This document shows, piece by piece, positions 1 to 64,000 of a DNA stretch of 64,000 bases (its first letter is position 1; each line of letters opens with the position of its first letter). Made by a program: the position numbers and the translations under genes. The notes beneath the pieces are model-generated. The model did not search any database and was not told where the DNA came from. It saw only the letters and a program-made list of their open reading frames with translations. The stretch lies in contig ONGK01000006.1 of the NCBI GenBank assembly GCA_900317345.1, positions 35,020 to 99,019 of the forward strand, given 5' to 3'. Source of the stretch: an uncultured Bacteroidales bacterium. GTDB taxonomy: Bacteria > Bacteroidota > Bacteroidia > Bacteroidales > Paludibacteraceae.

Positions 1-1121
1 TTCTTGTTGGTGATATTCTCCACTTTAGCCTTAATACCGCCGAGTTTCAGTTTGCCGCGGTTGGTATTCGTGCTTGCGAGTTCAATATCGAGCGTCTTAA
101 TCTCCGCGTCCACATTCCCTACGCGGAAGACTACGGGGATGGCGAGCAGCACATCTTGCGGTGTCGGATACGGATTCTTCGGCGCATACCGTGTATCACG
201 GAACACATCCATCCGCTCCACTACGGCCTTTGCGCCTTCCAGCGAATAATCTTGGTTCATCGCTTTGTGGAGAGGGTTGAAGGGCGTGGTCTCTGCGCTG
301 GCGATAGTCATATCGATCCAGGTGCAAGGTTCCTTGACTATATCGCCCAGTTTGAGTTTGGGCATCGTATTGGCAATGCGTGTCTGGCCGACGGTCAGCG
401 GACCTTGGTTACGCTGTGCGAGGTCGTGCGTCTCAATGCTCATACGCCCATCGGGAAGCATGACGGCAGCATGGCCGAGGCTGAATTTATAGACAGAGTC
501 ATTATAGGTGAATACCGTGTCGCGCACGTCAAAAGCGAGGTCCTCTATGGTGAGCGAGCAACTATCTACCTCCAGGTCGAGCTTGGTGCGCAGGCTATGC
601 ATGTCGAACGCTGCGTTCTTCAGATGGAATTGCATCAACTCGGCTTTCTCCAGCCACGGACTGTTGCGGTGTATCGAGTCCAGCCTCTCGTCCTTCGGCA
701 ACTGTGGGAAGCAGGTCTCAGGGTTCTTGTCGTCCAGCCATAGTTCTACGCTCGGCCGGACAATATAGAGGTCACTTACCAGCACTTGGTGCTTGAAGAG
801 CATGGAATAGAAGAACCGGCCGACATCGACGCGGTCCACATGGATGTCAATACCCGGCCGCTGCGTTGAGTCTTTCTTGCTGACCGGTTCACCGCGATAG
901 GTGAAATTGAGGTCGCTCACAGCGGCGGTACCGCTGAACAAACGCACTTGGATAAGACCGCAAGATGCTTTTCCGTATTGCTCAGGAAGAGCAGCCAGCG
1001 CTTTGTCCACCTCTTTCTTGGCCAGATATGAAAGCGCTACGTCTGCGCCCACAAACACCAGAACACTGAGAGTCAACAGGGCTCCCAGCACGATTAGAGT
1101 GATTTTGGTTGTCTTTTTCAT
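1..1121 (-). CDS. AsmA-like membrane-anchored protein, C-terminal part beyond the window edge
   Basis: The frame is open from an ATG at 1121 down to base 1, about 373 codons, so the gene is cut by the window edge. Residues 1-30 form a short basic tip and one hydrophobic helix (MKKTTKITLIVLGALL), a signal anchor. The rest reads as repeated beta-rich segments such as IDIHVDRVDVGRFFYSMLF and LVSDLYIVRPSVELWL. This pattern is typical of the AsmA/DUF748 group of envelope proteins linked to lipid transport between membranes. It lies 32 bp after murG on the same strand and probably shares its transcript. I infer the family from pattern only, without a diagnostic motif, so a generic envelope protein remains possible. 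Confidence 0.6.
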   Translation of the reverse strand, partial: MKKTTKITLIVLGALLTLSVLVFVGADVALSYLAKKEVDKALAALPEQYGKASCGLIQVRLFSGTAAVSDLNFTYRGEPVSKKDSTQRPGIDIHVDRVDVGRFFYSMLFKHQVLVSDLYIVRPSVELWLDDKNPETCFPQLPKDERLDSIHRNSPWLEKAELMQFHLKNAAFDMHSLRTKLDLEVDSCSLTIEDLAFDVRDTVFTYNDSVYKFSLGHAAVMLPDGRMSIETHDLAQRNQGPLTVGQTRIANTMPKLKLGDIVKEPCTWIDMTIASAETTPFNPLHKAMNQDYSLEGAKAVVERMDVFRDTRYAPKNPYPTPQDVLLAIPVVFRVGNVDAEIKTLDIELASTNTNRGKLKLGGIKAKVENITNK

Positions 1122-1153
1122 AATCTAATAATAAATAATGTGATTAAAGTTGA

Positions 1154-2227
1154 CTATTGTTGATTGATGGTCTTCTTTTCCGCTAAGGCCATGACCTCTT
1201 GTGCTATGCGTTTGGCAGAGTCTTTCTGCGCCAACTTGAGCACATTGGTATGCAAAGCCTTGAGCTTCTTGTCGTCCTGAATGAGTTCGAGCGCCGTATT
1301 GACCAGTTTGTCCGCCGCTTCAGCATCCTTGACCAGTACCGCTGCTTCTTTGTTGACCAGCGCCATCGCATTATGCGTCTGGTGGTCCTCCGCTACGTTG
1401 GGCGAGGGCACCAGGATAGCCGGTTTGCCGAGCAGGCAAAGTTCGCTGATAGACGACGCACCGGCACGCGAGATGACGAGGTCAGCCTGCGCGTAGCGGT
1501 CCGGCATATCAGAGAGGAAATCGTGAATCTCCAGATTGTCGTCAGACAGGTTTTTATATTTGTCGTAGTAATACTTACCGGTCTGCCATACCACACGGAT
1601 GCCGGCGGCAGAGAGTTTGTTTGCGCCTTCGGCTATCGCATCATTGATGGTCTTGGCGCCGAGGCTGCCACCTATGATGAGAAGTGATTTCCGTTTATCG
1701 TCTTTGGTTTTCTTTCCGTCCAGCAGGTTCTGGCGAACGGGATTGCCGGTGAGGATGATTTTGTCGGCAGGGAAGAAGCGCTCCATACCGTCGTACGCCA
1801 CGCAAATCTTCGCAGCCTTGTTCTTCAGCAGTTTGTTGGTCACGCCGGCAAAGCCGTTTTGCTCCTGAAGCAGGATAGGGATACCCATCTTCGCCGCCTG
1901 CCACATGGCTGCACCGGAAGCGTAACCGCCAACGCCCACGCCTACATCGGGCCGGAAGTCACGGATGATTTTCTTCACTTGGTGCAAAGAACGAAGCAGG
2001 TCAATGAGCACGGAGATGTTCTTCCATGGTTTGGCTCGGTTGAAGCCGCGCACAGGCAGCCCGACAATCTGATAGCCGGCTTGCGGCACCCGCTCCATCT
2101 CCATACGTCCGAGTGCGCCAACAAACAGTATTTCCGCTTCAGGGTCCAGCTCCTTCAGCGCATTCGCAATACTCACTGCGGGGAAAATATGTCCGCCGGT
2201 TCCCCCTCCGGAAATCAAATATCTCAT
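1154..2227 (-). CDS. murG: UDP-N-acetylglucosamine--lipid pyrophosphoryl-undecaprenol transferase MurG
   Basis: MurG adds GlcNAc to lipid I on the inner face of the membrane, making lipid II for peptidoglycan. The 357-residue protein has the family length. The N-terminal glycine-rich loop GGGTGGHI is at residues 7-14. Further hallmarks are QEQN near 120, GGSLGA near 187, and the donor-binding RAGASSISEL followed by AEDHQTHNA near 257-285. The ATG at 2227 sits four bases from the end of the DUF456 gene, so translation is probably coupled. The order ftsW-DUF456-murG keeps part of the usual division/cell-wall cluster, but murD, murC, ftsQ, ftsA and ftsZ are not adjacent here. Confidence 0.97.
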   Translation of the reverse strand: MRYLISGGGTGGHIFPAVSIANALKELDPEAEILFVGALGRMEMERVPQAGYQIVGLPVRGFNRAKPWKNISVLIDLLRSLHQVKKIIRDFRPDVGVGVGGYASGAAMWQAAKMGIPILLQEQNGFAGVTNKLLKNKAAKICVAYDGMERFFPADKIILTGNPVRQNLLDGKKTKDDKRKSLLIIGGSLGAKTINDAIAEGANKLSAAGIRVVWQTGKYYYDKYKNLSDDNLEIHDFLSDMPDRYAQADLVISRAGASSISELCLLGKPAILVPSPNVAEDHQTHNAMALVNKEAAVLVKDAEAADKLVNTALELIQDDKKLKALHTNVLKLAQKDSAKRIAQEVMALAEKKTINQQ

Positions 2228-2231
2228 AGTA

Positions 2232-2705
2232 TCACCATATTGCTTGTATGAGTTGTACGGCCATCAGACCGCAGCACACCAGTTTGATAATTGTGCCACA
2301 GAGAATGCCGATGAAGCTGCCCCATCCGGCGCGTAGTGCCTCTGCCACCTCTTTACCTCCGATTAGTTCACCCAATACGGCACCGACTAACGGCCCGACG
2401 ATGACACCGACAGCACCGAAGAACAGGCCTACAAAGACGCCAAGGGTACTGCCCCAAATGCCGTAGCGTGTGCCGCCGTAGCGCTTGGTACCCCATGCCG
2501 GTACGAAATAGTCCAACACCTGCACGACCAGTGTTATCATGCCCCAAATGAGCAGAAACTGCCAACTGAAATCCACGCGGTCTGTTGCTTGTGCAATGAG
2601 CAGTCCTACATACGACACAGGCGTTCCCGGCAAACCGGGGATGATACAGCCGAGGATGCCTACAAGCATGCATAAACCGGCTATAATCAATAATGCTATA
2701 TCCAT
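2232..2705 (-). CDS. DUF456 family small membrane protein
   Basis: This 157-residue protein is nearly all hydrophobic helices with glycine-rich turns (LVGILGCIIPGLPGTPVSY near residues 16-34, and repeated GxxxGxxxG patterns such as GVFVGLFFGAVGVIVG). This matches the DUF456 family, whose function is unknown. It has about four to five membrane segments and no catalytic motif. It lies between ftsW (1 bp gap) and murG (4 bp gap) on the same strand, so it is co-transcribed with two peptidoglycan/division genes. Any role in cell-wall work is inferred only from that position. Confidence 0.85.
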   Translation of the reverse strand: MDIALLIIAGLCMLVGILGCIIPGLPGTPVSYVGLLIAQATDRVDFSWQFLLIWGMITLVVQVLDYFVPAWGTKRYGGTRYGIWGSTLGVFVGLFFGAVGVIVGPLVGAVLGELIGGKEVAEALRAGWGSFIGILCGTIIKLVCCGLMAVQLIQAIW

Positions 2706-2706
2706 A

Positions 2707-3942
2707 TTATTCCAATGTTACGATAGGTACTTCTTCTTCGCTCTCTTCAATCGTCTCTTGTACGCGCTCACGCAGCGCAAGCTGCTCACGACTCACGCCC
2801 ATCATAATGCCGAAATAAATCGATGTGATGAGCACACTCGTACCGCCTCGGCTGACAAGCGGCAGCGGCTGTCCGGTCACCGGCCCAAGACCTACGGCAA
2901 CGAGCATGGAAATGAGCGCTTGACACGTAATCATAAGCGCTAAGCCCATAGTCATCAGCATGGCCGGCATATCGTTGTATCGGCTTGACACATTGCAAGC
3001 ACGGAAGAGAATGGCGAGGTAGAGAAAAATAAGGAACGCAGCGCCGATGATGCCCGACTCCTCTACGATGATGGCGAAGATATAGTCCGCAAAAGCCAGC
3101 GGCAGATAGTCCCGCTCTTTGCTGTTGCCGGGCAATACACCGAAAGGAGTTGTGCCGCCGCGGGCGATGGCCACCGCTGCATACACTTCCTGTATATTCT
3201 CGTCTGTCAGCACATATTTGGAACCGCCGTCGTCCACGAAATGGCGGTCGATTCGGCTAACCCAGGTTGTGGCACGCTTGAATGGACCATGCATCTGCCT
3301 GCCCGGACGCACAAAGCCGAATTCAACGATGGCATAGCCCAGGCACAGCACCACTATAGCAATACCGACCACAGAGAGCGTGTACTTCCATGGGATATGT
3401 GCTAATATCCATAAGCAGAAGATAATCAGCCCGATAAGCACTGCCGTCGATAGATTCGATGCCATAATCGGCAGCATCACTACCGCCGCAATAATGAGCG
3501 TACGGAAGAAATACTTGCGTTTGTCATCCTCTGTGCGGATACGTGCCAATTGGTCGGCAATGACGATGATGAGCGACAATTTCGCCAACTCGGACGGCTG
3601 GAAAGTAATACCGGCGATACGGACCCAGCGCGCAGCACCATTGATGGTCACCACAAGCGGGTTGCCCGGAATCATGGTCGAATAGACGAGTAGCGTGCTG
3701 ACCGCCAATAAAAGGTATCCGCCGAAACGCACCCAATAGGAAGGGATATACTGAATTCCAAAAGCCGCAATAACCCCAAGCACAATGAAAAACATCTGCT
3801 GCCCGATAGGCCCGAGCGCGGAGTGGTGCATGTACACCAACGTAGATGACGCCGAGAATAGCGCAATAATAGCCACAATAATCAGGGCGATATACAAACC
3901 CCAGAAAGTGCGGTCGATGTTTTGTAAGTTTATCTTTTTCAT
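2707..3942 (-). CDS. ftsW: Lipid II polymerase / division protein FtsW (SEDS family)
   Basis: FtsW is a SEDS glycosyltransferase that polymerises lipid II at the septum with its partner penicillin-binding protein. The ATG at 3942 gives 411 residues (MKKINLQNIDRTFWGLY), the usual length. An in-frame ATG at 4044 lies upstream of the promoter and would add a basic, non-conserved leader, so it is rejected. About ten hydrophobic helices are visible, and the SEDS signature PVTGQPLPLVSRGGTS lies near the C-terminus. RodA is the alternative family member; the neighbouring murG favours FtsW. A promoter at 3981-4012 precedes it, back to back with that of the polyprenyl synthase. Confidence 0.93.
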   Translation of the reverse strand: MKKINLQNIDRTFWGLYIALIIVAIIALFSASSTLVYMHHSALGPIGQQMFFIVLGVIAAFGIQYIPSYWVRFGGYLLLAVSTLLVYSTMIPGNPLVVTINGAARWVRIAGITFQPSELAKLSLIIVIADQLARIRTEDDKRKYFFRTLIIAAVVMLPIMASNLSTAVLIGLIIFCLWILAHIPWKYTLSVVGIAIVVLCLGYAIVEFGFVRPGRQMHGPFKRATTWVSRIDRHFVDDGGSKYVLTDENIQEVYAAVAIARGGTTPFGVLPGNSKERDYLPLAFADYIFAIIVEESGIIGAAFLIFLYLAILFRACNVSSRYNDMPAMLMTMGLALMITCQALISMLVAVGLGPVTGQPLPLVSRGGTSVLITSIYFGIMMGVSREQLALRERVQETIEESEEEVPIVTLE

Positions 3943-3980
3943 TATTGTGTTAAGTTTTAGGTCGTTTGCAGAAAATCGCT

Positions 3981-4012
3981 GCAAAGGTACAATTTTTTTC
4001 TGAAACATGCAA
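3981..4012 (-). promoter_or_regulatory. Promoter of ftsW
   Basis: On the minus strand, a -33 element TTGCATG (4006-4012) and a -7 element TACCTTTGC (3981-3989) are separated by 16 bp. This is the Bacteroidota housekeeping promoter form. The leader to the ftsW ATG would be about 30 nt. Confidence 0.85.
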
Positions 4013-4030
4013 GTTTTTGCGTCATTTCTC

Positions 4031-4062
4031 TTGCGTATATTCAAAAAAAGTAGTATCTTTGC
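4031..4062 (+). promoter_or_regulatory. Promoter of the polyprenyl synthase gene
   Basis: TTGCGTA (4031-4037), 16 bp, then TATCTTTGC (4054-4062). It is divergent from the ftsW promoter, with only 18 bp between the two -33 elements. The start codon follows 15 bp after the -7 element, so the 5' leader is under about 10 nt. Confidence 0.85.
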
Positions 4063-4077
4063 ACCGGTTTTGGTAAA

Positions 4078-5070
4078 ATGGACACGTTAACAGACATACG
4101 AAGGCCGGTTGAAAGAGAGTGGAAACAGTTCGAGCGACTGATGGAGCAGAGTCTGCGAGCGGATAACAAACTGCAGCAGGAGGTGCTTCGTTATGTTGGT
4201 TCGCGCCGCGGCAAACAGTTGCGGCCTTTGCTGGTCCTGCTGGCTGCGCAGATTTGTAATCCTATTACCGATAAGACACATCGATCCGCTGCGGCTCTGG
4301 AGCTGCTGCATACTGCCAGCCTTATCCATGACGACGTCGTGGATAGTTCGGATACGCGCCGGGGTGCCGCGGCTGTGCATGTCAAATGGTCCAACAAAGT
4401 GGCGGTGCTTATTGGAGACTATATGCTGGCGAAGGTCATCGGTCTCGTAGCTGAAGTGCGCAATATCCGTATCCTTGAGATTGTATCAAACCTTGGTAAG
4501 AGTCTCAGTAGTGGCGAGATGGTACAGTTGCATGTCGGTCAGTCTATGTGGATTGACGAGGAACGCTACTATAAGGTCATAGAGCAGAAAACTGCGCAGC
4601 TCTTCCAAGCTTGCGCGGAAGCCGGAGCAGAAAGCGCCGGTTGCACGTCGCGCCAACGGGCTGCGTTGCGTGAATACGGGCGGCTTTTGGGCTTGTGCTT
4701 CCAGATCAAAGATGATATTTTTGATTATAGTGACCTTGAGGAGATAGGCAAACCGACGATGAGTGACCTGCGTGACGGCAAAGTAACGCTGCCGCTCATC
4801 GAAGCCCTGCGCCGTGCGCCGCAAGATGAAGCGGAGCATATCCGCGAACTCGGGGAAATGCTGGCGGCGCATAGTGAGAGTCTGGATACGGAGAAAGCGC
4901 TGCAAGAAATCAAGGCATTTGTGTTGCGCTTTCATGGCGATGAATATGCGGTACAGCAGATGGTGGCCTATAAAAAACAAGCCACAGAAGCACTGAGCGT
5001 CTTCCGTGACAGTCCCGAGAAAAGCAGTCTCCTTGCCTTACTCGACTACGCCATCAATCGTGTTCAATAG
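4078..5070 (+). CDS. ispB: Polyprenyl (octaprenyl-type) diphosphate synthase
   Basis: A trans-prenyltransferase that extends an allylic diphosphate with isopentenyl diphosphate, making the side chain of a quinone such as menaquinone. The 330-residue protein has both Asp-rich motifs: DDVVD at about residues 85-89 followed by SSDTRRG, and FQIKDDIFDYS near 209-219. GKPTMSDLRDGKVTLPLI follows, as in the long-chain family. The product chain length cannot be read from the sequence. Its last 33 bp overlap the 3' end of the convergent sufD gene. ORF length and start agree with a short leader from the promoter at 4031-4062. Confidence 0.93.
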   Translation: MDTLTDIRRPVEREWKQFERLMEQSLRADNKLQQEVLRYVGSRRGKQLRPLLVLLAAQICNPITDKTHRSAAALELLHTASLIHDDVVDSSDTRRGAAAVHVKWSNKVAVLIGDYMLAKVIGLVAEVRNIRILEIVSNLGKSLSSGEMVQLHVGQSMWIDEERYYKVIEQKTAQLFQACAEAGAESAGCTSRQRAALREYGRLLGLCFQIKDDIFDYSDLEEIGKPTMSDLRDGKVTLPLIEALRRAPQDEAEHIRELGEMLAAHSESLDTEKALQEIKAFVLRFHGDEYAVQQMVAYKKQATEALSVFRDSPEKSSLLALLDYAINRVQ

Positions 5071-5691
5071 CCGTTCACGAAGAGCTTCGTCACTGATAGT
5101 GGCAATCACATCTTTCATAAACGCACCGACCAGCAGTTGGCGCGCTTTTTCTTTACTGATGCCGCGTTGCTGCATGTAGAACAATGCCGATTTGTCCAAT
5201 TGGCCGGTGCTCGCACCATGTGTGGCCTGCACATCGTCGGCATAAATCTCCAACTGCGGCTGAGTGCGCATCTCTGCCGTCTCGGAGAGTAATAGATTGC
5301 GGTTCGTTTGATGCGCTTCCGTCTTCTGCGCATCTTTGGCAATCTTCAAATCTCCGATAAAACGGCCGCGGGAATTATCGTTTAGCACGAACTTAATCAG
5401 CTGGTTTGAAAGGCCGCCTCCTACACTGTGCTGTACATGCGTCTCGGTTTTTACGCATTCCTCATCCTGCAAATAGGCTAATGCATACACCTCCGTCACA
5501 CAGCCTTCGCCTTGTTGCTCAACAATAATTGTATTCAAAATTTCAACGTCTCGAGATCCCGAAGTCTCGAGATTGATAAGGTGTATTTTTACGTGCGAAC
5601 CAGCCTCCTGCACAATATGCAGGTCCACTTCCGGTTCGTTCAGAAATACCTTCTCAAATGTTTCTCCGCTATGTAAAGTAATAACGCTCAA
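5038..5691 (-). CDS. sufD: SufD-like Fe-S assembly scaffold protein, half length
   Basis: SufD is a beta-helix protein of the SufBCD scaffold, which assembles iron-sulfur clusters with the ATPase SufC. Here the protein is only 217 residues, whereas SufD is normally over 400. It keeps the typical C-terminal core: GRFIGDLKIAKDAQKTEAHQTNRNLLLSE, then QPQLEIYADDVQATHGASTGQLD and YMQQRGISKEKARQLLVGAF (each described here in separate blocks). The N-terminal domain is missing, and sufC ends only 3 bp upstream, so it is not split off nearby. Two copies of GTCTCGAGAT lie within codons near 5548-5572. No sufB gene is seen in the window. The family call is firm; why it is short is unknown. Confidence 0.88.
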   Translation of the reverse strand: MSVITLHSGETFEKVFLNEPEVDLHIVQEAGSHVKIHLINLETSGSRDVEILNTIIVEQQGEGCVTEVYALAYLQDEECVKTETHVQHSVGGGLSNQLIKFVLNDNSRGRFIGDLKIAKDAQKTEAHQTNRNLLLSETAEMRTQPQLEIYADDVQATHGASTGQLDKSALFYMQQRGISKEKARQLLVGAFMKDVIATISDEALRERLLNTIDGVVE

Positions 5692-5694
5692 TGT

Positions 5695-6441
5695 TTAACT
5701 TATCCCTTCGTATCCTTTTTCTTCGAGCTCCAGAGCCAGGGTCTTATCGCCTGTCTTGACGATTCTGCCATCTGCCAGTACATGCACAAAATCCGGCACG
5801 ATATAATCGAGCAAACGCTGATAGTGGGTAATCACTATTGATGCGTTCTGCGGAGTTTTCAGCCGGTTGACGCCTTCCGCCACAATACGCAACGCATCAA
5901 TATCCAGACCACTGTCGGTCTCGTCCAAAATGGCTAGACATGGCTCTAACATCGCCATCTGGAAAATCTCGTTTTTCTTCTTCTCGCCGCCCGAGAAACC
6001 TTCGTTCACTGAACGGTTATTGAGTTTGTCCGGCAGCTCCAGCAGACGTTTCTTCTCACGCATCAGCGTCAGAAACTCCTTCGCAGAAAGAGGCTCTTTC
6101 CCTTCGTATGCCCGCTTCTCATTAATCGCGGTACGCATGAAATTGGTCATGCTCACGCCCGGAATCTCAACCGGATACTGAAAACTAAGGAACACGCCCG
6201 CGCGTGCACGTACTTCCGGTTCCATCGTCAGCAGGTTCTCGCCGCGCAGATAGACCTCGCCGGAGGTCACCTCATAAGCCGGATGGCCTGTGAGCACAGC
6301 GCTCAGCGTGGATTTGCCGGCTCCGTTCGGACCCATAATGGCATGCACCTCGCCTTCGTTCACAACCAGATTCACTCCTTTCAGAATCTCCTTGCCGCCG
6401 ATAGATGCGTGCAGATTTTCTATGCGTAATAACTCTTTCAT
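5695..6441 (-). CDS. sufC: Fe-S cluster assembly ATPase SufC
   Basis: SufC is the ABC-type ATPase that drives the SufBD scaffold. From the ATG at 6441 the protein is 248 residues (MKELLRIENLHASIGGKEIL). It has Walker A GPNGAGKST, the signature SGGEKKKNE and Walker B LAILDETDSGLDIDAL, where DSGLD is the SufC form. A TTG at 6456, overlapping the preceding stop, is a possible longer start adding MNDER; ATG is preferred. It sits between the M28 gene and sufD in one operon. The usual partner sufB is not upstream, which is odd for a suf operon. Confidence 0.95.
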   Translation of the reverse strand: MKELLRIENLHASIGGKEILKGVNLVVNEGEVHAIMGPNGAGKSTLSAVLTGHPAYEVTSGEVYLRGENLLTMEPEVRARAGVFLSFQYPVEIPGVSMTNFMRTAINEKRAYEGKEPLSAKEFLTLMREKKRLLELPDKLNNRSVNEGFSGGEKKKNEIFQMAMLEPCLAILDETDSGLDIDALRIVAEGVNRLKTPQNASIVITHYQRLLDYIVPDFVHVLADGRIVKTGDKTLALELEEKGYEGIS

Positions 6442-6452
6442 CCTTTCATCGT

Positions 6453-7418
6453 TCAATTTACCAGACTCATGACCACCTCTCCAACTGCCTGAAGCGTGGA
6501 TTTGGAGATGTTGCTCATGTCATCGTGGCGAGTATGCCACCAGGACGCAAAACCAGTCGCATTGCGGACATCATAGTGAATAACATCAACGCAGGGAATG
6601 CCTGCAATATAATTGATGTAATAGTGGTCATCCGTAATAGGGTATGACTGCATATTTGAAAACAAGGCACCATAACCCAACTGCTCTGCCGAACGCCATA
6701 TCTTCTGCTGATAATTGGCAGCATATGTTGTGGAATACATCTCCAGGGGGAACATCGCGTCCGGAGCACCTACCATATCCAGCACAACGCCGTATTGGTA
6801 TGGAATCTCAGCCCCTTTGTTCACATAGTTTGTCGCCCACAGCTGGCTGCCCAGGCACCATGTGTCCTCGCGCTCTGCACCCGTGAAGAAATGCGGTGTG
6901 CCCATATCTTCGCAGTCAAAGAAAATAATGTCCACCGGTGTCAGCAGACTGTCCCGCATACCCAGCTGACGCGCTACTTCCAGCAGCACGCCTACGCCCG
7001 AAGCACCGTCATTAGCGCCCGGCACATTGTAGTAACGGTCTTCGTATGATTCTTCTTCATCGCACCAAGGCCGCGTGTCATAATGCGCACCTAATAGGAT
7101 TCGCGGACGCGAAGCATCGGACGCCTCAAAATGGCCTATGATGTTGTAAATCTGCTGATTATTACCGCGGTAGTCCGGCATAAAACCTTTCTGCAATTCC
7201 ACCTGCGCACCGAAGGAACGCAACTGCTCTATCAGCCATACTGCGCAACGCATGTGCGACGCACCGTTTGGCACGCGTGGACCGAAAGACATCTGCGATT
7301 CGATATATGAGTATGCCGAATCGGAATTGAAAGCCGGACGGGTAATAACGGCTTGCTTTTTACCGCAAGCCGTTAAGAGCACCAAAGCGCAAAGAAAAAT
7401 AGATAGTTTATTTGACAT
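6453..7418 (-). CDS. M28-fold glutaminyl cyclase-like lipoprotein
   Basis: The ATG at 7418 gives 321 residues beginning MSNKLSIFLCALVLLTAC, a lipoprotein signal peptide with lipobox LTAC, so the protein is exported and lipidated. Zinc-site blocks of the M28 family follow: GAHYDTRPW, GANDGASGVGV, FFDCEDMG, and DDHYYINYIAGIPCVDVIHYD. The WCLGSQLWA segment resembles bacterial type II glutaminyl cyclases, which form N-terminal pyroglutamate on exported proteins. A plain aminopeptidase is the alternative. The upstream ATG at 7481 lies inside prs and would bury the signal peptide, so it is rejected. It overlaps the end of prs by 11 bp and abuts sufC. Confidence 0.85.
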   Translation of the reverse strand: MSNKLSIFLCALVLLTACGKKQAVITRPAFNSDSAYSYIESQMSFGPRVPNGASHMRCAVWLIEQLRSFGAQVELQKGFMPDYRGNNQQIYNIIGHFEASDASRPRILLGAHYDTRPWCDEEESYEDRYYNVPGANDGASGVGVLLEVARQLGMRDSLLTPVDIIFFDCEDMGTPHFFTGAEREDTWCLGSQLWATNYVNKGAEIPYQYGVVLDMVGAPDAMFPLEMYSTTYAANYQQKIWRSAEQLGYGALFSNMQSYPITDDHYYINYIAGIPCVDVIHYDVRNATGFASWWHTRHDDMSNISKSTLQAVGEVVMSLVN

Positions 7419-8367
7419 TTGCTTCGCTGACAGATCTGTGATTTTGGATGGCAAGGATGGTTTGCGCAATAGAGCCCGCAAGCGTCTCGATATGCAGTTT
7501 GGAGCACTTGGACGGGTCTATGGGCAGAGAATCGGTGCAAATCAGTTCCTCCAGCGGCGATTCCTCGATGCGCTGGCATGCATTACCGCTAAGCAGACCG
7601 TGCGTTACTACGGCGCGAACGGATTTCGCACCGCCATCGCGCATCACCTCTGCTGCCTTGCATAGCGTTCCTGCTGTATCGGCTATGTCATCAAAGATGA
7701 CAACATCCTTGCCGTAGATGTCTCCCAACACGCGGATTTCTGACACTTTGTTGAAGTCCGGACGATTCTTGTAGCATATAACCATCGGAACCTCGCGGTC
7801 GGTCAGACCATGCAGTTTCTTGGCAAAATTGGACGCGCGTTTTGAACCGCCTACGTCCGGAGAAGCGACAATCAGTTTCTTGAGGTTGAGGCCCGCAATA
7901 TAAGGCGCAAGGACTTTTGAGCCGAACAGGTGATCGACCGGAATGTCGAAAAAGCCTTGTATCTGGTCGGCGTGCAAATCCACTGTGATAACACGGTCTG
8001 CACCCGCCGTCTGAAGCATGTTCGCCACCAGCTTGGCACCGATGGATACACGCGGCTTGTCCTTGCGATCCTGCCGTGCCCAACCAAAATACGGGATGAC
8101 GGCAATCACTTTGTACGCACTGGCACGCTTGGCGGCATCGATCATCAGCAACAGTTCCATCAGGTTGTCGCTCGTCGGACAGGTCGGTTGTACCAAGTAC
8201 ACGGACTGACCGCGAACGGACTCCTCGAAATAGGTGCAGAACTCGCCGTCGGAGAAACGGTCAATGTGGATTTTGCCGAGCGGGCGGCCTAACTCATCGC
8301 AGATTCGCTGCGCTAAATCCTCACCTTGCGAACCGGCGAAGATCTTAAACTGGTTTGTCTCTTCCAT
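7408..8367 (-). CDS. prs: Ribose-phosphate pyrophosphokinase
   Basis: Makes phosphoribosyl pyrophosphate from ribose 5-phosphate and ATP for nucleotide, histidine and NAD synthesis. The 319-residue protein has the full family length. Visible blocks are YLVQPTCPTSDNLMELL, the ATP loop PYFGWARQDRK, the metal/ATP segment VDLHADQIQGFFDIPVDHL, and the PRPP loop VIFDDIADTAGTL. Start ATG at 8367, 8 bp after the DUF4290 gene. Its last bases overlap the next gene's start, so the two are probably translated in turn from one transcript. Confidence 0.97.
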   Translation of the reverse strand: MEETNQFKIFAGSQGEDLAQRICDELGRPLGKIHIDRFSDGEFCTYFEESVRGQSVYLVQPTCPTSDNLMELLLMIDAAKRASAYKVIAVIPYFGWARQDRKDKPRVSIGAKLVANMLQTAGADRVITVDLHADQIQGFFDIPVDHLFGSKVLAPYIAGLNLKKLIVASPDVGGSKRASNFAKKLHGLTDREVPMVICYKNRPDFNKVSEIRVLGDIYGKDVVIFDDIADTAGTLCKAAEVMRDGGAKSVRAVVTHGLLSGNACQRIEESPLEELICTDSLPIDPSKCSKLHIETLAGSIAQTILAIQNHRSVSEANVK

Positions 8368-8375
8368 TGTTTAAT

Positions 8376-8684
8376 TTATTTTTTCTTTTTCTTTGCTGCC
8401 TGAGCATTGTTTTGCGCAATCAGTTGCTGGAAAACCGCCGAATCGCACGTCAACTGGCCGTCCGATAGGCGAAGAATATCTTCGCGTACGCGTTGGATGC
8501 CTGATTCCTGGTCCTTGTTCCACAGCAAGTTACGCTGACGCATACTTTGCGCAATATACACCTCCAATGACTCGCGCTCTTTCCCAGCCGGTAGCGTACA
8601 AGCATAAGCAATCATATCTTGCACGATGCGGCCGTAGTTACGCATCTTGATTGGGGTCGTATTTCTTTTTAGTTGTTGTGTCAT
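8376..8684 (-). CDS. DUF4290-like protein
   Basis: A 102-residue protein with the opening pattern of DUF4290 (MRNYGRIVQDMIAYACTLPAGKERES), a Bacteroidota family of unknown function. It is helical, charged, and ends in a run of lysines (AAKKKKK), with no signal peptide or membrane segment, so it is probably cytoplasmic. It is shorter than the DUF4290 proteins I know of (roughly 180 residues); the second half may be lost. It lies between the endonuclease-like gene (13 bp) and prs (8 bp) in the same operon, but this does not reveal a role. Confidence 0.7.
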   Translation of the reverse strand: MTQQLKRNTTPIKMRNYGRIVQDMIAYACTLPAGKERESLEVYIAQSMRQRNLLWNKDQESGIQRVREDILRLSDGQLTCDSAVFQQLIAQNNAQAAKKKKK

Positions 8685-8697
8685 ATCTTTCTACTTT

Positions 8698-9777
8698 CTA
8701 CTTCTTCCTAATCAGATAAATCATCGTCGGATAGTGGTCGCCGTATCCGTTCTGCCATACGCCGCCTTTGGTCGTACGCAACGGCGTGCCTTTGTCTTTG
8801 CCTTCTTGAACGGTCAGGAACGGCTTGTTGAAAATCTGCGCTTTCCAGTATGTCCACTTGCCGCTTTCTATCTTCTCATTCATCAACGGCTCGTTAATGA
8901 TAATCTGGTCGAATAGGTTCCAACTTCCATTGTATGCCAGCGAACCGATGCCGCGGTCCAGCATCTGCCACATCGTGTTGAAATAGCCGTGAGGCTCCAC
9001 TTCCTCGCGATGCTTGCGGGCTTTTATCACGTCTTTGCAACTGTGGTTATACGGGTCATCGTTCAAGTCGCCCATGATAATTATTTTCGCTTTCGGCTCT
9101 TTTAGGTAAATCGAGTCGCAAATATGCATACACAGCATCGCCGCCGTGTCGCGTCCGGGGCGGGAAGAGAGTTCGCCTCCGTAACGGCTGGGCCAGTGGT
9201 TTACGATGATATGTATCTTCTCCGGTCTGCCTTCGCCCATCAGATAACCCGATACCAGCAACTGCAAACGAGTCTTTATCTCACCGCCGTCAGCATAATG
9301 CGCCTTCAGCTCATGACCGTGAACACTTGCCGGCTTGAAAAGCACTGTGTCATACAGAAAGCCCACATCCACACCACGGCGGTCAGGACCTTCCAACAAT
9401 ATCGGTTTCAAACGACGGCCGTATTTCGCATTCGCCTCGGCGCAAAGGTCTTTCAGACAGCCGATATTCTCTACCTCTGCCACGCCGATACACGCAGCGC
9501 CGCGCGGGTCATAATCTGTTCCTAATTGCGAAACGGCATAAGCCATATTCTTTACCTTGTTCTCGTACTTGTATGCCGTCCACTTCATACCGCCGTCGGG
9601 CAGATATTCGTAGTCGTTCTTCCCCTCATCGTGAATCGTGTCGAAGAGGTTCTCGAGGTTGTAGAAAGCGATGCAGCGGACGTATTGGCCGGCATTCTCT
9701 TTCTCCGCCTCATGCGCCTGTACAGCGCTTGTGGTGATCAGCATCAATGCCGCCACCCAAATCATTGTGCGTTTCAT
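8698..9777 (-). CDS. Secreted endonuclease/exonuclease/phosphatase family protein
   Basis: The ATG at 9777 gives 359 residues starting with a signal peptide (MKRTMIWVAALMLITTSAVQA). The mature part has the EEP fold: AFYNLENLFDTIHDEG near the start, GVAEVEN with the metal-binding Glu, VNHWPSRYGGE, IMGDLNDDPYNHS, and a terminal GDHYPTMIYL with the catalytic His. Substrates of the family include nucleic acids and phosphoesters; which applies here cannot be told. An ATG at 9801 would add a hydrophobic tail before the signal and is not preferred. It is the first gene of the six-gene operon running to sufD and has its own promoter. Confidence 0.88.
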   Translation of the reverse strand: MKRTMIWVAALMLITTSAVQAHEAEKENAGQYVRCIAFYNLENLFDTIHDEGKNDYEYLPDGGMKWTAYKYENKVKNMAYAVSQLGTDYDPRGAACIGVAEVENIGCLKDLCAEANAKYGRRLKPILLEGPDRRGVDVGFLYDTVLFKPASVHGHELKAHYADGGEIKTRLQLLVSGYLMGEGRPEKIHIIVNHWPSRYGGELSSRPGRDTAAMLCMHICDSIYLKEPKAKIIIMGDLNDDPYNHSCKDVIKARKHREEVEPHGYFNTMWQMLDRGIGSLAYNGSWNLFDQIIINEPLMNEKIESGKWTYWKAQIFNKPFLTVQEGKDKGTPLRTTKGGVWQNGYGDHYPTMIYLIRKK

Positions 9778-9815
9778 AATATGTATTGTGTTGGTTATCA
9801 TTCACAAAAATCGCT

Positions 9816-9847
9816 GCAAAGTTAACACTTTTTTTTGATATATGCAA
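9816..9847 (-). promoter_or_regulatory. Promoter of the endonuclease-DUF4290-prs-M28-sufCD operon
   Basis: TTGCATA (9841-9847 on the minus strand), 16 bp, TAACTTTGC (9816-9824). No later promoter of this form was seen before sufD, so it probably serves all six genes. Confidence 0.85.
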
Positions 9848-10140
9848 GCGCACGCGCGTTTTTTATTATATTTGTAATATCTGTTTGTCAAACGTCGGTT
9901 TGGAAACCCTAAATCAGGGTGAAATAGAACATTTTGAGTGCTCGGACTCTTATCGGACTCTTATCGGACTCAACCCGTACTCATTCCCTACCTAATTCAG
10001 GTGCGAAATACAACATTTTGCACTATGTATTCTTTCGCTCCGCTCGTACCCGATTAACACTCTTTTTCGCACTAAAACAGCAAAAAATGTGCACTTAAAT
10101 GAACTTTTTTGAGAAAAATGATATTTTTTTGCAAAAAAAT
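9848..10140. other. Intergenic stretch with short repeats
   Basis: No gene is supported here. It holds a small inverted repeat ACCCT-aaatc-AGGGT (9906-9920), a triple 11-bp tandem repeat (9942-9974), and AT-rich sequence leading to the tRNA-Arg promoter. The longest reading frame (9786-9995) starts inside the promoter of the divergent operon and has no plausible protein features. Confidence 0.5.
9942..9974. repeat. Triple 11-bp tandem repeat
   Basis: Three head-to-tail copies of TCGGACTCTTA; the third ends CAA instead of CTTA. It lies in the non-coding stretch upstream of tRNA-Arg. It could be a replication slippage product or a protein-binding array. Confidence 0.8.
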
Positions 10141-10172
10141 TTGGTCATATCAAAAAAAAGCAGTACCTTTGC
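10141..10172 (+). promoter_or_regulatory. Promoter of tRNA-Arg
   Basis: TTGGTCA (10141-10147), 16 bp, TACCTTTGC (10164-10172). The -33 to -7 sequence is almost the same as that of the tRNA-like locus at 41292-41323, which suggests a stable-RNA promoter type. Confidence 0.85.
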
Positions 10173-10193
10173 ACGCTTTTTCGATGAAGCGAC

Positions 10194-10267
10194 GGTCCAT
10201 TAGCTCAACTGAATAGAGTACCACACTACGGATGTGGGGGTTGCAGGTTTGAATCCTGCATGGATCA
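10194..10267 (+). tRNA. tRNA-Arg (anticodon ACG)
   Basis: A 74-nt cloverleaf can be drawn. The acceptor GGTCCAT (10194-10200) pairs with ATGGATC (10260-10266), with one G-T wobble. The D arm has GCTC/GAGT, the anticodon stem is CCACA/TGTGG around loop CTACGGA, and the T arm is GCAGG-TTTGAAT-CCTGC. The ACG anticodon (inosine-modified in most bacteria) reads CGN arginine codons. The discriminator is A and no CCA is encoded. Confidence 0.95.
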
Positions 10268-10299
10268 CAAAAACAACAAATGGAATCGCATCTGAAAGC

Positions 10300-10323
10300 T
10301 CGCTTTCAAGGGCGATTTTTTTT
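10300..10323 (+). terminator. Rho-independent terminator of tRNA-Arg
   Basis: Stem TCGCTT/GGGCGA with loop TCAA, followed by eight T residues. It is 33 nt past the tRNA end. Confidence 0.7.
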
Positions 10324-10448
10324 GTTGGTTTGTAGAACTCGCCCACGGCGAGGGCTATGGATTACGAAGAATTCCTGCTATCTCACGAAGAAATCCTGCT
10401 TCATTTTCGCCCTTTTTTATAAAAAAATGAATTTTCTTACGCAAAAAT

Positions 10449-10480
10449 TTGCGCATGTCAAAAAAAAGTCGTACCTTTGC
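10449..10480 (+). promoter_or_regulatory. Promoter of rpmB-rpmG-DUF4295
   Basis: TTGCGCA (10449-10455), 16 bp, TACCTTTGC (10472-10480). The leader to rpmB is about 60 nt. Confidence 0.85.
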
Positions 10481-10547
10481 ACGATTTTTCGTGTAAATGT
10501 GCGGAGAATACCCTAAAAACGAGAAAAAATATAAAATATATACTACA

Positions 10548-10784
10548 ATGTCAAAGATTTGTCAAATTACAGGCAAGAAAGCCATGGGCGGCTGCAATGT
10601 CTCGCACTCGAAGCGCCACACAAAGCGCACTTTCGATGTGAACTTATTCCGCCGCAAGTTCTACTGGGTAGAACAAGATGTATGGATCGAGCTGAACGTG
10701 AGTGCAGCTGGTCTGAGAACTATTAACAAGATCGGCCTTGACAACGCCCTCAAACAGGCGGCTGAAAAGGGCTATCTCTATTAA
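10548..10784 (+). CDS. rpmB: Ribosomal protein bL28
   Basis: Large-subunit ribosomal protein of 78 residues. [21 protein letters not shown] and the basic [12 protein letters not shown] block are typical of bL28, as is the C-terminal [14 protein letters not shown]. The reading frame opens upstream at 10497, but the ATG at 10548 matches the family N-terminus. It is first in a three-gene operon with bL33 and DUF4295, a gene order common in Bacteroidota. Confidence 0.97.
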
Positions 10785-10800
10785 CGAAAGGAGCTGAACA

Positions 10801-10989
10801 ATGGCAAAGAAAGTTAAAGAAGCGCGTGTTCAAGTCATTCTTGAGTGCACCGAGCAGAAAGCCAGCGGCGTTCCGGGAATGTCTCGTTACATCACCACCA
10901 AGAACCGCAAAAACACTCCTGATCGTTTGGAGCTCATGAAGTACAATCCCTATCTGAAGCGTTATACGCTCCACAAAGAGATTAAGTAA
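10801..10989 (+). CDS. rpmG: Ribosomal protein bL33
   Basis: 62-residue large-subunit protein: [19 protein letters not shown], then [25 protein letters not shown], the conserved bL33 core. The zinc-binding Cys pairs of some bL33 types are absent; only one Cys is present. It starts 16 bp after rpmB, and AAAGGAG lies 7 bp before the ATG, one of the few Shine-Dalgarno-like sites in the window. Confidence 0.96.
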
Positions 10990-11018
10990 TTAACCCCTAT
11001 TTTGAAAGGCTTAGAACT

Positions 11019-11171
11019 ATGGCAAAGAAAGCGGTCGCAACACTGCAAACCGGTAACTCCGGACGCGCGCACTCTAAGTGCATTAAGATGGTTAAGTCGC
11101 CGAAAACAGGGGCTTACATCTTCCAGGAAGAAATTGTTCTGAACGAGAAAGTACAGGAGTTCTTCAAGTAA
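11019..11171 (+). CDS. DUF4295 family small protein
   Basis: A 50-residue protein: MAKKAVATLQTGNSGRAHSK followed by CIKMVKSPKTGAYIFQEEIV and an acidic-aromatic end (EKVQEFFK). DUF4295 is a Bacteroidota family coded directly after bL33. Its basic, short form and place suggest a ribosome-associated protein, but no function is established to my knowledge. It starts 29 bp after rpmG, and a terminator hairpin follows at 11226-11260. Confidence 0.9.
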   Translation: MAKKAVATLQTGNSGRAHSKCIKMVKSPKTGAYIFQEEIVLNEKVQEFFK

Positions 11172-11225
11172 TCACGCTCTGTCGGCAAGATTTTCGCCCC
11201 AAGAGCAAGAAGTATTTCGTAAAAA

Positions 11226-11260
11226 ATGACATGCATACTTGTGTATGTCATTTTTTTTTT
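11226..11260 (+). terminator. Terminator of the rpmB operon, overlapping the next promoter
   Basis: Arms ATGACAT (11226-11232) and ATGTCAT (11245-11251), with a run of ten T. The A-run on the left makes it able to act on both strands. The -33 element of the next promoter (11239-11245) lies in its loop and right arm. Confidence 0.8.
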
Positions 11261-11270
11261 GTAACTTTGC
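11239..11270 (+). promoter_or_regulatory. Promoter of the lipid kinase operon
   Basis: TTGTGTA (11239-11245), 16 bp, TAACTTTGC (11262-11270). It is nested in the upstream terminator. Confidence 0.8.
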
Positions 11271-11297
11271 AGGCGATTTTGTTTGAGTTTGAATACC

Positions 11298-12221
11298 ATG
11301 CTAGGAATCATCATCAACCCCAAGTCGGGAAAGAAAGCCTTCCGCGCGCAGCGTATATACCTATGGAAACTGCTGCGCAAACGTCACCAGCCTTTTGCAT
11401 ACCGCGTAACAAAATATGCCGGACACGCTATCGAACTCGCGCGTGAACTGGTGGAGAAAGGATACGACGAGATTCTCATTCTCGGTGGAGATGGCACACT
11501 CTCGGAAGCTATCAACGGAATCATGCGCTCAACGCTCACGCCCGAGCAACGCGCGAAAATACAAGTAGGTCTTATGCCGCGCGGTACGGGCAACGACTGG
11601 GGACGCTATTGGAATCTCGACAAACGCTTCAAAGAGAGCCTGCGCAGATTCTTCGAAGGCGAAGGACATCCCATCGACATCGGCTGTGTCACCTATTGGC
11701 GCAATAATATCGAGCATCACCGCTATTTCATCAATTCGGTCGGATTCGGAGTAGACCCGCTCTGCTGCCAAAAGGCCGAGGCACTCAAATACTACATCGG
11801 TTCGCACCATGTGAACTATGTCTTCGGACTCATCGCCGCTATCATGCAGCATAAAGCCCAGCATATGATACTGACGGTCGATGGAAAAGTGGCGGTGGAC
11901 GACCTGCTCTTCACCATGAATATCGGAAACGGACCTTTCTCTGGAGGTGGCATTCGCCAGAACCCCGAAGCAGACCCGACGGATGGCGTGTTCAACTCAA
12001 TGTTCGTCAAGAAACCCACTTTCAAACAAGTGCTCAAAGCGTTGCCAAACCTCTTCAACGGCAAGCTGACAGAACTACCGTTCATCTATCCTATCGTAGG
12101 CCGCGAAATTGAGATAAGTTACCGCAAGCATATCATGTTCGAGGCTGATGGCATTCTCGAGAATATCATAGGTCCGTGCAAAGTGACGTGTATTCACCAC
12201 GCACTCCAGTTCCGTGTATGA
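11298..12221 (+). CDS. dagK: Diacylglycerol/lipid kinase family protein
   Basis: A cytoplasmic lipid kinase of the DagK/YegS type (307 residues), which phosphorylates diacylglycerol or a similar lipid. It opens with MLGIIINPKSGKKAF. The nucleotide-binding motif GGDGTLSEAINGI is near residues 60-72, and MPRGTGNDWGRYW follows. The C-terminal FSGGGIRQNPEADPTDG and FEADGE-like (FEADGILE) blocks fit the family. The ATG at 11298 is chosen over a TTG at 11283. Its stop overlaps the next start as ATGA. The real lipid substrate is not shown by the sequence. Confidence 0.9.
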   Translation: MLGIIINPKSGKKAFRAQRIYLWKLLRKRHQPFAYRVTKYAGHAIELARELVEKGYDEILILGGDGTLSEAINGIMRSTLTPEQRAKIQVGLMPRGTGNDWGRYWNLDKRFKESLRRFFEGEGHPIDIGCVTYWRNNIEHHRYFINSVGFGVDPLCCQKAEALKYYIGSHHVNYVFGLIAAIMQHKAQHMILTVDGKVAVDDLLFTMNIGNGPFSGGGIRQNPEADPTDGVFNSMFVKKPTFKQVLKALPNLFNGKLTELPFIYPIVGREIEISYRKHIMFEADGILENIIGPCKVTCIHHALQFRV

Positions 12222-13120
12222 TTAAACAGCAAGGCAGCAATAGAGTATATACCCGAGAAACGGATGAATCAGGCAGAACCGTCATCCGTGTAGAGGGTAC
12301 GAATCGCGATGAGAACCGCGCATTCATCTATATGTCTCGTCATTTCTCGGCGCTTGGACTGCCTGTCCCAAAAGTCCTTTGGGTGAGCGAAGATGAGATG
12401 AGTTATACTCAGGAGGATCTCGGAGACACGCTCCTCATTGATGTACTGAGCCCTACCTTATTAGAACGCGCTATACGCGCGCTCGCGCACATACAAGTTA
12501 CGGGCGCAAAGGACTTCGACTGGTCTGTCTGTTTCCCCGTTCCTGCGATGGACGAGCGCTCGATACGATGGGACCTCAATTACTTCAAATACTGTTTCCT
12601 CAAAGGCACGAAAATCGAGTTCTCCGAACCGAAACTCGAAGATGATTTCGATACTCTGGTCCAAAAGCTAATGGCTAACGCCAATGCCAATACCTTCCTG
12701 TATCGCGATTGCCAGAGCCGGAACATCATGATTAAAGATGGACAGCCCTATTTCATTGATTTTCAAGGCGGTCGCCGCGGACCGACGCAGTATGATGTAG
12801 CTTCGCTCTTGTGGCAGGCAAAGGCGAATATTGCCCCGGCGTTGAGAGAGCAGATGATTGACGCGTATCTCGATGAACTGAAAAAACTGCAACCGGGTTT
12901 GGATGAGCACGAATGGCGCAAAGCCTTACCGCATTTTGTGCTCCTGCGCATCCTGCAAGTCCTTGGCGCGTACGGTTACAGAGGCTATTTTGAGCGCAAG
13001 CAGCATTTCCTTGAGTCGATTCCCAATGCCCTGCGCAACCTGCGCGAAGTATTAGCGGGTCTTAATAACGAATATCCATATCTGTATGCTATTAGTAACG
13101 ATTTACTCCTTCTCGTATAA
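12218..13120 (+). CDS. Phosphotransferase of the AmgK (amino-sugar kinase) type
   Basis: A 300-residue protein of the aminoglycoside phosphotransferase superfamily. The catalytic loop YRDCQSRNIM is near residues 158-167, with Tyr where many members have His, and FIDFQGGRRGPTQYDVASL holds the metal-binding Asp. Genes of this kind next to a MurU-like nucleotidyltransferase encode the anomeric MurNAc/GlcNAc kinase AmgK of cell-wall recycling, so that role is inferred. The start overlaps the lipid kinase stop (ATGA). An Ala-Asn repeat (codons 12674-12694) precedes the catalytic loop. Weight for the family is high, for the substrate moderate. Confidence 0.82.
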   Translation: MIKQQGSNRVYTRETDESGRTVIRVEGTNRDENRAFIYMSRHFSALGLPVPKVLWVSEDEMSYTQEDLGDTLLIDVLSPTLLERAIRALAHIQVTGAKDFDWSVCFPVPAMDERSIRWDLNYFKYCFLKGTKIEFSEPKLEDDFDTLVQKLMANANANTFLYRDCQSRNIMIKDGQPYFIDFQGGRRGPTQYDVASLLWQAKANIAPALREQMIDAYLDELKKLQPGLDEHEWRKALPHFVLLRILQVLGAYGYRGYFERKQHFLESIPNALRNLREVLAGLNNEYPYLYAISNDLLLLV

Positions 13121-13487
13121 GCGAGGGCTGCCTGTGGACGAGTCCGGCAATGGCGGAGGATATATCTTTGATTGCCGTTCTACGCACAACCCCGGTAAAT
13201 ACGAGGAATATAAACAACTGACCGGATTAGACCAACCTGTGATTGATTTCTTGGAGAAGGATGGAGAGATTCTTTTCTTCCTTCAGCATGTAGATGCACT
13301 CATCGACCACCATGTGGAGCGGTTCCTCGAACGTGGATTCACACATCTGCAGGTCTCATTTGGCTGTACTGGAGGCCAGCATCGCTCAGTGTACTGCGCG
13401 GAGCACCTTGCCAAGCATCTGAAAGATAAATACGATGTCCAAATAGAATTAAACCACAGAGAACGCGGTATCGAGAAGAGATTATGA
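13086..13487 (+). CDS. RapZ C-terminal domain protein
   Basis: 133 residues matching only the C-terminal half of RapZ: TIYSFSYKRGLP, the GGGYIFDCRSTHNPG loop, and SFGCTGGQHRSVYCAEHLA. In E. coli the C-terminal domain of RapZ binds glucosamine 6-phosphate and RNA; the N-terminal nucleotide-binding domain is absent here. It starts within the kinase gene (35-bp overlap) and its TGA overlaps the next ATG. Lying between an amino-sugar kinase and a nucleotidyltransferase, it may sense an amino sugar and tune the pathway; that is inference. Confidence 0.9.
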   Translation: MLLVTIYSFSYKRGLPVDESGNGGGYIFDCRSTHNPGKYEEYKQLTGLDQPVIDFLEKDGEILFFLQHVDALIDHHVERFLERGFTHLQVSFGCTGGQHRSVYCAEHLAKHLKDKYDVQIELNHRERGIEKRL

Positions 13488-14245
13488 AAGCGATGATTTT
13501 TGCAGCAGGTCTTGGTACGCGTCTCAAACCGCTTACTGACACGATGCCGAAGGCTTTAGTGCCTCTGGCTGGAAAGCCGCTGCTCCAATGGCAAGTGGAG
13601 AAGTTGCGCGAAGCGGATATCAAGGATATCGTGGTCAATGTACATCATTTCCCTGACCAAATTATCGAAGCCGTTCAAGCGAACAACGGATGGGGTTGTA
13701 ACATCGTTATTTCCGATGAACGCGATGAACTGCTGGACACCGGCGGTGGTCTAAGAAAGGCTTGGCAAGAAGGGCTCCTGCCGACGGACGAACCTGTATT
13801 AGCATGCAATGTGGATATTCTTTCGAATATCGACTTGCCTGCTTTCAGGGCTTCATATGATCCTAAATCATTAGGCTCGCTGGTTGTGAGCGACCGAAAG
13901 ACACAGCGCTATCTGCTTTTCGATGACCATCAGATGCTACGCGGATGGACGAACATGAATACAGGAGAAATTCGTCCGGCATCATTAAGCGAAGCGGATC
14001 ATTCCATCACTTCATCATTCCATAAACTGGCTTTCTCAGGGATGCAGATTCTCAATCCTGCTGTCTTCGCTAAAATGGAAAAAATAGTGATGCAGAAAGG
14101 CGATAAGTTCTCTCTTATCGATCTCTATCTATCACTTTGCGAGACATACGAATTCAAAGCCTTTATCCCTTCCGACTACCGAATGATGGATGTCGGAAAG
14201 ATAGACCAAATCAACGAAGCCGAAGTCTTCGCTCAAAGTCTGTAA
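13484..14245 (+). CDS. MurU-like sugar-1-phosphate nucleotidyltransferase
   Basis: A 253-residue nucleotidyltransferase with the N-terminal signature FAAGLGTRLKPLTDTMPKAL, where GxGTR binds the nucleotide and Lys contacts phosphate. LDTGGGLRKAW and NVDILSNIDL follow. With the AmgK-type kinase two genes upstream, this fits MurU, which makes UDP-MurNAc from MurNAc 1-phosphate in peptidoglycan recycling. Mannose-1-phosphate guanylyltransferase is the alternative. It starts within the previous stop (ATGA) and ends 18 bp from the convergent tcdA gene. Confidence 0.85.
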   Translation: MKAMIFAAGLGTRLKPLTDTMPKALVPLAGKPLLQWQVEKLREADIKDIVVNVHHFPDQIIEAVQANNGWGCNIVISDERDELLDTGGGLRKAWQEGLLPTDEPVLACNVDILSNIDLPAFRASYDPKSLGSLVVSDRKTQRYLLFDDHQMLRGWTNMNTGEIRPASLSEADHSITSSFHKLAFSGMQILNPAVFAKMEKIVMQKGDKFSLIDLYLSLCETYEFKAFIPSDYRMMDVGKIDQINEAEVFAQSL

Positions 14246-14263
14246 AGAAAAAAAGTAGGAATA

Positions 14264-14974
14264 TTACGGACGATTCTTCCGGATATCTTCAATCACCAGA
14301 GCGGCAAGAGTGCAGCCAAATACAGCTGTCACTTGCATCAATGACCCGCGAGTCTCACATCGCTGTGCTTGTTCGGTTGAATAGACGCAGCGCACTTTTC
14401 TGGATGGCTTGCGGTTCATTTGTTTCATCCGGGCGCGAACGGCTTTCGCCAAGGCGTCGCCTTTGATATCCATTAACTCGCCGGTCGTCACTTGTGTCGG
14501 GTCAAACCGCAAAGCCGCGCCCATAGAGCAGAAGATTTTCACGCCGCGCGTGCGCGTCGCGTATAATATAAGGTCTGTCTTGTCTGCAACGCTGTCGATG
14601 GCATCAATGACGTAGTCGTACTTTGAGAAATCGTATATTGTACCTTTTGCCATTCTTTGCGCATCGTCCATTTGTCCTTCGTACATGGCATGAACGGCTT
14701 CTATCTTTGCTTCCGGATTAATCTCCAATAGCCGCTTTTTCAAGGCCTCCACTTTCGGCATACCGAGTGTTGTTTGCGTTGCGGGTAGTTGGCGGTTGAT
14801 ATTGGATGGTTGTACATCATCTCCATCCACGATGGTCAAGTGTATCAATCCTGTGCGTATCAGCGTCTCCGCGCACCATGAACCCACACCGCCTATACCA
14901 AAAAGTATGACACGTTTGCTTTGCAGCAGTGTCATACTTTTCTCGCCCAATAGGGCTATACTTCGACTGAACAT
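14264..14974 (-). CDS. tcdA: tRNA threonylcarbamoyladenosine dehydratase TcdA (ThiF/E1-like)
   Basis: 236 residues from the ATG at 14974. The E1-like Rossmann loop GIGGVGSWCAETLIRTG is near residues 25-41, with DGDDVQPSNINRQLPATQTTLG after it and DAIDSVADKTDLI further on. TcdA uses ATP to cyclise t6A to ct6A at position 37 of ANN-reading tRNAs. It starts 7 bp after rpsU, so it is transcribed with rpsU and tRNA-Leu: three translation-related products on one transcript. Other ThiF-like activating enzymes are possible but less likely at this size. Confidence 0.92.
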   Translation of the reverse strand: MFSRSIALLGEKSMTLLQSKRVILFGIGGVGSWCAETLIRTGLIHLTIVDGDDVQPSNINRQLPATQTTLGMPKVEALKKRLLEINPEAKIEAVHAMYEGQMDDAQRMAKGTIYDFSKYDYVIDAIDSVADKTDLILYATRTRGVKIFCSMGAALRFDPTQVTTGELMDIKGDALAKAVRARMKQMNRKPSRKVRCVYSTEQAQRCETRGSLMQVTAVFGCTLAALVIEDIRKNRP

Positions 14975-14981
14975 AGACGAT

Positions 14982-15176
14982 TTATTTATCGTCGTGAGCG
15001 TGCAACGACTGCACATACTTCGCATGTGCCATCTTAACTCGCTTCAGCTCACTCGGTTTGTCGAATTGCTGACGGCGACGGAGCTCTTTAATCACACCCG
15101 TCTTATCGAATTTGCGTTTGAATTTCTTAATCGCGCGCTCGATGTTCTCACCTTCTTTTACAGGAACGATAATCAT
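14982..15176 (-). CDS. rpsU: Ribosomal protein bS21
   Basis: 64-residue small-subunit protein: MIIVPVKEGENIERAIKKFKRKFDKTG, then the Arg-rich LRRRQQFDKPSE block. The frame is open to 15224, but that extension runs into the tRNA gene, so the ATG at 15176 is right. Ten bases before it, AAAGGAGGTG gives the longest possible match to the 3' end of 16S rRNA. In Bacteroidota bS21 helps hide that 16S tail, and a strong Shine-Dalgarno on rpsU is known to allow self-regulation, so this is a probable control site. Confidence 0.97.
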   Translation of the reverse strand: MIIVPVKEGENIERAIKKFKRKFDKTGVIKELRRRQQFDKPSELKRVKMAHAKYVQSLHAHDDK

Positions 15177-15182
15177 TGCATA

Positions 15183-15192
15183 CACCTCCTTT
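15183..15192 (-). promoter_or_regulatory. Full-length Shine-Dalgarno of rpsU
   Basis: On the minus strand the leader reads AAAGGAGGTG, complementary over ten bases to the CACCUCCUUU end of 16S rRNA. AGGAGG is 8 nt from the ATG. Nearly all other genes here lack such a site. Confidence 0.9.
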
Positions 15193-15197
15193 CTATG

Positions 15198-15277
15198 TAC
15201 CCAGGGCCGGGATCGAACCGGCACGGTTTCCCATTGGTGTTTGAGACCAACGCGTCTACCAATTCCGCCACCTGGGC
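15198..15277 (-). tRNA. tRNA-Leu (anticodon CAA)
   Basis: Minus strand, 80 nt. The acceptor GCCCAGG (15271-15277) pairs with CCTGGGT (15199-15205). The D arm has GCGGAATTGGTAGACGC. The anticodon stem is TTGGT/ACCAA around CTCAAAC (CAA), then a long variable arm GGGAAACC, and the T arm GCCGG-TTCGATC-CCGGC. The long variable arm is a class II feature of leucine tRNA. CAA reads UUG. No CCA is encoded. Confidence 0.95.
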
Positions 15278-15302
15278 GTGCTCTTCGTCCGAATGGCTAC
15301 AA

Positions 15303-15322
15303 CGGGTGTCGAGCCACTCGAC
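15303..15322. repeat. Short dyad repeat, copy 1
   Basis: CGGGTGTCGAGCCACTCGAC, with arms GTCGAG and CTCGAC. One base differs from a second copy at 17553-17572. It lies between the tRNA-Leu promoter and the tRNA, so it is transcribed. Confidence 0.7.
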
Positions 15323-15333
15323 CGAAAAAGCGT

Positions 15334-15364
15334 GCAAAATTACTGCTTTTTTTTGAATTGACAA
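15334..15364 (-). promoter_or_regulatory. Promoter of tRNA-Leu-rpsU-tcdA
   Basis: TTGTCAA (15358-15364, minus strand), 15-16 bp, TAATTTTGC (15334-15342). It is about 50 nt upstream of the mature tRNA. Confidence 0.8.
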
Positions 15365-15411
15365 AATTTTTTTGAAAAAAAATGCTTTTTGCCGCTATAA
15401 ACGGCTTTTTT

Positions 15412-17535
15412 TTAACTGATATCTCCCCAGAGAGGCTTCTCAGCACGCAGAAGATCCAGTTGGCGCTTATACATCCGGTTGCGCTCGTCTTCTAACAATG
15501 GGTCCTTGTCCAGAATATCCATCGCGGCTTGGCGCGCAAGGGCCACAAGCTGGCCGTCTGTGGCAAGGTTGGCGATATGCAAATCAAAGGGAGTGCCCGA
15601 TTGCAGCGTGCCTTCAAGGTCTCCCGGACCGCGTAACTGCAGGTCTGCCTCGGCGATGCGGAAACCGTCATTCGTCGCCACCATGATATCCATCCGCTTG
15701 CGGGTGTCCGAACTTATTTCTGAGTCCGTCAGTAAAATGCAATAACTCTGATCGCCGCCTCGACCCACGCGACCGCGCAACTGATGCAGCTGACTCAAAC
15801 CGAACCGCTCGGCGTTCTGAATCATCATTACCGTCGCATTGGGCACGTTCACACCCACTTCGATAACCGTCGTCGCCACCAGTATCTGTGTCTCACCGCT
15901 CGCAAAACGCTGCATCTGAAGGTCTTTGTCTGTGGCCTTCATCTGGCCGTGAACCATAGAAATCTTATATTCCGGAAATGCCTCGCATAACTCATTAAAG
16001 CCGTTTTCCAAGTCCCGCAGGTCCAGTTTTTCGTTCTCTTTGATGAGTGGAAAGACTACATAAATCTGCCGCCCCGCTTGTATCTGTGTGCGGATGAATG
16101 AATAGACCTGTGCACGGCGGTTTAGCGGGTAGTGAATGGTCTGTATCGGCTTGCGACCGGGTGGCAACTCGTCAATGATACTCACATGCAAATCGCCATA
16201 TACAGTCATCGCCAGCGTTCGGGGAATCGGCGTTGCTGTCATAACAAGTATATGCGGAGCAACTACCTGCATAGCTTGTTCGGGACCGGAACCACTCCGG
16301 GATTTCGTCCATAGTTTGGCACGTTGTGCCACGCCGAAGCGGTGTTGTTCATCGATGATGACGAGGCCTAAGTTTTGCCATTGAACGGCATCTTCCAATA
16401 ACGCGTGTGTACCTATTAATATATGTATCGTGCCGTTCATCAGACCGTTGTGTATCGGCACGCGGTTTTTAGCGGTTGTCGAACCCGTTAAAAGAGCCAC
16501 GTGAACGGCATCACCCAGAGGCGCGAGAAACGTTTTCAAGGTCTCATAGTGTTGGTTCGCAAGAATCTCTGTCGGAGCCATGATACATGTCTGATAGCTG
16601 TTATCTACTGCTAATAGGCAGCATAGCAGCGCCACCAAAGTCTTACCGGAACCGACATCGCCTTGCAACAGACGGTTCATCTGCTTGCCGGACTTCAAGT
16701 CATCGTGTATCTCGTGAATCACGCGTTTCTGTGCGTTCGTCAGGTCGAAAGGAAGCGATTTGTACAAGGCGTGGAAACGGCTTCCCACCAGCGGCATCTG
16801 GAATCCGGGGTTCTGTTCCCTGCGCTTCATCTGCCTTAGTATCTGCAGTTGCACAAAAAACAACTCTTCGAACTTCAGCCGTGCCCGAGCGTTCTGCATC
16901 GCGGCCGTGTCTTTCGGGAAATGCACATTAATCAGCGCGTCCGTCAGACTCATCAGTCGGTACTGTTGTAGGATATCAGCGCCGATAGTGTCCGGAACGC
17001 CCATCTTCAGGTCGGGAAGTAACTCTGCGATGATGGAGCGCATGGCTTTGGAATTCAGCCCGACGCGCTTCATCTTGTCGGTCGTGTTGTAGTATGGCTC
17101 CAAACCTTGCGTCATCTCCGGTGTCACCTTGTCCCAAGGTGTCAGTTCCGGATGAACGAAATTGTAGATATGTTGGAATCGGCTCGGTTTGCCGAATAGC
17201 AGATACTTGATTCCCCGCTGCAACTTGACATACTTCACGCCTTGAAACCACACCAGTTCGCATTGATGTGTCCCATCGTTGAATGTCGCGCTCAGCCGCT
17301 GTGCCTTGCCGATACCGATAGTGTGCCATTCGGTAACAGTACCGATGATTTGCACATACGTATCTTCGTCGTCCAATTCGGCAATGCGATAGAATCTGCT
17401 TCGGTCAATGTACTTGTACGGCACTTGACGCAACATATCCATCGCTGTGCGAACGCCCAGCTCTGAACGAAGAATGTCGGCACGCTTGGCGCCGACATTC
17501 TTGCAGTAAGTGATATCTCTATAAGCGAGTTCCAT
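15412..17535 (-). CDS. recG: ATP-dependent DNA helicase RecG
   Basis: RecG remodels stalled forks and branched DNA. The 707-residue protein shows the N-terminal wedge/OB region (about 60-140), Walker A QGDVGSGKT near 292-299, the helicase box DEQHRFG near 394, and the C-terminal motif V/VI region with TTVIEVGVNVPNAT and QLHQLRGRVGRG. The TRG-like tail FRIAEADLQLRGPGDLEGT is also typical. It follows tonB by 37 bp on the same strand, with a short dyad repeat in the gap, and is probably co-transcribed with it. Confidence 0.97.
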   Translation of the reverse strand: MELAYRDITYCKNVGAKRADILRSELGVRTAMDMLRQVPYKYIDRSRFYRIAELDDEDTYVQIIGTVTEWHTIGIGKAQRLSATFNDGTHQCELVWFQGVKYVKLQRGIKYLLFGKPSRFQHIYNFVHPELTPWDKVTPEMTQGLEPYYNTTDKMKRVGLNSKAMRSIIAELLPDLKMGVPDTIGADILQQYRLMSLTDALINVHFPKDTAAMQNARARLKFEELFFVQLQILRQMKRREQNPGFQMPLVGSRFHALYKSLPFDLTNAQKRVIHEIHDDLKSGKQMNRLLQGDVGSGKTLVALLCCLLAVDNSYQTCIMAPTEILANQHYETLKTFLAPLGDAVHVALLTGSTTAKNRVPIHNGLMNGTIHILIGTHALLEDAVQWQNLGLVIIDEQHRFGVAQRAKLWTKSRSGSGPEQAMQVVAPHILVMTATPIPRTLAMTVYGDLHVSIIDELPPGRKPIQTIHYPLNRRAQVYSFIRTQIQAGRQIYVVFPLIKENEKLDLRDLENGFNELCEAFPEYKISMVHGQMKATDKDLQMQRFASGETQILVATTVIEVGVNVPNATVMMIQNAERFGLSQLHQLRGRVGRGGDQSYCILLTDSEISSDTRKRMDIMVATNDGFRIAEADLQLRGPGDLEGTLQSGTPFDLHIANLATDGQLVALARQAAMDILDKDPLLEDERNRMYKRQLDLLRAEKPLWGDIS

Positions 17536-17552
17536 GAATCCGCATGATTAAG

Positions 17553-17572
17553 CGGGTGTCGAGCCTCTCGAC
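17553..17572. repeat. Short dyad repeat, copy 2
   Basis: CGGGTGTCGAGCCTCTCGAC in the tonB-recG gap; it matches the copy at 15303-15322 at 19 of 20 bases. Confidence 0.7.
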
Positions 17573-18250
17573 TTATTGGAGTTTGAAGTTAACCGGAACG
17601 GTGTATTTTACACGCACGGCTTTGCCACGTTGCTTACCCGGTTTCCACTTCGGCATCGACTTGATGACGCGGATGGCCTCTTTGTCCAGCGATGGATCAC
17701 CACCTGAACGAACTACCTCTACATCCACAATCGAACCGTCTTTGTTAACCACGAACTGGCAGATAACACGACCTTGGATACCATTCTCCTGCGCGATTAC
17801 CGGATATTTCACGTTCTCGCTCAGGTATTTGAACAGTGCCTGCTGGCCTCCCGGGAACTCAGGCATCGACTCAACGACAACGAAGACAACTTCTTCTTCC
17901 TCTTCCTCTACAGGGGCCTCTACCGGAGCTGCGATAACGACTTCCTGCTCTGTCTCCTCAGAGGTAACCTCGATAGACTCGGTCTCTACGTTATCCTCCA
18001 CTACGTTCAGCACCTCAACCTCTTGCACGGCAGGGGGTGGGGGAGGAGGAGGAGTCTCCTGACTCGTTTGTTGAATCTCTACTTCTTCCTCGAAGAGGAA
18101 CTCCGTGTCCGTCACCTCATACTTGGTGACCTCTCGCTCTGTCCACTCAAGCGCTACATAAACGAGGCTGAGCACAAATACCAAACCCATTAATACATAA
18201 ATGAGTTTGTCATTCTCTAGACTGGCCTTTTCTGATTTTTTGATATGCAT
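17573..18250 (-). CDS. tonB: TonB family energy transducer
   Basis: TonB spans the periplasm and passes energy from an ExbB/ExbD-type motor to outer-membrane transporters. The 225-residue protein has a cytoplasmic tip, one membrane helix at about 15-34 (LIYVLMGLVFVLSLVYVAL), then a short proline run (PPPPPPP near 68) and a long stretch rich in Glu and Val. The C-terminal domain has PEFPGGQQALFKYLSENVKYP, GRVICQFVVNKDGS and IKSMPKWKPGKQRGKAV, the usual TonB_C blocks. The spacer is acidic rather than Pro-Lys-rich. No exbB or exbD is in the window. Confidence 0.95.
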   Translation of the reverse strand: MHIKKSEKASLENDKLIYVLMGLVFVLSLVYVALEWTEREVTKYEVTDTEFLFEEEVEIQQTSQETPPPPPPPAVQEVEVLNVVEDNVETESIEVTSEETEQEVVIAAPVEAPVEEEEEEVVFVVVESMPEFPGGQQALFKYLSENVKYPVIAQENGIQGRVICQFVVNKDGSIVDVEVVRSGGDPSLDKEAIRVIKSMPKWKPGKQRGKAVRVKYTVPVNFKLQ

Positions 18251-18288
18251 ATCTTGTGTTTTTTAGGTCGTGATTACTAAAATCGGGT

Positions 18289-18320
18289 ACAAAGTTACAA
18301 CTTTTTTTTTGAATGTGCAA
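18289..18320 (-). promoter_or_regulatory. Promoter of tonB-recG
   Basis: TTGCACA (18314-18320, minus strand), 16 bp, TAACTTTGT (18289-18297). It lies over the last codons of the upstream glycosyltransferase gene. Confidence 0.82.
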
Positions 18321-19227
18321 ATATTTTAATGCATTTTTGTAAAATATAATAAAAATGCTTATGTTTAAGCCCTAAAAGTTTGAGTCGTTGTTTCCAACAG
18401 TAGGGATGATAGTCAGTCAACAATCCCTCTGTAACAAACTCTTTGTTATCAAACGTATATATCAGGTTTAAGCGTCTTTCATAAATATAATCCATAGCTT
18501 CTTTGGGTGAATAGCCGACTTCTCCAGGGAACATGTCATCTAACCATTTCCACATTCGGCATCTTTCCATTCCTAAACGAATAATATCTTCCGCTTTTGG
18601 GGGATTAGAAACCGATGTGTGCTCCCTCCAAATCGCTGTCTTTTGAGGTAAATAAGCCCATTTAGTATATTGGTAAAAGACTCCGTATAACGGATAATCC
18701 AGCCATAAGAAATGTTGTTCTTCAATGTCATCGAGCAATTTTTTAGACAATAAGTTTGTGCGGAACAAGACAGTACAGTTAGCAAATCCTACAGAATCCA
18801 GACCGTATACGCCCTCCCTTTGTCCGAATGTCCATCTATTTGAATTTAATGATGTCGAACCATTTGTATGTACAAATCCCACCTCCGGATGTATTCGTAT
18901 ATAATCTATCTGTAGTTTGAGTTTATGCTTATCTATCCAATAATCATCTCCATCAAGCATTGCAATATACTCGCAGCCATCTGATATAATCTGTCGATAT
19001 AATTCAATTGTATTATTTGTCAAACCAATATTTTTCTTCCTTCTAATGTAAATGATTCGTTTGTCGTGAGCAGCATAAGTTTCGCATATAGCCTGCGTGT
19101 TGTCTATAGATGCGTCATCACCGATGTAGATACGGAAAGGTTCGTTACATTGCTGCATTTGCACGCTTTCAATAGCTTGAGCAATATACTGTTCTTGATT
19201 ATATGTAACGATACATATTGCAATCAT
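18295..19227 (-). CDS. Family 2 glycosyltransferase
   Basis: A 310-residue GT2 (GT-A fold) enzyme for a surface polysaccharide. It opens with MIAICIVTYNQEQYIAQAIESV; DDASIDNTQAI and the metal-binding LDGDDYW are present near residues 42-52 and 97-103. The ATG at 19227 overlaps the flippase stop as ATGA. It is AT-rich compared with the flanking housekeeping genes, as is often seen in exchanged polysaccharide loci. The 3' end is built from the AT-rich tonB promoter region, giving a Lys-rich tail (SKKKL). The sugar is unknown. Confidence 0.9.
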   Translation of the reverse strand: MIAICIVTYNQEQYIAQAIESVQMQQCNEPFRIYIGDDASIDNTQAICETYAAHDKRIIYIRRKKNIGLTNNTIELYRQIISDGCEYIAMLDGDDYWIDKHKLKLQIDYIRIHPEVGFVHTNGSTSLNSNRWTFGQREGVYGLDSVGFANCTVLFRTNLLSKKLLDDIEEQHFLWLDYPLYGVFYQYTKWAYLPQKTAIWREHTSVSNPPKAEDIIRLGMERCRMWKWLDDMFPGEVGYSPKEAMDYIYERRLNLIYTFDNKEFVTEGLLTDYHPYCWKQRLKLLGLKHKHFYYILQKCIKIFAHSKKKL

Positions 19228-20465
19228 ACTGTAATCTTTTTTTCTGCATAGAAGCAAAAGAGAACTTCAATAATTCCAGATATGATAACGCCTATAGTTA
19301 CCATAATTATATTTTTCCAAATCAGGATACCGATAAAAGCAGTTATTATGCAACTGATAAAAGAAATAATTTGATTCGTTGTGATCAGATAGTATCGATT
19401 TGTAGGAATAAACACAAAATTAATGTATGCACCAGAGCATAGTTCCGCGTAAATCATAATACTCAATAAAATAGTGACAGGAACGGCATCTAGCATACTT
19501 TGCCCTCCTAATAGCAGTACAGCGGGATAACTCAATAATGATATAAATGCGGCTGTGCAAATACCAATGATACGTTCATATTTAAGGATACGTTGCACTC
19601 GTTTCGCAGTAGCATTGCTGACCACTTCCGGGAAAAGAGCACTATTGATGTTTCTTGTAAAAAATCTCGGTATGGCAACAATTTTTTCGGCAAGGTCATA
19701 AATGGCCACTTCTCCAATTCCCAATGTGTGTTTGATGATGGTTTTTACAGTTAACCCCTTCATGCTACTAGTAATAGATGTAATGAAAAATGGTGTGGAC
19801 TCGTTAAAAAGTGAGAGAAGTTGACGTTTATTGACTCTTTGCAAGCGAATTCCATCAAAGAAAAGGCATATATATGAGACAAGTGTGCCAAGAATGACCG
19901 ATATCATCACAATAAAAGCATATGTATTGATGTCTGCAGGAGATTGTATCAACCAAACAATAAAAGGAACAGTGCCTAAACGAATCGCTAAGTTAATATA
20001 TGTTACATACTTCATTTTTTTTGTCCCTTGAAAGTACCATACTGGGAAAAAACTATTTGCCAGCAATTGGACAAATGTCATAAAACAAATTGTAACATGA
20101 TTGTGCATAAACGGCACAAAGATAGTACATATAGCGAATATGGTACTGCATACTCCCGCAAGGCTTGATTTAAGATAAAAGAAAATAGATACTATTATAC
20201 TCCGCTCTAACAAATTGTCTTTCGCTAGCACGACAGCCTTTGCACATGGAGATTCAAATCCATAATCTACGAAGGCTTGAAAAAAGGAAGCAATTGTAAA
20301 GGCATATACATATGTGCCATAAGCCTCTTTCCCCGTCGCTCGAATAACAAAAGGGTATATGATAAGACCAATGAGAGCACTGAAAATATTAAGTGCTGTC
20401 ATAAACGAGTAGTTTTCCAGTACCTTCGTCTCTCGTAACCTTCTTATGATATCACGGATCTCCAT
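19224..20465 (-). CDS. Polysaccharide flippase (Wzx/MATE-like)
   Basis: A 413-residue polytopic membrane protein with about 12 helices, of the Wzx/MOP flippase kind that moves lipid-linked oligosaccharide across the inner membrane. It starts MEIRDIIRRLRETKVLENYSF and shows the family pattern FVIRATGKEAYGTYVYAF near residue 40. Upstream in-frame starts to 20573 lie inside the preceding glycosyltransferase gene and give a charged, unlikely leader. The start still overlaps that gene by 22 bp. AT-rich base use suggests horizontal origin; sequence identity with known types was not tested. Confidence 0.88.
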   Translation of the reverse strand: MEIRDIIRRLRETKVLENYSFMTALNIFSALIGLIIYPFVIRATGKEAYGTYVYAFTIASFFQAFVDYGFESPCAKAVVLAKDNLLERSIIVSIFFYLKSSLAGVCSTIFAICTIFVPFMHNHVTICFMTFVQLLANSFFPVWYFQGTKKMKYVTYINLAIRLGTVPFIVWLIQSPADINTYAFIVMISVILGTLVSYICLFFDGIRLQRVNKRQLLSLFNESTPFFITSITSSMKGLTVKTIIKHTLGIGEVAIYDLAEKIVAIPRFFTRNINSALFPEVVSNATAKRVQRILKYERIIGICTAAFISLLSYPAVLLLGGQSMLDAVPVTILLSIMIYAELCSGAYINFVFIPTNRYYLITTNQIISFISCIITAFIGILIWKNIIMVTIGVIISGIIEVLFCFYAEKKITV

Positions 20466-21502
20466 GATATTGAAATGAGTGCTTGCTCGTATATCTTTTT
20501 CAGTTTTTTGCCGATTGCTTCGGAAGAGAAGCGGTTGATGTCTTTGTCGGTTGTACCTTGTGGCACATTCCACAAAATTGTCTCTATGAACTCAGCAAAG
20601 CGGTTGGGCTTGTTCTGTGCTATTTCTTGTGGCACGATGAGGTCTGCTAACTCTTCGGCAATGCCAACTGGCGTAGAAAGAACAGGAACGCCGGCTACGG
20701 CTGCCTCGGCGAGAACCACTCCGTATGTTTCATATCGGCTGGAAAGAACAAACGCGTCCGATTGATGCATCCAATTTGCCACCTCTCTCGGTGTCAGTTC
20801 TCCCGTCCAAACCAACAACCCGTCAGGAAAATCCAAACTCTCTGCATAGGCGCGAACATCATCAAAATCAACCCCTGTGCCCACCAAAACCAACTGCCAG
20901 TCACTGCGCTTTTCGGATAGTGCTTTCGCGGCTCGCAAAAGGCCCTTCACATTCTTAGCTCTCTCGTCAAAACAAGAGATATGCAAGAGCGTTTTGGGTT
21001 CAGACCTTTGCTTTTCTGTCTTTGGCCGGTCAAAGAAGAAATCATCGACCACATTATTAATCCTTTCCCATTGCTTGTTGCGTATTCCGCATTCCTGCAT
21101 TGCTTCTGCATGGCGCTGACTGACTGTCATAAGCGTTTCTGCATGTTTTGCGATATGACGGTATAGCCATTTCTGGATAAACGGGAGTCGTTTATATTGC
21201 CCATTTTCAGGCAAATAGCCGCTCCAATGCTCAATAATCACATACGGAATATGATATCGGCGTTTGAGCCAGAGGGCAAGAAGACCTTGCTTCTGAATGA
21301 CATTGAGTTGTACGACGTCGGGCATCCATCCTTCGCGTCGTAGTGCACGCCATTGCTGCCACAATTCATGCCATGTATACGAACTAATAACCCGTACTTC
21401 CACACCTTGCGCACGAACCGCCTCCACGTGTTTCTGCACGAAGAGGCCGGCCATTGCGTCCTTCTCAGACGGATACCATGGTGTGAGAAAAAGAACTTTC
21501 AT
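20444..21502 (-). CDS. Family 4 (GT-B) glycosyltransferase
   Basis: 352 residues, starting MKVLFLTPWYPSEKDAMAG, the usual opening of GT4 enzymes, with GLFVQKHVEA following. The donor-binding C-terminal domain has LLHISCFDERAKNVKGLL, LVLVGTGVDFDDV and the E(x7)E signature in SSRYETYGVVLAEAAVAGVPVL. The ATG at 21502 overlaps the previous stop (TGATG). It belongs to the ssb-led chain of surface-polysaccharide genes. Substrate unknown. Confidence 0.9.
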   Translation of the reverse strand: MKVLFLTPWYPSEKDAMAGLFVQKHVEAVRAQGVEVRVISSYTWHELWQQWRALRREGWMPDVVQLNVIQKQGLLALWLKRRYHIPYVIIEHWSGYLPENGQYKRLPFIQKWLYRHIAKHAETLMTVSQRHAEAMQECGIRNKQWERINNVVDDFFFDRPKTEKQRSEPKTLLHISCFDERAKNVKGLLRAAKALSEKRSDWQLVLVGTGVDFDDVRAYAESLDFPDGLLVWTGELTPREVANWMHQSDAFVLSSRYETYGVVLAEAAVAGVPVLSTPVGIAEELADLIVPQEIAQNKPNRFAEFIETILWNVPQGTTDKDINRFSSEAIGKKLKKIYEQALISISWRSVIS

Positions 21503-22461
21503 CAATGCATGCCCCATTCGCGGAGTTTTTGGAACCAGACAGCCAGGCGGAAGAACGGTTTGTAATATTTCTCGACGGAATAATACGTAGTGGCGGTGCT
21601 GCCAAACTGTTTGTAGTGTTTCGCTGTGCCTCGCTCCATCGAGCCTTCAAAGTCGAAATGTACCTGTTTCTCTCGCGCGAATTTCATAGCTTCCAGAGCG
21701 AGCAGCGCACCGGCACCGGAATCGCTGAAAGCAGGGTCATAGCACGGAATCAGGTAGTACATATAATGCTTGTCCCATACCAGAAAAGCAGCGGCGTAGG
21801 GTTGTCCGTCCGCATTGCAGATGCTGAGAATCTGACATTGCCCTTCGCGGCGCGCTTTGCGTTCGAGAATCAGCAGAAACTCACGGCTGTAGCTGATTTT
21901 GCGGTTGCGGGAGGCGAGGCAATGCGTATGGAAACGGTAGAAATCCTCTACTTCCATCCTCCGATCGGCATGCAGGCTCAGCGCTTTCTGCAACTGGCGC
22001 CGTTTGTTCTTGCTGAACGAGTTAATCAGAGCGTCCAAATCACTGAGGTCATCCACGCGATACGTAGTACGCTCTTTAGTCTTGAAACCCAGTCCTCGCA
22101 TCGCGTCCACGCAAAGACTGCCCGGCAGATATTGTTGGTAGTAATACGTCAGACCCATAGCGTCCATCTGTTCCTTCAGTTGGCGGCATACTTCTGCGGT
22201 CTTCCATTTATCGCCCGTCACTTCGGGGGACACCCAAATGCCGCCTATTTGTGTCATTTGCGGCATAATGATGTATTTGAACCACGCCCGCTTGCGCAAC
22301 AGATACGGCATGGCGCCTTGTATCTCACCGCTTTCGTCTTCCGCAAGCAGCACATCCCAGTCCTTGCCTGCGCATACCGCGTCCATCCACCATGGCTGCA
22401 GGAAGACGGGCACAAACTCAAGACTTGCGGTCCATTTGATATATCGCTCTTTGTTGGTCAT
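21502..22461 (-). CDS. FemAB/BioF2-like GNAT acyltransferase
   Basis: A 319-residue cytoplasmic protein. Its C-terminal half fits the GNAT domain of FemAB-like and polysaccharide N-acyltransferases: SKNKRRQLQKALSLH, ISYSREFLLILERKA, AAFLVWDKHYMYYLIPCYDPAFSDSG and FDFEGSMERGTAKHYKQFGS. Such proteins transfer acyl or aminoacyl groups to sugars or peptides. Among glycosyltransferases and a flippase, sugar modification in a surface polysaccharide is likely, but this is inferred. Start and previous stop overlap as TAATG with ssb, so it is translationally coupled to it. Confidence 0.83.
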   Translation of the reverse strand: MTNKERYIKWTASLEFVPVFLQPWWMDAVCAGKDWDVLLAEDESGEIQGAMPYLLRKRAWFKYIIMPQMTQIGGIWVSPEVTGDKWKTAEVCRQLKEQMDAMGLTYYYQQYLPGSLCVDAMRGLGFKTKERTTYRVDDLSDLDALINSFSKNKRRQLQKALSLHADRRMEVEDFYRFHTHCLASRNRKISYSREFLLILERKARREGQCQILSICNADGQPYAAAFLVWDKHYMYYLIPCYDPAFSDSGAGALLALEAMKFAREKQVHFDFEGSMERGTAKHYKQFGSTATTYYSVEKYYKPFFRLAVWFQKLREWGMH

Positions 22462-22898
22462 TAGAAGATGTCGTTAAAACGCTGATCGTCTGTTGGTTGG
22501 GATTCGGCTGCAGCCTCGTCTGCATCGCTTTGTATCTGTAATCCGTCTGCACGTCTGTATTGCTCCGGACGGTAAAGAATCTGAATATTCTCTGCAATAA
22601 CTTCTGTCTTGCGGCGGATCTGTCCGTCTTTCTCCCACGAACGGGTCTTCAGTTTGCCTTCAACATATACTTTCATGCTTTTGCGCAAGTTCTGCTGAGC
22701 CCATTCCGCCAGGTTCCGCCATAGTACCACGCTGTGCCATTCGGTCACATCCGGAACCTGTGTCCCGTTTTGCATGGTATAGCCACGCTCTGTGGTGGCC
22801 AAATTGAATGTTGCAATTGCTACGCCTCTGTCCAGGTAACGCACTTCTGGGTCTGCGCCTACGTTACCAATTAAAATTACTTTGTTTACGCTTGACAT
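22461..22898 (-). CDS. ssb: Single-stranded DNA-binding protein
   Basis: 145 residues with the OB fold of SSB: MSSVNKVILIGNVGADPEVRY, ATFNLATTERGY, TEWHSVVLWRNLAEWA and KVYVEGKLKTRSWEKDGQ. A short acidic linker ends in DQRFNDIF; the usual acidic tip ending in Pro-Phe is altered to Ile-Phe. It binds ssDNA and recruits repair proteins through that tip. A clear promoter precedes it. It is the first gene of a coupled chain of polysaccharide genes, an unusual setting for ssb; a second, housekeeping ssb elsewhere cannot be excluded. Confidence 0.95.
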   Translation of the reverse strand: MSSVNKVILIGNVGADPEVRYLDRGVAIATFNLATTERGYTMQNGTQVPDVTEWHSVVLWRNLAEWAQQNLRKSMKVYVEGKLKTRSWEKDGQIRRKTEVIAENIQILYRPEQYRRADGLQIQSDADEAAAESQPTDDQRFNDIF

Positions 22899-22940
22899 AC
22901 TAATAATATGGTTTGAATAAATTGTTTTTTGTTTTTCGCT

Positions 22941-22972
22941 GCAAAGTTACAACAATTTTTGCATATATGCAA
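22941..22972 (-). promoter_or_regulatory. Promoter of ssb and the polysaccharide chain
   Basis: TTGCATA (22966-22972, minus strand), 16 bp, TAACTTTGC (22941-22949). The -33 region is the perfect palindrome TTGCATATATGCAA (22959-22972). Confidence 0.85.
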
Positions 22973-22975
22973 GTG

Positions 22976-23398
22976 TTAAGGTGTTTTTTTTAGTTTCTCG
23001 AGCGCGAGATTTTCCTTGCGTGTCATCTGTTCTTTGCTCTCAGGCGTCTTGTCGCCTTGCCCCGTCAGATGCAGCACGCCGTGGATGAGGATACGTCGCA
23101 ACTCGTCTTCAAAACCGATGCCCAGTTGCTCGGCATTGCTACGAACGGTGTCTAAGGATATGAATATATCCCCGTTTAAGGTCAGGCCTGCCGTATAGTC
23201 AAAGGTGATGATGTCCGTGTAATAGTCATGCCCGAGAAACTGACGGTTGACTTCTAATTCACGCTCATCCGAGCAAAAGATATAATTGATGTTACCTACG
23301 GAGAAACCATAGTCCGCCGCTACCGCCTTAATCCAGCGCCCTGTCTGCCGCTCGTCGAGCACCGGCATCTCAATACTGTCTGCACTAAATCGAATCAT
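22976..23398 (-). CDS. ybeY: Endoribonuclease YbeY
   Basis: YbeY acts in 16S rRNA 3'-end maturation and ribosome quality control. The 140-residue protein has NRQFLGHDYYTDIITFDY and GDIFISLDTVRSNAEQLG in the usual order, then the metal site LIHGVLHLTGQGD. The first two His are present; the third, His in many YbeY (HGxLHLxGYDH), is Asp here, a form I believe is common in this phylum. Start ATG at 23398. It lies downstream of the SpmA/SpmB-type gene, with the 98-bp repeat between them. No promoter of the standard form was found directly upstream. Confidence 0.9.
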   Translation of the reverse strand: MIRFSADSIEMPVLDERQTGRWIKAVAADYGFSVGNINYIFCSDERELEVNRQFLGHDYYTDIITFDYTAGLTLNGDIFISLDTVRSNAEQLGIGFEDELRRILIHGVLHLTGQGDKTPESKEQMTRKENLALEKLKKTP

Positions 23399-23433
23399 GT
23401 ACTATACTTTATGCTATCCATCAGCATCCCTTA

Positions 23434-23531
23434 CCATAGGATACCCATATGATATCCATAGGATACCCATAGGATAGAACCTCTTTTTTGCAATTTTTTC
23501 GCCTTATACTATATATACATAGTATATATAC
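23434..23531. repeat. 98-bp composite repeat, copy A
   Basis: Two tandem 22-bp units beginning CCATAGGATACCCATA (23434-23455 and 23456-23477), a 29-bp spacer, then an AT-rich segment TACTATATATAC-ATAGTATATATAC (23507-23531). A second copy with the same internal distances is at 45987-46084. It lies between the SpmA/SpmB-type gene and ybeY. Confidence 0.85.
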
Positions 23532-23545
23532 TTTTTGTTCGCTTT

Positions 23546-24778
23546 TTACCCAAAGAATATAGGTGCAATGGCAAAAGCAGCTATGGCTCCTGCCAAGTCC
23601 GCCAAAAGACAGCAAGCTACGGCGTGGCGTGTGTCTTTGATGTTCACCGCGCCGAAATAGACGGCGAGGACGTAGAATGTAGTGTCCGTAGTGCCCTGCA
23701 GGATGCAGCATAGTCTTCCGACCAGGCTGTCTGCGCCATAAGTTGTCATGGCTTCGAGCATCAGTCCTCTTGCTCCGCTACCGCTGAGCGGTTTCATGAG
23801 TGCTGTCGGCACGGCTCCCGCTAAGTCGGGATTGATGCCGCAAGCGGCGAAACACCATGCGATACCTTGCTCCAGCAGGCCCATCGCACCGGAAGCGCGG
23901 AACATACCAACCGCTACGAGGATGGCAATCAGATAGGGGATGATGCCGATGGCCGTCTGAAAACCGCCTTTCGCTCCATCTATGAAGGCGTCATAGACAT
24001 TGATGCCCTTGCACATGGCCTGTATGACGAACCAGCAGATGACGCCCAGCAGGAGTATGGCTGCTATGGCTGCGGACAGGACGGAGAGTGTATGCGGGTC
24101 CAGGCGACTTGCACCCCAAACGAGCAAGCCTACAAGCGCCGTCAAACCGATGAGTGTACCTAAAACAACAGGGTCTTTCATCTTGATTTTCTGCGCGATA
24201 CAAACGCATATGAGTCCTACGAGCGTGGCTACGTACGTAGCAATAAGAATCGGCAAAAAGACATCGGCAGGGTTAGCTGCTCCGAGCTGCGCACGGTATG
24301 CCATGATGGTGGTCGGGATGAGCGTCAAGCCCGAAGCACCGAGAACCACGAACATAATCATGGCGTTGGAAGCCTTCGATTTGTCTTTATTCAGTTCCTG
24401 CAACTCGCCCATCGCTTTGAGTCCCATCGGCGTCGCGGCATTGTCAAGACCGAGCATGTTTGCGGCGATATTCATCAGCATGGAGCCGAAAACAGGATGC
24501 CCTTTGGGTATCTCCGGGAAGATGCGGCTGAAGAAGGGATTGATGGCTTTGCCGAGTGTGTTTACTGCACCGGCTTGCTCTCCGATTTTCATGATTCCCA
24601 TCCACAAAGCCAGTACGCCGGTAAGGCCTAAAGAGAGTTCAAAACCCGTCTTGGCGCTATCGAAGGTGGAGTTGAGGATAGCCGAAAAGATATCCACATT
24701 GCCGTAACACAATGCTTGCACTAGACCCATTATGACGGCCAGTAAAATGAGCGAAATCCAAATATAATTCAAAATCAT
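23546..24778 (-). CDS. SpmA/SpmB-type nucleoside-recognition (Gate) membrane protein
   Basis: A 410-residue polytopic membrane protein made of two related halves, as in proteins where spore maturation proteins A and B are fused; these carry 'nucleoside recognition' Gate domains. Half one has GLTGVLALWMGIMKIGEQAG and NMLGLDNAATPMGLKAM; half two has IGIIPYLIAILVAVGMFRASG and GSGARGLMLEAM. The real substrate is unknown. The frame extends to 25105, but that part covers the divergent promoter and the start of the opposite gene, so the ATG at 24778 is used. The family is widespread in non-sporulating bacteria. Confidence 0.88.
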   Translation of the reverse strand: MILNYIWISLILLAVIMGLVQALCYGNVDIFSAILNSTFDSAKTGFELSLGLTGVLALWMGIMKIGEQAGAVNTLGKAINPFFSRIFPEIPKGHPVFGSMLMNIAANMLGLDNAATPMGLKAMGELQELNKDKSKASNAMIMFVVLGASGLTLIPTTIMAYRAQLGAANPADVFLPILIATYVATLVGLICVCIAQKIKMKDPVVLGTLIGLTALVGLLVWGASRLDPHTLSVLSAAIAAILLLGVICWFVIQAMCKGINVYDAFIDGAKGGFQTAIGIIPYLIAILVAVGMFRASGAMGLLEQGIAWCFAACGINPDLAGAVPTALMKPLSGSGARGLMLEAMTTYGADSLVGRLCCILQGTTDTTFYVLAVYFGAVNIKDTRHAVACCLLADLAGAIAAFAIAPIFFG

Positions 24779-24781
24779 GCC

Positions 24782-24813
24782 ACAAAAGTACAAAAAATTT
24801 TGCAAATATGCAA
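24782..24813 (-). promoter_or_regulatory. Promoter of the SpmA/SpmB-type gene
   Basis: TTGCATA (24807-24813, minus strand), 16 bp, TACTTTTGT (24782-24790). It is divergent from, and touches, the next promoter. Confidence 0.8.
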
Positions 24814-24831
24814 AAAAAATAGTAATTTTGC
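24800..24831 (+). promoter_or_regulatory. Promoter of the methyltransferase-fold gene
   Basis: TTGCAAA (24800-24806), 16 bp, TAATTTTGC (24823-24831). The two -33 elements form the inverted repeat TTGCA-AATA-TGCAA (24800-24813). The ATG is only 7 bp after the -7 element, so the message may be leaderless. Confidence 0.82.
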
Positions 24832-24838
24832 ACCAAAT

Positions 24839-25474
24839 ATGCGAAAAAGAACGACTTTTCATAGTGTTTGTTCGTTTATCAAGCATCTTTTTGCGGCTTG
24901 GAACACGACAGGGGAGGGCATTCATTCTCCGTATCTGTTCCATCTGGTTCGCTTTGTGTTGCGGGATAAAAATCCGTTCTACTGCTTTGCGGATATAGAG
25001 CGCAAACATGCGCAGTTGATGAACTGTGACGAGCGTACGGATATAGGGCAGATGATGTTTCGTCTGGTGCATTTTATGGGCCAGTACGAGAAACGTCCGC
25101 TGCAAATCGTGGAAATCGGCGCTACGTATGGTGTGATTAGCGCTTATCTTTCCGCTCCTAGCAGCCGCAACGAAGTGTCATGCCTGGATGAGAACACCTT
25201 ATATATATACGCGCGCGAGGGCATAGATGTGGTATATGCCCATGCCGTTTATACGCCGGACGAAATTTGGCAATTCGCGGATTTTCTGCTGCCGCGTCTG
25301 ACGGAGAAAGGCGTTCTGGTGGTTGAGGGTATTCATACCTCCAAAGAAATGGAGCAGGTATGGGCGGAACTGAAAGCCGATTCGCGCGTAAGAAGCAGCA
25401 TAGATGTGTATCATGCGGGCTTGCTTTTTGTGGACAAGCATTATTTGAAACGACATTACATAGTACGGTTATGA
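24839..25474 (+). CDS. Class I methyltransferase-fold protein
   Basis: A 211-residue protein. After a basic start comes GIHSPYLFHLVRFVL, a motif seen in a Bacteroidota group of SAM-dependent methyltransferase-like proteins. The Rossmann motif VEIGATYGVISAYLSA sits near residues 88-103, and an acidic strand end (SCLDEN) follows. Later ADFLLPRLTEKGVLVVEGIH resembles the O-methyltransferase core. The substrate is unknown, and the glycine motif is weaker than in proven enzymes, so activity is uncertain. The ATG at 24839 is nearly at the predicted transcription start. Its stop overlaps the next start (ATGA). Confidence 0.72.
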   Translation: MRKRTTFHSVCSFIKHLFAAWNTTGEGIHSPYLFHLVRFVLRDKNPFYCFADIERKHAQLMNCDERTDIGQMMFRLVHFMGQYEKRPLQIVEIGATYGVISAYLSAPSSRNEVSCLDENTLYIYAREGIDVVYAHAVYTPDEIWQFADFLLPRLTEKGVLVVEGIHTSKEMEQVWAELKADSRVRSSIDVYHAGLLFVDKHYLKRHYIVRL

Positions 25475-26016
25475 TTTATACCAAAACAGGCGACAAAGGC
25501 ACGACATCGTTGGCAAACGGCGATCGTGTAGCCAAGACAGATGTGCGCATAGAGGCGTACGGAACAGTGGATGAACTCAATAGTTGGATAGGGCTTCTGA
25601 GAGCTCAGATCGGACTGCATACCGACGGAGAACAGAAAGCAGAGCGATTCGCGAAAGTAGATGAGCAACTGGAATGGATTCAGAACAAACTGTTCAATTT
25701 GGGAGCAATGCTCAGTGCCGCTCCCGGTGAATGGATTGAGGAGGCTGACGTCACACAGTTGGAGCGATGGATTGATGCAATGCAGGCGGTTGTACCCACT
25801 CAAAGAGCCTTCGTTTTACCGGCTGGGGGTGAGGCTGTAAGCCGATGCCATGTGTGCCGAACCATATGCCGTCGGGCTGAGCGAAGAATGCTCGAAGCGC
25901 AGAGTGACGAGAGGGCGCTGAAATGGATTAACCGCTTGAGCGATTATTTATTTGTTCTAGCTCGATATGTCGGATATCAAAATGACGAAAAAGAAGCGGT
26001 ATGGCATAAAGAATGA
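25471..26016 (+). CDS. ATP:cob(I)alamin adenosyltransferase (PduO type)
   Basis: Makes adenosylcobalamin from cob(I)alamin and ATP. The 181-residue protein has the PduO N-terminal signature MIYTKTGDKGTTSLANGDRV, the substrate loop KTDVRIEAYGTVDELNSWIG, and the catalytic helix CRTICRRAERRM near residue 130, with FVLPAGGE before it. The frame opens upstream at 25360 inside the previous gene; the ATG at 25471 overlaps that gene's stop and matches the family start. Methylmalonyl-CoA mutase, coded at 63817, needs this cofactor. Confidence 0.95.
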   Translation: MIYTKTGDKGTTSLANGDRVAKTDVRIEAYGTVDELNSWIGLLRAQIGLHTDGEQKAERFAKVDEQLEWIQNKLFNLGAMLSAAPGEWIEEADVTQLERWIDAMQAVVPTQRAFVLPAGGEAVSRCHVCRTICRRAERRMLEAQSDERALKWINRLSDYLFVLARYVGYQNDEKEAVWHKE

Positions 26017-26087
26017 GGAAGAATTGGGTAAAAAATCGTCTAAATGTGTAAAAAATGGCGAAAAATGTAAAATATCGTAAAAAATAT

Positions 26088-26119
26088 TTGCACAAATCGA
26101 ACTTTTTTACTACTTTTGC
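26088..26119 (+). promoter_or_regulatory. Promoter of the DUF2795-porPKLMN-...-ung run
   Basis: TTGCACA (26088-26094), 16 bp, TACTTTTGC (26111-26119). No other promoter of this form was seen up to 36613, so it may drive the whole set; internal weaker promoters cannot be excluded. Confidence 0.8.
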
Positions 26120-26196
26120 ACGCTATTTTGTGAAATTATGCCCGAAAAGGGTCTGTTTGTTAATGGAATAAAGTCTATTTATAACGGTATAGAAGT

Positions 26197-26424
26197 ATGT
26201 ATTGGACGCTGGAATTGGCTTCAAAATTGGACGACGCTCCATGGCCTGCTACAAAGGAAGAGTTGCTTGATTATGCCAATCGTATAGGTGCTCCTGCCGA
26301 GGTGATAGAGAACTTGGAAGAGTTGGAAGACGAAGACGAGGAGCAATATGAAAGTATATTGGATATATGGCCAGAATATCCTACACAGGATGAGGACTTT
26401 TTCTTTAACGAAGAGGAGTACTAA
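26197..26424 (+). CDS. DUF2795 family small acidic protein
   Basis: 75 residues: MYWTLELASKLDDAPWPATKEELLDYANRIGAPAEVIENL, a small helical fold of the DUF2795 type, followed by an acidic tail (EELEDEDEEQ, then EDFFFNEEEY). Strongly negative and without export signal, so probably cytoplasmic. Family function is unknown; a nucleic-acid or protein-binding role is only a guess. It is the first gene of the long run that holds the type IX secretion genes, and its last 35 bp overlap the start of porP. Confidence 0.85.
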   Translation: MYWTLELASKLDDAPWPATKEELLDYANRIGAPAEVIENLEELEDEDEEQYESILDIWPEYPTQDEDFFFNEEEY

Positions 26425-27382
26425 CCTGCTGGTCTGTCTGCTTTTTGTGGTTACTGCGAGCGCGCAGTTTGACCCGCAGATAGGACAATATATGTATTTG
26501 CCGACGGCCTATAATCCTGCGGCGGCGGGAGAAGGGAATCTGATGAAGGCGGCGGGTGCGCATCGAATGCAATATGTCGATATTTCAAACGCTCCGATGA
26601 GTACCTGGTTCAGCTTCAGTTCACCTTTCGTTATAGGCAAGACCTCCCACGGCGCAGGAGTGCGATTCCTGAACGACCGATATGGTTTGTTCACCACGCA
26701 ATCGCTGTATGCGCAGTACGCATATCGCCAAAAACTGGGCAAAGGTTATCTGTCCGTGGGAATAGATCTGGGATTTGTGAATGTGGGCTTCAAAGGCGAT
26801 TCTGCGCGGACCGTTCCGCAAGGAGCCACCGGAGAGGATTACCACGATAATGATGACCCGGCTGTTCCAAAGGGCAGCAAGTCGGGAATGAAGTTTGACA
26901 TGGGAGTTGGTCTATACTACGCCACCCCGGTATGGTGGGTAGGAGCCAGTTACAGCCACGTCACACGTCCTTCCATCGACTGGAGCGACGGAACCAGCGG
27001 ATATGAGCAGAAAGTGACGCTTGTCGGAACCATGTACGTGGTGGGTGGTTATCACTTCCGGTTGAAAAATTACCGCGAATGGGTGCTGACGCCGAGCGCA
27101 ATGGTGATGAGCGATTTCAAGAGCTGGGATGTCAACCTGACGCTTATGTGTGACTTTAAAGACCGCTACCGTTGGGGATTGGGATACCGAATAGCAGGGA
27201 GTGTAAATATACTATTAGGAGTAGATATAATTAGCGGACTTCAATTGGGCTACACATGTGAACTGCCCACCAACAAACTGCTGTTGGAGAGTTATGGAAG
27301 TCACGAAATATACTTGGCGTACGGATTTGATATCCTGAAACCGAAAAGAACGAATAAATATAAATCAATACGATACTTGTAA
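26390..27382 (+). CDS. porP: Type IX secretion outer-membrane protein PorP/SprF family
   Basis: An outer-membrane beta-barrel protein that links the type IX machinery to its ring. The ATG at 26390 gives 330 residues with a signal peptide ending TASAQFDPQ. The typical PorP opening follows (QYMYLPTAYNPAAAGEGN), then alternating strands such as GVRFLNDRYGLFTTQSLYAQYAY and VSVGID-like segments. An earlier ATG at 26348 would add an unlikely leader read from the DUF2795 frame region. The gene order porP-porK-porL-porM-porN is the same as that known from Porphyromonas, supporting the symbol. Confidence 0.9.
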   Translation: MRTFSLTKRSTNLLVCLLFVVTASAQFDPQIGQYMYLPTAYNPAAAGEGNLMKAAGAHRMQYVDISNAPMSTWFSFSSPFVIGKTSHGAGVRFLNDRYGLFTTQSLYAQYAYRQKLGKGYLSVGIDLGFVNVGFKGDSARTVPQGATGEDYHDNDDPAVPKGSKSGMKFDMGVGLYYATPVWWVGASYSHVTRPSIDWSDGTSGYEQKVTLVGTMYVVGGYHFRLKNYREWVLTPSAMVMSDFKSWDVNLTLMCDFKDRYRWGLGYRIAGSVNILLGVDIISGLQLGYTCELPTNKLLLESYGSHEIYLAYGFDILKPKRTNKYKSIRYL

Positions 27383-27384
27383 GT

Positions 27385-28734
27385 ATGAAAGTAACAAAAA
27401 TTTTGTCGTTGACTGCCGCCTTGGCGCTAATGGTAAGCTGCAACAAGCCGGCGGGAGAACTTGTCGGAACAGGCAAGTCAACTGCATTTAAGGAGGCAAA
27501 TCCTTATGGTATGCTGTTCATTAAGAAAGGTTCCTTTATGATGGGTGCCAACACACAGTCCGCTGTTTTTGAGCAACCGGACAATCTGGTGATGGTAACC
27601 ATTGACGCCTTCTGGATGGACGAGACAGAGATTACCAACAGTGAGTACCGTCAGTTCGTCAACTGGGTGCGTGACTCCATCGCTTTGACCAAACTCGTAG
27701 AGGCAGGTCTGACCGATTATGCTGTTCAGCCGAAGGATGAGGACTTTGACGAGGAGAATTATGCTCTCAACTGGAAGAAGAAAGTTCCTTGGAACAGCAA
27801 AGAGGAAGATGTGATTGATGCACTGGCGCCGATGTACTATTCTGACGGTAAGACGCTCAATACCAATAGTCTGCACTTCCGTTATAAATGGGTGAATATG
27901 GACGAGGCGCTGCCGCAACGTAACAAGTTCGATGTGGCCACGAGTACCTATCCGAAGGGTGCAACCGCACGTGTGGATACCTTCTGGGTGAACGAGAATG
28001 GTGAGATTTGCGATTCCACCATCGTTCGTCCCTTGCGTGAACCGAAAGACCTTCTGACGGAAAAGATTATATCTGTTTATCCCGACACACTCGTTTGGGC
28101 GCGTGACTTCCAATTCTCGTACAACGACCCGTTGCTTCATATGTATTTCAAGCATCCGGGCTATGCAGAGTATCCTGTGGTGGGTGTAACCTGGGAGCAG
28201 GCTCACGCTTTCTGCAACTGGCGTACAATGTTGTTTAACTCTCATTCGAATGTAGAGGCGAACGACTATCGTCTGCCGACGGAGGCTCAGTGGGAATATG
28301 CGGCACGTGGTGGCCGTAAGATGGCTACGTACCCGTGGGGTAGTAACTATGCCCGTGATAGTAAAGGCTGTTTCTTCGCGAACTTCAAGCCGTATCGCGG
28401 TTCATACAACGATGACACGGGTACTGCCACAATGAAGGTGGCTCAGTTCCGCCCGAATGACTTCGGTCTGTTCGATATGGCCGGAAACGTAGCAGAGTGG
28501 ACAAACTCTGCATATCAGTCCTCGCTCAATACGAATGTGCATGACCTCAATCCGGATTACAGTTACATGGCTCGTAAGGCCGATCCGGATATCCTCAAGC
28601 GCAAAGTGGTTAAGGGCGGCAGCTGGAAGGATATCAGCTACTTCATGCAGTGCGGCGTACGCACGTATGAATACCAATATGAGAGCCGTCCGTACATCGG
28701 TTTCCGTTGTGTCCGCGCGTACGTAGGCGATTAA
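27385..28734 (+). CDS. porK: Type IX secretion lipoprotein PorK/GldK
   Basis: An outer-membrane lipoprotein that forms a periplasmic ring with PorN. 449 residues: signal peptide MKVTKILSLTAALALMVSC with lipobox, then a formylglycine-generating-enzyme-like fold: GMLFIKKGSFMMGANTQSAV, WMDETEITNSEYRQF, PVVGVTWEQAHAFCNWR, RLPTEAQWEYAARGG, and at the end VVKGGSWKD and YIGFRCVR. In this family the fold is structural, not enzymatic. Starts 2 bp after porP. Confidence 0.96.
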   Translation: MKVTKILSLTAALALMVSCNKPAGELVGTGKSTAFKEANPYGMLFIKKGSFMMGANTQSAVFEQPDNLVMVTIDAFWMDETEITNSEYRQFVNWVRDSIALTKLVEAGLTDYAVQPKDEDFDEENYALNWKKKVPWNSKEEDVIDALAPMYYSDGKTLNTNSLHFRYKWVNMDEALPQRNKFDVATSTYPKGATARVDTFWVNENGEICDSTIVRPLREPKDLLTEKIISVYPDTLVWARDFQFSYNDPLLHMYFKHPGYAEYPVVGVTWEQAHAFCNWRTMLFNSHSNVEANDYRLPTEAQWEYAARGGRKMATYPWGSNYARDSKGCFFANFKPYRGSYNDDTGTATMKVAQFRPNDFGLFDMAGNVAEWTNSAYQSSLNTNVHDLNPDYSYMARKADPDILKRKVVKGGSWKDISYFMQCGVRTYEYQYESRPYIGFRCVRAYVGD

Positions 28735-28778
28735 TAAATTAAGGTACAAGATAAATAATTACTAAAAAGCATTATATC

Positions 28779-29678
28779 ATGGCTACAGAAAAAGCTGGAA
28801 AGCAAGGTTTAGTTGCAAGGTTCATGCATTGGTATGAGTCATACCAAGGAAAGAACACAGTTAACATCATTTACTCGGCAGGTGCATCTGTCGTTATCGT
28901 GGGTGCGTTATTTAAGATTCTTCACTGGCCGGGAGCAAGTCAAGTGCTGATGATTGGTATGTTCACCGAGTCGTTCCTCTTCCTCATCGGTACTCTGGAG
29001 AAACCGCATCCTGAGTTCCACTGGGAGAACGTCTTCCCTCAGCTGTTGGAATACGGTGCAAAACCGGAATTGCTGGAGGAAAAGTCTAAACAGGCTCGTC
29101 CGACCCTTTTGGGCGCAGGTATCGCAGAAGGCACAACACCTACTGCAGCTGCAGAGCATGCAAAGGCGCCGATGTTGAAAGATGAAGATTTTAAGGCTCT
29201 GAAAGACGGTATCTCCGACCTGGCAAAAACCGCTTCTCAGTTGAGCGAACTCAATAAGGTGGCTCAGACGGGTGTTAAACTCGGTGAGAAACTGGCAGCA
29301 GCAGAGGCTGCAACCGAGACGTATGCAACGAAGATAACGGCTGCCGGAGCTGCTACAGATACCTATACTTCTGCTACTGCAGGTCTGGCTAAGAGCTATA
29401 CACAGGTAAGCGCAGACATGGCTAGCGTAGCTGAGGAAACCAAGGCATACAAGCAGGGCGTAGAGCAAGTTGGCAAGAGCATCGCTGCTCTGAATACCGT
29501 TTACGAGTTGCAACTGCAATCTGTAAACGCACAGATGGAGGCTCAGAAGAATGCAGCTGCTGCAGCAAAAGAGGCTGCGGAAGCTCAGGTGGCATTCGCT
29601 ACCGGTGCAAAGCAGTTGCAGAAATATGTGGCTGACCTCAACGGCATTTACGGTAACATGCTTAATGCACTCGCATAA
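28779..29678 (+). CDS. porL: Type IX secretion motor protein PorL/GldL
   Basis: With PorM it forms the proton-driven inner-membrane motor. 299 residues. Two membrane helices lie near 28-46 and 51-73 (IIYSAGASVVIVGALFKIL and ASQVLMIGMFTESFLFLIG), with the KILHWPG link and the functionally important Glu in MFTESF. The long cytoplasmic tail has Ala-rich coiled-coil repeats (for example AAAEAATETYATKITAAGAA), rich in Thr/Ser/Ala. Gap to porK 44 bp, to porM 24 bp. Confidence 0.96.
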   Translation: MATEKAGKQGLVARFMHWYESYQGKNTVNIIYSAGASVVIVGALFKILHWPGASQVLMIGMFTESFLFLIGTLEKPHPEFHWENVFPQLLEYGAKPELLEEKSKQARPTLLGAGIAEGTTPTAAAEHAKAPMLKDEDFKALKDGISDLAKTASQLSELNKVAQTGVKLGEKLAAAEAATETYATKITAAGAATDTYTSATAGLAKSYTQVSADMASVAEETKAYKQGVEQVGKSIAALNTVYELQLQSVNAQMEAQKNAAAAAKEAAEAQVAFATGAKQLQKYVADLNGIYGNMLNALA

Positions 29679-29702
29679 GTCTAACATTTAAACACTTCAG
29701 AA

Positions 29703-31274
29703 ATGAGTGGAGCAAAGAACTGTCCGGAAACCCCGAGACAAAAGATGATAGGTATGATGTACTTGGTGCTCACCGCTATGTTGGCGTTGAACGTAAGTAC
29801 GGATATCCTCAGTGGTTTTTCGCTGGTGGACAAAAGTCTGCACTCCTCTATCGAAGCATCGAACACGCGTAACGCAAAACTCTATAACGATTTCCAGGCT
29901 GCCAATGCTGACAACCCTGAGAAAACACAAGAGTGGTTCGACAAAGCGAAAGAGGTGCAGGTACGAGCAGACTCTCTGTTCAACTATATCCAGGACTTCA
30001 AGGAGCACATCGCCATGTTGGCGGATGGCAAGAAGAAAGTGCTGGCATTGAAAGAGCAGGGTATTGACCCGACTACCCAAATTGAGGCCAATGATAACCT
30101 TGACGTGACAGCGCAGTATGCTATCAATGAAGGTAATGGTCTGGTTCTCAAGGAGATAGTAGCTTATTATCGCGACTATGCCGCAGACCTGGCAGAGCAA
30201 GATGCAGAGTTGCGTAGTGCTATTCTTCAGAACTTCGCTACGGAGCGCGGATGGAACGCGCATGAGAAAGACTCATGTGATTGGGAAGTGGCTATCTTTG
30301 ACGGTATGCCTGTTGGTGCATCCATCACTATTTTGACCAAGATGCAGAACGACGTGCGCTCTACGGAGAGCCAGTTGATTCAATATCTTATGGATCGCAC
30401 GGACGCGGGTGACCTGCGCGTGAATAAGCTGAACGCGTACGTGATTCCGAATTCGAACTATGTGATTCGTGGCGGTAAGTACTCAGCACAGATTATTCTG
30501 GCAGCCGTTGACTCGACGCAGCGTCCTGAGTACTATGTAGAAGGTCAGCGCATCAACGATCAAGGTCGTTATGAAGTGGCTGCTTCGGGTGTAGGTCTGA
30601 AGAAATTCTCCGGATGGATTGCTTACCAGAATCCTTCTACCGGAGAAATGGAGAACCTGCCGTTCCAAAGCGAGTATAGCGTCGGCGAACCGGCGGTAAC
30701 CATCTCCAATACCGACCTCAATATCATGTACCGCGGATATGACAACAAGTTCTCTATCTCGGTGCCGGGTGTGTCGAATGACAAGGTGAAGATTAGTGTT
30801 AACGGTGCTGCGGTTCGTCAGCAAGGTGGTCTTTGGATTATCAAACCGGGTGACGGATCGAAGAATGTAACCATCTCTGTATCAGCTGAATTGGATGGTC
30901 GCATGCAACCGATGGGAAGCAAGGAATATCGTGTGAAGGCATTGCCGAAACCGGGTGCTTACTTCAAATCGGGTGAGAACGAGTATAACGGTGAAAAAGC
31001 TATTCCTCGTAGCGCATTGCTCAATGCAGGTGGTACGGTTATCGCTTCTTACGGCCCCGATGGTCTGCTTGACCTGCCGTTCCAGATTTCCGGCTTCCGT
31101 GCAAACATCAATGGCGTTTATCTGGAATCAAAGGGCAACAAGTTCACGCGTGAACAGTTGGATCGTCTCGGAAAACTTAAACCGGGTAACTCTGTGATTA
31201 TCACGGATATCCGTGCGAAAGGTCCGGACGGTAAAGAGATTCGCTTGTCACCGATTCCTCTAACATTGAATTAA
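29703..31274 (+). CDS. porM: Type IX secretion motor protein PorM/GldM
   Basis: Inner-membrane anchored, dimeric periplasmic shaft that couples the PorL motor to the PorK/PorN ring. 523 residues, starting MSGAKNCPETPRQKMIGMMYLVLTAMLALNVS: the conserved cytoplasmic tip and single membrane helix. Periplasmic domains follow: a helical D1 (about 40-220), then beta-rich D2-D4 with GKYSAQIILAAVDSTQRPEYYVEG, PAVTISNTDLNIMYRGYDN and a C-terminal FQISGFRANINGVYLESKGNKF. Length matches the family. Confidence 0.97.
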   Translation: MSGAKNCPETPRQKMIGMMYLVLTAMLALNVSTDILSGFSLVDKSLHSSIEASNTRNAKLYNDFQAANADNPEKTQEWFDKAKEVQVRADSLFNYIQDFKEHIAMLADGKKKVLALKEQGIDPTTQIEANDNLDVTAQYAINEGNGLVLKEIVAYYRDYAADLAEQDAELRSAILQNFATERGWNAHEKDSCDWEVAIFDGMPVGASITILTKMQNDVRSTESQLIQYLMDRTDAGDLRVNKLNAYVIPNSNYVIRGGKYSAQIILAAVDSTQRPEYYVEGQRINDQGRYEVAASGVGLKKFSGWIAYQNPSTGEMENLPFQSEYSVGEPAVTISNTDLNIMYRGYDNKFSISVPGVSNDKVKISVNGAAVRQQGGLWIIKPGDGSKNVTISVSAELDGRMQPMGSKEYRVKALPKPGAYFKSGENEYNGEKAIPRSALLNAGGTVIASYGPDGLLDLPFQISGFRANINGVYLESKGNKFTREQLDRLGKLKPGNSVIITDIRAKGPDGKEIRLSPIPLTLN

Positions 31275-31286
31275 TAGCATACAAAT

Positions 31287-32234
31287 ATGATAAAGAAAAT
31301 TAGTATTATCGCATGTTTGATGCTTGGCGTTATCTCAGCGCAGGCACAGCATAAGGTGATCTCGTTCTTTGACGAGATGGGTACGGCTCGCATTAAGACG
31401 GAGGAGTTCTCGCAGGCTCACGATACGATTGTGTCGGTGGACCACCGCATAGATGATGTTATATGGGCACGCTACGTGTATCGTATCATTGATATGCGCT
31501 ATAAACAGAACTTCCCCCTGTATTTCCCGACCAAGTCGGATGATGCGGATTATCGTAACTTATTCAAGGTAATTGCTGACGCGGTGATTGATGGCATGCC
31601 TATCTATGAGAAGAACATGGAGACCATCAAACCGGACTTTAAGCAGGAACCGTTGTCAAAGGAGATGATTCCGATGATGTTCATGGCAGATGATCCTACC
31701 GCGGACTATTCGGACGATCCTACCCACTTTGATATCGAGTCTTCAGACGCAATGTTGATTCACTATGATAGCGTGAACGATGTGTTGTCGGGTCACTTCT
31801 ATCGCTTTGAACCAATTGTACGCAACCAACTGAAGTATCTGATTCAGGAAGTGGTCTTCTTTGACAAGCACACGTCGCGTCTGCATACGAAGATTATGGG
31901 TATTGCGCCGCTGCAATCTGACCTGATCACTACGCGTGATAACTCGGATATCATGGGATCGTTGCGTGAGTCGATTATGTTCTGGATTCCGTTCGACAAA
32001 CTGCGTCCGTATATTGCTATGCAGTACGCTATTCCGAGTCGCAACGAAGTAAGGCGCGTGACATACGACGAGTTCTTCCAGAAGCGTTTGTTCTCTTCCT
32101 ATATCGTGGGTGAGGGCAACATGTATAACCGCTGGATTCCGGACTACGCAAAGCAGCCGGAGGATATTAAGAAAGAACAGGAACGTATAGCAGCAGAGCT
32201 GCTTAACTTTGAGCAGGATCTCTGGGAATACTAA
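31287..32234 (+). CDS. porN: Type IX secretion protein PorN/GldN
   Basis: Periplasmic ring partner of PorK. 315 residues with a signal peptide (MIKKISIIACLMLGVISAQA). The family pattern is clear: DDVIWARYVYRIIDMRYKQNFPLYFP, then FRFEP-like RFEPIVRNQLKYLIQEVVFFDKHTSRLHTKIMGIAPL, and the final RWIPDYAKQPEDIKKEQERIAAELLNFEQDLWEY. It ends the type IX core; ftsX follows after 3 bp. Confidence 0.96.
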   Translation: MIKKISIIACLMLGVISAQAQHKVISFFDEMGTARIKTEEFSQAHDTIVSVDHRIDDVIWARYVYRIIDMRYKQNFPLYFPTKSDDADYRNLFKVIADAVIDGMPIYEKNMETIKPDFKQEPLSKEMIPMMFMADDPTADYSDDPTHFDIESSDAMLIHYDSVNDVLSGHFYRFEPIVRNQLKYLIQEVVFFDKHTSRLHTKIMGIAPLQSDLITTRDNSDIMGSLRESIMFWIPFDKLRPYIAMQYAIPSRNEVRRVTYDEFFQKRLFSSYIVGEGNMYNRWIPDYAKQPEDIKKEQERIAAELLNFEQDLWEY

Positions 32235-32237
32235 TTC

Positions 32238-33098
32238 ATGCGCAAGCATCGGTTTCGTAATTCCTATCTAACGTCAGCTATCAGTGTATCGCTGGTGTTA
32301 TGTCTAATCGGGCTGGAGTGCATTTTATTGCTCTCCGCCGGTTCTCTTATTACGCGCATGCGTGAGAATATCACGCTGACGGCTGTGTTGTCGCAGGAAA
32401 CTGATAGCACGCAGTGCGCGCGTATGGAGAATCTGTTGGCGGACAATCAGCGTTACAGCGGTTATACCTATATCTCTGCGCAGCAGGCATTGGAGGAGCA
32501 TATTCGCTCGTTAGGCGAAGACCCAAGTGCTTTTCTGGGTTATAACCCGTTAAGCGCGAGCTATGAGATTCATCCGACGGATGCATATAGTTCACCGGAT
32601 AGTCTGGCGATGATAGCGAGTGAGATAGAGGCGCTGCCATTTGTCACGGAGGTGATTTATCCGCGCGATTTGGCAGATCTGATGAGTAGCAATGTGCATG
32701 ATTTCTCGCTCATCCTGTTGGCTATAGCCTTAGCACTCTTACTGGTGTCTATGGTGCTGATAGTGAATACCATCCGCTTGCAGATTTATTCCAAACGGTT
32801 TATTATCAATACAATGACGCTGGTGGGCGCTACATCTTGGGTGACCCGCCGTCCGTTTGTGTTGCGCAACATGCGTATGGGCTTTATTGCAGGCTTGGTT
32901 GCATTGACCGTATTGGGCGCAGCCGTGTATTATGTGGAGTTTAAACTGGGCTTAATGCTCTTCCCGCTGACGTGGCAGAATATTCTGTTTGTCACGGCTA
33001 TCGTTCTTTGCTCCGGGCTCTTGATAACGCTCTTTGCTTCGCTGATTGCTACTGGGCGATATATTCGTATGGATAACAACTCATTGTACGAAATTTGA
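32238..33098 (+). CDS. ftsX: Cell division ABC transporter permease FtsX
   Basis: FtsX, with the ATPase FtsE, controls peptidoglycan hydrolases at the septum. 286 residues with four membrane helices: one near 17-39 before a large extracytoplasmic loop, and three between about 155 and 280 (FSLILLAIALALLLVSMVLIV, and so on). The loop has ENITLTAVLSQETDSTQC, and the end of the second helix has IRLQIYSKRFIINTMTLVGAT, the usual FtsX motif. No ftsE is next to it. Starts 3 bp after porN. Confidence 0.93.
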   Translation: MRKHRFRNSYLTSAISVSLVLCLIGLECILLLSAGSLITRMRENITLTAVLSQETDSTQCARMENLLADNQRYSGYTYISAQQALEEHIRSLGEDPSAFLGYNPLSASYEIHPTDAYSSPDSLAMIASEIEALPFVTEVIYPRDLADLMSSNVHDFSLILLAIALALLLVSMVLIVNTIRLQIYSKRFIINTMTLVGATSWVTRRPFVLRNMRMGFIAGLVALTVLGAAVYYVEFKLGLMLFPLTWQNILFVTAIVLCSGLLITLFASLIATGRYIRMDNNSLYEI

Positions 33099-33115
33099 AA
33101 TAAACATAGAAACAT

Positions 33116-33331
33116 ATGAAAAAGACATTGCCAACACTCAACCTTATACTCATTGCGGTATCGGTCGTTATCATAGTGCTGGGTTTTGCACTTATGGCGG
33201 GTGAACCGTCGGGTGAGGTGTATAATCCCGATATTTTCTCTTTCCGCCGTATTACGGTAGGACCGATGATATCGCTCTTCGGTTTCCTGCTTATGTTGTT
33301 TGCTATTTTATTTCGCAGTAAGAAGAAATGA
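33116..33331 (+). CDS. DUF3098 family small membrane protein
   Basis: 71 residues with two membrane helices ([20 protein letters not shown] and [16 protein letters not shown]) joined by a short loop with [14 protein letters not shown], the DUF3098 pattern. A Bacteroidota family of unknown function usually found between ftsX and uppP, as here. The stop overlaps the uppP start (ATGA). Confidence 0.93.
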
Positions 33332-34134
33332 ATTGGTTAGAGGCATTGATATTAGGTATAGTGCAGGGGCTGACAGAATTCCTGCCGGTTTCTTCCTCCG
33401 GCCATCTGGAGATAGGTCATGCTTTATTGGGCGTGTCCGGAGAGGAGAATCTGACATTCGCCATCATTGTTCATACGGCTACGGTTTTCTCCACCTTGGT
33501 GGTGCTGTGGCATGAAGTGGCGAAACTGTTTCAGGGAACGTTTACCACGTGGCAATGGAATAGAGAGAAAGACTATGTGGCGAAGATTTTGGTATCCATG
33601 ATACCGGTGTTCATTGTAGGCATGTTTTTTAAGGACCAGGTGGAATCTTTCTTCGGGAATGGCTTGTTGCTTGTCGGAATATGCTTGCTGATAACAGCCT
33701 TTCTGCTGGCTTTGAGTGAGTGGCTCCAGAAACGACGTCAAGACGCGGGACATGAAGTGACCTATAAAGATGCCATCATCATCGGTCTGGCGCAAGCGTG
33801 TGCAGTATTGCCGGGCTTAAGCCGTTCCGGTACCACTATTGCAACGGGGTTGCTTTGCGGCGTGAAGAAAGAGAGTGTGGCGCAGTTCTCGTTCCTAATG
33901 GTGCTCATTCCCATCTTGGGAGAGGCGTTCCTGGATTTATTGAAACTGCTGCAGGGCGAACTGACGAGCGAGTTAGGTATCGCGCCTGCCGTTGTGGGCT
34001 TCGTGGCTGCCTTCCTGACAGGCTGTTTCGCGTGCCGTTTCATGATAGAGATTGTGCGCCGCCAGCGCCTTATCTGGTTCGCACTCTATTGCGCTATTGT
34101 CGGCACAATGACTATTATAGCCACAGTTTGTTGA
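33328..34134 (+). CDS. uppP: Undecaprenyl-diphosphate phosphatase
   Basis: Dephosphorylates undecaprenyl diphosphate to recycle the carrier lipid for peptidoglycan and surface glycans; in other bacteria more copies give bacitracin tolerance. 268 residues, mostly membrane helices. Catalytic blocks are present: [17 protein letters not shown] near residues 14-30 and [15 protein letters not shown] near 162-176. Start overlaps the DUF3098 stop. Confidence 0.97.
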
Positions 34135-34135
34135 T

Positions 34136-34825
34136 ATGTGGGACTTTGAGCAAGGAGAAGTACTGGCGTTTGATAAACCGCTACATTGGACTTCGTTTGA
34201 CTTAGTGGCCAAGGTGCGGTATAACCTGTGTCGGAAATTGGGAACAAAGAAGCTCAAAGTCGGTCATACTGGCACATTGGATCCATTGGCAACAGGGGTT
34301 GTCATCATCTGCACGGGCCGAAAGACGAAGCTCATTGATAAGCTGCAGTATGATGTCAAGGAATATGTCGCCACGCTGCAGTTGGGGGCTACGACGCCGA
34401 GTTACGACATGGAAAAAGGGGTCGATGCGACCTATCCAACGGAGCATATCACCCGCGAACTGATAGATAGCACTATCCCGCAGTTTCTGGGCGAGCAATG
34501 GCAAGTGCCGCCTGTCTTCTCTGCCGTGCAGATTAATGGGAAACGCGCCTACGAATATGCCCGCAAAGGGGAAGAGGTGGAACTCAAACCCAAGTTGCTT
34601 GTGATTGATGAGATTGAGGTGTTGGAGTTTGACCCAACGCAAATGCTGCTCACTATCCGTGTGGTGTGCTCAAAAGGGACATATATTCGCGCCTTGGCGC
34701 GGGATATCGGAGAGCGGTTGAATTCAGGTGCTTATCTCAAGGCCTTGCGCCGCACCCGGGTCGGGGACACGCGTGTCGAAGATTGTTGGACGATAGATAG
34801 ATTTTTAGAAAAACTCAAGGATTAG
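34136..34825 (+). CDS. truB: tRNA pseudouridine-55 synthase TruB
   Basis: Makes pseudouridine 55 in the T loop of tRNAs. 229 residues: MWDFEQGEVLAFDKPLHWTSFDLV, the motif HTGTLDPLATGVVIICTGRKTK with the catalytic Asp near residue 46, then KEYVATLQLGATTPSYDMEKG and PPVFSAVQINGKRAYEYARKG. The C-terminal VCSKGTYIRALARDIGERL is typical. It lacks a C-terminal PUA domain, which gives a short form. Start is 1 bp past the uppP stop. Confidence 0.96.
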   Translation: MWDFEQGEVLAFDKPLHWTSFDLVAKVRYNLCRKLGTKKLKVGHTGTLDPLATGVVIICTGRKTKLIDKLQYDVKEYVATLQLGATTPSYDMEKGVDATYPTEHITRELIDSTIPQFLGEQWQVPPVFSAVQINGKRAYEYARKGEEVELKPKLLVIDEIEVLEFDPTQMLLTIRVVCSKGTYIRALARDIGERLNSGAYLKALRRTRVGDTRVEDCWTIDRFLEKLKD

Positions 34826-34829
34826 AATT

Positions 34830-35951
34830 ATGTACAAGACGAATGATATGAGACTCTGTCAGTTTAGATTTAAGCTGCCAGAAGAATTGATTGCTCAGTT
34901 CCCCGCGCCCTATCGTGACGATGCGCGGTTAATGGTGTTGCATCGCAAGACGGGTGAGATTGAGCATAAGTCGCTGCCGGAATTGATTACATATTTTGAC
35001 GAGGGAGACTTGTTTGTGTTTAATGACAGCAAGGTCTTTCCTGCCCGTTTATGGGGCCGCAAGGAAAAGACAAATGCGCTCATTGAAGTATTTCTCCTGC
35101 GTGAGTTGAATCACAAGAACCGCTATTGGGATGTGTTGGTTGAGCCGGCTCGTAAGATTCGTATTGGCAACAAACTGACGTTTGAAGAAGACCCTGCTAT
35201 TGTGGCGGAGGTGATTGACAACACCACCAGCCGCGGCCGTACGTTCCGTTTCTTGACCGACTATGACAACGAGGAGTTCGTATCCCGCTTGTACGCGCTG
35301 GGCAGTGCTCCGCTACCTAAGTATATCCGTCGTCCGATGGACGAAAACACACAAGCCCAATACGAAGAATCGTTCCATGACCAGCCTGTGCGTGAAATGG
35401 ATATTGAGCGCTATCAGACTATTTTTGCTGACAAGATTGGCGCTGTTGCTGCGCCCGCGTCCGGCATGCATTTCTCGAAGCATCTGCTCAAACGCATGGA
35501 GATTCGTGGCATCGAAACGGCGTTTATGACCAGCCATGTGTCGCTGGGTGTGTTCAAGGATATTGACGTGGAGGACTTGACGAAAAATAAAATGGAGTCC
35601 GAGCAGATCATCCTTCCCGAAGCCATGGCCAATGCCGTGAATAAGGCGCGTGAAGACCAACGTCGGATATGCGCTGTCGGCACGGAGGTGATGCGTGCGA
35701 TGGAGCATGTGGCCGGCACGAACGGGTTGCTCAAAGAGTACGATGGTTGGACCAACAAATTCATCTTCCCGCCGTACAACTTCTCCGTGGCGAATAGCTT
35801 CTTCGTGAATTTCTATATGCCATGCTCCAGCCAGTTGCTCATGGTAGCAGCTTTTGCTGGATACGAAGAGACGATGCATGCCTACGAGGTGGCGGTGGAG
35901 GAAGGATACCGCTTCGGCGATTATGGCGATGCGATGTTAATTGTAGATTGA
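34830..35951 (+). CDS. queA: tRNA preQ1(34) S-adenosylmethionine ribosyltransferase-isomerase
   Basis: Forms epoxyqueuosine from preQ1 in tRNA anticodons GUN. 373 residues: LPEELIAQFPAPYRDDARLMVLHR, FVFNDSKVFPARLWG, KIGAVAAPASGMHFSKHLL (APTAGLHF in most species) and HVSLGVFKDI. An in-frame ATG at 34848 (MRLCQFRF) is an equally good start. The sequence PEAMANAVNKA here is normal for the family and not part of the Ala-Asn repeat noted elsewhere. Its stop overlaps the ung start (TGATG). Confidence 0.95.
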   Translation: MYKTNDMRLCQFRFKLPEELIAQFPAPYRDDARLMVLHRKTGEIEHKSLPELITYFDEGDLFVFNDSKVFPARLWGRKEKTNALIEVFLLRELNHKNRYWDVLVEPARKIRIGNKLTFEEDPAIVAEVIDNTTSRGRTFRFLTDYDNEEFVSRLYALGSAPLPKYIRRPMDENTQAQYEESFHDQPVREMDIERYQTIFADKIGAVAAPASGMHFSKHLLKRMEIRGIETAFMTSHVSLGVFKDIDVEDLTKNKMESEQIILPEAMANAVNKAREDQRRICAVGTEVMRAMEHVAGTNGLLKEYDGWTNKFIFPPYNFSVANSFFVNFYMPCSSQLLMVAAFAGYEETMHAYEVAVEEGYRFGDYGDAMLIVD

Positions 35952-36613
35952 TGAATGTTCGTATAGACCCATCTTGGCAACGCGTGTTGCAGACGGAGTT
36001 TGACAAGCCTTATTTCGAACTCCTGACCCAATATGTGCGCCAGCAATACAAGACCTGTCGGTGCTTTCCGCCGGCAGGACTTATTTTTAATGCCTTCGAT
36101 TCTTGTCCGTTTGATCGGGTGCGGGTGGTTATTATCGGCCAGGACCCGTACCATGAGCCGGGGCAAGCGATGGGACTCTCTTTCTCGGTGCCGGAAGGCG
36201 TGCAGATTCCTCCTTCGTTGATGAACATCTACAAGGAGATTAACCGAGACCTCGGCACGCCTATTCCGCAAAGCGGAGATTTGCATCGTTGGGCGGAACA
36301 GGGTGTATTGTTGCTCAACGCCACACTGACGGTCGAGGCGCACAAAGCAGGCAGCCACCAGGGCAAAGGATGGGAAGAGTTGACCGATGCAGCCATCGCG
36401 GCGCTCAACAAAGAGCGCGAACACTTGGTCTTCATGCTTTGGGGCTCATATGCGCAGCGCAAAGGTCAGTTCATCGACCGCCGCAAGCATCTGGTGCTCC
36501 AGACCTCGCATCCCTCGCCGCTTTCTGTGTATCGAGGTTTTGATGGCTGTGGCCATTTCAGCGCTGCGAATAACTATTTGCTCAAACACGGTCTCGCACC
36601 CATTAATTGGTAA
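35951..36613 (+). CDS. ung: Uracil-DNA glycosylase, family 1
   Basis: Removes uracil from DNA. 220 residues. The catalytic water-activating motif GQDPYHEPGQAMGLSFSV is near residues 62-79, LLLNATLTVEAHKAGSH near 120-136 and the DNA-binding loop HPSPLSVYRGF near 187-197. The frame is open upstream to 35822 inside queA, but the ATG at 35951 gives the family N-terminus. Last gene of the run starting at 26197; a hairpin with a T-run follows. Confidence 0.96.
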   Translation: MNVRIDPSWQRVLQTEFDKPYFELLTQYVRQQYKTCRCFPPAGLIFNAFDSCPFDRVRVVIIGQDPYHEPGQAMGLSFSVPEGVQIPPSLMNIYKEINRDLGTPIPQSGDLHRWAEQGVLLLNATLTVEAHKAGSHQGKGWEELTDAAIAALNKEREHLVFMLWGSYAQRKGQFIDRRKHLVLQTSHPSPLSVYRGFDGCGHFSAANNYLLKHGLAPINW

Positions 36614-36649
36614 TAGTTTCTTCTTTAGTTGTTATCTGCGATGCTTCTC

Positions 36650-36694
36650 TTCGATATATTGAATATCCTTATATCGAAAATTCTCATTTTTTTT
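36650..36694 (+). terminator. Probable terminator after ung
   Basis: Perfect 9-bp arms TTCGATATA (36650-36658) and TATATCGAA (36670-36678), an 11-nt loop, then a T-rich run from about 36684. The stem is AT-rich and would be weak. Confidence 0.5.
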
Positions 36695-36704
36695 CTCCAA
36701 ATAT

Positions 36705-36736
36705 TTGCATATATGTAAAATTTGTTGTACCTTTGC
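36705..36736 (+). promoter_or_regulatory. Promoter of the lipoprotein pair
   Basis: TTGCATA (36705-36711), 16 bp, TACCTTTGC (36728-36736). The first ATG is 8 bp further on, so translation may be leaderless. Confidence 0.82.
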
Positions 36737-36744
36737 ACATTAGA

Positions 36745-36897
36745 ATGTTAAGAATCCCTTACATATTGTTGCTTTTGGTCATTTGTTCGATTTCTTCCTG
36801 CACTCCTCTTCCTAATGAGGGGATAGTTGGAGTCTTTAGTCCAAATTCATTCAATGGGAGCTACTTGTATATTAACGGTAATTTTAAAAAAATATAG
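36745..36897 (+). CDS. Small lipoprotein (50 residues), unrecognised
   Basis: A 50-residue product: hydrophobic signal MLRIPYILLLLVICSISSC with a lipobox ending in Cys19, then only about 31 residues (TPLPNEGIVGVFSPNSFNGS and a short rest). The frame is open upstream, but the ATG at 36745 sits just after the promoter and begins the signal peptide. I recognise no family. It is followed 12 bp later by a larger lipoprotein, so the two are probably co-transcribed. AT-rich compared with the neighbours. Confidence 0.6.
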   Translation: MLRIPYILLLLVICSISSCTPLPNEGIVGVFSPNSFNGSYLYINGNFKKI

Positions 36898-36909
36898 TTT
36901 GTCACGATT

Positions 36910-37770
36910 ATGAAAACGAAAACACTACTTTTATTGTCTGTTTTGGCCTTTGCAGCATGCCAAAAAGATGAATTGAATCAAATAGAAGAAAAAGAGTCTC
37001 CCAAGTATGCTATTTTATATAATGGAAACTCGCCTTATCTGGATTGGTATTATACAAATAAGGAGGCTTTTGTAACATATTTTCTCAAAGACTATCCTAA
37101 TAATCCGAAGGGGGGGCTGCGTGAGAAAGTAACAAGAGCCGAAGATCATACAATTAGTGTAAATAAGAATGTCAATATTCGGATTCATGACGAATATAAA
37201 TTTAGCGAGGAAGACAATACCACTTTTCTTTATCTAACCCGTACAGCTGATATAAATGGCACTAAAAGTGTCCAATATATTGACCAATTCAATATCCCAT
37301 CTGCATCCCCTATCGAGATTATACGTCCCCAAGTAGACAATTGCAATCCTATACCGATGTGCTATTATGATAATTTTGAGATAGAGTGGAATGGCGATAA
37401 AACGAATCACAATGGCGTAGTAATTATAGCCGAGTGGAACGGCTGTACAATGCATAAGCCGGCAGAACCAACATCATGGGCAAATATTGATATTGTGAAA
37501 GATAGCGGATTGGCCACATTGAATACTGCGTTGTTTGATAAAATGCCGGATAAGGCATTGGTTAATCTATGGCTGATTCGTGGAAATCTGCTTACCTTTG
37601 GGGACCAAGACGGGACATTCATAAAGCATATACAAGAACTATCACCGGGCGGCATAATGGAATCACTTTCCCAGCAACCGAAACAGTTATTAGATTTACA
37701 ACCCTTCATGTTAGGTTCTGCGGCTGTCTCTACGTTCTCCTTTTTCTTGATTAGAGATTTGGAGAAATAA
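36910..37770 (+). CDS. Lipoprotein of unknown function
   Basis: 286 residues with a lipoprotein signal (MKTKTLLLLSVLAFAAC, Cys17). The mature protein is rich in Asn, Asp, Thr and aromatic residues. It has a cluster of Cys (VDNCNPIPMCYYD, and later WNGCTMH), beta-strand-like segments (HNGVVIIAEWNG) and a final hydrophobic stretch before a charged end (STFSFFLIRDLEK). No family is recognised. Lower GC and the lone position between ung and polA suggest a recently acquired or fast-evolving unit. The lipid-anchored form implies the outer membrane or cell surface. Confidence 0.75.
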   Translation: MKTKTLLLLSVLAFAACQKDELNQIEEKESPKYAILYNGNSPYLDWYYTNKEAFVTYFLKDYPNNPKGGLREKVTRAEDHTISVNKNVNIRIHDEYKFSEEDNTTFLYLTRTADINGTKSVQYIDQFNIPSASPIEIIRPQVDNCNPIPMCYYDNFEIEWNGDKTNHNGVVIIAEWNGCTMHKPAEPTSWANIDIVKDSGLATLNTALFDKMPDKALVNLWLIRGNLLTFGDQDGTFIKHIQELSPGGIMESLSQQPKQLLDLQPFMLGSAAVSTFSFFLIRDLEK

Positions 37771-37936
37771 AGTCAAAATCCTCTGTAATGGTCAAATCTT
37801 CATCCTCCGTGGGGAGAAGACTTACGCCATAGACGGCCAAAAGTGCAATAACTTCGTTCTTTAGTACGGCATCCCGTGCCCGCCATACGCCAAGCCCTCC
37901 GACTATTTGCAGCCGGAGGGCTTGCTCTCTGCTCAA
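37751..37936 (-). CDS. Possible small reading frame (61 residues), doubtful
   Basis: An ATG at 37936 opens a 61-codon frame ending LLPTEDEDLTITEDFDFISPNL. It overlaps the 3' end of the lipoprotein gene by 20 bp and covers the strong inverted repeat at 37891-37924. No promoter of the standard form precedes it and no family is recognised. It may be only a chance frame or a relic of a longer gene. Confidence 0.2.
   Translation of the reverse strand: MSREQALRLQIVGGLGVWRARDAVLKNEVIALLAVYGVSLLPTEDEDLTITEDFDFISPNL
37891..37924. repeat. Perfect 11-bp inverted repeat
   Basis: Arms CAAGCCCTCCG (37891-37901) and CGGAGGGCTTG (37914-37924) with a 12-nt loop. It is GC-rich in an AT-rich region. No T-run follows on either strand, so it is not a standard terminator. 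Confidence 0.85.
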
Positions 37937-38050
37937 CCTCGGAGAAACTCCTTACGCCCTACGTACCAAACTATAAACTTCATATAAAGCTCATATAAAC
38001 CTCATTCAAGGCTTATATGTACAAAACTATATAAAATCTACATCCCTTTT

Positions 38051-38066
38051 TGTATAAAATTATACA
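38051..38066. promoter_or_regulatory. Candidate operator upstream of polA
   Basis: Dyad TGTATAA-AA-TTATACA, 5 bp before the polA -33 element. The position suits a repressor or activator site; the protein is unknown. Confidence 0.4.
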
Positions 38067-38071
38067 AACTC

Positions 38072-38103
38072 TTGCATATGTCAAATAAAAGCAGTAATTT
38101 TGC
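38072..38103 (+). promoter_or_regulatory. Promoter of polA
   Basis: TTGCATA (38072-38078), 16 bp, TAATTTTGC (38095-38103). Leader about 30 nt. Confidence 0.85.
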
Positions 38104-38138
38104 ACTCGCATAAGGAACAACTTAACGGTTTAGCAAAT

Positions 38139-40472
38139 ATGGCGAAGACATTACTTCTGATAGACGCCTACGCGATGATTTTTCGTGCGTACTATGCCTT
38201 CATTCGTGCGCCGCGCATGAATAGCAAAGGCGAAAACACATCTGCTATTTTCGGTTTTGCCGTCACGCTGGAGGACCTGATAAAGAAAATCAACCCTACC
38301 CACATGGGCGTTGCTTTTGACCCTGCCGGCGGCACGTTCCGCCACGAGGCGTACGAGCAATACAAAGCGCAGCGGCCGGAGACGCCTGAGGACATCCGTA
38401 AGGCTGTGCCTGTGATAAAGCAGATATTGCAGGCAATGAATATCCCTGTTCTGGAGGTGTCCGGATTTGAGGCAGATGATGTGATAGGTACGCTGTCGCG
38501 GAAAGGCGAGCAAGCCGGATACGAGGTATATATGGCTACGCCGGACAAGGACTACGGGCAGCTCGTTTCCGAACATGTGTTTATGTATCGCCCGCGTCAT
38601 ACCGGCGGTTTCGAACTGATGGGACCGAAAGAGGTGTGCGACAAATACGGTCTCCAAAACAAGAACCAAGTCATTGATCTTCTCGGGCTTATGGGCGATG
38701 CGAGTGATAACATCCCCGGATGCAAAGGAGTAGGGGAGAAGACGGCCGTCGCCCTGCTGCAGCAGTTTGGCTCGATTGATAACATGCTGGCGAACACCGA
38801 CCAGATAAAAGGTGCGCTGCGCCAGAAAGTCGAATCCCAGGTGGAGGAAATCAAATTCTCGCGCTTCCTGGCTACCATTCGCACGGATGTGCCCATTGAG
38901 TTGAATGAAGCGTTGCTGGCGAAGAGAGAACCGAACATGGAAGCACTCACTGCCTTGTACCGGGAGCTGGAGTTCAATACCCTTCTCAAGCGATTGCCGT
39001 CAAGTGCTGCGGGTGCGCCAAGTACACCGAAGCCGGTTGCTCCAAAGAAACCCAAACAGGACACCACCGGCGTTCTCGACCTTTTCGGTTCTATTGAAGA
39101 AGAGCAGGGACAGACCGGCAACAGCCAGGACGCACAGCCTACCTACGACACCATAGAGAATCGCCTCTGCCAATATCTTCTCAACCCCGAGGTGGCGTTT
39201 AATCCCTATAAGGAACCTGACTTCGCAGCGCTCAAAGCCGATGCGGATTTGTGGAACTTGTACAACGATGTGGAATTGCCGCTGGTGCCTGTGCTCCGAG
39301 AAATGGAGGAAGCGGGAGTGCGCATTGATATTGACAAACTGAAAAAGGCCGAAGAAACGCTTACGGCCGAGTTGAATGAATTGGAGAAGCGCATCTATGA
39401 ACTCGCGGGAGAGCCGTTCAATATCAATAGCCCGCGGCAAGTAGGAGAATTACTCTTCGACAAACTCAAGCTTGACACCAAAGCCAAGAAATCAAAGAAC
39501 GGCCAGTACTCGACGTCGGAGGAAGTGCTGCTCGCGCTGAAGGAACGTCACGAGATTGTCGGACTAATCTTAGACCATAGGGAACTGAAAAAGCTAATCT
39601 CGACCTACATTTCTGCTCTTCCGACGTATATCGCCAAAGATGGAAAGATTCACACGACCTATAACCAGACGGTAACGGCCACGGGGCGCTTGTCCAGCAG
39701 TAACCCGAACCTGCAGAACCTGCCCATTCGTTCGGAACGGGGACGATTCATTCGCGAAGCGGTTATTCCGGACGACGGTTGTCTGTTCCTCAGTGCCGAT
39801 TACAGCCAGATAGAGCTGCGGCTCATGGCGCATTTCTCGCAGGACGAACATATGCTCGCGGCTTTCCGTACCGGACAGGACATCCATGCGGCTACAGCTG
39901 CACGTATTTTTAAACAGCCGATAGAGAATATCACCAAAGACCAGCGCCGGCAAGCGAAAACAGCCAATTTCGGTATTATTTACGGTATTTCGGCCTTCGG
40001 TTTAGCGCAACAACTGGATTGCTCGCGCGCGGACGCCAAGCAACTCATTGATGATTATTTTGCTGCGTTCCCTCGCGTAATCAGTTATATAGAAAGCCAG
40101 AAAGAACTGGCGCGGCAACGCGGCTATGCCGAGACCCTTTTCGGGCGGAAACGCTATCTGCCGGATATCAATTCGCACAACGCCACCGTCCGTTCATTCG
40201 CTGAACGAAATGCCGTCAACGCACCTATCCAGGGAACCGCGGCGGATATTATCAAGATGGCGATGGTTTCTATCCATCATCGCCTCAAAGCGGAAGGACT
40301 CAAGGCGCAGATGATTATGCAGGTGCACGACGAACTGAACTTCAACGTCCCTGTCGCTGAAGTGGACCGCGTCCGCGAAATCGTCGTTACGGAAATGCAG
40401 AACGCTGTCCATCTGTCCATTCCTCTCATCGCTGAGTGTGGAGTAGGGCAGAACTGGCTCGAAGCCCATTAA
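38139..40472 (+). CDS. polA: DNA polymerase I lacking the 3'-5' exonuclease domain
   Basis: 777 residues from the ATG at 38139. The 5'-nuclease domain is complete (about 1-285: LLIDAYAMIFRAYYAF, SGFEADDVIGTLS, MGDASDNIPGCKGVGEKTA). The polymerase domain is complete (about 375-777: TVTATGRLSSSNPNLQN, SADYSQIELRLMAHFS, RRQAKTANFGIIYGIS, MQVHDELNF). Between them only about 90 residues remain, Pro/Lys/Gln-rich (APKKPKQD) plus YDTIENRLCQYLLNPE. The roughly 190-residue proofreading domain and its DxE, NxxxD and YxxxD motifs are absent. So it can process Okazaki primers but not proofread. No frameshift is visible; the join is in frame. Confidence 0.96.
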   Translation: MAKTLLLIDAYAMIFRAYYAFIRAPRMNSKGENTSAIFGFAVTLEDLIKKINPTHMGVAFDPAGGTFRHEAYEQYKAQRPETPEDIRKAVPVIKQILQAMNIPVLEVSGFEADDVIGTLSRKGEQAGYEVYMATPDKDYGQLVSEHVFMYRPRHTGGFELMGPKEVCDKYGLQNKNQVIDLLGLMGDASDNIPGCKGVGEKTAVALLQQFGSIDNMLANTDQIKGALRQKVESQVEEIKFSRFLATIRTDVPIELNEALLAKREPNMEALTALYRELEFNTLLKRLPSSAAGAPSTPKPVAPKKPKQDTTGVLDLFGSIEEEQGQTGNSQDAQPTYDTIENRLCQYLLNPEVAFNPYKEPDFAALKADADLWNLYNDVELPLVPVLREMEEAGVRIDIDKLKKAEETLTAELNELEKRIYELAGEPFNINSPRQVGELLFDKLKLDTKAKKSKNGQYSTSEEVLLALKERHEIVGLILDHRELKKLISTYISALPTYIAKDGKIHTTYNQTVTATGRLSSSNPNLQNLPIRSERGRFIREAVIPDDGCLFLSADYSQIELRLMAHFSQDEHMLAAFRTGQDIHAATAARIFKQPIENITKDQRRQAKTANFGIIYGISAFGLAQQLDCSRADAKQLIDDYFAAFPRVISYIESQKELARQRGYAETLFGRKRYLPDINSHNATVRSFAERNAVNAPIQGTAADIIKMAMVSIHHRLKAEGLKAQMIMQVHDELNFNVPVAEVDRVREIVVTEMQNAVHLSIPLIAECGVGQNWLEAH

Positions 40473-40500
40473 ATCATTAATCATAAATCATCAATCATAA

Positions 40501-41262
40501 ATGAAATTATCCGCGATAATTTTACTCATCCGTGTCCTCTGTATCGGCAATTCCTTCTCTTGGGATGCCGTTGAGCAGGAACTCGTGCCGCTATGTCGCG
40601 AAAAAGGCGTAGAAGTGGAGATTCATAATCTGTATTATGGCGGTTGCTCCTTGCAGCAGCATGCCGAATTCATGCTCCGCGACACCGCTGCTTATAGCCA
40701 TCGTGTATGTACTAACAGCCAAAGCCGCATCGTCAAAGACACGATTTCATTGAAGCAGGCACTGCGTGACGGCGAGTACGACTTCATCTCGTTGCAGCAA
40801 GCCAGCCATGACAGCGGCATCCGTTCGTCGTACGAACCGTGGCTGGACATACTCATCGATACCGTCACTGCCTATCAGCCCAAAGCGCAACTATGCTGGA
40901 TGCAGACATGGGCATACAGCAAGGATGCAAAGCACCCCGCTTATCCGCGCTATCAATCTGACCAGCAAGTCATGTGGGATAGTATCCAGGCTTGCATGCA
41001 GTATGTTTCTCAATTAACCATAGTTCCTTGCGGAACGGCTATTCAGCTGGCGCGTCAAACGAAATTGGGAGACACGCTCTGCCGCGACGGATATCATCTC
41101 AACTACAGTTATGGCCGTTATACCGCCGCGTGTGTCTGGTATGAGATATTGACGGGAAAGGACGTACGGAAAAACCGATATATGAACCCTCAAATGACGC
41201 TCAAACAGCGTCGCTTGGCGCAAAAATCTGCCCATCAAGCAGTCCGTGCTACCAGAAAATAA
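40501..41262 (+). CDS. DUF4886 family (SGNH-hydrolase-like) protein
   Basis: 253 residues. VLCIGNSFSWDAVEQEL near residues 12-28 has the GNSFS block with the likely nucleophile Ser, and DGYHLNYSYGRYTAACVWYE near 213-232 has the Asp-x-x-His pair, as in the SGNH-like DUF4886 family. QASHDSGIRSSYEPWLD also fits. These proteins are probably esterases acting on carbohydrate ester groups; the substrate is unknown. Only about 11 residues precede the first strand, so a normal signal peptide is short or missing. A run of ATCATAAATC-like words (40473-40500) links it to polA. Confidence 0.82.
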   Translation: MKLSAIILLIRVLCIGNSFSWDAVEQELVPLCREKGVEVEIHNLYYGGCSLQQHAEFMLRDTAAYSHRVCTNSQSRIVKDTISLKQALRDGEYDFISLQQASHDSGIRSSYEPWLDILIDTVTAYQPKAQLCWMQTWAYSKDAKHPAYPRYQSDQQVMWDSIQACMQYVSQLTIVPCGTAIQLARQTKLGDTLCRDGYHLNYSYGRYTAACVWYEILTGKDVRKNRYMNPQMTLKQRRLAQKSAHQAVRATRK

Positions 41263-41291
41263 CTTTTTTTGCAAAAAAAATGCAAAAATAT

Positions 41292-41323
41292 TTGGTCATA
41301 TAAAAAAAAAGCAGTACCTTTGC
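41292..41323 (+). promoter_or_regulatory. Promoter of the tRNA-like locus
   Basis: TTGGTCA (41292-41298), 16 bp, TACCTTTGC (41315-41323). It is almost the same as the tRNA-Arg promoter, which suggests a stable RNA product. Confidence 0.8.
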
Positions 41324-41410
41324 ACCCGGTTTTGAATGAAGCGAGTGTTAAGCCCTTTTGGGCGGAGGCCGCTTCTCCCGTTTAACGGGAGACCGCTCCG
41401 GGGTCGCGAG

Positions 41411-41436
41411 TTCGAGTCTCGTCCGCACCGCAAAAA
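41411..41436 (+). repeat. 26-bp tRNA 3'-end-like repeat, copy 1
   Basis: Begins TTCGAGTCTCGTCCGCACCG and ends CAAAAA. An identical copy is at 41526-41551. Both are followed at once by a terminator hairpin. Confidence 0.85.
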
Positions 41437-41460
41437 GTCCACAGAAATGTGGACTTTTTT
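41436..41460 (+). terminator. Terminator of the tRNA-like RNA
   Basis: Perfect arms AGTCCACA and TGTGGACT around GAAA, with A-run before and T-run after; bidirectional. Confidence 0.85.
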
Positions 41461-41525
41461 GTGCGACGGACTTGAATCTCGCGAGTTCTTAGCCCTACGG
41501 GCACGATTATTGCACAAATGCAATT

Positions 41526-41551
41526 TTCGAGTCTCGTCCGCACCGCAAAAA
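41526..41551 (+). repeat. 26-bp tRNA 3'-end-like repeat, copy 2
   Basis: Same 26 bases as 41411-41436. Here the T-arm half GCGAGTTC (41481-41488) is separated from its other half by about 38 bp that begins TTAGCCCTACGGGC. Confidence 0.85.
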
Positions 41552-41585
41552 ACGCAATTTCTCATTTGAGAGGTTGCGTTTTTTT
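41547..41585 (+). terminator. Second terminator of the tRNA-like locus
   Basis: Arms AAAAACGCAA and TTGCGTTTTT around an inner CTCAttTGAG stem; T-run to 41585. Probably bidirectional. Confidence 0.8.
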
Positions 41586-41607
41586 GTGTGATTTTTTGCA
41601 GCAAATC

Positions 41608-41639
41608 TTGCGAATTTCGAAAAAATGTAGTACCTTTGC
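41608..41639 (+). promoter_or_regulatory. Promoter of the DUF4421-M20-rlmD operon
   Basis: TTGCGAA (41608-41614), 16 bp, TACCTTTGC (41631-41639); the ATG is 13 bp further. Confidence 0.85.
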
Positions 41640-41652
41640 AGGCGATTTGTGT

Positions 41653-42891
41653 ATGAAACTCAATTGGGTACATAGTATTCTTCTCGCATGGCTGATTGTC
41701 GGAGTTCCGGTGAACGCTGCTTCTACCGACACCTCCGGCCAGGCGTCAGCCCCTAAGAAGCCCAACAAGGCCTTGGCGTTCTTTTTTCGGGTGGGGGAGA
41801 AGATGGACCGTTTCCAGTTAAATGGCTTGGACACCAGCTACATCGCCTTGCCCGAGCATAGTTGGCGTGTCGCGCTGACTAATGGTGAGGTGGGGCTCAA
41901 CACCACATATACCACGTTTGCCAGCGCTAATACCCATATGGACCTCCATGCGCAATCGGCGCCGAGCCTGGAATTGGGATTCAATGCTTCCTATCGTGGT
42001 TTGGGAGGCGGCTATTCATGGGATGTGCTCAGCGCGTATACCACCAATTGGAATATCTCGCTCGGAGGAAAAGCCGTCGGCCTAGAGTTCATACGCAATG
42101 TGAGTAGTAACCTACGAGGAACCTTCTCCATTGACGACGAAGTGCAGGACTTCCTGCCGCCTTTGGAAAAAGGAGATATCAAGGTCGAGAATACATCTCT
42201 CAGTGCGTGGTATGTGCTCAACGCCGCCCACTATTCGCACAACGCTGCTATCAAGCAATCATATATCCAGAAGCGCAGCGCCGGTTCCTTGCTTCTCTCG
42301 GTGGCATACATGTCAACGTCCATGAGCATTTTGGATTCGACCAAATACATCCATGACCTGGATGCCAGTGTGTTCTTTGATGGGGTGACAGGCATGGTCA
42401 CAAGGCAAGTGGCGATAGGAATCGGCTATGGTATCAACTATACGCCCAACAAAGGAAAAGTACTGTTGCATGCCTCCGCGAACATGCAGGTCGTGTGCTA
42501 TTCCATCAATCATATCTTCTATGACCCGCCCGAAGATGCCTACTTGCCCGGAATACCGCAATATGAGATGCATCCCGATAAACCGGCGCACGTCACGGGA
42601 AACATGCGTGCGGCAATCAGTTGGGAGATAAATAAATGGGTGCATCTCTCCGTTTGGGCGCAGGCGAACAACCAGCGCTTCACATCCAACGGGGACTTGT
42701 CGCGCATACTCACCAGCCAGTGGCTCTGGCAGGCGCACCTGAATATCGGAGTCCGCTTCGGAGCAGGAAAGAAGAAAGTGCGTGAAGTGATGGGCGAACC
42801 GGATATCCCGATTGAAACGGATATGCCGGAAAAGAAAGCCAAACTGCCAAAATGGTTAAGAGAATATTTCTTCTCACTCAGCGAAAAATAA
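41653..42891 (+). CDS. DUF4421-like outer-membrane protein
   Basis: 412 residues from the ATG at 41653; the frame is open earlier, but those codons lie in the terminator and promoter. It has a signal peptide (MKLNWVHSILLAWLIVGVPVNA), then FQLNGLDTSYIALPEHSWRVALTNGEVG, and a series of alternating beta strands such as GLGGGYSWDVLSAYTTNWNISLG and VAIGIGYGINYTP, typical of a barrel. This fits DUF4421, a Bacteroidota family of unknown role. A basic tail (KKAKLPKWLREYFFSLSEK) ends it. It leads an operon with an M20 peptidase (6 bp) and rlmD. Confidence 0.75.
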   Translation: MKLNWVHSILLAWLIVGVPVNAASTDTSGQASAPKKPNKALAFFFRVGEKMDRFQLNGLDTSYIALPEHSWRVALTNGEVGLNTTYTTFASANTHMDLHAQSAPSLELGFNASYRGLGGGYSWDVLSAYTTNWNISLGGKAVGLEFIRNVSSNLRGTFSIDDEVQDFLPPLEKGDIKVENTSLSAWYVLNAAHYSHNAAIKQSYIQKRSAGSLLLSVAYMSTSMSILDSTKYIHDLDASVFFDGVTGMVTRQVAIGIGYGINYTPNKGKVLLHASANMQVVCYSINHIFYDPPEDAYLPGIPQYEMHPDKPAHVTGNMRAAISWEINKWVHLSVWAQANNQRFTSNGDLSRILTSQWLWQAHLNIGVRFGAGKKKVREVMGEPDIPIETDMPEKKAKLPKWLREYFFSLSEK

Positions 42892-42897
42892 CCTGTT

Positions 42898-44274
42898 ATG
42901 AATACGATTCAATCATATCTTGACGCTCATCGTGAGCGGTTTATGGAGGAGTGGGCAAGCCTCATTCGCATCCCCAGTGTCAGTTGCCAGGCCGAGCATA
43001 AATCCGATATGCTCCGGTGCGCCGAGCGCTGGAAGGAACTGCTGCTTCAGGCTGGTTGCCAGAAAGCCGAAATCCTCCCTTCTGCCGGCAACCCCTTCGT
43101 CTATGCCGAATATAATTCTCAATTCTCAACTCTCAATTCTCAATTACCAACGGTCTTGGTCTACGCCCACTATGATGTCATGCCCGTTGAACCGCTCGAC
43201 CAGTGGCTCTCGAATCCCTGGGAACCGACCATTCGTGACGGACGCCTGTATGCGCGCGGGGCAGATGACGACAAAGGCCAGGCGATGATTCAAGCGAAAG
43301 CGTTTGAATATCTCGTCAAGACAGGACAAATGCGCTGTAACGTCAAGTTTATCTTTGAGGGAGAAGAAGAAATCGGTTCGCCTTCGCTCGAGGCTTTCCT
43401 CGAGGACCATAAGGAGATGCTTAAAGCGGATATCATCCTCGTCTCCGATACCTCGATGATAGGTAAAGACACGCCTTCTATCACCACCGGACTCCGCGGA
43501 CTCGCCTACTGGCAGATTGAGGTGGATGGACCTAACCGAGACCTCCATTCCGGGCATTTCGGCGGAGCCGTTAAGAATCCCGTCAATGCCCTCTGTGAGA
43601 TGCTTGCGAAGGTCGTAGATGAAAATGGACGTATCACAATCCCGCATTTCTACGACGATGTGTTGCCTATCCCCGAAGCCGAAAGGGCGATGATTGCGCA
43701 GATTCCTTTTGACCAGAAGAAATACAACCAAGCCATCGATGTGGACGACGTCTTCGGCGAAGCCGGTTACTCGACTTTGGAGCGTAACTCCTGCCGCCCG
43801 TCGTTTGATATATGCGGTATTTGGGGCGGCTACACCGGCGAAGGCTCTAAAACCGTCCTGCCCGCCAAAGCGTTTGCAAAGGTCTCCTGCCGTCTGGTCG
43901 CAAATCAGGACCATGAGAAGATTTCGCAGGCCTTCATCGATTATATCAAATCTCTTGCGCCCAAGAGTGTGCGCGTGCATGTCACGCCGATGCACGGGGG
44001 ACAAGGATATGTGTGCCCGATAGATATCCCGGCATACAAAGCGGCGGAGAAAGGCTTCGAGATTGCCTTCGGCAAACGTCCTCTCGCGGCACGACGAGGT
44101 GGCAGTATTCCTATCATCGCGGCCTTCGAGCAGATACTCGGCTGCAAAACCATTCTCATGGGCTTCGGACTCGAGCAGAACGCCATTCATTCGCCGAACG
44201 AGTCTATGGACCTTGAGGTCTGGGAGAAAGGCATCATCGCCGTTACCGAATTCTATAAACACTTAGCGGAATAA
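42898..44274 (+). CDS. M20 family metallodipeptidase
   Basis: A 458-residue cytoplasmic di-zinc dipeptidase of the M20/ArgE-DapE-CNDP group. Metal and catalytic blocks: VLVYAHYDVMPVEPLDQW (His, Asp), GADDDKGQAMIQAKA, FEGEEEIGSPSLEAFL (catalytic Glu pair), VSDTSM and near the end IPIIAAFEQILG with GLEQNAIHSPNE. A run NSQFSTLNSQL at about residues 73-83 comes from a tandem CTCAATTCT-type DNA repeat (43114-43146), just before the metal-binding strand, and looks like an in-frame insertion. Start 6 bp after the DUF4421 gene. Confidence 0.93.
   Translation: MNTIQSYLDAHRERFMEEWASLIRIPSVSCQAEHKSDMLRCAERWKELLLQAGCQKAEILPSAGNPFVYAEYNSQFSTLNSQLPTVLVYAHYDVMPVEPLDQWLSNPWEPTIRDGRLYARGADDDKGQAMIQAKAFEYLVKTGQMRCNVKFIFEGEEEIGSPSLEAFLEDHKEMLKADIILVSDTSMIGKDTPSITTGLRGLAYWQIEVDGPNRDLHSGHFGGAVKNPVNALCEMLAKVVDENGRITIPHFYDDVLPIPEAERAMIAQIPFDQKKYNQAIDVDDVFGEAGYSTLERNSCRPSFDICGIWGGYTGEGSKTVLPAKAFAKVSCRLVANQDHEKISQAFIDYIKSLAPKSVRVHVTPMHGGQGYVCPIDIPAYKAAEKGFEIAFGKRPLAARRGGSIPIIAAFEQILGCKTILMGFGLEQNAIHSPNESMDLEVWEKGIIAVTEFYKHLAE
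43114..43146. repeat. In-frame CTCAATTCT-type tandem repeat
   Basis: Four close copies of TCTCAATTC / TCTCAACTC words in the M20 peptidase gene, encoding NSQFSTLNSQL. This kind of sequence is more usual between genes. Confidence 0.8.
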
Positions 44275-44278
44275 ACAT

Positions 44279-45748
44279 ATGGGAAAGAAGAAAAACCTGC
44301 CTGTTTTTGAGAATATTGAGATTACCGGCGTAGCCGCCGAAGGAAAGGCGCTCGTGCGGATTAATGACATCGTTACTTTTGTGCCGAATTGTGTACCCGG
44401 GGACGTCGTCGACCTGCAAATAACGAAGAAAAAGCACTCGTTCATGGAGGCGAAAGTGTTGCGTGTTGTCAAGCCCAGCGACGTACGATGTGCCGCCAAG
44501 TGCCCGCATTTCGGAGTCTGCGGAGGTTGCAAATGGCAAATACTCCCGTACGACGAGCAGCTCAAATACAAGCAGCAGCAGATTGTTGATAACCTCACAC
44601 GCATTGGAAAGATAGACCTGCCGGAAATAAGCCCTATCCTCGGTTCCAAGCATATCTACGAGTACCGAAACAAGCTCGAATTCACGTGCGCGGACCGAAA
44701 ATGGCTGCCCACCGAGGAGTTCCAACGAGCCAATGCCAATGCCGATGCCGACGCCCTTTCATATGGCTTGGGATTCCATATCCCAAACTGTTTTGACAAA
44801 GTCCTCGATATCACCGAGTGCCACCTCATGCCCGATATCAACAACCGCATTCGCAACGGCATTCGCGAATATGCACGCGAGCACCAAATCACGTTCTATA
44901 ACGAGCACACGCACGAAGGATTGCTGCGAACGATTATTCTGCGAAATAACCACAAAGGCGAACTCATGCTCATTGTATGTTTCGGAGAGGAACTGAAAGC
45001 CGACGCCAAAGCCAAAGCCGAAGCTCTGCTCAACTGGTTGCATGCGCAGTTCCCGGAGATCATCTCGCTCCTCTATGTCGAGAACCTCAAGTTCAACGAC
45101 ACCATCGGCGATTTGGATGTGCGCGTTTGGTTCGGACAGGACCATATTATCGAGGAGATGGAAGGTCTGCGCTTCAAGGTCGGACCCAAATCCTTCTACC
45201 AGACCAATACCGAGCAGGCCTACGAACTCTACAAAGTAGCCCGTTCTTTCGCTTTCGATGATATCGCCAACGGCCAAAGCCAATGCCAAAGTCCCGACCA
45301 ACGCCCATTAGTCTACGATCTCTACACCGGCACTGGCACGATTGCGAATTTCGTAGCACGGCAGGCACGGCAAGTCATCGGTATTGAGTATGTGCCGGAG
45401 GCCATCGAAGATGCCAAGGCCAATGCCGACGCCAATGCACTCTCTAACACGCTCTTCTTCGCCGGAGATATGAAAGACATACTCAACGATGCGTTCGTCA
45501 AGAAATATGGCCGCCCGGACGTTATTATTACGGACCCGCCGCGTGCAGGCATGCACGAAGATGTGGTGAATGTCATTTTGAATGCGGAGCCGAAGCGTAT
45601 TGTTTATGTTAGTTGCAATCCTGCTACGCAGGCACGAGACCTCGCCCTCTTGGATGCCAAGTATCGAGTCACAGCTGTCCAGCCCGTGGATATGTTCCCG
45701 CACACCCAACACGTAGAGAACGTCGTCCGCCTCGACCTAAAGGCATAA
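44279..45748 (+). CDS. rlmD: 23S rRNA (uracil-C5)-methyltransferase, RlmD/RumA type
   Basis: 489 residues. An N-terminal TRAM-like domain (VRINDIVTFVPNCVPGDVVDLQI) comes first, then the Fe-S cluster Cys set CAAKCPHFGVCGGCKWQ near residues 75-91, the SAM site VYDLYTGTGTIANFVARQ near 346-363, DPPRAG near 419, and the catalytic-Cys block VSCNPATQARDLALL near 443-457. It methylates uridine in 23S rRNA (U1939 in E. coli). Four tracts of Ala-Asn/Ala-Asp/Ala-Lys repeats lie in its loops (44729-44755, 44999-45025, 45265-45295, 45413-45439). Its stop touches the end of the convergent SRP RNA. Confidence 0.94.
   Translation: MGKKKNLPVFENIEITGVAAEGKALVRINDIVTFVPNCVPGDVVDLQITKKKHSFMEAKVLRVVKPSDVRCAAKCPHFGVCGGCKWQILPYDEQLKYKQQQIVDNLTRIGKIDLPEISPILGSKHIYEYRNKLEFTCADRKWLPTEEFQRANANADADALSYGLGFHIPNCFDKVLDITECHLMPDINNRIRNGIREYAREHQITFYNEHTHEGLLRTIILRNNHKGELMLIVCFGEELKADAKAKAEALLNWLHAQFPEIISLLYVENLKFNDTIGDLDVRVWFGQDHIIEEMEGLRFKVGPKSFYQTNTEQAYELYKVARSFAFDDIANGQSQCQSPDQRPLVYDLYTGTGTIANFVARQARQVIGIEYVPEAIEDAKANADANALSNTLFFAGDMKDILNDAFVKKYGRPDVIITDPPRAGMHEDVVNVILNAEPKRIVYVSCNPATQARDLALLDAKYRVTAVQPVDMFPHTQHVENVVRLDLKA
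44729..44755. repeat. GCC-RAY hexamer repeat in rlmD
   Basis: Nine codons GCC AAT GCC AAT GCC GAT GCC GAC GCC, reading ANANADADA. One of the tracts of this unit found in five genes of the window. Confidence 0.85.
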
Positions 45749-45751
45749 AAA

Positions 45752-45844
45752 AAGAGCAAGCTTACTACATCGCACCGCTACAACCTCCTACCCTTGCTCC
45801 GGTCAAGGCCTGGGGGAGTTCAGAGGGAGCTGGTCGTATAGGAC
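45752..45844 (-). ncRNA. ffs: Signal recognition particle RNA (4.5S)
   Basis: The minus strand reads TGAACTCCCCCAGG (from 45822), a 10-nt apical segment, then AGCAAGGGTAGG, the conserved domain IV core of bacterial SRP RNA that binds Ffh. Lower stem TACGACC (from 45837) pairs with GGTTGTA. A T-run (minus strand, from 45755) at the end gives termination. The apical part is CCTTGACCGG instead of the usual TCCGGAAGGA, so the GGAA tetraloop is missing. A weak promoter-like TAAAATTTG lies at about 45850-45858. Ends are approximate. It is convergent with rlmD. Confidence 0.75.
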
Positions 45845-46103
45845 TTGACCAAATTTTAAGGCAACTTTTTGCGAAAAACATTCCATATCCCTGCTTTTTG
45901 CACCCAAACCGCCCACTTTCCGCCCCTCTTCCGCCCCCAAAACCGCCCCCATCACCTTCCATTTACCTACCCATTACCTACCCTCACCATAGGATACCCA
46001 TACCATATCCATAGGATACCCATATGATAGACACGCAAAAATGACAATTTTTGCACGTTTACTATATATACGTAGTATATATACTTTTTTTTCATCAAAA
46101 GTC
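45845..46103. other. Intergenic stretch with 98-bp repeat and C-rich tract
   Basis: No gene is supported. 45897-45990 is C-rich on the plus strand (CCGCCC-type words). The 98-bp repeat follows at 45987-46084, then the pectinesterase promoter. Confidence 0.5.
45987..46084. repeat. 98-bp composite repeat, copy B
   Basis: Two 22-bp units (45987-46008 and 46009-46030) starting CCATAGGATACCCATA, a 29-bp spacer that holds the perfect hairpin GCAAAAAT-gaca-ATTTTTGC (46035-46054), then TACTATATATAC-GTAGTATATATAC (46060-46084). Same plan and total length as the copy at 23434-23531. Confidence 0.85.
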
Positions 46104-46135
46104 TTGCGTATGTCAAAAAAAAGCAGTAAATTTGC
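46104..46135 (+). promoter_or_regulatory. Promoter of the pectinesterase-to-M23 gene run
   Basis: TTGCGTA (46104-46110), 16 bp, TAAATTTGC (46127-46135). It starts 20 bp after the 98-bp repeat. Leader about 45 nt. Confidence 0.85.
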
Positions 46136-46186
46136 ACCCGCAAATTGTGTATATAATTTTTATTATTTAACCAATTATACTGACAA

Positions 46187-47689
46187 ATGAAAAAGATTCT
46201 CTCTTTGGTGGCGGCAGCTCTGATGAGCGCAGCCATGATGGCAGGGCAAAACGACCTGCTATGGGATTACACGGAAGGTGCTCCCATGGAGAATCCCGAT
46301 AGAGGTTTGTCGTATCTGAGTGCGGTTAATGATGTTGAAGGGGTCAAGAATGGACTCAAAGGAGTCAAACTGAATAGTTCCGGCTGGTGCTCATTTACCA
46401 AAGCGCCCGTTGCAGGACGACTCAAACTGACTTTCGGTCCGCGCAGCGGTGTGAATCCCGCTTCTCTTCAGGTGTTCACTGTAGGAGGTGAACAGAATAG
46501 GGAAATGTCAATCGTGGGCACTACAGGAGAGGTAACGCGTCTGCGCACACGAATGCTCAATTTGACCGCTGAGCAGAACACCATTTATATCACACGCTTG
46601 CTGGAGACGGAAACGGTGCTCCAAAAAATTGAATTCGAAGAGGGACTGTCGGCTGAGACAGTGATGGACGAGAACGAAGACGATGAACCCATTGCGTCTG
46701 ACGAAGAGATGCGTGCCAAACTTTCCGAGAACGCACTTTTCTTCCTCAATGAGTTGCAGGAGGCAAACAAGACAGGCAACAAAACTATTTATCTGCCGAA
46801 TGGGATATATGACTTAGGCGAGCTGACGCTGACTTCCATAGAGGCGAATCACGTAGCTGTTATTGGTGAATCTATGGAGGGGACTATTATTAGAAATGCA
46901 CCGGATTACCGCCGTGAGTCTATTGATAAATCCGCCACCCTGCGTATCGGCGCTGGTGTGAAAGGAACATATCTCCAGAACCTGACGATTGAGAATGCTT
47001 TGGATTATTATAAGGATGACAATGGTCGTGCTGTGGCCCTCTGGGACCAAGGTACTCAGACTATTTGCAAGCGCGTGCGCCTGCTCAGCCACCAAGATAC
47101 GTATTATAGCAACTATGCCGGCGGACTGAAGTATTTCGAAGACTGTGAGATCGTCGGAACGGTGGATTTTATCTGTGGGGATGGCAATGTGTATTTTAAG
47201 AATACGCTTCTCTATTGCAAGCCTCGTAGCAAGGATGGAAATGGCACGGATGCACTAACGGCCAGCGGTGCGCAGGAATGTGACCGAGGGTATGTGTTTG
47301 ACTCATGCCGTGTGAAGAGTGAATGCCCTGTGGTAAGTCTCGGACGGAGCTGGAAAAACCATCCACGCTGTGTGTTCCTCAACACGGTATTGGACTATTC
47401 TGCAGGGCGTTTTATGCTCTCTGATGGCAACAAGATACAGCGGTGGACGGTCGGAGGAATGAGCGTGCTACCGGATATGTTTGGCGAATACAACACCATG
47501 GATACGGAGGGTAGAGTAGTCTCGCCTGCCGCTAATGAGGTGCATTTCACCTACAAAGGAGTCACCAAACCGATGCAAACTATCCTCTCCCCGCAGCAAG
47601 CCGGAGTCTATACAATGGAGTATGTGCTCGGCGAATGGTCAAAAGAACTAAAAGAAACAATTAAAATATTTAACCAACTTAATTTTTAA
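46187..47689 (+). CDS. Secreted pectinesterase (CE8)
   Basis: 500 residues with a signal peptide (MKKILSLVAAALMSAAMMA). After an N-terminal domain of about 160 residues and an acidic linker (DENEDDEPIASDEE) comes the right-handed beta-helix of carbohydrate esterase family 8. Catalytic blocks are LLSHQDTYYSN, GTVDFICGDGNVYF (Asp) and SLGRSWKN (Arg). It removes methyl esters from pectin, opening it to lyases. Unlike the next gene it has no visible type IX sorting tail; it ends IKIFNQLNF. It leads a ten-gene co-directional run, 3 bp before the second pectinesterase. Confidence 0.92.
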   Translation: MKKILSLVAAALMSAAMMAGQNDLLWDYTEGAPMENPDRGLSYLSAVNDVEGVKNGLKGVKLNSSGWCSFTKAPVAGRLKLTFGPRSGVNPASLQVFTVGGEQNREMSIVGTTGEVTRLRTRMLNLTAEQNTIYITRLLETETVLQKIEFEEGLSAETVMDENEDDEPIASDEEMRAKLSENALFFLNELQEANKTGNKTIYLPNGIYDLGELTLTSIEANHVAVIGESMEGTIIRNAPDYRRESIDKSATLRIGAGVKGTYLQNLTIENALDYYKDDNGRAVALWDQGTQTICKRVRLLSHQDTYYSNYAGGLKYFEDCEIVGTVDFICGDGNVYFKNTLLYCKPRSKDGNGTDALTASGAQECDRGYVFDSCRVKSECPVVSLGRSWKNHPRCVFLNTVLDYSAGRFMLSDGNKIQRWTVGGMSVLPDMFGEYNTMDTEGRVVSPAANEVHFTYKGVTKPMQTILSPQQAGVYTMEYVLGEWSKELKETIKIFNQLNF

Positions 47690-47692
47690 ACA

Positions 47693-50600
47693 ATGGAAAA
47701 TGTAATCATTCGTGCCTTCGAGGCCAAGAAAAAGATTTTTTCTTTAGCGGCAGCGGTCCTAATGAGCGCAACTATGTCTGCACAGAAAGCGCAAGTGTGG
47801 GATCTAGGTGCAGAGCAATTGGACTCTACTAAGTATCAAAACATGCTATCCGTGAGCGAAATCAACTCATGGTATCCCTCATCGGTTACTCCGGGATCTT
47901 CGGGAAATGAAATAGGCGACATCAACGCCTCTGAGGGAGTGAACTTCGGTTTTAATGGTGGTGGCAAGACGAATCACCGTATACGTACCACTAATACCGC
48001 TATCACACGTAAGGATGACAAATCGCTTAAAGATGCCAATAATGTAGTATATACGGGCTATATCTATTCGAACTACTCCTCTACTAATACGGTCTATATC
48101 CAGCAGGAGTATCAAGCGGATGACCAAATTGAGTTCTTTGTTGGTTCTAACGGCAATCCGGCAACATACGAGATTCTAGCCCCGAATAGCAACAAGCAGC
48201 AATTCGCCTATACAAAATCTGCTCAGATAGAGAAGATTACCTATTATGCGGGTGCTACAGGTACGCACCGTATTTATTGCTTGGATGAGAAACTGGTGGT
48301 TGCTCGTATCATTCGTATACCGGCTACATATGTGGCGGTAAGCGGTTCTGTTACTGCTCCGGCGACTATCCCTGCGGGCTACTCGATTCTATTTACAAAT
48401 ATGAAGAATGGTAACGTGGTTGAGGCAAAACCTGCGGAGGGCGCTTATTCAGTACAACTGGCAAAGGGTTATGAGTATAAAGTGAGTCTGAAGGATGCCA
48501 ATGGATTTATTATTAATTCAGCGAATCCTATTCAGATTTCAGACGCTATGACGTATAATGTGTCTATCGAGGCCGTTGAACTGGTTACCGTAAGCGGTGC
48601 GGTTATCGGTCTTCCAACGGAGCAACTCCAGAAAGTGGAAGTCGTATTCTCTCTACCTGCAGGAAAGATCTATGAGCCGGAATTAACAATAGATGCGGCA
48701 AACGCCACTTATTCGGCTGTGTTGGAGAAAAACGTAAAATATGGTATTAAGGCGCTCAATGTGAATGACTACGAGATGGGCTGGGATTCAGTAATGGCTC
48801 CCTCTGATATGACCAACCAAAATATTTCCTTTAGTTTGAAACCGCGCTATGCAGTTACTATCGTTCCAACTGGTGCGTCTTTGGCAGATTTGGCGAATGC
48901 GAAGTTTATCTTCACCCGCTTGGATGACGAATATGTCTATGAGTTCACTGGCACCGATGGTATTGAACTGCGGGACGGTGTTTATACTGTAAAGACCGCG
49001 AATACCGGTGCGTATGTACAGCTGCTGACCGCTAACCTGCGCGTGAATGGCGTAGCTGTCAGCAAGCAGATCGATTTCACTGCTGATATCCATGAGTGGA
49101 TCTTCAACGATGCTGATTTCGTGAATGGCGGTTATTCCAGCACGTCTGAGACATATACGTACAAAACGCTCCAATTCTCCGGATGTAAGAGTCACAATAG
49201 TACGTACCTCTATGCCGGCAATAGTGCAGAGATTAAAGTTCCGGTTAAGGGCAATAGTATTATCACGGTAAACGCTTGTTATGAATATCATTTATATGTA
49301 GGTGATATCGTATTGGGTGACACTACTACCGGTTCTACATCGCAGATAGATGCTTTGACATATAATTATGAAGGAACGGAAGGCTTTGTAACTGTTTCTG
49401 CCACGGGTACATCCTATATCAATAGTATCAGTGTAGAAATAGTGGCAGATTACGTACCGGAAATAACAGTCGGCGAAGGTAAGGATTACGCTACCATCAA
49501 TGATGCATTGGCTGCTGTCTCACGCATGACACGAGAAGCTGGTGAGACGGTCACTATTCTCATCGAACCGGGCAACTACGAAGAGATGCTTCGTATCAAA
49601 CTGGATGATATTATTTTGAAGAATGCATCGGAGACGCCTTCTATCGCTCTGAAAGATGGTGGTGTTAATATTGACGAGAACGCGGTTCGTATCACCTCTT
49701 ATTATGGCCATGGCTACAATTATTACTCTATGGATTCTGAGTATAAGTGGGATGCCCGTACGCTGGCGGTTAATAAGGAAAATGGTTACAACTCCGTTGT
49801 GAATACCGGAGGATCCAGCACGACATATTGGAACTCTACAGTAGTGGTGTATGGTAAGAATTTTAGCGCAGAAAATATCATCTTTGAGAACTCTTACAAC
49901 CAATATATCTCGCAAAAAGAAAGCGAAGATATTGTTGTTCCAACCGAGAAGCCGGCTCGTCCTACCACGGCTGGGGATACCAAAGTGCAAGCTCGTAATT
50001 TCCGTGAGCGTGCCTGCGCACTTGCTTTTGCCAAAGGTAGCGATCGCGGTTATTTAAAAGATTGCCGTATTGTTGGACGACAAGATGCCCTCTACGGAGA
50101 CAACAACGTCAGAGTAGCTATCGACGGTGGTATCCTTAATGGTGCTTGCGATTATATCTTTGGAGGCATGACCCTCGCTGTGAAGGGTGCAGAACTCGCA
50201 ATGTTGGTAACTTCAGACAATAACGACGTGGCATATATTACTGCCTCTAAGACCGATGCAGGGAAACGTGGATATCTCTTCTACGATTGTAGTGTTACTT
50301 CCGCTATTCCTGGAGTAGACATGGTAGATTCTGCATATGCTAAGCCTGGCTATTGGGGCAGACCGTGGGCATCTACGGCAGAAACCGTCTTCTTCCGCAC
50401 GAAAGTGGGCAAAAAGGGAACGGCTTCGCTCATCGTTCCGGAAGGTTGGAACAATGGCCTCGTTTCGACCGGTTCGAACCGCTCGTATGAGTACGGAACC
50501 ATAGAAGAATCCGGCGTGGATCATTCTGCACAACGTGTCAGCTGGGCTACCGTGCTTCAGGCACCGCAATTGCCGGACAATACACCAATAACTTTGTTTG

Positions 50601-50761
50601 AGTTTACGAAAGGTAATGACAACTGGCAACCGCTTGAGGAAGCGCCGGAGGCTATTGACACCGTAGAGACATCCGTACGTGCTATCAAACGCATCGTGAA
50701 CGGACAAGTAGTCATCCTCCGCGACGGAAAAGCGTTTAACGTGCTGGGAGCAGAATTATAG
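47693..50761 (+). CDS. Large secreted pectinesterase (CE8) with probable type IX sorting tail
   Basis: 1022 residues. Signal peptide near 13-31 (KKIFSLAAAVLMSATMSAQ), then about 570 residues of beta-rich modules with repeated segments of the kind YVAVSGSVTAPATIPAGY and LVTVSGAVIGLP. The CE8 helix begins at VGEGKDYATINDALAAV near 600; catalytic blocks are IVGRQDALYGDN, GACDYIFGGMTL and YWGRPWAS. The tail VRAIKRIVNGQVVILRDGKAFNVLGAEL matches the form of short type IX C-terminal signals, suggesting export by the porKLMN machinery coded upstream in the window. The tail call is inference. Confidence 0.9.
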   Translation: MENVIIRAFEAKKKIFSLAAAVLMSATMSAQKAQVWDLGAEQLDSTKYQNMLSVSEINSWYPSSVTPGSSGNEIGDINASEGVNFGFNGGGKTNHRIRTTNTAITRKDDKSLKDANNVVYTGYIYSNYSSTNTVYIQQEYQADDQIEFFVGSNGNPATYEILAPNSNKQQFAYTKSAQIEKITYYAGATGTHRIYCLDEKLVVARIIRIPATYVAVSGSVTAPATIPAGYSILFTNMKNGNVVEAKPAEGAYSVQLAKGYEYKVSLKDANGFIINSANPIQISDAMTYNVSIEAVELVTVSGAVIGLPTEQLQKVEVVFSLPAGKIYEPELTIDAANATYSAVLEKNVKYGIKALNVNDYEMGWDSVMAPSDMTNQNISFSLKPRYAVTIVPTGASLADLANAKFIFTRLDDEYVYEFTGTDGIELRDGVYTVKTANTGAYVQLLTANLRVNGVAVSKQIDFTADIHEWIFNDADFVNGGYSSTSETYTYKTLQFSGCKSHNSTYLYAGNSAEIKVPVKGNSIITVNACYEYHLYVGDIVLGDTTTGSTSQIDALTYNYEGTEGFVTVSATGTSYINSISVEIVADYVPEITVGEGKDYATINDALAAVSRMTREAGETVTILIEPGNYEEMLRIKLDDIILKNASETPSIALKDGGVNIDENAVRITSYYGHGYNYYSMDSEYKWDARTLAVNKENGYNSVVNTGGSSTTYWNSTVVVYGKNFSAENIIFENSYNQYISQKESEDIVVPTEKPARPTTAGDTKVQARNFRERACALAFAKGSDRGYLKDCRIVGRQDALYGDNNVRVAIDGGILNGACDYIFGGMTLAVKGAELAMLVTSDNNDVAYITASKTDAGKRGYLFYDCSVTSAIPGVDMVDSAYAKPGYWGRPWASTAETVFFRTKVGKKGTASLIVPEGWNNGLVSTGSNRSYEYGTIEESGVDHSAQRVSWATVLQAPQLPDNTPITLFEFTKGNDNWQPLEEAPEAIDTVETSVRAIKRIVNGQVVILRDGKAFNVLGAEL

Positions 50762-50796
50762 GCCGATAGCCAACTGTTAACAGACAAAATATATAT

Positions 50797-52461
50797 ATGG
50801 ACTGGTTTAGTAATTTATTCTTCGGAACAGGCATCGCACACTCGATTTTTGTGCTGGCCATAGCGATTGCCGCGGGTATATTCTTGGGCTCGAGATTGAA
50901 GTTCAAGGGTATCACCCTCGGCGTCACATGGATTTTGTTCTGTGCTATCGCCTGTAGTCATTTCGGCATGACGCTGGACCCGCTCGTCGAGTCCTTTGCC
51001 AAAGACCTTGGCCTTATCCTCTTTGTCTATTCGATAGGTCTGCAGGTCGGCCCGAGCTTCTTCTCGTCCTTCGGCAAAGGCGGTTTGCGGCTGAATATGC
51101 TCGCAGCGGGTCTTGTGCTCCTGGGTTGCCTCACGGCGTATATAATACACCTTGCCAGTGGCGTAGATATCGCCACTATGACCGGTGTACTCTTTGGTGC
51201 TGTCACCAATACACCCGGTCTCGGTGCGGCGCAGCAGACTTTCCAGGACTTAACCGGCATGGCGAATCCGAATATCGCATCCGGTTATGCCATGGCATAC
51301 CCGCTCGGCGTAGTGGGAGTGATCTTCGCGCTGCTGCTCATCCGTTGGATATTCCGTATCAAGCTGGATAAGGAGGAAGAGCAGGTCAAGGCGGAGAAAG
51401 GCGAGGAAAGGCAAGTCGAGCATATCGACCTCAAACTGACGAACCCGCAGGTGGAAGGTATCCGTGTGCGTGACTTAACACTGCTCACCCATATCACCAT
51501 TTTGGTTAGTCGCCTTCTGGATAAGGACGGCAATGAGTTCATGCCGGACGCCAACACTATCTTGCATGTGGGCGACCGCGTGCGATTCGTGACCGACTCA
51601 ATCAATGAGCGGACCGTAATGCTGCTCGGTGAACAGGTGGAGGTGAAATGGGACGCAGAGGAGAAAAATGTGCATCTCGTCAGCCAGCATATCGTGGTTA
51701 CCAAACCGAAGATTAACGGCAAGAAAATCAGTGATCTCAAGGTGCGTGAGGCGTTTAATATCACGATTACTCGCATCCGTCGTGCCGGTATTGAACTGTT
51801 GGCTACGCCCGATCTCATTCTTCAGTTGGGTGACCGTCTGACGGTGGTTGGCGAGGCGGAGGCCGTGAGCAAGATAGCCAGCGCATTTGGTAACTCTGCG
51901 AAGAAACTCGATGCGCCGAACCTGGCATCTCTCTTCTTTGGTATCCTCTTGGGCGTAATCCTCGGCTCATTGCCTTTGGCGTTGCCGGGATTGTCGCAGC
52001 CCTTCAAACTTGGCTTGGCGGGTGGTTCGCTCATCGTCGCAATTCTTATTGGCGCATTTGGCACTCGGTATCGTCTGGTGACATATACCACTACTTCTGC
52101 CAACCTTATGATTCGCGAGATAGGTATATCGCTCTTCCTCGCTGCGGTTGGATTTGGAGCCGGAAAGACGTTCATCCCCACGCTCGTTGGAGGCGGATAT
52201 GTCTGGATCGGCTATGGTGTGCTCATCACATTGATACCGGTGCTTATCATCGGTGTCATAGGGCGGCAGTGTCTCAAACTGGACTACTTCACGCTTATGG
52301 GATTGCTTACCGGTTCCATGACCAACCCGCCGGCATTGGCGTATGCTACGAGCCAGAGTTCTGCGAATGACCGTGCAGCGGTGGCGTACTCAACCGTCTA
52401 TCCGCTCACGATGTTCCTACGCGTGCTCACAGGGCAATTGATGATTTTGCTATTCCTGTGA
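50797..52461 (+). CDS. AspT/YidE-family transporter with two RCK_C domains
   Basis: 554 residues. Two membrane blocks of the AspT/YidE (AAEx) repeat lie at about 10-190 and 385-554, with signatures FVYSIGLQVGPSFF and FGAVTNTPGLGAAQQTF in the first and GSMTNPPALAYATSQS in the second. Between them are two RCK_C/TrkA_C ligand-binding domains (about 210-375: ILHVGDRVRFV and LILQLGDRLTVVG). Known relatives exchange aspartate and alanine or carry dicarboxylates; substrate unknown here. It starts 35 bp after the pectinesterase, and its stop overlaps the next start (GTGA). Confidence 0.88.
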   Translation: MDWFSNLFFGTGIAHSIFVLAIAIAAGIFLGSRLKFKGITLGVTWILFCAIACSHFGMTLDPLVESFAKDLGLILFVYSIGLQVGPSFFSSFGKGGLRLNMLAAGLVLLGCLTAYIIHLASGVDIATMTGVLFGAVTNTPGLGAAQQTFQDLTGMANPNIASGYAMAYPLGVVGVIFALLLIRWIFRIKLDKEEEQVKAEKGEERQVEHIDLKLTNPQVEGIRVRDLTLLTHITILVSRLLDKDGNEFMPDANTILHVGDRVRFVTDSINERTVMLLGEQVEVKWDAEEKNVHLVSQHIVVTKPKINGKKISDLKVREAFNITITRIRRAGIELLATPDLILQLGDRLTVVGEAEAVSKIASAFGNSAKKLDAPNLASLFFGILLGVILGSLPLALPGLSQPFKLGLAGGSLIVAILIGAFGTRYRLVTYTTTSANLMIREIGISLFLAAVGFGAGKTFIPTLVGGGYVWIGYGVLITLIPVLIIGVIGRQCLKLDYFTLMGLLTGSMTNPPALAYATSQSSANDRAAVAYSTVYPLTMFLRVLTGQLMILLFL

Positions 52462-53780
52462 CGAGCACGAATAAGGAAATATTGCGCCTTGCTATTCCCA
52501 GTATTCTGGCGAATATCACCATACCGCTGGTAGGAATAGTGGATACCGCGATTGTCGGCCATCTGAGTGATGCTGCGGCTATCGGAGGTATCGCCATCGG
52601 TACAATGCTCTTTGATTTGTTGTATTGGAACTTCGGCTTCCTGCGTGTCGGTACTTCCGGCCTCACGGCACAGGCTTACGGTCGGAATGAGTCTATAGAT
52701 GGACATCCGTCCGGAGTGCCCGGTGAGTGCCGGAAAATACTGACGCAGAGTTTGACAATAGCCCTCTTGGCGGCATTCTTTCTATGGGCCATCCAGTGGC
52801 TGTTTGTCACAGCGGTGCTGGCTGTTGTGCCTTGCTCAGCAGCGGTGGCGGATGTGGCGCGGCAGTATTTCTTTGTACGTATTTGGGCGGCACCGGCCAC
52901 GTTGATGCTCTTTGCGATGAAAGGCTGGTTCATCGGCATGCAGGATACCAAAAATCCTATGGCCGTGGATATACTGGTTAATGTGGTGAATATGGTTGCC
53001 AGTTATATGCTCGCCGTCCATACTCCGCTCGGAGTTGTGGGTGTTGCGCACGGTACGCTCATAGCGCAATATAGCGGCCTTCTGCTGGCAATAGCTATCA
53101 TGGCCTTCCGGTATGGGATTGTGCATGTAAGCCTCCGTGAGATAAAAGCGGCTATGAAATGGCAGGAGTTGCGCCGGATGATGTCTCTCAACGGCAATCT
53201 CTTTGTCCGCTCGCTCTGTTTCATGGTGGTGTATGTCGGATTCACTTCGCTGGCGAGCACATACGGAGATACAGAACTGGCAGTGAGCAGTGTGCTCATG
53301 AAGTTGTTTATGTTCTTTTCCTTCTTTCTGGATGGTTTCGCTTACGCTGGAGAAGCACTGGTTGGCAAAGCCTTTGGGGAGGGGAAGCGGAACTTAAAAG
53401 AAATCATCCGTCTGCTCTTCAACTGGAGCATCGCTATGGGTTTGTTTTTCACGGCCGTGTATGCGCTGTGGGGCAAGGAGTGTATCGCATTGATGACGGA
53501 CAATACGGATGTGCTGTGCGCAGCAAACAGATATATGGGATGGCTCATTGCGATGCCTATTGTGAGTGCCTTGGCGTTCATGTGGGATGGAATCTATGTG
53601 GGCGCAACGGCTGGAGTTCCGATTCGTAATTCGATGATATGGGCCGCTGTGGGCTTCGTGGTGCTGTATGCCGCTACGTACCATAGCTTGGGCGCGCAAG
53701 CCCTGTATATTGCTTATTTTGCGCATTTGGTTGCGCGAGTGATTTATTTGTCGCTAAAATGGAAAAGTTTATTTGTATAA
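52458..53780 (+). CDS. MATE family efflux transporter (DinF-like)
   Basis: 440 residues, 12 membrane helices, starting at a GTG that overlaps the previous stop. LAIPSILANITIPLVGIVDTAIVGHL is the typical MATE opening, and SGLTAQAYG follows. FAYAGEALVGKAFGEGKR begins the second half. Such pumps export drugs or metabolites in exchange for sodium or protons. A polysaccharide flippase is less likely by pattern. Its last 22 bp overlap the RND adaptor gene, so the two are made together. Confidence 0.9.
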   Translation: MTSTNKEILRLAIPSILANITIPLVGIVDTAIVGHLSDAAAIGGIAIGTMLFDLLYWNFGFLRVGTSGLTAQAYGRNESIDGHPSGVPGECRKILTQSLTIALLAAFFLWAIQWLFVTAVLAVVPCSAAVADVARQYFFVRIWAAPATLMLFAMKGWFIGMQDTKNPMAVDILVNVVNMVASYMLAVHTPLGVVGVAHGTLIAQYSGLLLAIAIMAFRYGIVHVSLREIKAAMKWQELRRMMSLNGNLFVRSLCFMVVYVGFTSLASTYGDTELAVSSVLMKLFMFFSFFLDGFAYAGEALVGKAFGEGKRNLKEIIRLLFNWSIAMGLFFTAVYALWGKECIALMTDNTDVLCAANRYMGWLIAMPIVSALAFMWDGIYVGATAGVPIRNSMIWAAVGFVVLYAATYHSLGAQALYIAYFAHLVARVIYLSLKWKSLFV

Positions 53781-54763
53781 TGGCCCTGGCTGTATGTCTG
53801 ACGGCATGTGGACAGGTGGAGAGAAAGCAGCCTGAGTATTCTGCTATCTCTGTGCGTACGATGACGGTCGCTCCGGAGAGCGGCGTCGCTGTATCGCGGT
53901 ATGTGGGTACGGTGGAACCGGCTAACGAAACACCGCTGAGTTTGCAAACAGCAGGAAGGGTGGTTGCCATCGAAGTGAAGAACGGTCAGCGGGTACGCAA
54001 AGGGCAGACCATCTTGCAGATTGACAGTACGCAGGCAAAGAATGCTTTTGAGACAGCAGAAGCGTCGTTGAAGCAGGCTCAAGACGGCTATGACCGTGTG
54101 AGCAAGGTGCACGGAAAAGGAGTGGTCTCCGATCAGAAGATGGTGGAGGTCGAGAGCCAATACGCGCAGGCAAAATCGCTCTATGCGGCGGCTAAGAAAC
54201 ACCTGGACGAGTGCACGCTCGTCGCTCCGTGTGATGGCGTGGTAAGCGATTTGAAAGTATCGAAAGGACAGAATATCGTTCCGGATGCAACGCTCTGCAA
54301 ACTGCTCGATGTATCGGGTTTCCGCGTGCGCTTTACGGTCCCTGAAGCGGAGATAGGGCGATTGCGGGAGCGTGGTGAGATAGAGTGTCCGGCGCTGGAT
54401 ACTATTCTGCCTGTTGTCATTACGGAGAAAAGTGTATCGGCCAATGCCTTAACCCACACCTATGATGCCATCGCCCGAATTGATGGCGGTAGAGATATCC
54501 TCCGTGCCGGCATGGTGGCGGTGGTGCGGTTGAAAAGCAGCAGCGCTGAGGCAATTGTTATTCCGGCCAAGTGCGTGCTCCTTAAGCCCGAAGGGCCTAC
54601 CGTCTGGGTTAAGCAAAATGATCAAGCCGTGCGGCGTGCTATCACCGTCGGAGGATATGGAGTGGATGGCATACAAGTGCTGGACGGCCTGCAGGCAGGT
54701 GATATCGTGATCACAGATGGATATCAGAAGTTATACGAAGGTTGTAAGATTGTTGAAGAGTGA
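53759..54763 (+). CDS. RND efflux periplasmic adaptor lipoprotein
   Basis: 334 residues of the HlyD/AcrA membrane-fusion family. Lipoprotein signal MEKFICIMALAVCLTAC (lipobox), then SRYVGTVEPANETPLSLQTAGRVVAIEVKNGQRVRKGQTI (lipoyl half, two blocks), a helical hairpin (EASLKQAQDGYDRVSKVHG), and LVAPCDGVVSDLKVSKGQNI (second lipoyl half), then beta-barrel and membrane-proximal parts. It joins the inner-membrane pump to an outer-membrane channel. No TolC-like gene is next to it. Confidence 0.93.
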   Translation: MEKFICIMALAVCLTACGQVERKQPEYSAISVRTMTVAPESGVAVSRYVGTVEPANETPLSLQTAGRVVAIEVKNGQRVRKGQTILQIDSTQAKNAFETAEASLKQAQDGYDRVSKVHGKGVVSDQKMVEVESQYAQAKSLYAAAKKHLDECTLVAPCDGVVSDLKVSKGQNIVPDATLCKLLDVSGFRVRFTVPEAEIGRLRERGEIECPALDTILPVVITEKSVSANALTHTYDAIARIDGGRDILRAGMVAVVRLKSSSAEAIVIPAKCVLLKPEGPTVWVKQNDQAVRRAITVGGYGVDGIQVLDGLQAGDIVITDGYQKLYEGCKIVEE

Positions 54764-57700
54764 AAACAAGTAAACACATAGAAGCGGCAATGCGGCATCA
54801 TGGACTGGTGATGGCGCTGTTCCTCATCTTGACCTTGTTCGGCATCTATTCTTTGCCGAAAATGAACAAGGATGAGTTTCCTCAGTTTACCATTCGCCAA
54901 GCCCTGGTTGTAGCTCTCTATCCGGGCGCTACGGCAAGTGAGGTCGAGCAACAGGTGACGATGCCGCTGGAGGATTATATCAACTCGTTCGAAGCGGTTG
55001 ATAAGTCGCTTACATTTAGCAACAGCCAGGATGGATTCTCCTATGTCTATGTCATGCTGCGTATGCATAGTGTGGAGAGCGAGAAAGCCTGGAATAAGAT
55101 TCGTGCCGGTTTGCCCGTCCTTCAGAAGACACAGCTGCCGGCAGGAGTGCTCCAAACGGTTCTCATTGATGATTTCGGCAGCACTTCGTCTCTCCTCATA
55201 GCCGTGGAGAGTGCGGAGCGAAGCCCACGTGAACTGGAGTTGTACGCCAAGCAGATTTGCTCCACGCTGCGGACCATACCGGAGATGGGCAAACTCCGTA
55301 TCATGGGTCAGCAGACCGAGGAGATTGCTATCACCATCGATCCGGAGCGCCTGTCTGCGTATAGTATCAACCCCTCGGCCCTCGAGGCACAGCTGGCCTT
55401 GCAGGGATTGAGAACGCTCGGCGGTACCAATGATGCAAGTGGCGCACTGCAGGTCGTTATTCCCTATCAATCGGAGTATGAGATTCAGGAGCAGGTCGTA
55501 TGGTCCGACCCTGTGACAAGGGCTACCGTACGTCTCAAAGACATAGCTACGGTTGAGCGCCGTTACCAGAAGCCGAAGCAGTATGTCGAGTTTGATGGCG
55601 CGTCATGTCTCATCCTCAATATGGAGATGATGCCGGGCAATAATATCGTCGCGTTCGGCCAAGAGGTGGATAAGCAATTGGCGCAAGCTGCTACTATGCT
55701 GCCGCCGGATATCAAGTTCCATCGAATCACAGACCAGCCCAAAGTGGTGAAGGATTCGGTCTTCTCCTTCTTGAGGGATATCCTCATTTCTATCCTCGTG
55801 GTGATTGCCGTCATGCTGATTCTCTTCCCACTTCGCACGGCCTTGGTGGCTGCAACGGGATTGCCCGTCTGCACGGCTATATGCCTCGGATTGATGTATG
55901 TTACGGGTATAGAACTGAATACCGTCACACTCGCAGCGCTTATTTTCGTGCTCGGTATGATTGTGGACGACTCCGTCATCGTCATTGATGGCTATACAAA
56001 CCAACTGGCGCGTCGCCACTCACGTTGGTACTCTGCTGTGATCAGCACCAGTCTGTTGTTCGTGCCGATGTCATTGGCCACGATGGCTATTTGCGGTATG
56101 TTCTTCCCCATGACGCGTATCATTACGGGTCCGCTGGGTGAGTTCGTCCAGCTCTTCCCATGGGCGGTTCTCTTTGCGCTTGTGGCAAGTATCTTCTATG
56201 CTACATGGGTTACACCATACTTGTCGTATTATTTCATCCGAAATCGCAAGGACGATGAACTGACGCTCTTTGAGCGTGCGCAGAATAAGTTCTTCACGTG
56301 GTTGCAAGATGGCTATAAACGTATCTTACAGCGTTGCTTTGATAAGCCTGTGATAGTATGGTGCATGCTGGCTGGAGCGTTGAGTATAGGTATTTTCTTG
56401 CTCTCCAGGCTTAATCTGCAATTGCTGCCGAAAGCGGAGCGGGAATTCTTTGCCGTGGAGATTCATCTGCGCGATGGTGCTCCGCTCGAGGAGAGTGCGG
56501 CTGTTGCTGATTCGCTGGCTACTATCCTGAAGGCCGATCCGAATGTGACGAGTGTTACTGCGTTTATTGGTCAATCTTCGCCCCGTTTCCATGCCGCGTA
56601 CACGCCGCAGACTCCGGCTGCCAACTATGCGCAGTTAATCGTGAATACCAAGTCGAGTAAGGCAACAACACAGGTCATCCGCGAATATAGCCGCCGCTAC
56701 GAGAACTATTTCCCGAACGCCTATGCGCGTTTCAAACAGCTGGATTATCAATCGGCGAAGAATCCGATTGAGATTCGCGTGAAGGGCGAGGACTGGGAGC
56801 GGATGGCGCCGATAGCCGATAGTATCTTCCGTTATATGGTCAAGCAGCCGGAACTGCAGTGGGTACATTGCGATTTCAATAATATGGAGGCTTCCACGCG
56901 TATCGTCCTTAAACCCGATGAGGCAACGCGTCTCGGTATCACGCAGGCCATGCTATCCTTGTATTTGCGTCAAGCTACGCAAGGTGCAACGGTCACAACG
57001 CTTTATGAAGGCTCCTACGCCGTGCCGGTGGTCCTCTATACGGCGGGAGTGGATATGATGAAACCAGACGAGTTGGGGGCTATCCAGATACCAACGGCTA
57101 TTCCGGGCACTTGGGTTCCCTTACGTCAAGTAGCCACCATCGAACCGGAATGGCACCATACAAGTCTCGAGCGCCGCAATGCCGTACGCACAATAACCGT
57201 CGGTTCGGATTTGCGCGGGACAACCAGCCAGGTGTCTGCGGAGCGAAAGATACGTAAATGGATTGACGCGAACATCACCGACCTGCCCGAAGGCGTGTCT
57301 ATCGTGTATGGCGGTTTGACGGAGGTGAACGGACTTATTCTGCCGCAGATATTCTGGTCTATCATAGCAGCCTTGGCGGTTATGTTAGTGTTGCTGCTTT
57401 ATCATTTCGGTAAGGTCGGCCTGGCGTTGCTCACGCTTTCCAGTGCCGTGCTTTGCGTCTTTGGTGCTATGCTGGGCCTCTGGATTTTCCAGCTGGATAT
57501 CTCCATCACAGCCGTCTTGGGTGTGGTCAGCCTGATTGGTATCATCGTGCGTAATGCCATTATGATGTATGAGTACGCCGAGGATAGCCGCAAATACAAG
57601 CATATGAACTATCGCGAGGCAGCGTTCCATGCCGGTTTACGAAGAATGCGTCCGGTCTTCCTGACCAGCGCTACCACTGCGCTGGGCGTGCTGCCGATGA

Positions 57701-57831
57701 TCATTGCTGCCACCAGCCTCTGGATGCCGATGGGTGTTGTCATCTGTTTCGGTACCATTTTCACGTTGCCGTTGACGGTGACAATCTTGCCGGTGGTATA
57801 CTGGAAGGTATATGCCCATAAGGATATTTGA
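54760..57831 (+). CDS. RND efflux permease
   Basis: 1023 residues starting at a GTG overlapping the adaptor stop. It has the 12-helix RND layout: helix 1 (LVMALFLILTLFGIYSLPKM), a large periplasmic loop with VALYPGATASEVEQQV, helices 2-6 with GMIVDDSVIVIDG holding the proton-relay Asp pair, a second loop (LAATILK-type, HLRDGAPLEE), and helices 8-12 with GVVSLIGIIVRNAIMMYEYAED. In sequence it is nearer to the hydrophobe/amphiphile export group than to metal pumps. Operon mate of the adaptor. Confidence 0.94.
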   Translation: MKTSKHIEAAMRHHGLVMALFLILTLFGIYSLPKMNKDEFPQFTIRQALVVALYPGATASEVEQQVTMPLEDYINSFEAVDKSLTFSNSQDGFSYVYVMLRMHSVESEKAWNKIRAGLPVLQKTQLPAGVLQTVLIDDFGSTSSLLIAVESAERSPRELELYAKQICSTLRTIPEMGKLRIMGQQTEEIAITIDPERLSAYSINPSALEAQLALQGLRTLGGTNDASGALQVVIPYQSEYEIQEQVVWSDPVTRATVRLKDIATVERRYQKPKQYVEFDGASCLILNMEMMPGNNIVAFGQEVDKQLAQAATMLPPDIKFHRITDQPKVVKDSVFSFLRDILISILVVIAVMLILFPLRTALVAATGLPVCTAICLGLMYVTGIELNTVTLAALIFVLGMIVDDSVIVIDGYTNQLARRHSRWYSAVISTSLLFVPMSLATMAICGMFFPMTRIITGPLGEFVQLFPWAVLFALVASIFYATWVTPYLSYYFIRNRKDDELTLFERAQNKFFTWLQDGYKRILQRCFDKPVIVWCMLAGALSIGIFLLSRLNLQLLPKAEREFFAVEIHLRDGAPLEESAAVADSLATILKADPNVTSVTAFIGQSSPRFHAAYTPQTPAANYAQLIVNTKSSKATTQVIREYSRRYENYFPNAYARFKQLDYQSAKNPIEIRVKGEDWERMAPIADSIFRYMVKQPELQWVHCDFNNMEASTRIVLKPDEATRLGITQAMLSLYLRQATQGATVTTLYEGSYAVPVVLYTAGVDMMKPDELGAIQIPTAIPGTWVPLRQVATIEPEWHHTSLERRNAVRTITVGSDLRGTTSQVSAERKIRKWIDANITDLPEGVSIVYGGLTEVNGLILPQIFWSIIAALAVMLVLLLYHFGKVGLALLTLSSAVLCVFGAMLGLWIFQLDISITAVLGVVSLIGIIVRNAIMMYEYAEDSRKYKHMNYREAAFHAGLRRMRPVFLTSATTALGVLPMIIAATSLWMPMGVVICFGTIFTLPLTVTILPVVYWKVYAHKDI

Positions 57832-58384
57832 TAATATGGCGCAGTGCTCCGACGAGGAGGTGCAACGCATGCTCCCGCTTGTCAGCGAGCAGAGGCGCGA
57901 GCAGGCCTTGCGGTACAAGCATACCTTGGGCAGGTTCTGCTGTCTCAAGAGTTGGCTCTTGCTGCAGGAACTGGTAGGCGAGCTTCCCGAATGGCAATAC
58001 AACGAGTATGGCAAGCCTTTCATCGAAGGCGGACCGCACTTTTCTATCAGCCATTGCAAGACAGGCATCGCGGTGGCGGTAGCCGATGAGCCGGTAGGCA
58101 TTGATATTGAGCATATTCGCACGGCGGACCAGGACCTTATCGAACGGACGATGAATGCCGATGAGATTCAGCTAATAGCCAATGCCGACGCCAATGCCGA
58201 CATCGCATTCACGCGCCTATGGACCCGGAAAGAGGCTGTCGCCAAATGGCAAGGAACGGGAATAACGTCCTTCGAACAATTGCAATCGATAATCGAGAAG
58301 AATACATCGAATATCGAAACCTTTGAAAAAGAGAAGTATATATATAGCATAGCATATGGAAAACTACATTGTTTCAGCGCGTAA
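57812..58384 (+). CDS. 4'-phosphopantetheinyl transferase (Sfp/AcpS superfamily)
   Basis: Transfers phosphopantetheine from CoA to carrier proteins. 190 residues: LPEWQYNEYGKPFIEGGPHFSISH, VGIDIEHIR with the metal-binding Asp near residues 94-102, and FTRLWTRKEAVAKWQGTGI near 133-151. An insert NADANAD coded by GCC-RAY units (58178-58201) lies just before the FTRLWTRKEA helix. It overlaps the RND gene by 20 bp and dnaX by 29 bp. Substrate carrier unknown; it may be the only such enzyme or an extra one. Confidence 0.9.
   Translation: MPIRIFDNMAQCSDEEVQRMLPLVSEQRREQALRYKHTLGRFCCLKSWLLLQELVGELPEWQYNEYGKPFIEGGPHFSISHCKTGIAVAVADEPVGIDIEHIRTADQDLIERTMNADEIQLIANADANADIAFTRLWTRKEAVAKWQGTGITSFEQLQSIIEKNTSNIETFEKEKYIYSIAYGKLHCFSA
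58178..58201. repeat. GCC-RAY hexamer repeat in the phosphopantetheinyl transferase
   Basis: GCC AAT GCC GAC GCC AAT GCC GAC: four units, encoding ANADANAD. Confidence 0.85.
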
Positions 58385-60068
58385 GTACAGGCCGCAGACC
58401 TTTGAGTCGGTCGTTGGTCAGCAGGCGCTCACCCAGACGCTGCAGAACGCTATTCGTCAGAACCATCTGGCGCATGCATATCTCTTCTGCGGACCGAGAG
58501 GAGTGGGCAAAACCACCTGTGCGCGTATTTTCGCGAAAACCATTAACTGTCTTAACCCGCAGAACGGATTTGACGCCTGCAATGAGTGCGAGAGTTGCAA
58601 GGCCTTCAATGAGCAGCGGTCGTTCAATATCCACGAACTCGATGCCGCTTCCAATAACTCGGTCGAGGATATCCGTGCGCTGATTGACCAAGTGCGAATA
58701 CCGCCGCAGATAGGCAAGTACTCCGTCTATATTATCGACGAGGTGCATATGCTCTCTGCCGGCGCCTTTAATGCATTGCTCAAGACGCTGGAGGAACCGC
58801 CCTCATATGCCATCTTCATCCTTGCTACCACGGAGAAGCATAAGGTGCTGCCTACCATTCTCAGCCGCTGTCAGGTCTATGACTTCAACCGGATTACCGT
58901 ACCCGATACCATCGCTTATCTGCAGCAGGTAGCGGCGAACGAAGGCGTGACCGCCAGCGAAGAAGCGCTCAATGTGGTGGCGCAAAAAGCGGACGGAGGA
59001 ATGCGTGACGCACTCTCTATCTTCGACCAGCTCGTGGCGTTCTGCGGTAATAATATCACGTATGAGCAGACCATTGCCGTGCTCAATGTGCTCAATGCCG
59101 ACTACTATTTCCAATTGGTTGAGGCGGCGCTGCAGCACGATGTAACGAAAGCACTCTTGCTTTTCAACGATGTGCTGACCCATGGTTTCGATGCCGGACA
59201 TTTTGTCACCGGTTTTGCCCAACACCTGCGTGACGTGCTTGTCTGCCGTGACGCGCAGACACTGCCGCTTCTGGAGACAAGTGATGCCGTGCGTGCTCGT
59301 TATGCTGAGCAGGCGAAGTATTGCCAGCCTATGTGGCTCTTTATGGCGCTCGATATCCTCAATACCTGCGATATCAACTATCGCACGGCGCGCAACAAAC
59401 GTCTCACGGTGGAACTCGCGCTCGTCAAACTCTGCCAGCTTGGCGTTCCGCAAACGGTAACAACCGCTGCGCCCCAAAAGCCAGCCGCCAAAGCTGCCGA
59501 ACAAAAGCCAACGGCTAATACCAAAGCCGACGCCACTCCAACACCAACGGCCAACGCCAGCGCCAATACCGCTCCCGCTGCTCCCGCCGCACCAGCCATG
59601 CCCAAGATACCGAAGATAGGGCTTGGCTTTGGACCCAAGAAAGGAGAACCGGCGGCTAACGCCAATACTAACACCGACGCCAACGCCGACACAAATGCCG
59701 ACGCCAACGCCCCTTTTACGGCTGACCAACTCAGAGACGCGTGGGTTGGTCTGGCTCAATCCTTTAAGGAGGAATTGCGTCTCAAGCAGTTGATAGAGAA
59801 TTATATACCGCAGATGATAGACGAGCTGACGGCGGAAATACAAATGCCGAATCCATGGCAGATGACGGAGATGAGAAAGGCTTTGCCCGATATCATGCGC
59901 CGTTTGCGCAAGGTGCTGCATAATAACCACCTGCAGATTCAACTGGTGCAGGCGGAGTATAACCAGGAGCAGATGGCTTTTACCGCCGAGGAGAAATATG
60001 CGCTCATGGCGGAGCAGAACCCCGATCTTGCTCAACTCAAAGAACGTCTTGACCTGCAAATAGACTAA
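58356..60068 (+). CDS. dnaX: DNA polymerase III subunit gamma/tau
   Basis: Clamp-loader ATPase. 570 residues: RKYRPQTFESVVGQQALTQTL, Walker A GPRGVGKTTCARIF near residues 46-59, the zinc Cys set CNECESCKAF, Walker B VYIIDEVHMLS, sensor ATTEKHKVLPTILSRCQ. Domain III ends near 365. The tau-like tail has an Ala/Pro/Asn region with many GCC-RAY units (59513-59570 and 59654-59712: for example ANTNTDANADTNADANA) and then a short charged C-terminal domain. The ATG overlaps the previous gene by 29 bp. No obvious slippery A-run for a gamma frameshift was seen. Confidence 0.96.
   Translation: MENYIVSARKYRPQTFESVVGQQALTQTLQNAIRQNHLAHAYLFCGPRGVGKTTCARIFAKTINCLNPQNGFDACNECESCKAFNEQRSFNIHELDAASNNSVEDIRALIDQVRIPPQIGKYSVYIIDEVHMLSAGAFNALLKTLEEPPSYAIFILATTEKHKVLPTILSRCQVYDFNRITVPDTIAYLQQVAANEGVTASEEALNVVAQKADGGMRDALSIFDQLVAFCGNNITYEQTIAVLNVLNADYYFQLVEAALQHDVTKALLLFNDVLTHGFDAGHFVTGFAQHLRDVLVCRDAQTLPLLETSDAVRARYAEQAKYCQPMWLFMALDILNTCDINYRTARNKRLTVELALVKLCQLGVPQTVTTAAPQKPAAKAAEQKPTANTKADATPTPTANASANTAPAAPAAPAMPKIPKIGLGFGPKKGEPAANANTNTDANADTNADANAPFTADQLRDAWVGLAQSFKEELRLKQLIENYIPQMIDELTAEIQMPNPWQMTEMRKALPDIMRRLRKVLHNNHLQIQLVQAEYNQEQMAFTAEEKYALMAEQNPDLAQLKERLDLQID
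59513..59712. repeat. GCC-RAY-rich tracts in dnaX
   Basis: Two stretches (59513-59570, 59654-59712) of GCC, AAY, GAY and ACC codons in the linker of tau, the richest site of this repeat in the window. Confidence 0.85.
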
Positions 60069-60078
60069 TTCAACGCCA

Positions 60079-61779
60079 ATGGCTGACCTGCTCAAATATC
60101 TGCCGACGACCCGAAAAGAAACGGATCTGCGAGGCTGGGATGAAGTGGACATCGTCTTCTTCACCGGTGACGCATATATTGACCATCCGTCTTTTGGCGC
60201 TGCGGTCCTCGGGCGAGTGCTCGAAGCAGCAGGTTATCGTGTGGCTATTGTGCCCCAGCCCGACTGGCATGGTGACTTCCGCGACTTCAAGAAATTCGGT
60301 CGTCCGCGGCTCTATTTCGCGGTCTCTGCCGGTTCGATGGACTCGATGGTGAATCATTATACGGCGGCTAAGAGACGCCGGTCTGATGATGCCTATACGC
60401 CCGACGGACGTGCCGGCATGCGCCCTGATTACTGCACTATCACCTATTGCCGCATCCTCAAGCAGTTGTACCCCGATGTGCCTATTGTCATCGGCGGTAT
60501 AGAGGCATCCATGCGCCGCCTGACGCACTATGACTACTGGCAGGATAAACTCATGCCCTCCATCCTTGTGGATAGCGGAGCCGACCTCCTCGTCTATGGT
60601 ATGGGCGAGCAGGCTATGAAAGCGATTGCCGACCAACCGGCCAACGCCAATACCAACGCCCTCCACACCATACCACAGACGGCCTTCTTGGCCACCGATA
60701 GGAGCGAATGGCCCGAGGATGCCATCATCCTGGCTTCCCATGAAGAGGCGGTGCGGGATAAGCGCAAGCATGCGGAGAACTTCCGCCTCATGGAGATTGA
60801 GTCGAATAAGATTCACCAGACAACCCTCGTGCAACCTGTCGGCAACCGGTTTGTGGTGGTCAACCCGTCGTATCCGCCCATGACAACTGACCAGCTGGAT
60901 GCTATCTACGACCTGCCGTATCAATACACGCCGCATCCCAAATATAAGGACAAACGCATCCCCGCGTACGAGATGATCAAGTGGTCTGTCTGTATGCATC
61001 GCGGCTGTTTCGGCGGATGTTCGTTCTGCACGATTTCTGCCCACCAGGGCAAGCAGATTGTGTCCCGGTCCAAAGCGTCCATCTTGCGCCAGATAGAGCG
61101 GCTCAGCCGCCTCCCGGACTGGCATGGCGTGCTCTCCGACCTCGGCGGACCGTCGGCGAACATGTATCAGATGCACGGCGTGGATATGTCGCTTTGCGAG
61201 AAATGCGCACGTGCCAGCTGCCTACAGCCTGCCATTTGTAAGAATCTCAATCGTGACTTTGGCCCGATTCTTGATATATATCGTTCGGTGGACAAGCTGC
61301 CGTATGTCAAGCATGCCTTCGTCGGCTCGGGAATCCGCTATGATCTCATGAGCGATGAATACGCACGCCAACTCATCTCACGGCATGTCTCAGGCCGTCT
61401 CAAAGTGGCGCCGGAGCATTGTTCCGACAGCGTGCTCAAAATCATGCGCAAGCCCGCGTGGAGCAACTACTTGCGCTTCCGCGACCTCTTCCTCCGCATC
61501 AATAGCGAGGCGGGGCTCAACCAGCAACTCATCCCGTATTTCATCTCCTCGCATCCGGGATGCACACGCCGCGATATGCAGATGCTCGCCGATGAGACCA
61601 AGCGGATGCACTATCGTCCGGAGCAGGTGCAGGACTTCACGCCTACGCCTATGACGCTCTCCACCACGATGTTCTATACAGGCATCAACCCCTATACCGG
61701 CGAACCCGTCTATGTGGCGCGGACGTCCGAAGAAAAGAAACAACAGAACCAGTATTTTTTCTGGTACAAAAAATCATAA
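60079..61779 (+). CDS. YgiQ family radical SAM protein
   Basis: 566 residues. An N-terminal UPF0313/B12-binding-like part opens the protein (DLLKYLPTTRKETDLRGWDEVDIV, then GDAYIDHPSFGAAVLGRVLEAAGY). Next is the radical SAM site CMHRGCFGGCSFC near residues 311-323, with the three Cys of CxxxCxxC at the first, fifth and eighth (CFGGC) positions. GRLKVAPEHCSDSVL and PYFISSHPGC lie further on. The reaction is not known to me. A PANANTNA insert (60640-60660) lies in a loop near residue 190. It starts 10 bp after dnaX. Confidence 0.92.
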   Translation: MADLLKYLPTTRKETDLRGWDEVDIVFFTGDAYIDHPSFGAAVLGRVLEAAGYRVAIVPQPDWHGDFRDFKKFGRPRLYFAVSAGSMDSMVNHYTAAKRRRSDDAYTPDGRAGMRPDYCTITYCRILKQLYPDVPIVIGGIEASMRRLTHYDYWQDKLMPSILVDSGADLLVYGMGEQAMKAIADQPANANTNALHTIPQTAFLATDRSEWPEDAIILASHEEAVRDKRKHAENFRLMEIESNKIHQTTLVQPVGNRFVVVNPSYPPMTTDQLDAIYDLPYQYTPHPKYKDKRIPAYEMIKWSVCMHRGCFGGCSFCTISAHQGKQIVSRSKASILRQIERLSRLPDWHGVLSDLGGPSANMYQMHGVDMSLCEKCARASCLQPAICKNLNRDFGPILDIYRSVDKLPYVKHAFVGSGIRYDLMSDEYARQLISRHVSGRLKVAPEHCSDSVLKIMRKPAWSNYLRFRDLFLRINSEAGLNQQLIPYFISSHPGCTRRDMQMLADETKRMHYRPEQVQDFTPTPMTLSTTMFYTGINPYTGEPVYVARTSEEKKQQNQYFFWYKKS

Positions 61780-61788
61780 CCCAGTAAT

Positions 61789-62769
61789 ATGAAATCAACC
61801 ATTCGTAAAAGACATTACCGTATTAATCCGGAGACGCTGCAGTTGGAGCGCATAGAGCATGGCTTCCGGTATTGGCTTCGCCGCTCGGGCGGATATATCA
61901 TTGGCGGTATATGCTTGGGAGTTATTTTCTTTTATACCTTCCTCTATTTCTTCCCCTCGCCGCGTGAGGCGTCGCTCATGCAGTATAATCGCAACCTGAC
62001 GGCGCAGCTCGAGGTCGTGAATAGGCAGGTGGATCAGATACAAATCGTCATGTCCGATTTGTCGCAGAGGGATGATAATCTCTATCGGGCTCTCCTGGGC
62101 GCAGAACCCATTCCGCTCAGTGCCCGTATGGGAGCTACTCAGCAGATTTCGTACTATGACTCGCTTGCGCGTATGACCAATACCCAGTTGGCCGCTGATG
62201 TGCAGCGAAAGGTGGATATCTTGGAGAAGGAATTGTATGTCCAGGCGCGCTCGTACGATGAGATCCTCGCGATGGCGAAGCGAACCGAAGTGCGCATGGA
62301 GAACTTGCCCGCCATCCAGCCTGTGCTCAACAAGGACCTCAAGCGAATGGCCTCCGGTTACGGATGGCGTATAGACCCGATTTATCATATCCGCCGCTTC
62401 CACGAGGGTATGGACTTCACCGCTCCGATCGGTACGGATATCTTCGCTACCGGAAACGGAACGGTCGTCTATTCCGGTTGGCGCCAGGGATACGGAGAAA
62501 CCGTGGAGATTGACCATGGCTTCAACTATAAGACGCGCTATGCCCATTGCTCCAAACGGCTTGTCAGGGTAGGGCAGAAGGTGAAACGCGGAGAAGTGAT
62601 TGCGCTCGTGGGAAATACCGGCAAATCGACAGGACCGCACCTCCATTATGAGGTCCATTATAATGGAAGCCCGATAGACCCGCGTAACTTCTATTTCTAT
62701 GATCTCAACCCGGAGGAGTACGACAAGATGGTGCAGATGTCCTCCAATATGGGTAATATGCTGGATTAA
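61789..62769 (+). CDS. M23 family peptidoglycan metallopeptidase, membrane anchored
   Basis: 326 residues. A basic N-terminal part, one membrane helix near 38-58 (YIIGGICLGVIFFYTFLYFF), a coiled coil (about 66-185), then the LytM domain. The zinc ligands lie in RRFHEGMDFTAPIG (His-x3-Asp near 205-209) and HLHYEVHYNG (near 285), with YAHCSKRLVRVGQKV between them. It probably cuts peptide cross-links in the cell wall or acts as a divisome/envelope regulator. Last gene of the run, closed by the terminator at 62768-62805. Confidence 0.93.
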   Translation: MKSTIRKRHYRINPETLQLERIEHGFRYWLRRSGGYIIGGICLGVIFFYTFLYFFPSPREASLMQYNRNLTAQLEVVNRQVDQIQIVMSDLSQRDDNLYRALLGAEPIPLSARMGATQQISYYDSLARMTNTQLAADVQRKVDILEKELYVQARSYDEILAMAKRTEVRMENLPAIQPVLNKDLKRMASGYGWRIDPIYHIRRFHEGMDFTAPIGTDIFATGNGTVVYSGWRQGYGETVEIDHGFNYKTRYAHCSKRLVRVGQKVKRGEVIALVGNTGKSTGPHLHYEVHYNGSPIDPRNFYFYDLNPEEYDKMVQMSSNMGNMLD

Positions 62770-62805
62770 AAAATCGCGTCTCAACCGAGGCGCGATATTT
62801 TTTCC
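62768..62805. terminator. Bidirectional terminator between the M23 and Crp/Fnr genes
   Basis: Stem ATCGCGtCTC / GAGgCGCGAT around AACC, with A-run left and T-run right. The stop codon of the Crp/Fnr gene (62781-62783) lies in the stem and loop, so the hairpin overlaps its last coding bases. Confidence 0.85.
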
Positions 62806-63479
62806 AATGCTTTTTCGTCTAATATCTGTATGCGTCTGCCTTCTATCGCCACCACTTGCTCTTGCGCAAACTGGCTCAGCGTGCGGATGGCATTGGCGGT
62901 GGTCATGTTGCTCATGTTGGCCAGGTCTTCACGTGGCATCAGCATCGCTATTGTCCGGTTGTCCGCTTCGTAGCCGTAGTTCTTCAGCAGCAGTAGCAAA
63001 CTCTCGGCCAGACGCCCGCGGATATGTTTCTGCGTCAGGTTCACGGCTTTGATCTCGGCGATAGCCAGGTCGCGAGCCATCATCTGCATCACCGCGTAGC
63101 ATAACGCTCCGTTTTCGCGAACCAATTGGGTGAAGAATTCACGGTCCAGACGATACGCCATGCAATCTTCAAACGCACTCGCGCTGGAGTTGTATGCGCC
63201 CTCGGCTATGCATGCGCGGTAACCGAATATATCATAGGGTTTGAGTAAACGGATGATTTGCAGCCGCTGACCTACGCCTTCCTTGTAGATACGCACCTTG
63301 CCGCGGAGCAGCATATACATATACTTGGATTCTTCGCCATCGCGGTGAATAACGGCATTTTTCGCAAAATGAACAATTTCTACTTGCTGGTCTATGAGCT
63401 CGCGCTCACGGTCAGTTAACGTCTCCCATAGTGAGTTCAACTCCCACATCGGGGCAAAATGCTCTTCTTTACGTTTCAT
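62781..63479 (-). CDS. Crp/Fnr family transcription regulator
   Basis: 232 residues from the ATG at 63479 (the open frame to 63647 covers the promoter). An N-terminal cyclic-nucleotide-binding-like beta roll comes first: IVHFAKNAVIHRDGEESKYMYMLLRGKVRIYKEG and LLKPYDIFGYRACIAEGAY. A dimer helix follows, then a helix-turn-helix (about 172-215: MPREDLANMSNMTTANAIRTLSQFA). The Cys set of oxygen-sensing Fnr is absent and the ligand is unknown. Targets may include its own leader, where TTTCGA-type words repeat (63479-63498). It is divergent from mutA. Confidence 0.9.
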   Translation of the reverse strand: MKRKEEHFAPMWELNSLWETLTDRERELIDQQVEIVHFAKNAVIHRDGEESKYMYMLLRGKVRIYKEGVGQRLQIIRLLKPYDIFGYRACIAEGAYNSSASAFEDCMAYRLDREFFTQLVRENGALCYAVMQMMARDLAIAEIKAVNLTQKHIRGRLAESLLLLLKNYGYEADNRTIAMLMPREDLANMSNMTTANAIRTLSQFAQEQVVAIEGRRIQILDEKALEKISRLG

Positions 63480-63504
63480 GTTTCGATACGTTTCGAAAAT
63501 CGTT

Positions 63505-63536
63505 GCAAAGATACTATAAAATTTACATATACGCAA
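63505..63536 (-). promoter_or_regulatory. Promoter of the Crp/Fnr regulator gene
   Basis: TTGCGTA (63530-63536, minus strand), 16 bp, TATCTTTGC (63505-63513). Confidence 0.85.
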
Positions 63537-63738
63537 ATTTTTTTTCATTTTTTTTATCATCTGTCCTCTCTTCCTCGATAGAGAAGAAAAAACGGCGCTA
63601 TGGCGATGCTGCGAACGCTTTTTTGAGCGATATGGAGTTCTAAACATGCTTTTTTTGCACCCAAAATGACCAAAATTGCAGAAATTATGCTCCCATACAC
63701 GCTAAAACGCCATTTTTTATTAAAAAATCAAAAAATAT
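63537..63738. other. Intergenic stretch between the regulator and mutA
   Basis: AT-rich, no gene supported. The stretch 63541-63738 has several T-runs and a TCTCTTCCTCGATAGAGAAG dyad (TCTCTtcctcgatAGAGA, 63566-63583), which could be a weak hairpin or a binding site. Confidence 0.4.
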
Positions 63739-63770
63739 TTGCATGTTTCGCAAAAAAGCACTAACTTTGT
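63739..63770 (+). promoter_or_regulatory. Promoter of mutA
   Basis: TTGCATG (63739-63745), 16 bp, TAACTTTGT (63762-63770). Leader about 40 nt. Confidence 0.85.
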
Positions 63771-63816
63771 ACGAATTTTTGAAAAACAACTAAAACAACT
63801 ATAAAAACACAAATTT

Positions 63817-64000
63817 ATGGCAGACAAAGAAAAACTAAATCTGTTAGCAGATTTTGCTCCGGTGTCGAAACAGGCATGGAAGGACAAAATCATCGCTGAC
63901 CTGAAAGGTGCCGACTTCGACAAGAAGTTGGTATGGCGCACGCCGGAAGGATTCAACGTGCAGCCGTTCTACCGCCGTGAGGACCTCAAAGGCCTGAAGA
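63817..64000 (+). CDS. mutA: Methylmalonyl-CoA mutase small subunit, 5' part
   Basis: The first 61 codons: MADKEKLNLLADFAPVSKQAW, then KDKIIADLKGADFDKKLVW and RTPEGFNVQPFYRREDL. This is the N-terminal part of methylmalonyl-CoA mutase; the opening resembles the small (beta, non-catalytic) subunit, with mutB expected next, beyond the window. The enzyme interconverts succinyl-CoA and methylmalonyl-CoA with adenosylcobalamin, on the path to propionate in many Bacteroidales. The adenosyltransferase at 25471 would supply the cofactor. The subunit assignment is less sure than the family. Confidence 0.88.
   Translation, partial: MADKEKLNLLADFAPVSKQAWKDKIIADLKGADFDKKLVWRTPEGFNVQPFYRREDLKGLK

Follow-up and report, generated by a model that had tools for sequence, protein, structure and literature searches.

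Among the short tandem repeats that have been described in bacteria, those most similar to the repeats studied here include the degenerate Xanthomonas and Nostoc heptamers, (GGGANTN)n and GGGGA(C/T)T, which, as far as the excerpted text of PMC4692102 goes, are mainly intergenic and G-rich. The heptamer TAACTGA is repeated in Beggiatoaceae, Cyanobacteria and five Bacteroidetes; in the portion of PMC4679880 that describes it, it is one fixed word, located mostly upstream of start codons and giving stops in translation. Long simple sequence repeats (Mrazek et al. 2007, as cited in the excerpts of PMC4679880 and PMC4692102) have units of up to 11 nt, of which 7 is the commonest length in most genomes, units that are a multiple of three are the likeliest to occur in genes, and slippage has been proposed for their origin. 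Lastly, Rickettsia palindromic elements (RPE) are described in the excerpt of PMC10969869 as palindromic elements of ~150 bp.

The repeat that we present here was found in a 64-kb stretch of DNA, hereafter the window, from the genome of an uncultured Bacteroidales species, a gut bacterium (G000). It is a DNA word, GCC-RAY, in which the core, GCCAA, hardly varies while the sixth base does. Like the Xanthomonas and Nostoc heptamers, as these are summarised in PMC4692102, it forms many short arrays of a genome-specific, degenerate word with fixed and free positions, mostly of few units, that seem to differ among close relatives in both length and sequence; unlike them, the word of G000 is six bases long, the corresponding sites of relatives are occupied by other words, and most tracts (72 of 94) coincide at least in part with predicted genes, including housekeeping genes. 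In G000 itself, 27 of 29 tracts are genic and in the sense direction by crude gene calls, which departs from the mostly intergenic habit of the known heptamers. With the TAACTGA repeats, as presented in PMC4679880, it shares the dispersal of short direct repeats over patchy lineages by a mechanism of spread that is not evident, but it is degenerate and intragenic. In contrast to the long simple sequence repeats of the sources cited above, the word that fills a given protein segment here changes between species. The in-frame presence of a DNA repeat in many unrelated protein genes recalls RPE as they appear in PMC10969869, whose size is well above the 18-54 bp of our tracts. Among the matches listed from open-licence papers, covering titles and the starts of abstracts, there was no description of such repeats in Bacteroidales.

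We consider it likely that GCC-RAY is one word of a genus-wide set of degenerate short tandem repeats, governed by slippage or template switching, by copying between loci and by a filter of protein tolerance. Replication slippage or template switching, proceeding 6-8 bases at a time, would create the arrays, which would be copied between the loci of one genome via short homology and, within coding sequence, would persist only where the protein tolerates them, i.e. in linkers, variable segments and gene ends. The 6-bp unit keeps the frame, contains no stop codon in any of the six frames (worked by hand) and encodes hydrophilic Ala-Asn/Asp in its preferred frame, and it may therefore be especially tolerable in genes. 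The first-pass annotation of the window, which had proposed a spreading repeat or a slippage hot spot, named the right class; we infer the spread between loci, no copying event having been seen directly.

The codon tests have been conducted on 653 kb of G000 with 545 genes predicted by an in-house script, a non-random set that comprises the window, stretches picked for their matches and contigs without matches; one set of G000 contigs, used for the period counts and the codon test, was picked without pattern matches and is hence biased. Further loci were selected for containing matches, and because of this choice the frames tallied in them do not represent the genome as a whole. The unit structure has been studied in 94 tracts defined at the DNA level (363 units from six genomes), with inclusion requiring at least two GCC per tract. 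Only genomes with at least seven pattern matches are counted as carriers, because one to three matches are at the level of the reversed control in some genomes; there are seven such carriers. All genomes searched are drafts, and draft MAGs do not give true array length.

The window contains seven runs of at least two GCC-RAY units, all on the + strand; the tracts and their host genes are listed in Table 1.

Table 1. Repeat tracts and host genes in the window.
Feature	Position	Strand	Units or peptide	Remark
Host gene, phosphotransferase-family (APH, PF01636) kinase	12176..13120	+		"AmgK-like" in the first-pass annotation
Kinase array	12667..12694	+	GCTAATG GCTAAC GCCAAT GCCAAT ACC (ANANANT)	variable segment before FLYRD motif
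7-bp array	43114..43145	+	(AATTCTC)n	within predicted CDS; period usual in genus
Host gene, rlmD-type 23S rRNA (uracil-5-)-methyltransferase	44279..45748	+
RlmD t1	44729..44755	+	four in-frame GCC-RAY units (ANANADADA)
RlmD t2	44999..45025	+	GCC-GAC, GCC-AAA, GCC-AAA, GCC-GAA (ADAKAKAEA)	sixth base purine
RlmD t3	45266..45295	+	GCCAACG GCCAAA GCCAAT GCCAAA (ANGQSQCQSP)	mostly out of frame
RlmD t4	45413..45439	+	three GCC-RAY units (AKANADANA)
Host gene, 4'-phosphopantetheinyl transferase (PPTase, PF01648)	57812..58384	+
PPTase array	58171..58201	+	GCTAATA (7), then GCCAAT GCCGAC GCCAAT GCCGAC (6 x 4)
Host gene, dnaX	58356..60068	+
DnaX linker, first tract	59514..59570	+	scattered GCC-RAY and ACC-AAY units	Ala/Pro/Thr-rich
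DnaX linker, second tract	59655..59711	+	nine RCN-RAY units and closing GCC (ANANTNTDANADTNADANA)
Host gene, YgiQ-type radical SAM protein (PF08497)	60079..61779	+
YgiQ-family array	60640..60660	+	GCCAAC GCCAAT ACCAAC GCC (ANANTNA)	two GCC-RAY units

All nine stretches that had been listed as in-frame Ala-Asn/Asp tracts exist, but two of them do not fit that description: 45265-45295 has one GCC-RAY unit in the reading frame and another shifted to frame +1, and its peptide is therefore no Ala-Asn tract, while 44999-45025 holds a single GCC-RAY unit, the remainder (GCC-AAA/GCC-GAA) encoding Lys and Glu. Two in-frame units are located at 12674-12694, four at 58178-58201, three, scattered, at 59513-59570 and five at 59654-59712, the listed start of both DnaX stretches being one base off.

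The view that the tracts occupy loops that are shorter in relatives holds in part. In a structure model of RlmD, tract t1 (residues 151-159) spans a helix end and a loop, and it adjoins gaps in the alignment with the solved homologue SP_1029; tract t3 (residues 330-336) has pLDDT < 50 and is 6 aa shorter in the related species G002. Tract t2, however, forms the first part of a predicted helix (241-257), and tract t4 is located within another (373-385), where it fits the helix pattern of the RlmD family. At the t4 site, none of 28 relatives has an array and every segment is 17 aa long; the unchanged length and the family pattern have led us to reject t4 as an insert, so that it is probably not an inserted repeat, in agreement with the earlier remark that it seems to replace residues rather than add them. 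The tract of PheS likewise involves little or no length change. Some relatives do have short segments, as at the kinase site, but many are of similar length with other sequence, often repeats. Several hosts carry their tracts in linkers or at gene ends, and the DnaX linker at 59514..59570 is variable in every relative shown.

The comparison of the same segments in relatives has revealed 7-bp arrays in 36 of 182; for windows of the same length taken from the same genes as controls, the figure is 45 of 3182. All 36 arrays have period 7, and the excess is strongest in YgiQ (10 of 25 relatives, with seven different words) and at RlmD t2 (11 of 29), which together hold 21 of them. Other 7-bp arrays occur at the second DnaX tract in 5 of 29 relatives, and at the kinase site in 3 of 20 (TTTCAAC twice, CTACACC once), the others having a short segment there; at the PPTase site, where G014 has a period-7 GCCAAYA array, arrays in 2 of 21 relatives are no excess over the 21 of 298 control windows counted by script. 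The relatives place unrelated peptides in the same segments. Period 7 is also the top period among the coding arrays in the samples of G000, G002, G014, G034 and G067, with 0 in codon-shuffled controls; between genes, period 11 leads instead (21 arrays in G000, 10 in G002).

The hexamer has probably come about through the loss of one base from GCYAAYR, the 7-bp word of relatives. Around 93 tracts, a GCYRA core is located exactly 7 bases beyond the tract 15 times, while the counts at offsets 8, 9, 10, 11 and 14 are 0, 3, 2, 0 and 0; offsets 12 and 13, corresponding to 6+6 and 6+7, have 17 and 6. The core spacing is 7 in G014 and mainly 6 in G000 (74 vs 25), with G002 at 25 vs 18.

Tandem units of 5-11 nt exceed chance in G000, and each tract could have expanded independently, slippage acting on a seed at its own site and the loci exchanging nothing, as in a classical microsatellite. 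We regard this as unlikely, notwithstanding the tandem, short-period form of the tracts and the 7-nt steps that are the commonest long repeats of most bacteria in work cited in the excerpt of PMC4679880. The number of units does differ between two species at a shared gene end (ANANANADNR in G000, ANANANSK in G002), as does the length of RlmD t3, and a pure (GCCAAT)12 array, the plain form of such a repeat, is found at one place in G267. In G000, however, overlapping matches to the pattern (GCCRAY)3 number 19 genome-wide, at 13 places, and those to (GCNRAY)3 number 29, with 0 for the reversed pattern in both cases, and the units at the 13 places are mixed rather than near-identical to their neighbours. 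Simple slippage predicts alike neighbours: the third base is C in 332 of 363 units, in tracts that needed at least two GCC for inclusion, but the sixth base (T144 C134 A70 G15) is uncorrelated between neighbouring units and the likeness of the fourth is slight (211 vs 201.7, shuffle range 194-209). This mixing argues against simple in-place slippage as a general account, which we have set aside; single loci may fit it. Furthermore, the sharing of 7-bp words is on average higher inside a genome (111 of 2404 pairs) than from one genome to another (187 of 9377), a level that 0 of 2000 label shuffles reach; base composition may account for part of this sharing, which can also be high between genomes, since the pair G034-G067 (36 of 570) exceeds the within-genome average. 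On the evidence of mutS, which is present, loss of mismatch repair has been rejected as a cause; the presence of this gene, and the finding of no period 4-5 arrays in the array survey of genome samples, are consistent with larger steps escaping repair.

The codon usage of the tracts bears on a second alternative, namely that selection on the protein favours flexible, acidic or polar Ala-Asn/Asp linkers and that the DNA pattern merely follows. In the 653-kb set, three consecutive in-frame GCC-RAY units have 16 start positions (overlapping count), compared to 0.0 in codon-shuffled and 1.13 in synonymous-shuffled sequence that keeps the protein. Of the Ala codons in tracts, 51 of 56 (91%) are GCC, against 4229 of 16664 (25%) outside, while the tract codons for Asn (AAT/AAC 26/21) and Asp (GAT/GAC 5/10) are near background. 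Of the 94 tracts, 58 are in frame 0, 3 in frame 1, 8 in frame 2, 3 are antisense and 22 lie in no predicted gene; the out-of-frame and antisense tracts encode peptides such as LTPTPMP, GQCQRQC, LALALALA and GVGVGVG. Such copies, together with the GCC bias, bear out the remark that amino-acid preference alone would not suffice, and the codon test rules it out as sole cause. The protein has a part nonetheless: 58 of the 72 genic tracts use the Ala-Asn/Asp frame, a strong excess, and therefore protein-level selection matters too. A protein-led origin, to which this frame preference, the tracts in linkers or gene ends and the 9.7 of 43 two-unit runs expected once the protein is kept all lend weight, is nevertheless improbable in view of the codon bias, the misplaced copies and the unrelated peptides at the same place in relatives.

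Still less probable is a putative dedicated enzyme, e.g. a reverse transcriptase or terminal transferase with a short template, that would write degenerate words of 6-8 bases, specific to each genome, where DNA is broken or a fork has stalled, also within genes, with the loop words as its trace and with the word changing when the template changes. Such a writer would account for a core that is fixed beside positions that are free, for the uncorrelated neighbours, for period 7 across species and for the new words per segment.

The distribution of the word across genomes is concerned with a further proposal of the first-pass annotation, a DNA-level signal such as a word for uptake or binding, to which methylation may be added. 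DNA uptake sequences are hugely overrepresented as single words, genome-wide, and are common to relatives. The core GCCAA is indeed nearly fixed in all frames, but single GCC-RAY words show no more than a mild enrichment (587 against 466 expected with the protein kept), relatives have other words at the same place, and no GCC-RAY triple occurs in 150 of the 178 genomes of the genus, nor four units in a row in 291 of the 295 genomes of the order; we have accordingly dismissed an uptake or binding word as main cause, and a functional signal of any of these kinds is very improbable. GCC-RAN is a 6-bp word of a few scattered lineages. The carriers do not appear to form a single clade: in a quick RlmD tree of 37 rows, to which carriers were added deliberately, the seven carriers need 5 changes (shuffled mean 6.6), and at least 4 are forced by the starred branches, gains and losses being indistinguishable.

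An assembly or binning artefact is hardly credible: contig ends do occur near tracts in these drafts (G000 C47 and C48, which have a common end; G195 C16, C26 and C40), but in conserved genes the open frames continue through the tracts, and the word at a given place differs between MAGs.

It looks as if a DNA-level process writes into genes at those places that the protein tolerates, with a word that often differs by species. If degenerate repeats do arise, spread and become filtered in this manner, DNA repeats rewrite the variable protein segments of this genus over the times in which species diverge, even in housekeeping genes (RlmD, DnaX, PheS, Mur ligase and a biotin/lipoate-ligase-family protein), and peptides such as ANANAN in these proteins would be repeat-derived and not to be taken as functional motifs; the same would probably hold for LKIKNEELK or PSTLNAQPSTLN. 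The 178 genomes would then offer a natural system for following, site by site, the birth and spread of repeats, the change of period from 7 to 6 and the filtering by proteins.

A palindromic element has been ruled out by the short length of the tracts and by the RNA folds of six window tracts (z -1.17, -0.10, 1.55, 0.74, -0.08 and -2.79), five of which have no excess structure. Separately from the coding tracts, to which no link is made, strong hairpins are seen in G195, where two copies located between genes have z -4.66 and -4.17.

The GCC-RAY repeat of the Paludibacteraceae genome under study (G000) is a DNA-level word with a degenerate unit, which occurs in several frames and whose protein segments hold other words in related genomes. 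The first-pass annotation had placed it in five genes, those of the AmgK-like kinase, RlmD, the phosphopantetheinyl transferase (PPTase), DnaX and the YgiQ-family radical SAM protein; all of these stretches are present in the window, which contains seven runs of at least two units. Their description as in-frame Ala-Asn/Ala-Asp tracts requires some correction: RlmD tract t3 is mostly out of frame (peptide ANGQSQCQSP), t2 contains a single GCC-RAY unit, the remainder being GCC-AAA/GAA, and both DnaX stretches begin one base away from the position proposed. In G000, tracts are also present in PheS, a Mur ligase, a biotin/lipoate-ligase-family protein and a family-9 glycosyl hydrolase, and at the C-termini of a HAD-family phosphatase and a GNAT protein.

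In the whole of G000, a draft assembly of 1.96 Mb in 77 contigs, overlapping matches number 19 for (GCCRAY)3, at 13 places, and 29 for (GCNRAY)3, at 19 places, with 0 for either reversed-pattern control; a pair of contig ends with identical sequence accounts for two of the places and may be a single one. Contigs C47 and C48 share a tract and its surroundings at their ends, as though the repeat had interrupted the assembly. The excess over a codon-shuffled null, a comparison proposed in the first-pass annotation, is clear: 16 in-frame triple starts are found in 545 predicted genes (653 kb of G000), against 0.0 after codon shuffling and 1.13 when the protein is kept. Inside the tracts, the Ala codon is GCC in 51 of 56 cases (25% outside, in predicted genes), and the codons of Asn (26 AAT, 21 AAC) and Asp (5 GAT, 10 GAC) are close to background; the word is therefore fixed at the DNA level at GCC, not at its sixth base. 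In 94 tracts from six genomes, whose selection required two or more GCC units, GCCAA forms an almost invariant core; the sixth base is T, C or A, seldom G, and shows no likeness between adjacent units, and the fourth base shows a slight one. Every genome used is a draft, and the gene calls of our scripts are crude. The 12-mer AGCGAAGCGGTC has 16 separate sites in 653 kb of G000 and 10 in 394 kb of a second genome, G002; a similar word occupies the AmgK segment of locus L277.

Under a DNA-only definition, the tracts of G000 lie in frame 0 (21), frame 1 (2), frame 2 (4), antisense (1) and without a predicted gene (1); the tally for six genomes is 58, 3, 8, 3 and 22, respectively, based on our own crude gene calls and on loci that, in four of the six, were chosen because they had matches. 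Frame 2 gives LTPTPMP, frame 1 GQCQRQC, and the antisense strand LALALALA and GVGVGVG; worked out by hand, the sense frames would yield hydrophilic or neutral peptides and the antisense frames hydrophobic ones, and the surplus of frame 0 and the sense strand is consistent with filtering by the protein. The word also occurs between genes, where the first-pass annotation had suggested looking: it is found in intergenic mosaics of genomes G195 and G153, adjoining 7-bp words (AAAGTAG, AAAGTCG and GGTCGTT among them). In the G195 copies (L296 1440-1560, z -4.66; L300 1440-1560, z -4.17), the word pairs with RTY-GGC units in a strong G-U-rich hairpin, each supplying one arm; several sites of this type are alike in flanking sequence.

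The nearest named genomes by RlmD, in a listing from which G000's own record is possibly absent, are MAGs of uncultured Bacteroidales; rumen or gut is the source of many, and several bear the label Paludibacteraceae. Alignment with relatives, likewise suggested earlier, shows that the tract segments are variable and often filled by other short repeats, which differ between species; the segments of many relatives have no array. Arrays of period 6-8, counted by script, occur in 36 of 182 segments from seven sites, and all 36 have period 7; of equally long windows taken from other parts of these genes, 45 of 3182 have one. Each site was represented by 29 loci, of which 20-29 were usable, and genomes recur from site to site. 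The eighth segment, RlmD t4, has none in 28 relatives (control 12/487).

Short tandem arrays of period 6-8 in relatives' segments that correspond to tracts in the window
Segment	Window position	Arrays	Control	Remark
AmgK		3/20	8/353	
YgiQ		10/25	0/443	
PPTase		2/21	21/298	no excess
RlmD t1	44729-44755	3/29	12/513	
RlmD t2	44999-45025	11/29	3/528	
RlmD t3	45265-45295	2/29	1/547	
RlmD t4	45413-45439	0/28	12/487	
DnaX		5/29	0/500	

The words found are AAAGGTG, AAAGTCG, AAAGTGG, AATGGAC, AAATGGC and AAAAATT in YgiQ, TTTCAAC and CTACACC in AmgK, CCAATCA among others in DnaX, and GCCAAYA (G014), AAAGGTG (G036) and an ATTAGGG-like array (G025) in PPTase; the last, at locus L247, consists of telomere-like units in frame. 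The AmgK segments of L273 and L274 carry in-frame CTCTCCC...GGGGAGAG-like palindromic DNA (peptide SPLRGEPERG), which the peptides SPLRGEPEG and PSTGEPEG of the RlmD t3 segments of L061 and L078 resemble.

In a predicted RlmD structure (mean pLDDT 85.9), t1 would lie across a helix end and a loop, t2 at a helix start, t3 in a disordered region and t4 inside a helix; aligned to the solved homologue SP_1029, t1-t3 are beside gaps and t4 is without one. The PPTase tract meets one-residue gaps only against Sfp, and is thus no long insert relative to it. The PheS tract takes the place of a linker similar in length, a site with 7-bp-like arrays, by eye, in 4 of the 29 relatives shown.

Any (GCCRAY)3 triple occurs in 28 of 178 genus genomes (G195 28, G153 25, G000 19, G115 15, G002 9, G095 7, G072 7, and 1 to 3 in each of the rest). 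Since the reversed control gives as many as 3 matches within the genus, and 5 in a single genome from another family, counts of 1 to 3 are of little meaning. On an RlmD tree in which they were included on purpose, the seven carriers (at least 7 matches each) require 5 changes, of which starred branches force 4 or more. Runs of four units are found in 4 of 295 order genomes: G000, G128 and, from outside the genus, G267 with a single pure (GCCAAT)12 array and G366 with a single match.

The 6-bp form likely descends from a 7-bp GCYAAYR word, because cores are spaced by 7 in G014 and mostly by 6 in G000, with both spacings in G002, and because arrays combining the two periods are found in the window at 58171, 12667 and 45266 and, around 93 tracts, in 15 flanks. 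The tracts may have originated by slippage or template switching, in steps of 6-8 bases poorly handled by mismatch repair (mutS is present), would have spread by locus-to-locus copying through short homology, and would survive wherever the protein permits. On average, 7-bp words are shared more within genomes (111/2404 pairs) than between them (187/9377), with 0 of 2000 label shuffles as high; the G034-G067 pair shares 36/570, above the within-genome mean. Arrays of period 6-8 near rlmD number 40 in 202 kb of nearer named relatives, against 15 in 347 kb of farther ones.

The GCC-RAY tracts belong to the class of long simple sequence repeats and degenerate heptamers that lie dispersed in the genomes of Xanthomonas and Nostoc (PMC4692102) and of Beggiatoaceae (PMC4679880); Rickettsia palindromic elements (PMC10969869) share the location in coding sequence, but differ in size and structure. 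Repeat turnover within conserved genes and a frame-keeping 6-bp word seem to be novel.

Period 7 is foremost among coding arrays in the samples of G000, G002, G014, G034 and G067 (codon-shuffled controls 0) and among intergenic arrays in G014, G034 and G067; period 11 is foremost between genes in G000 (21 against 9 of period 7; 0 shuffled) and G002 (10 against 5). The 11-bp tandem repeat CCATAGGATAC lies at 23434-23476 and 45987-46029 of the window, both outside predicted genes.
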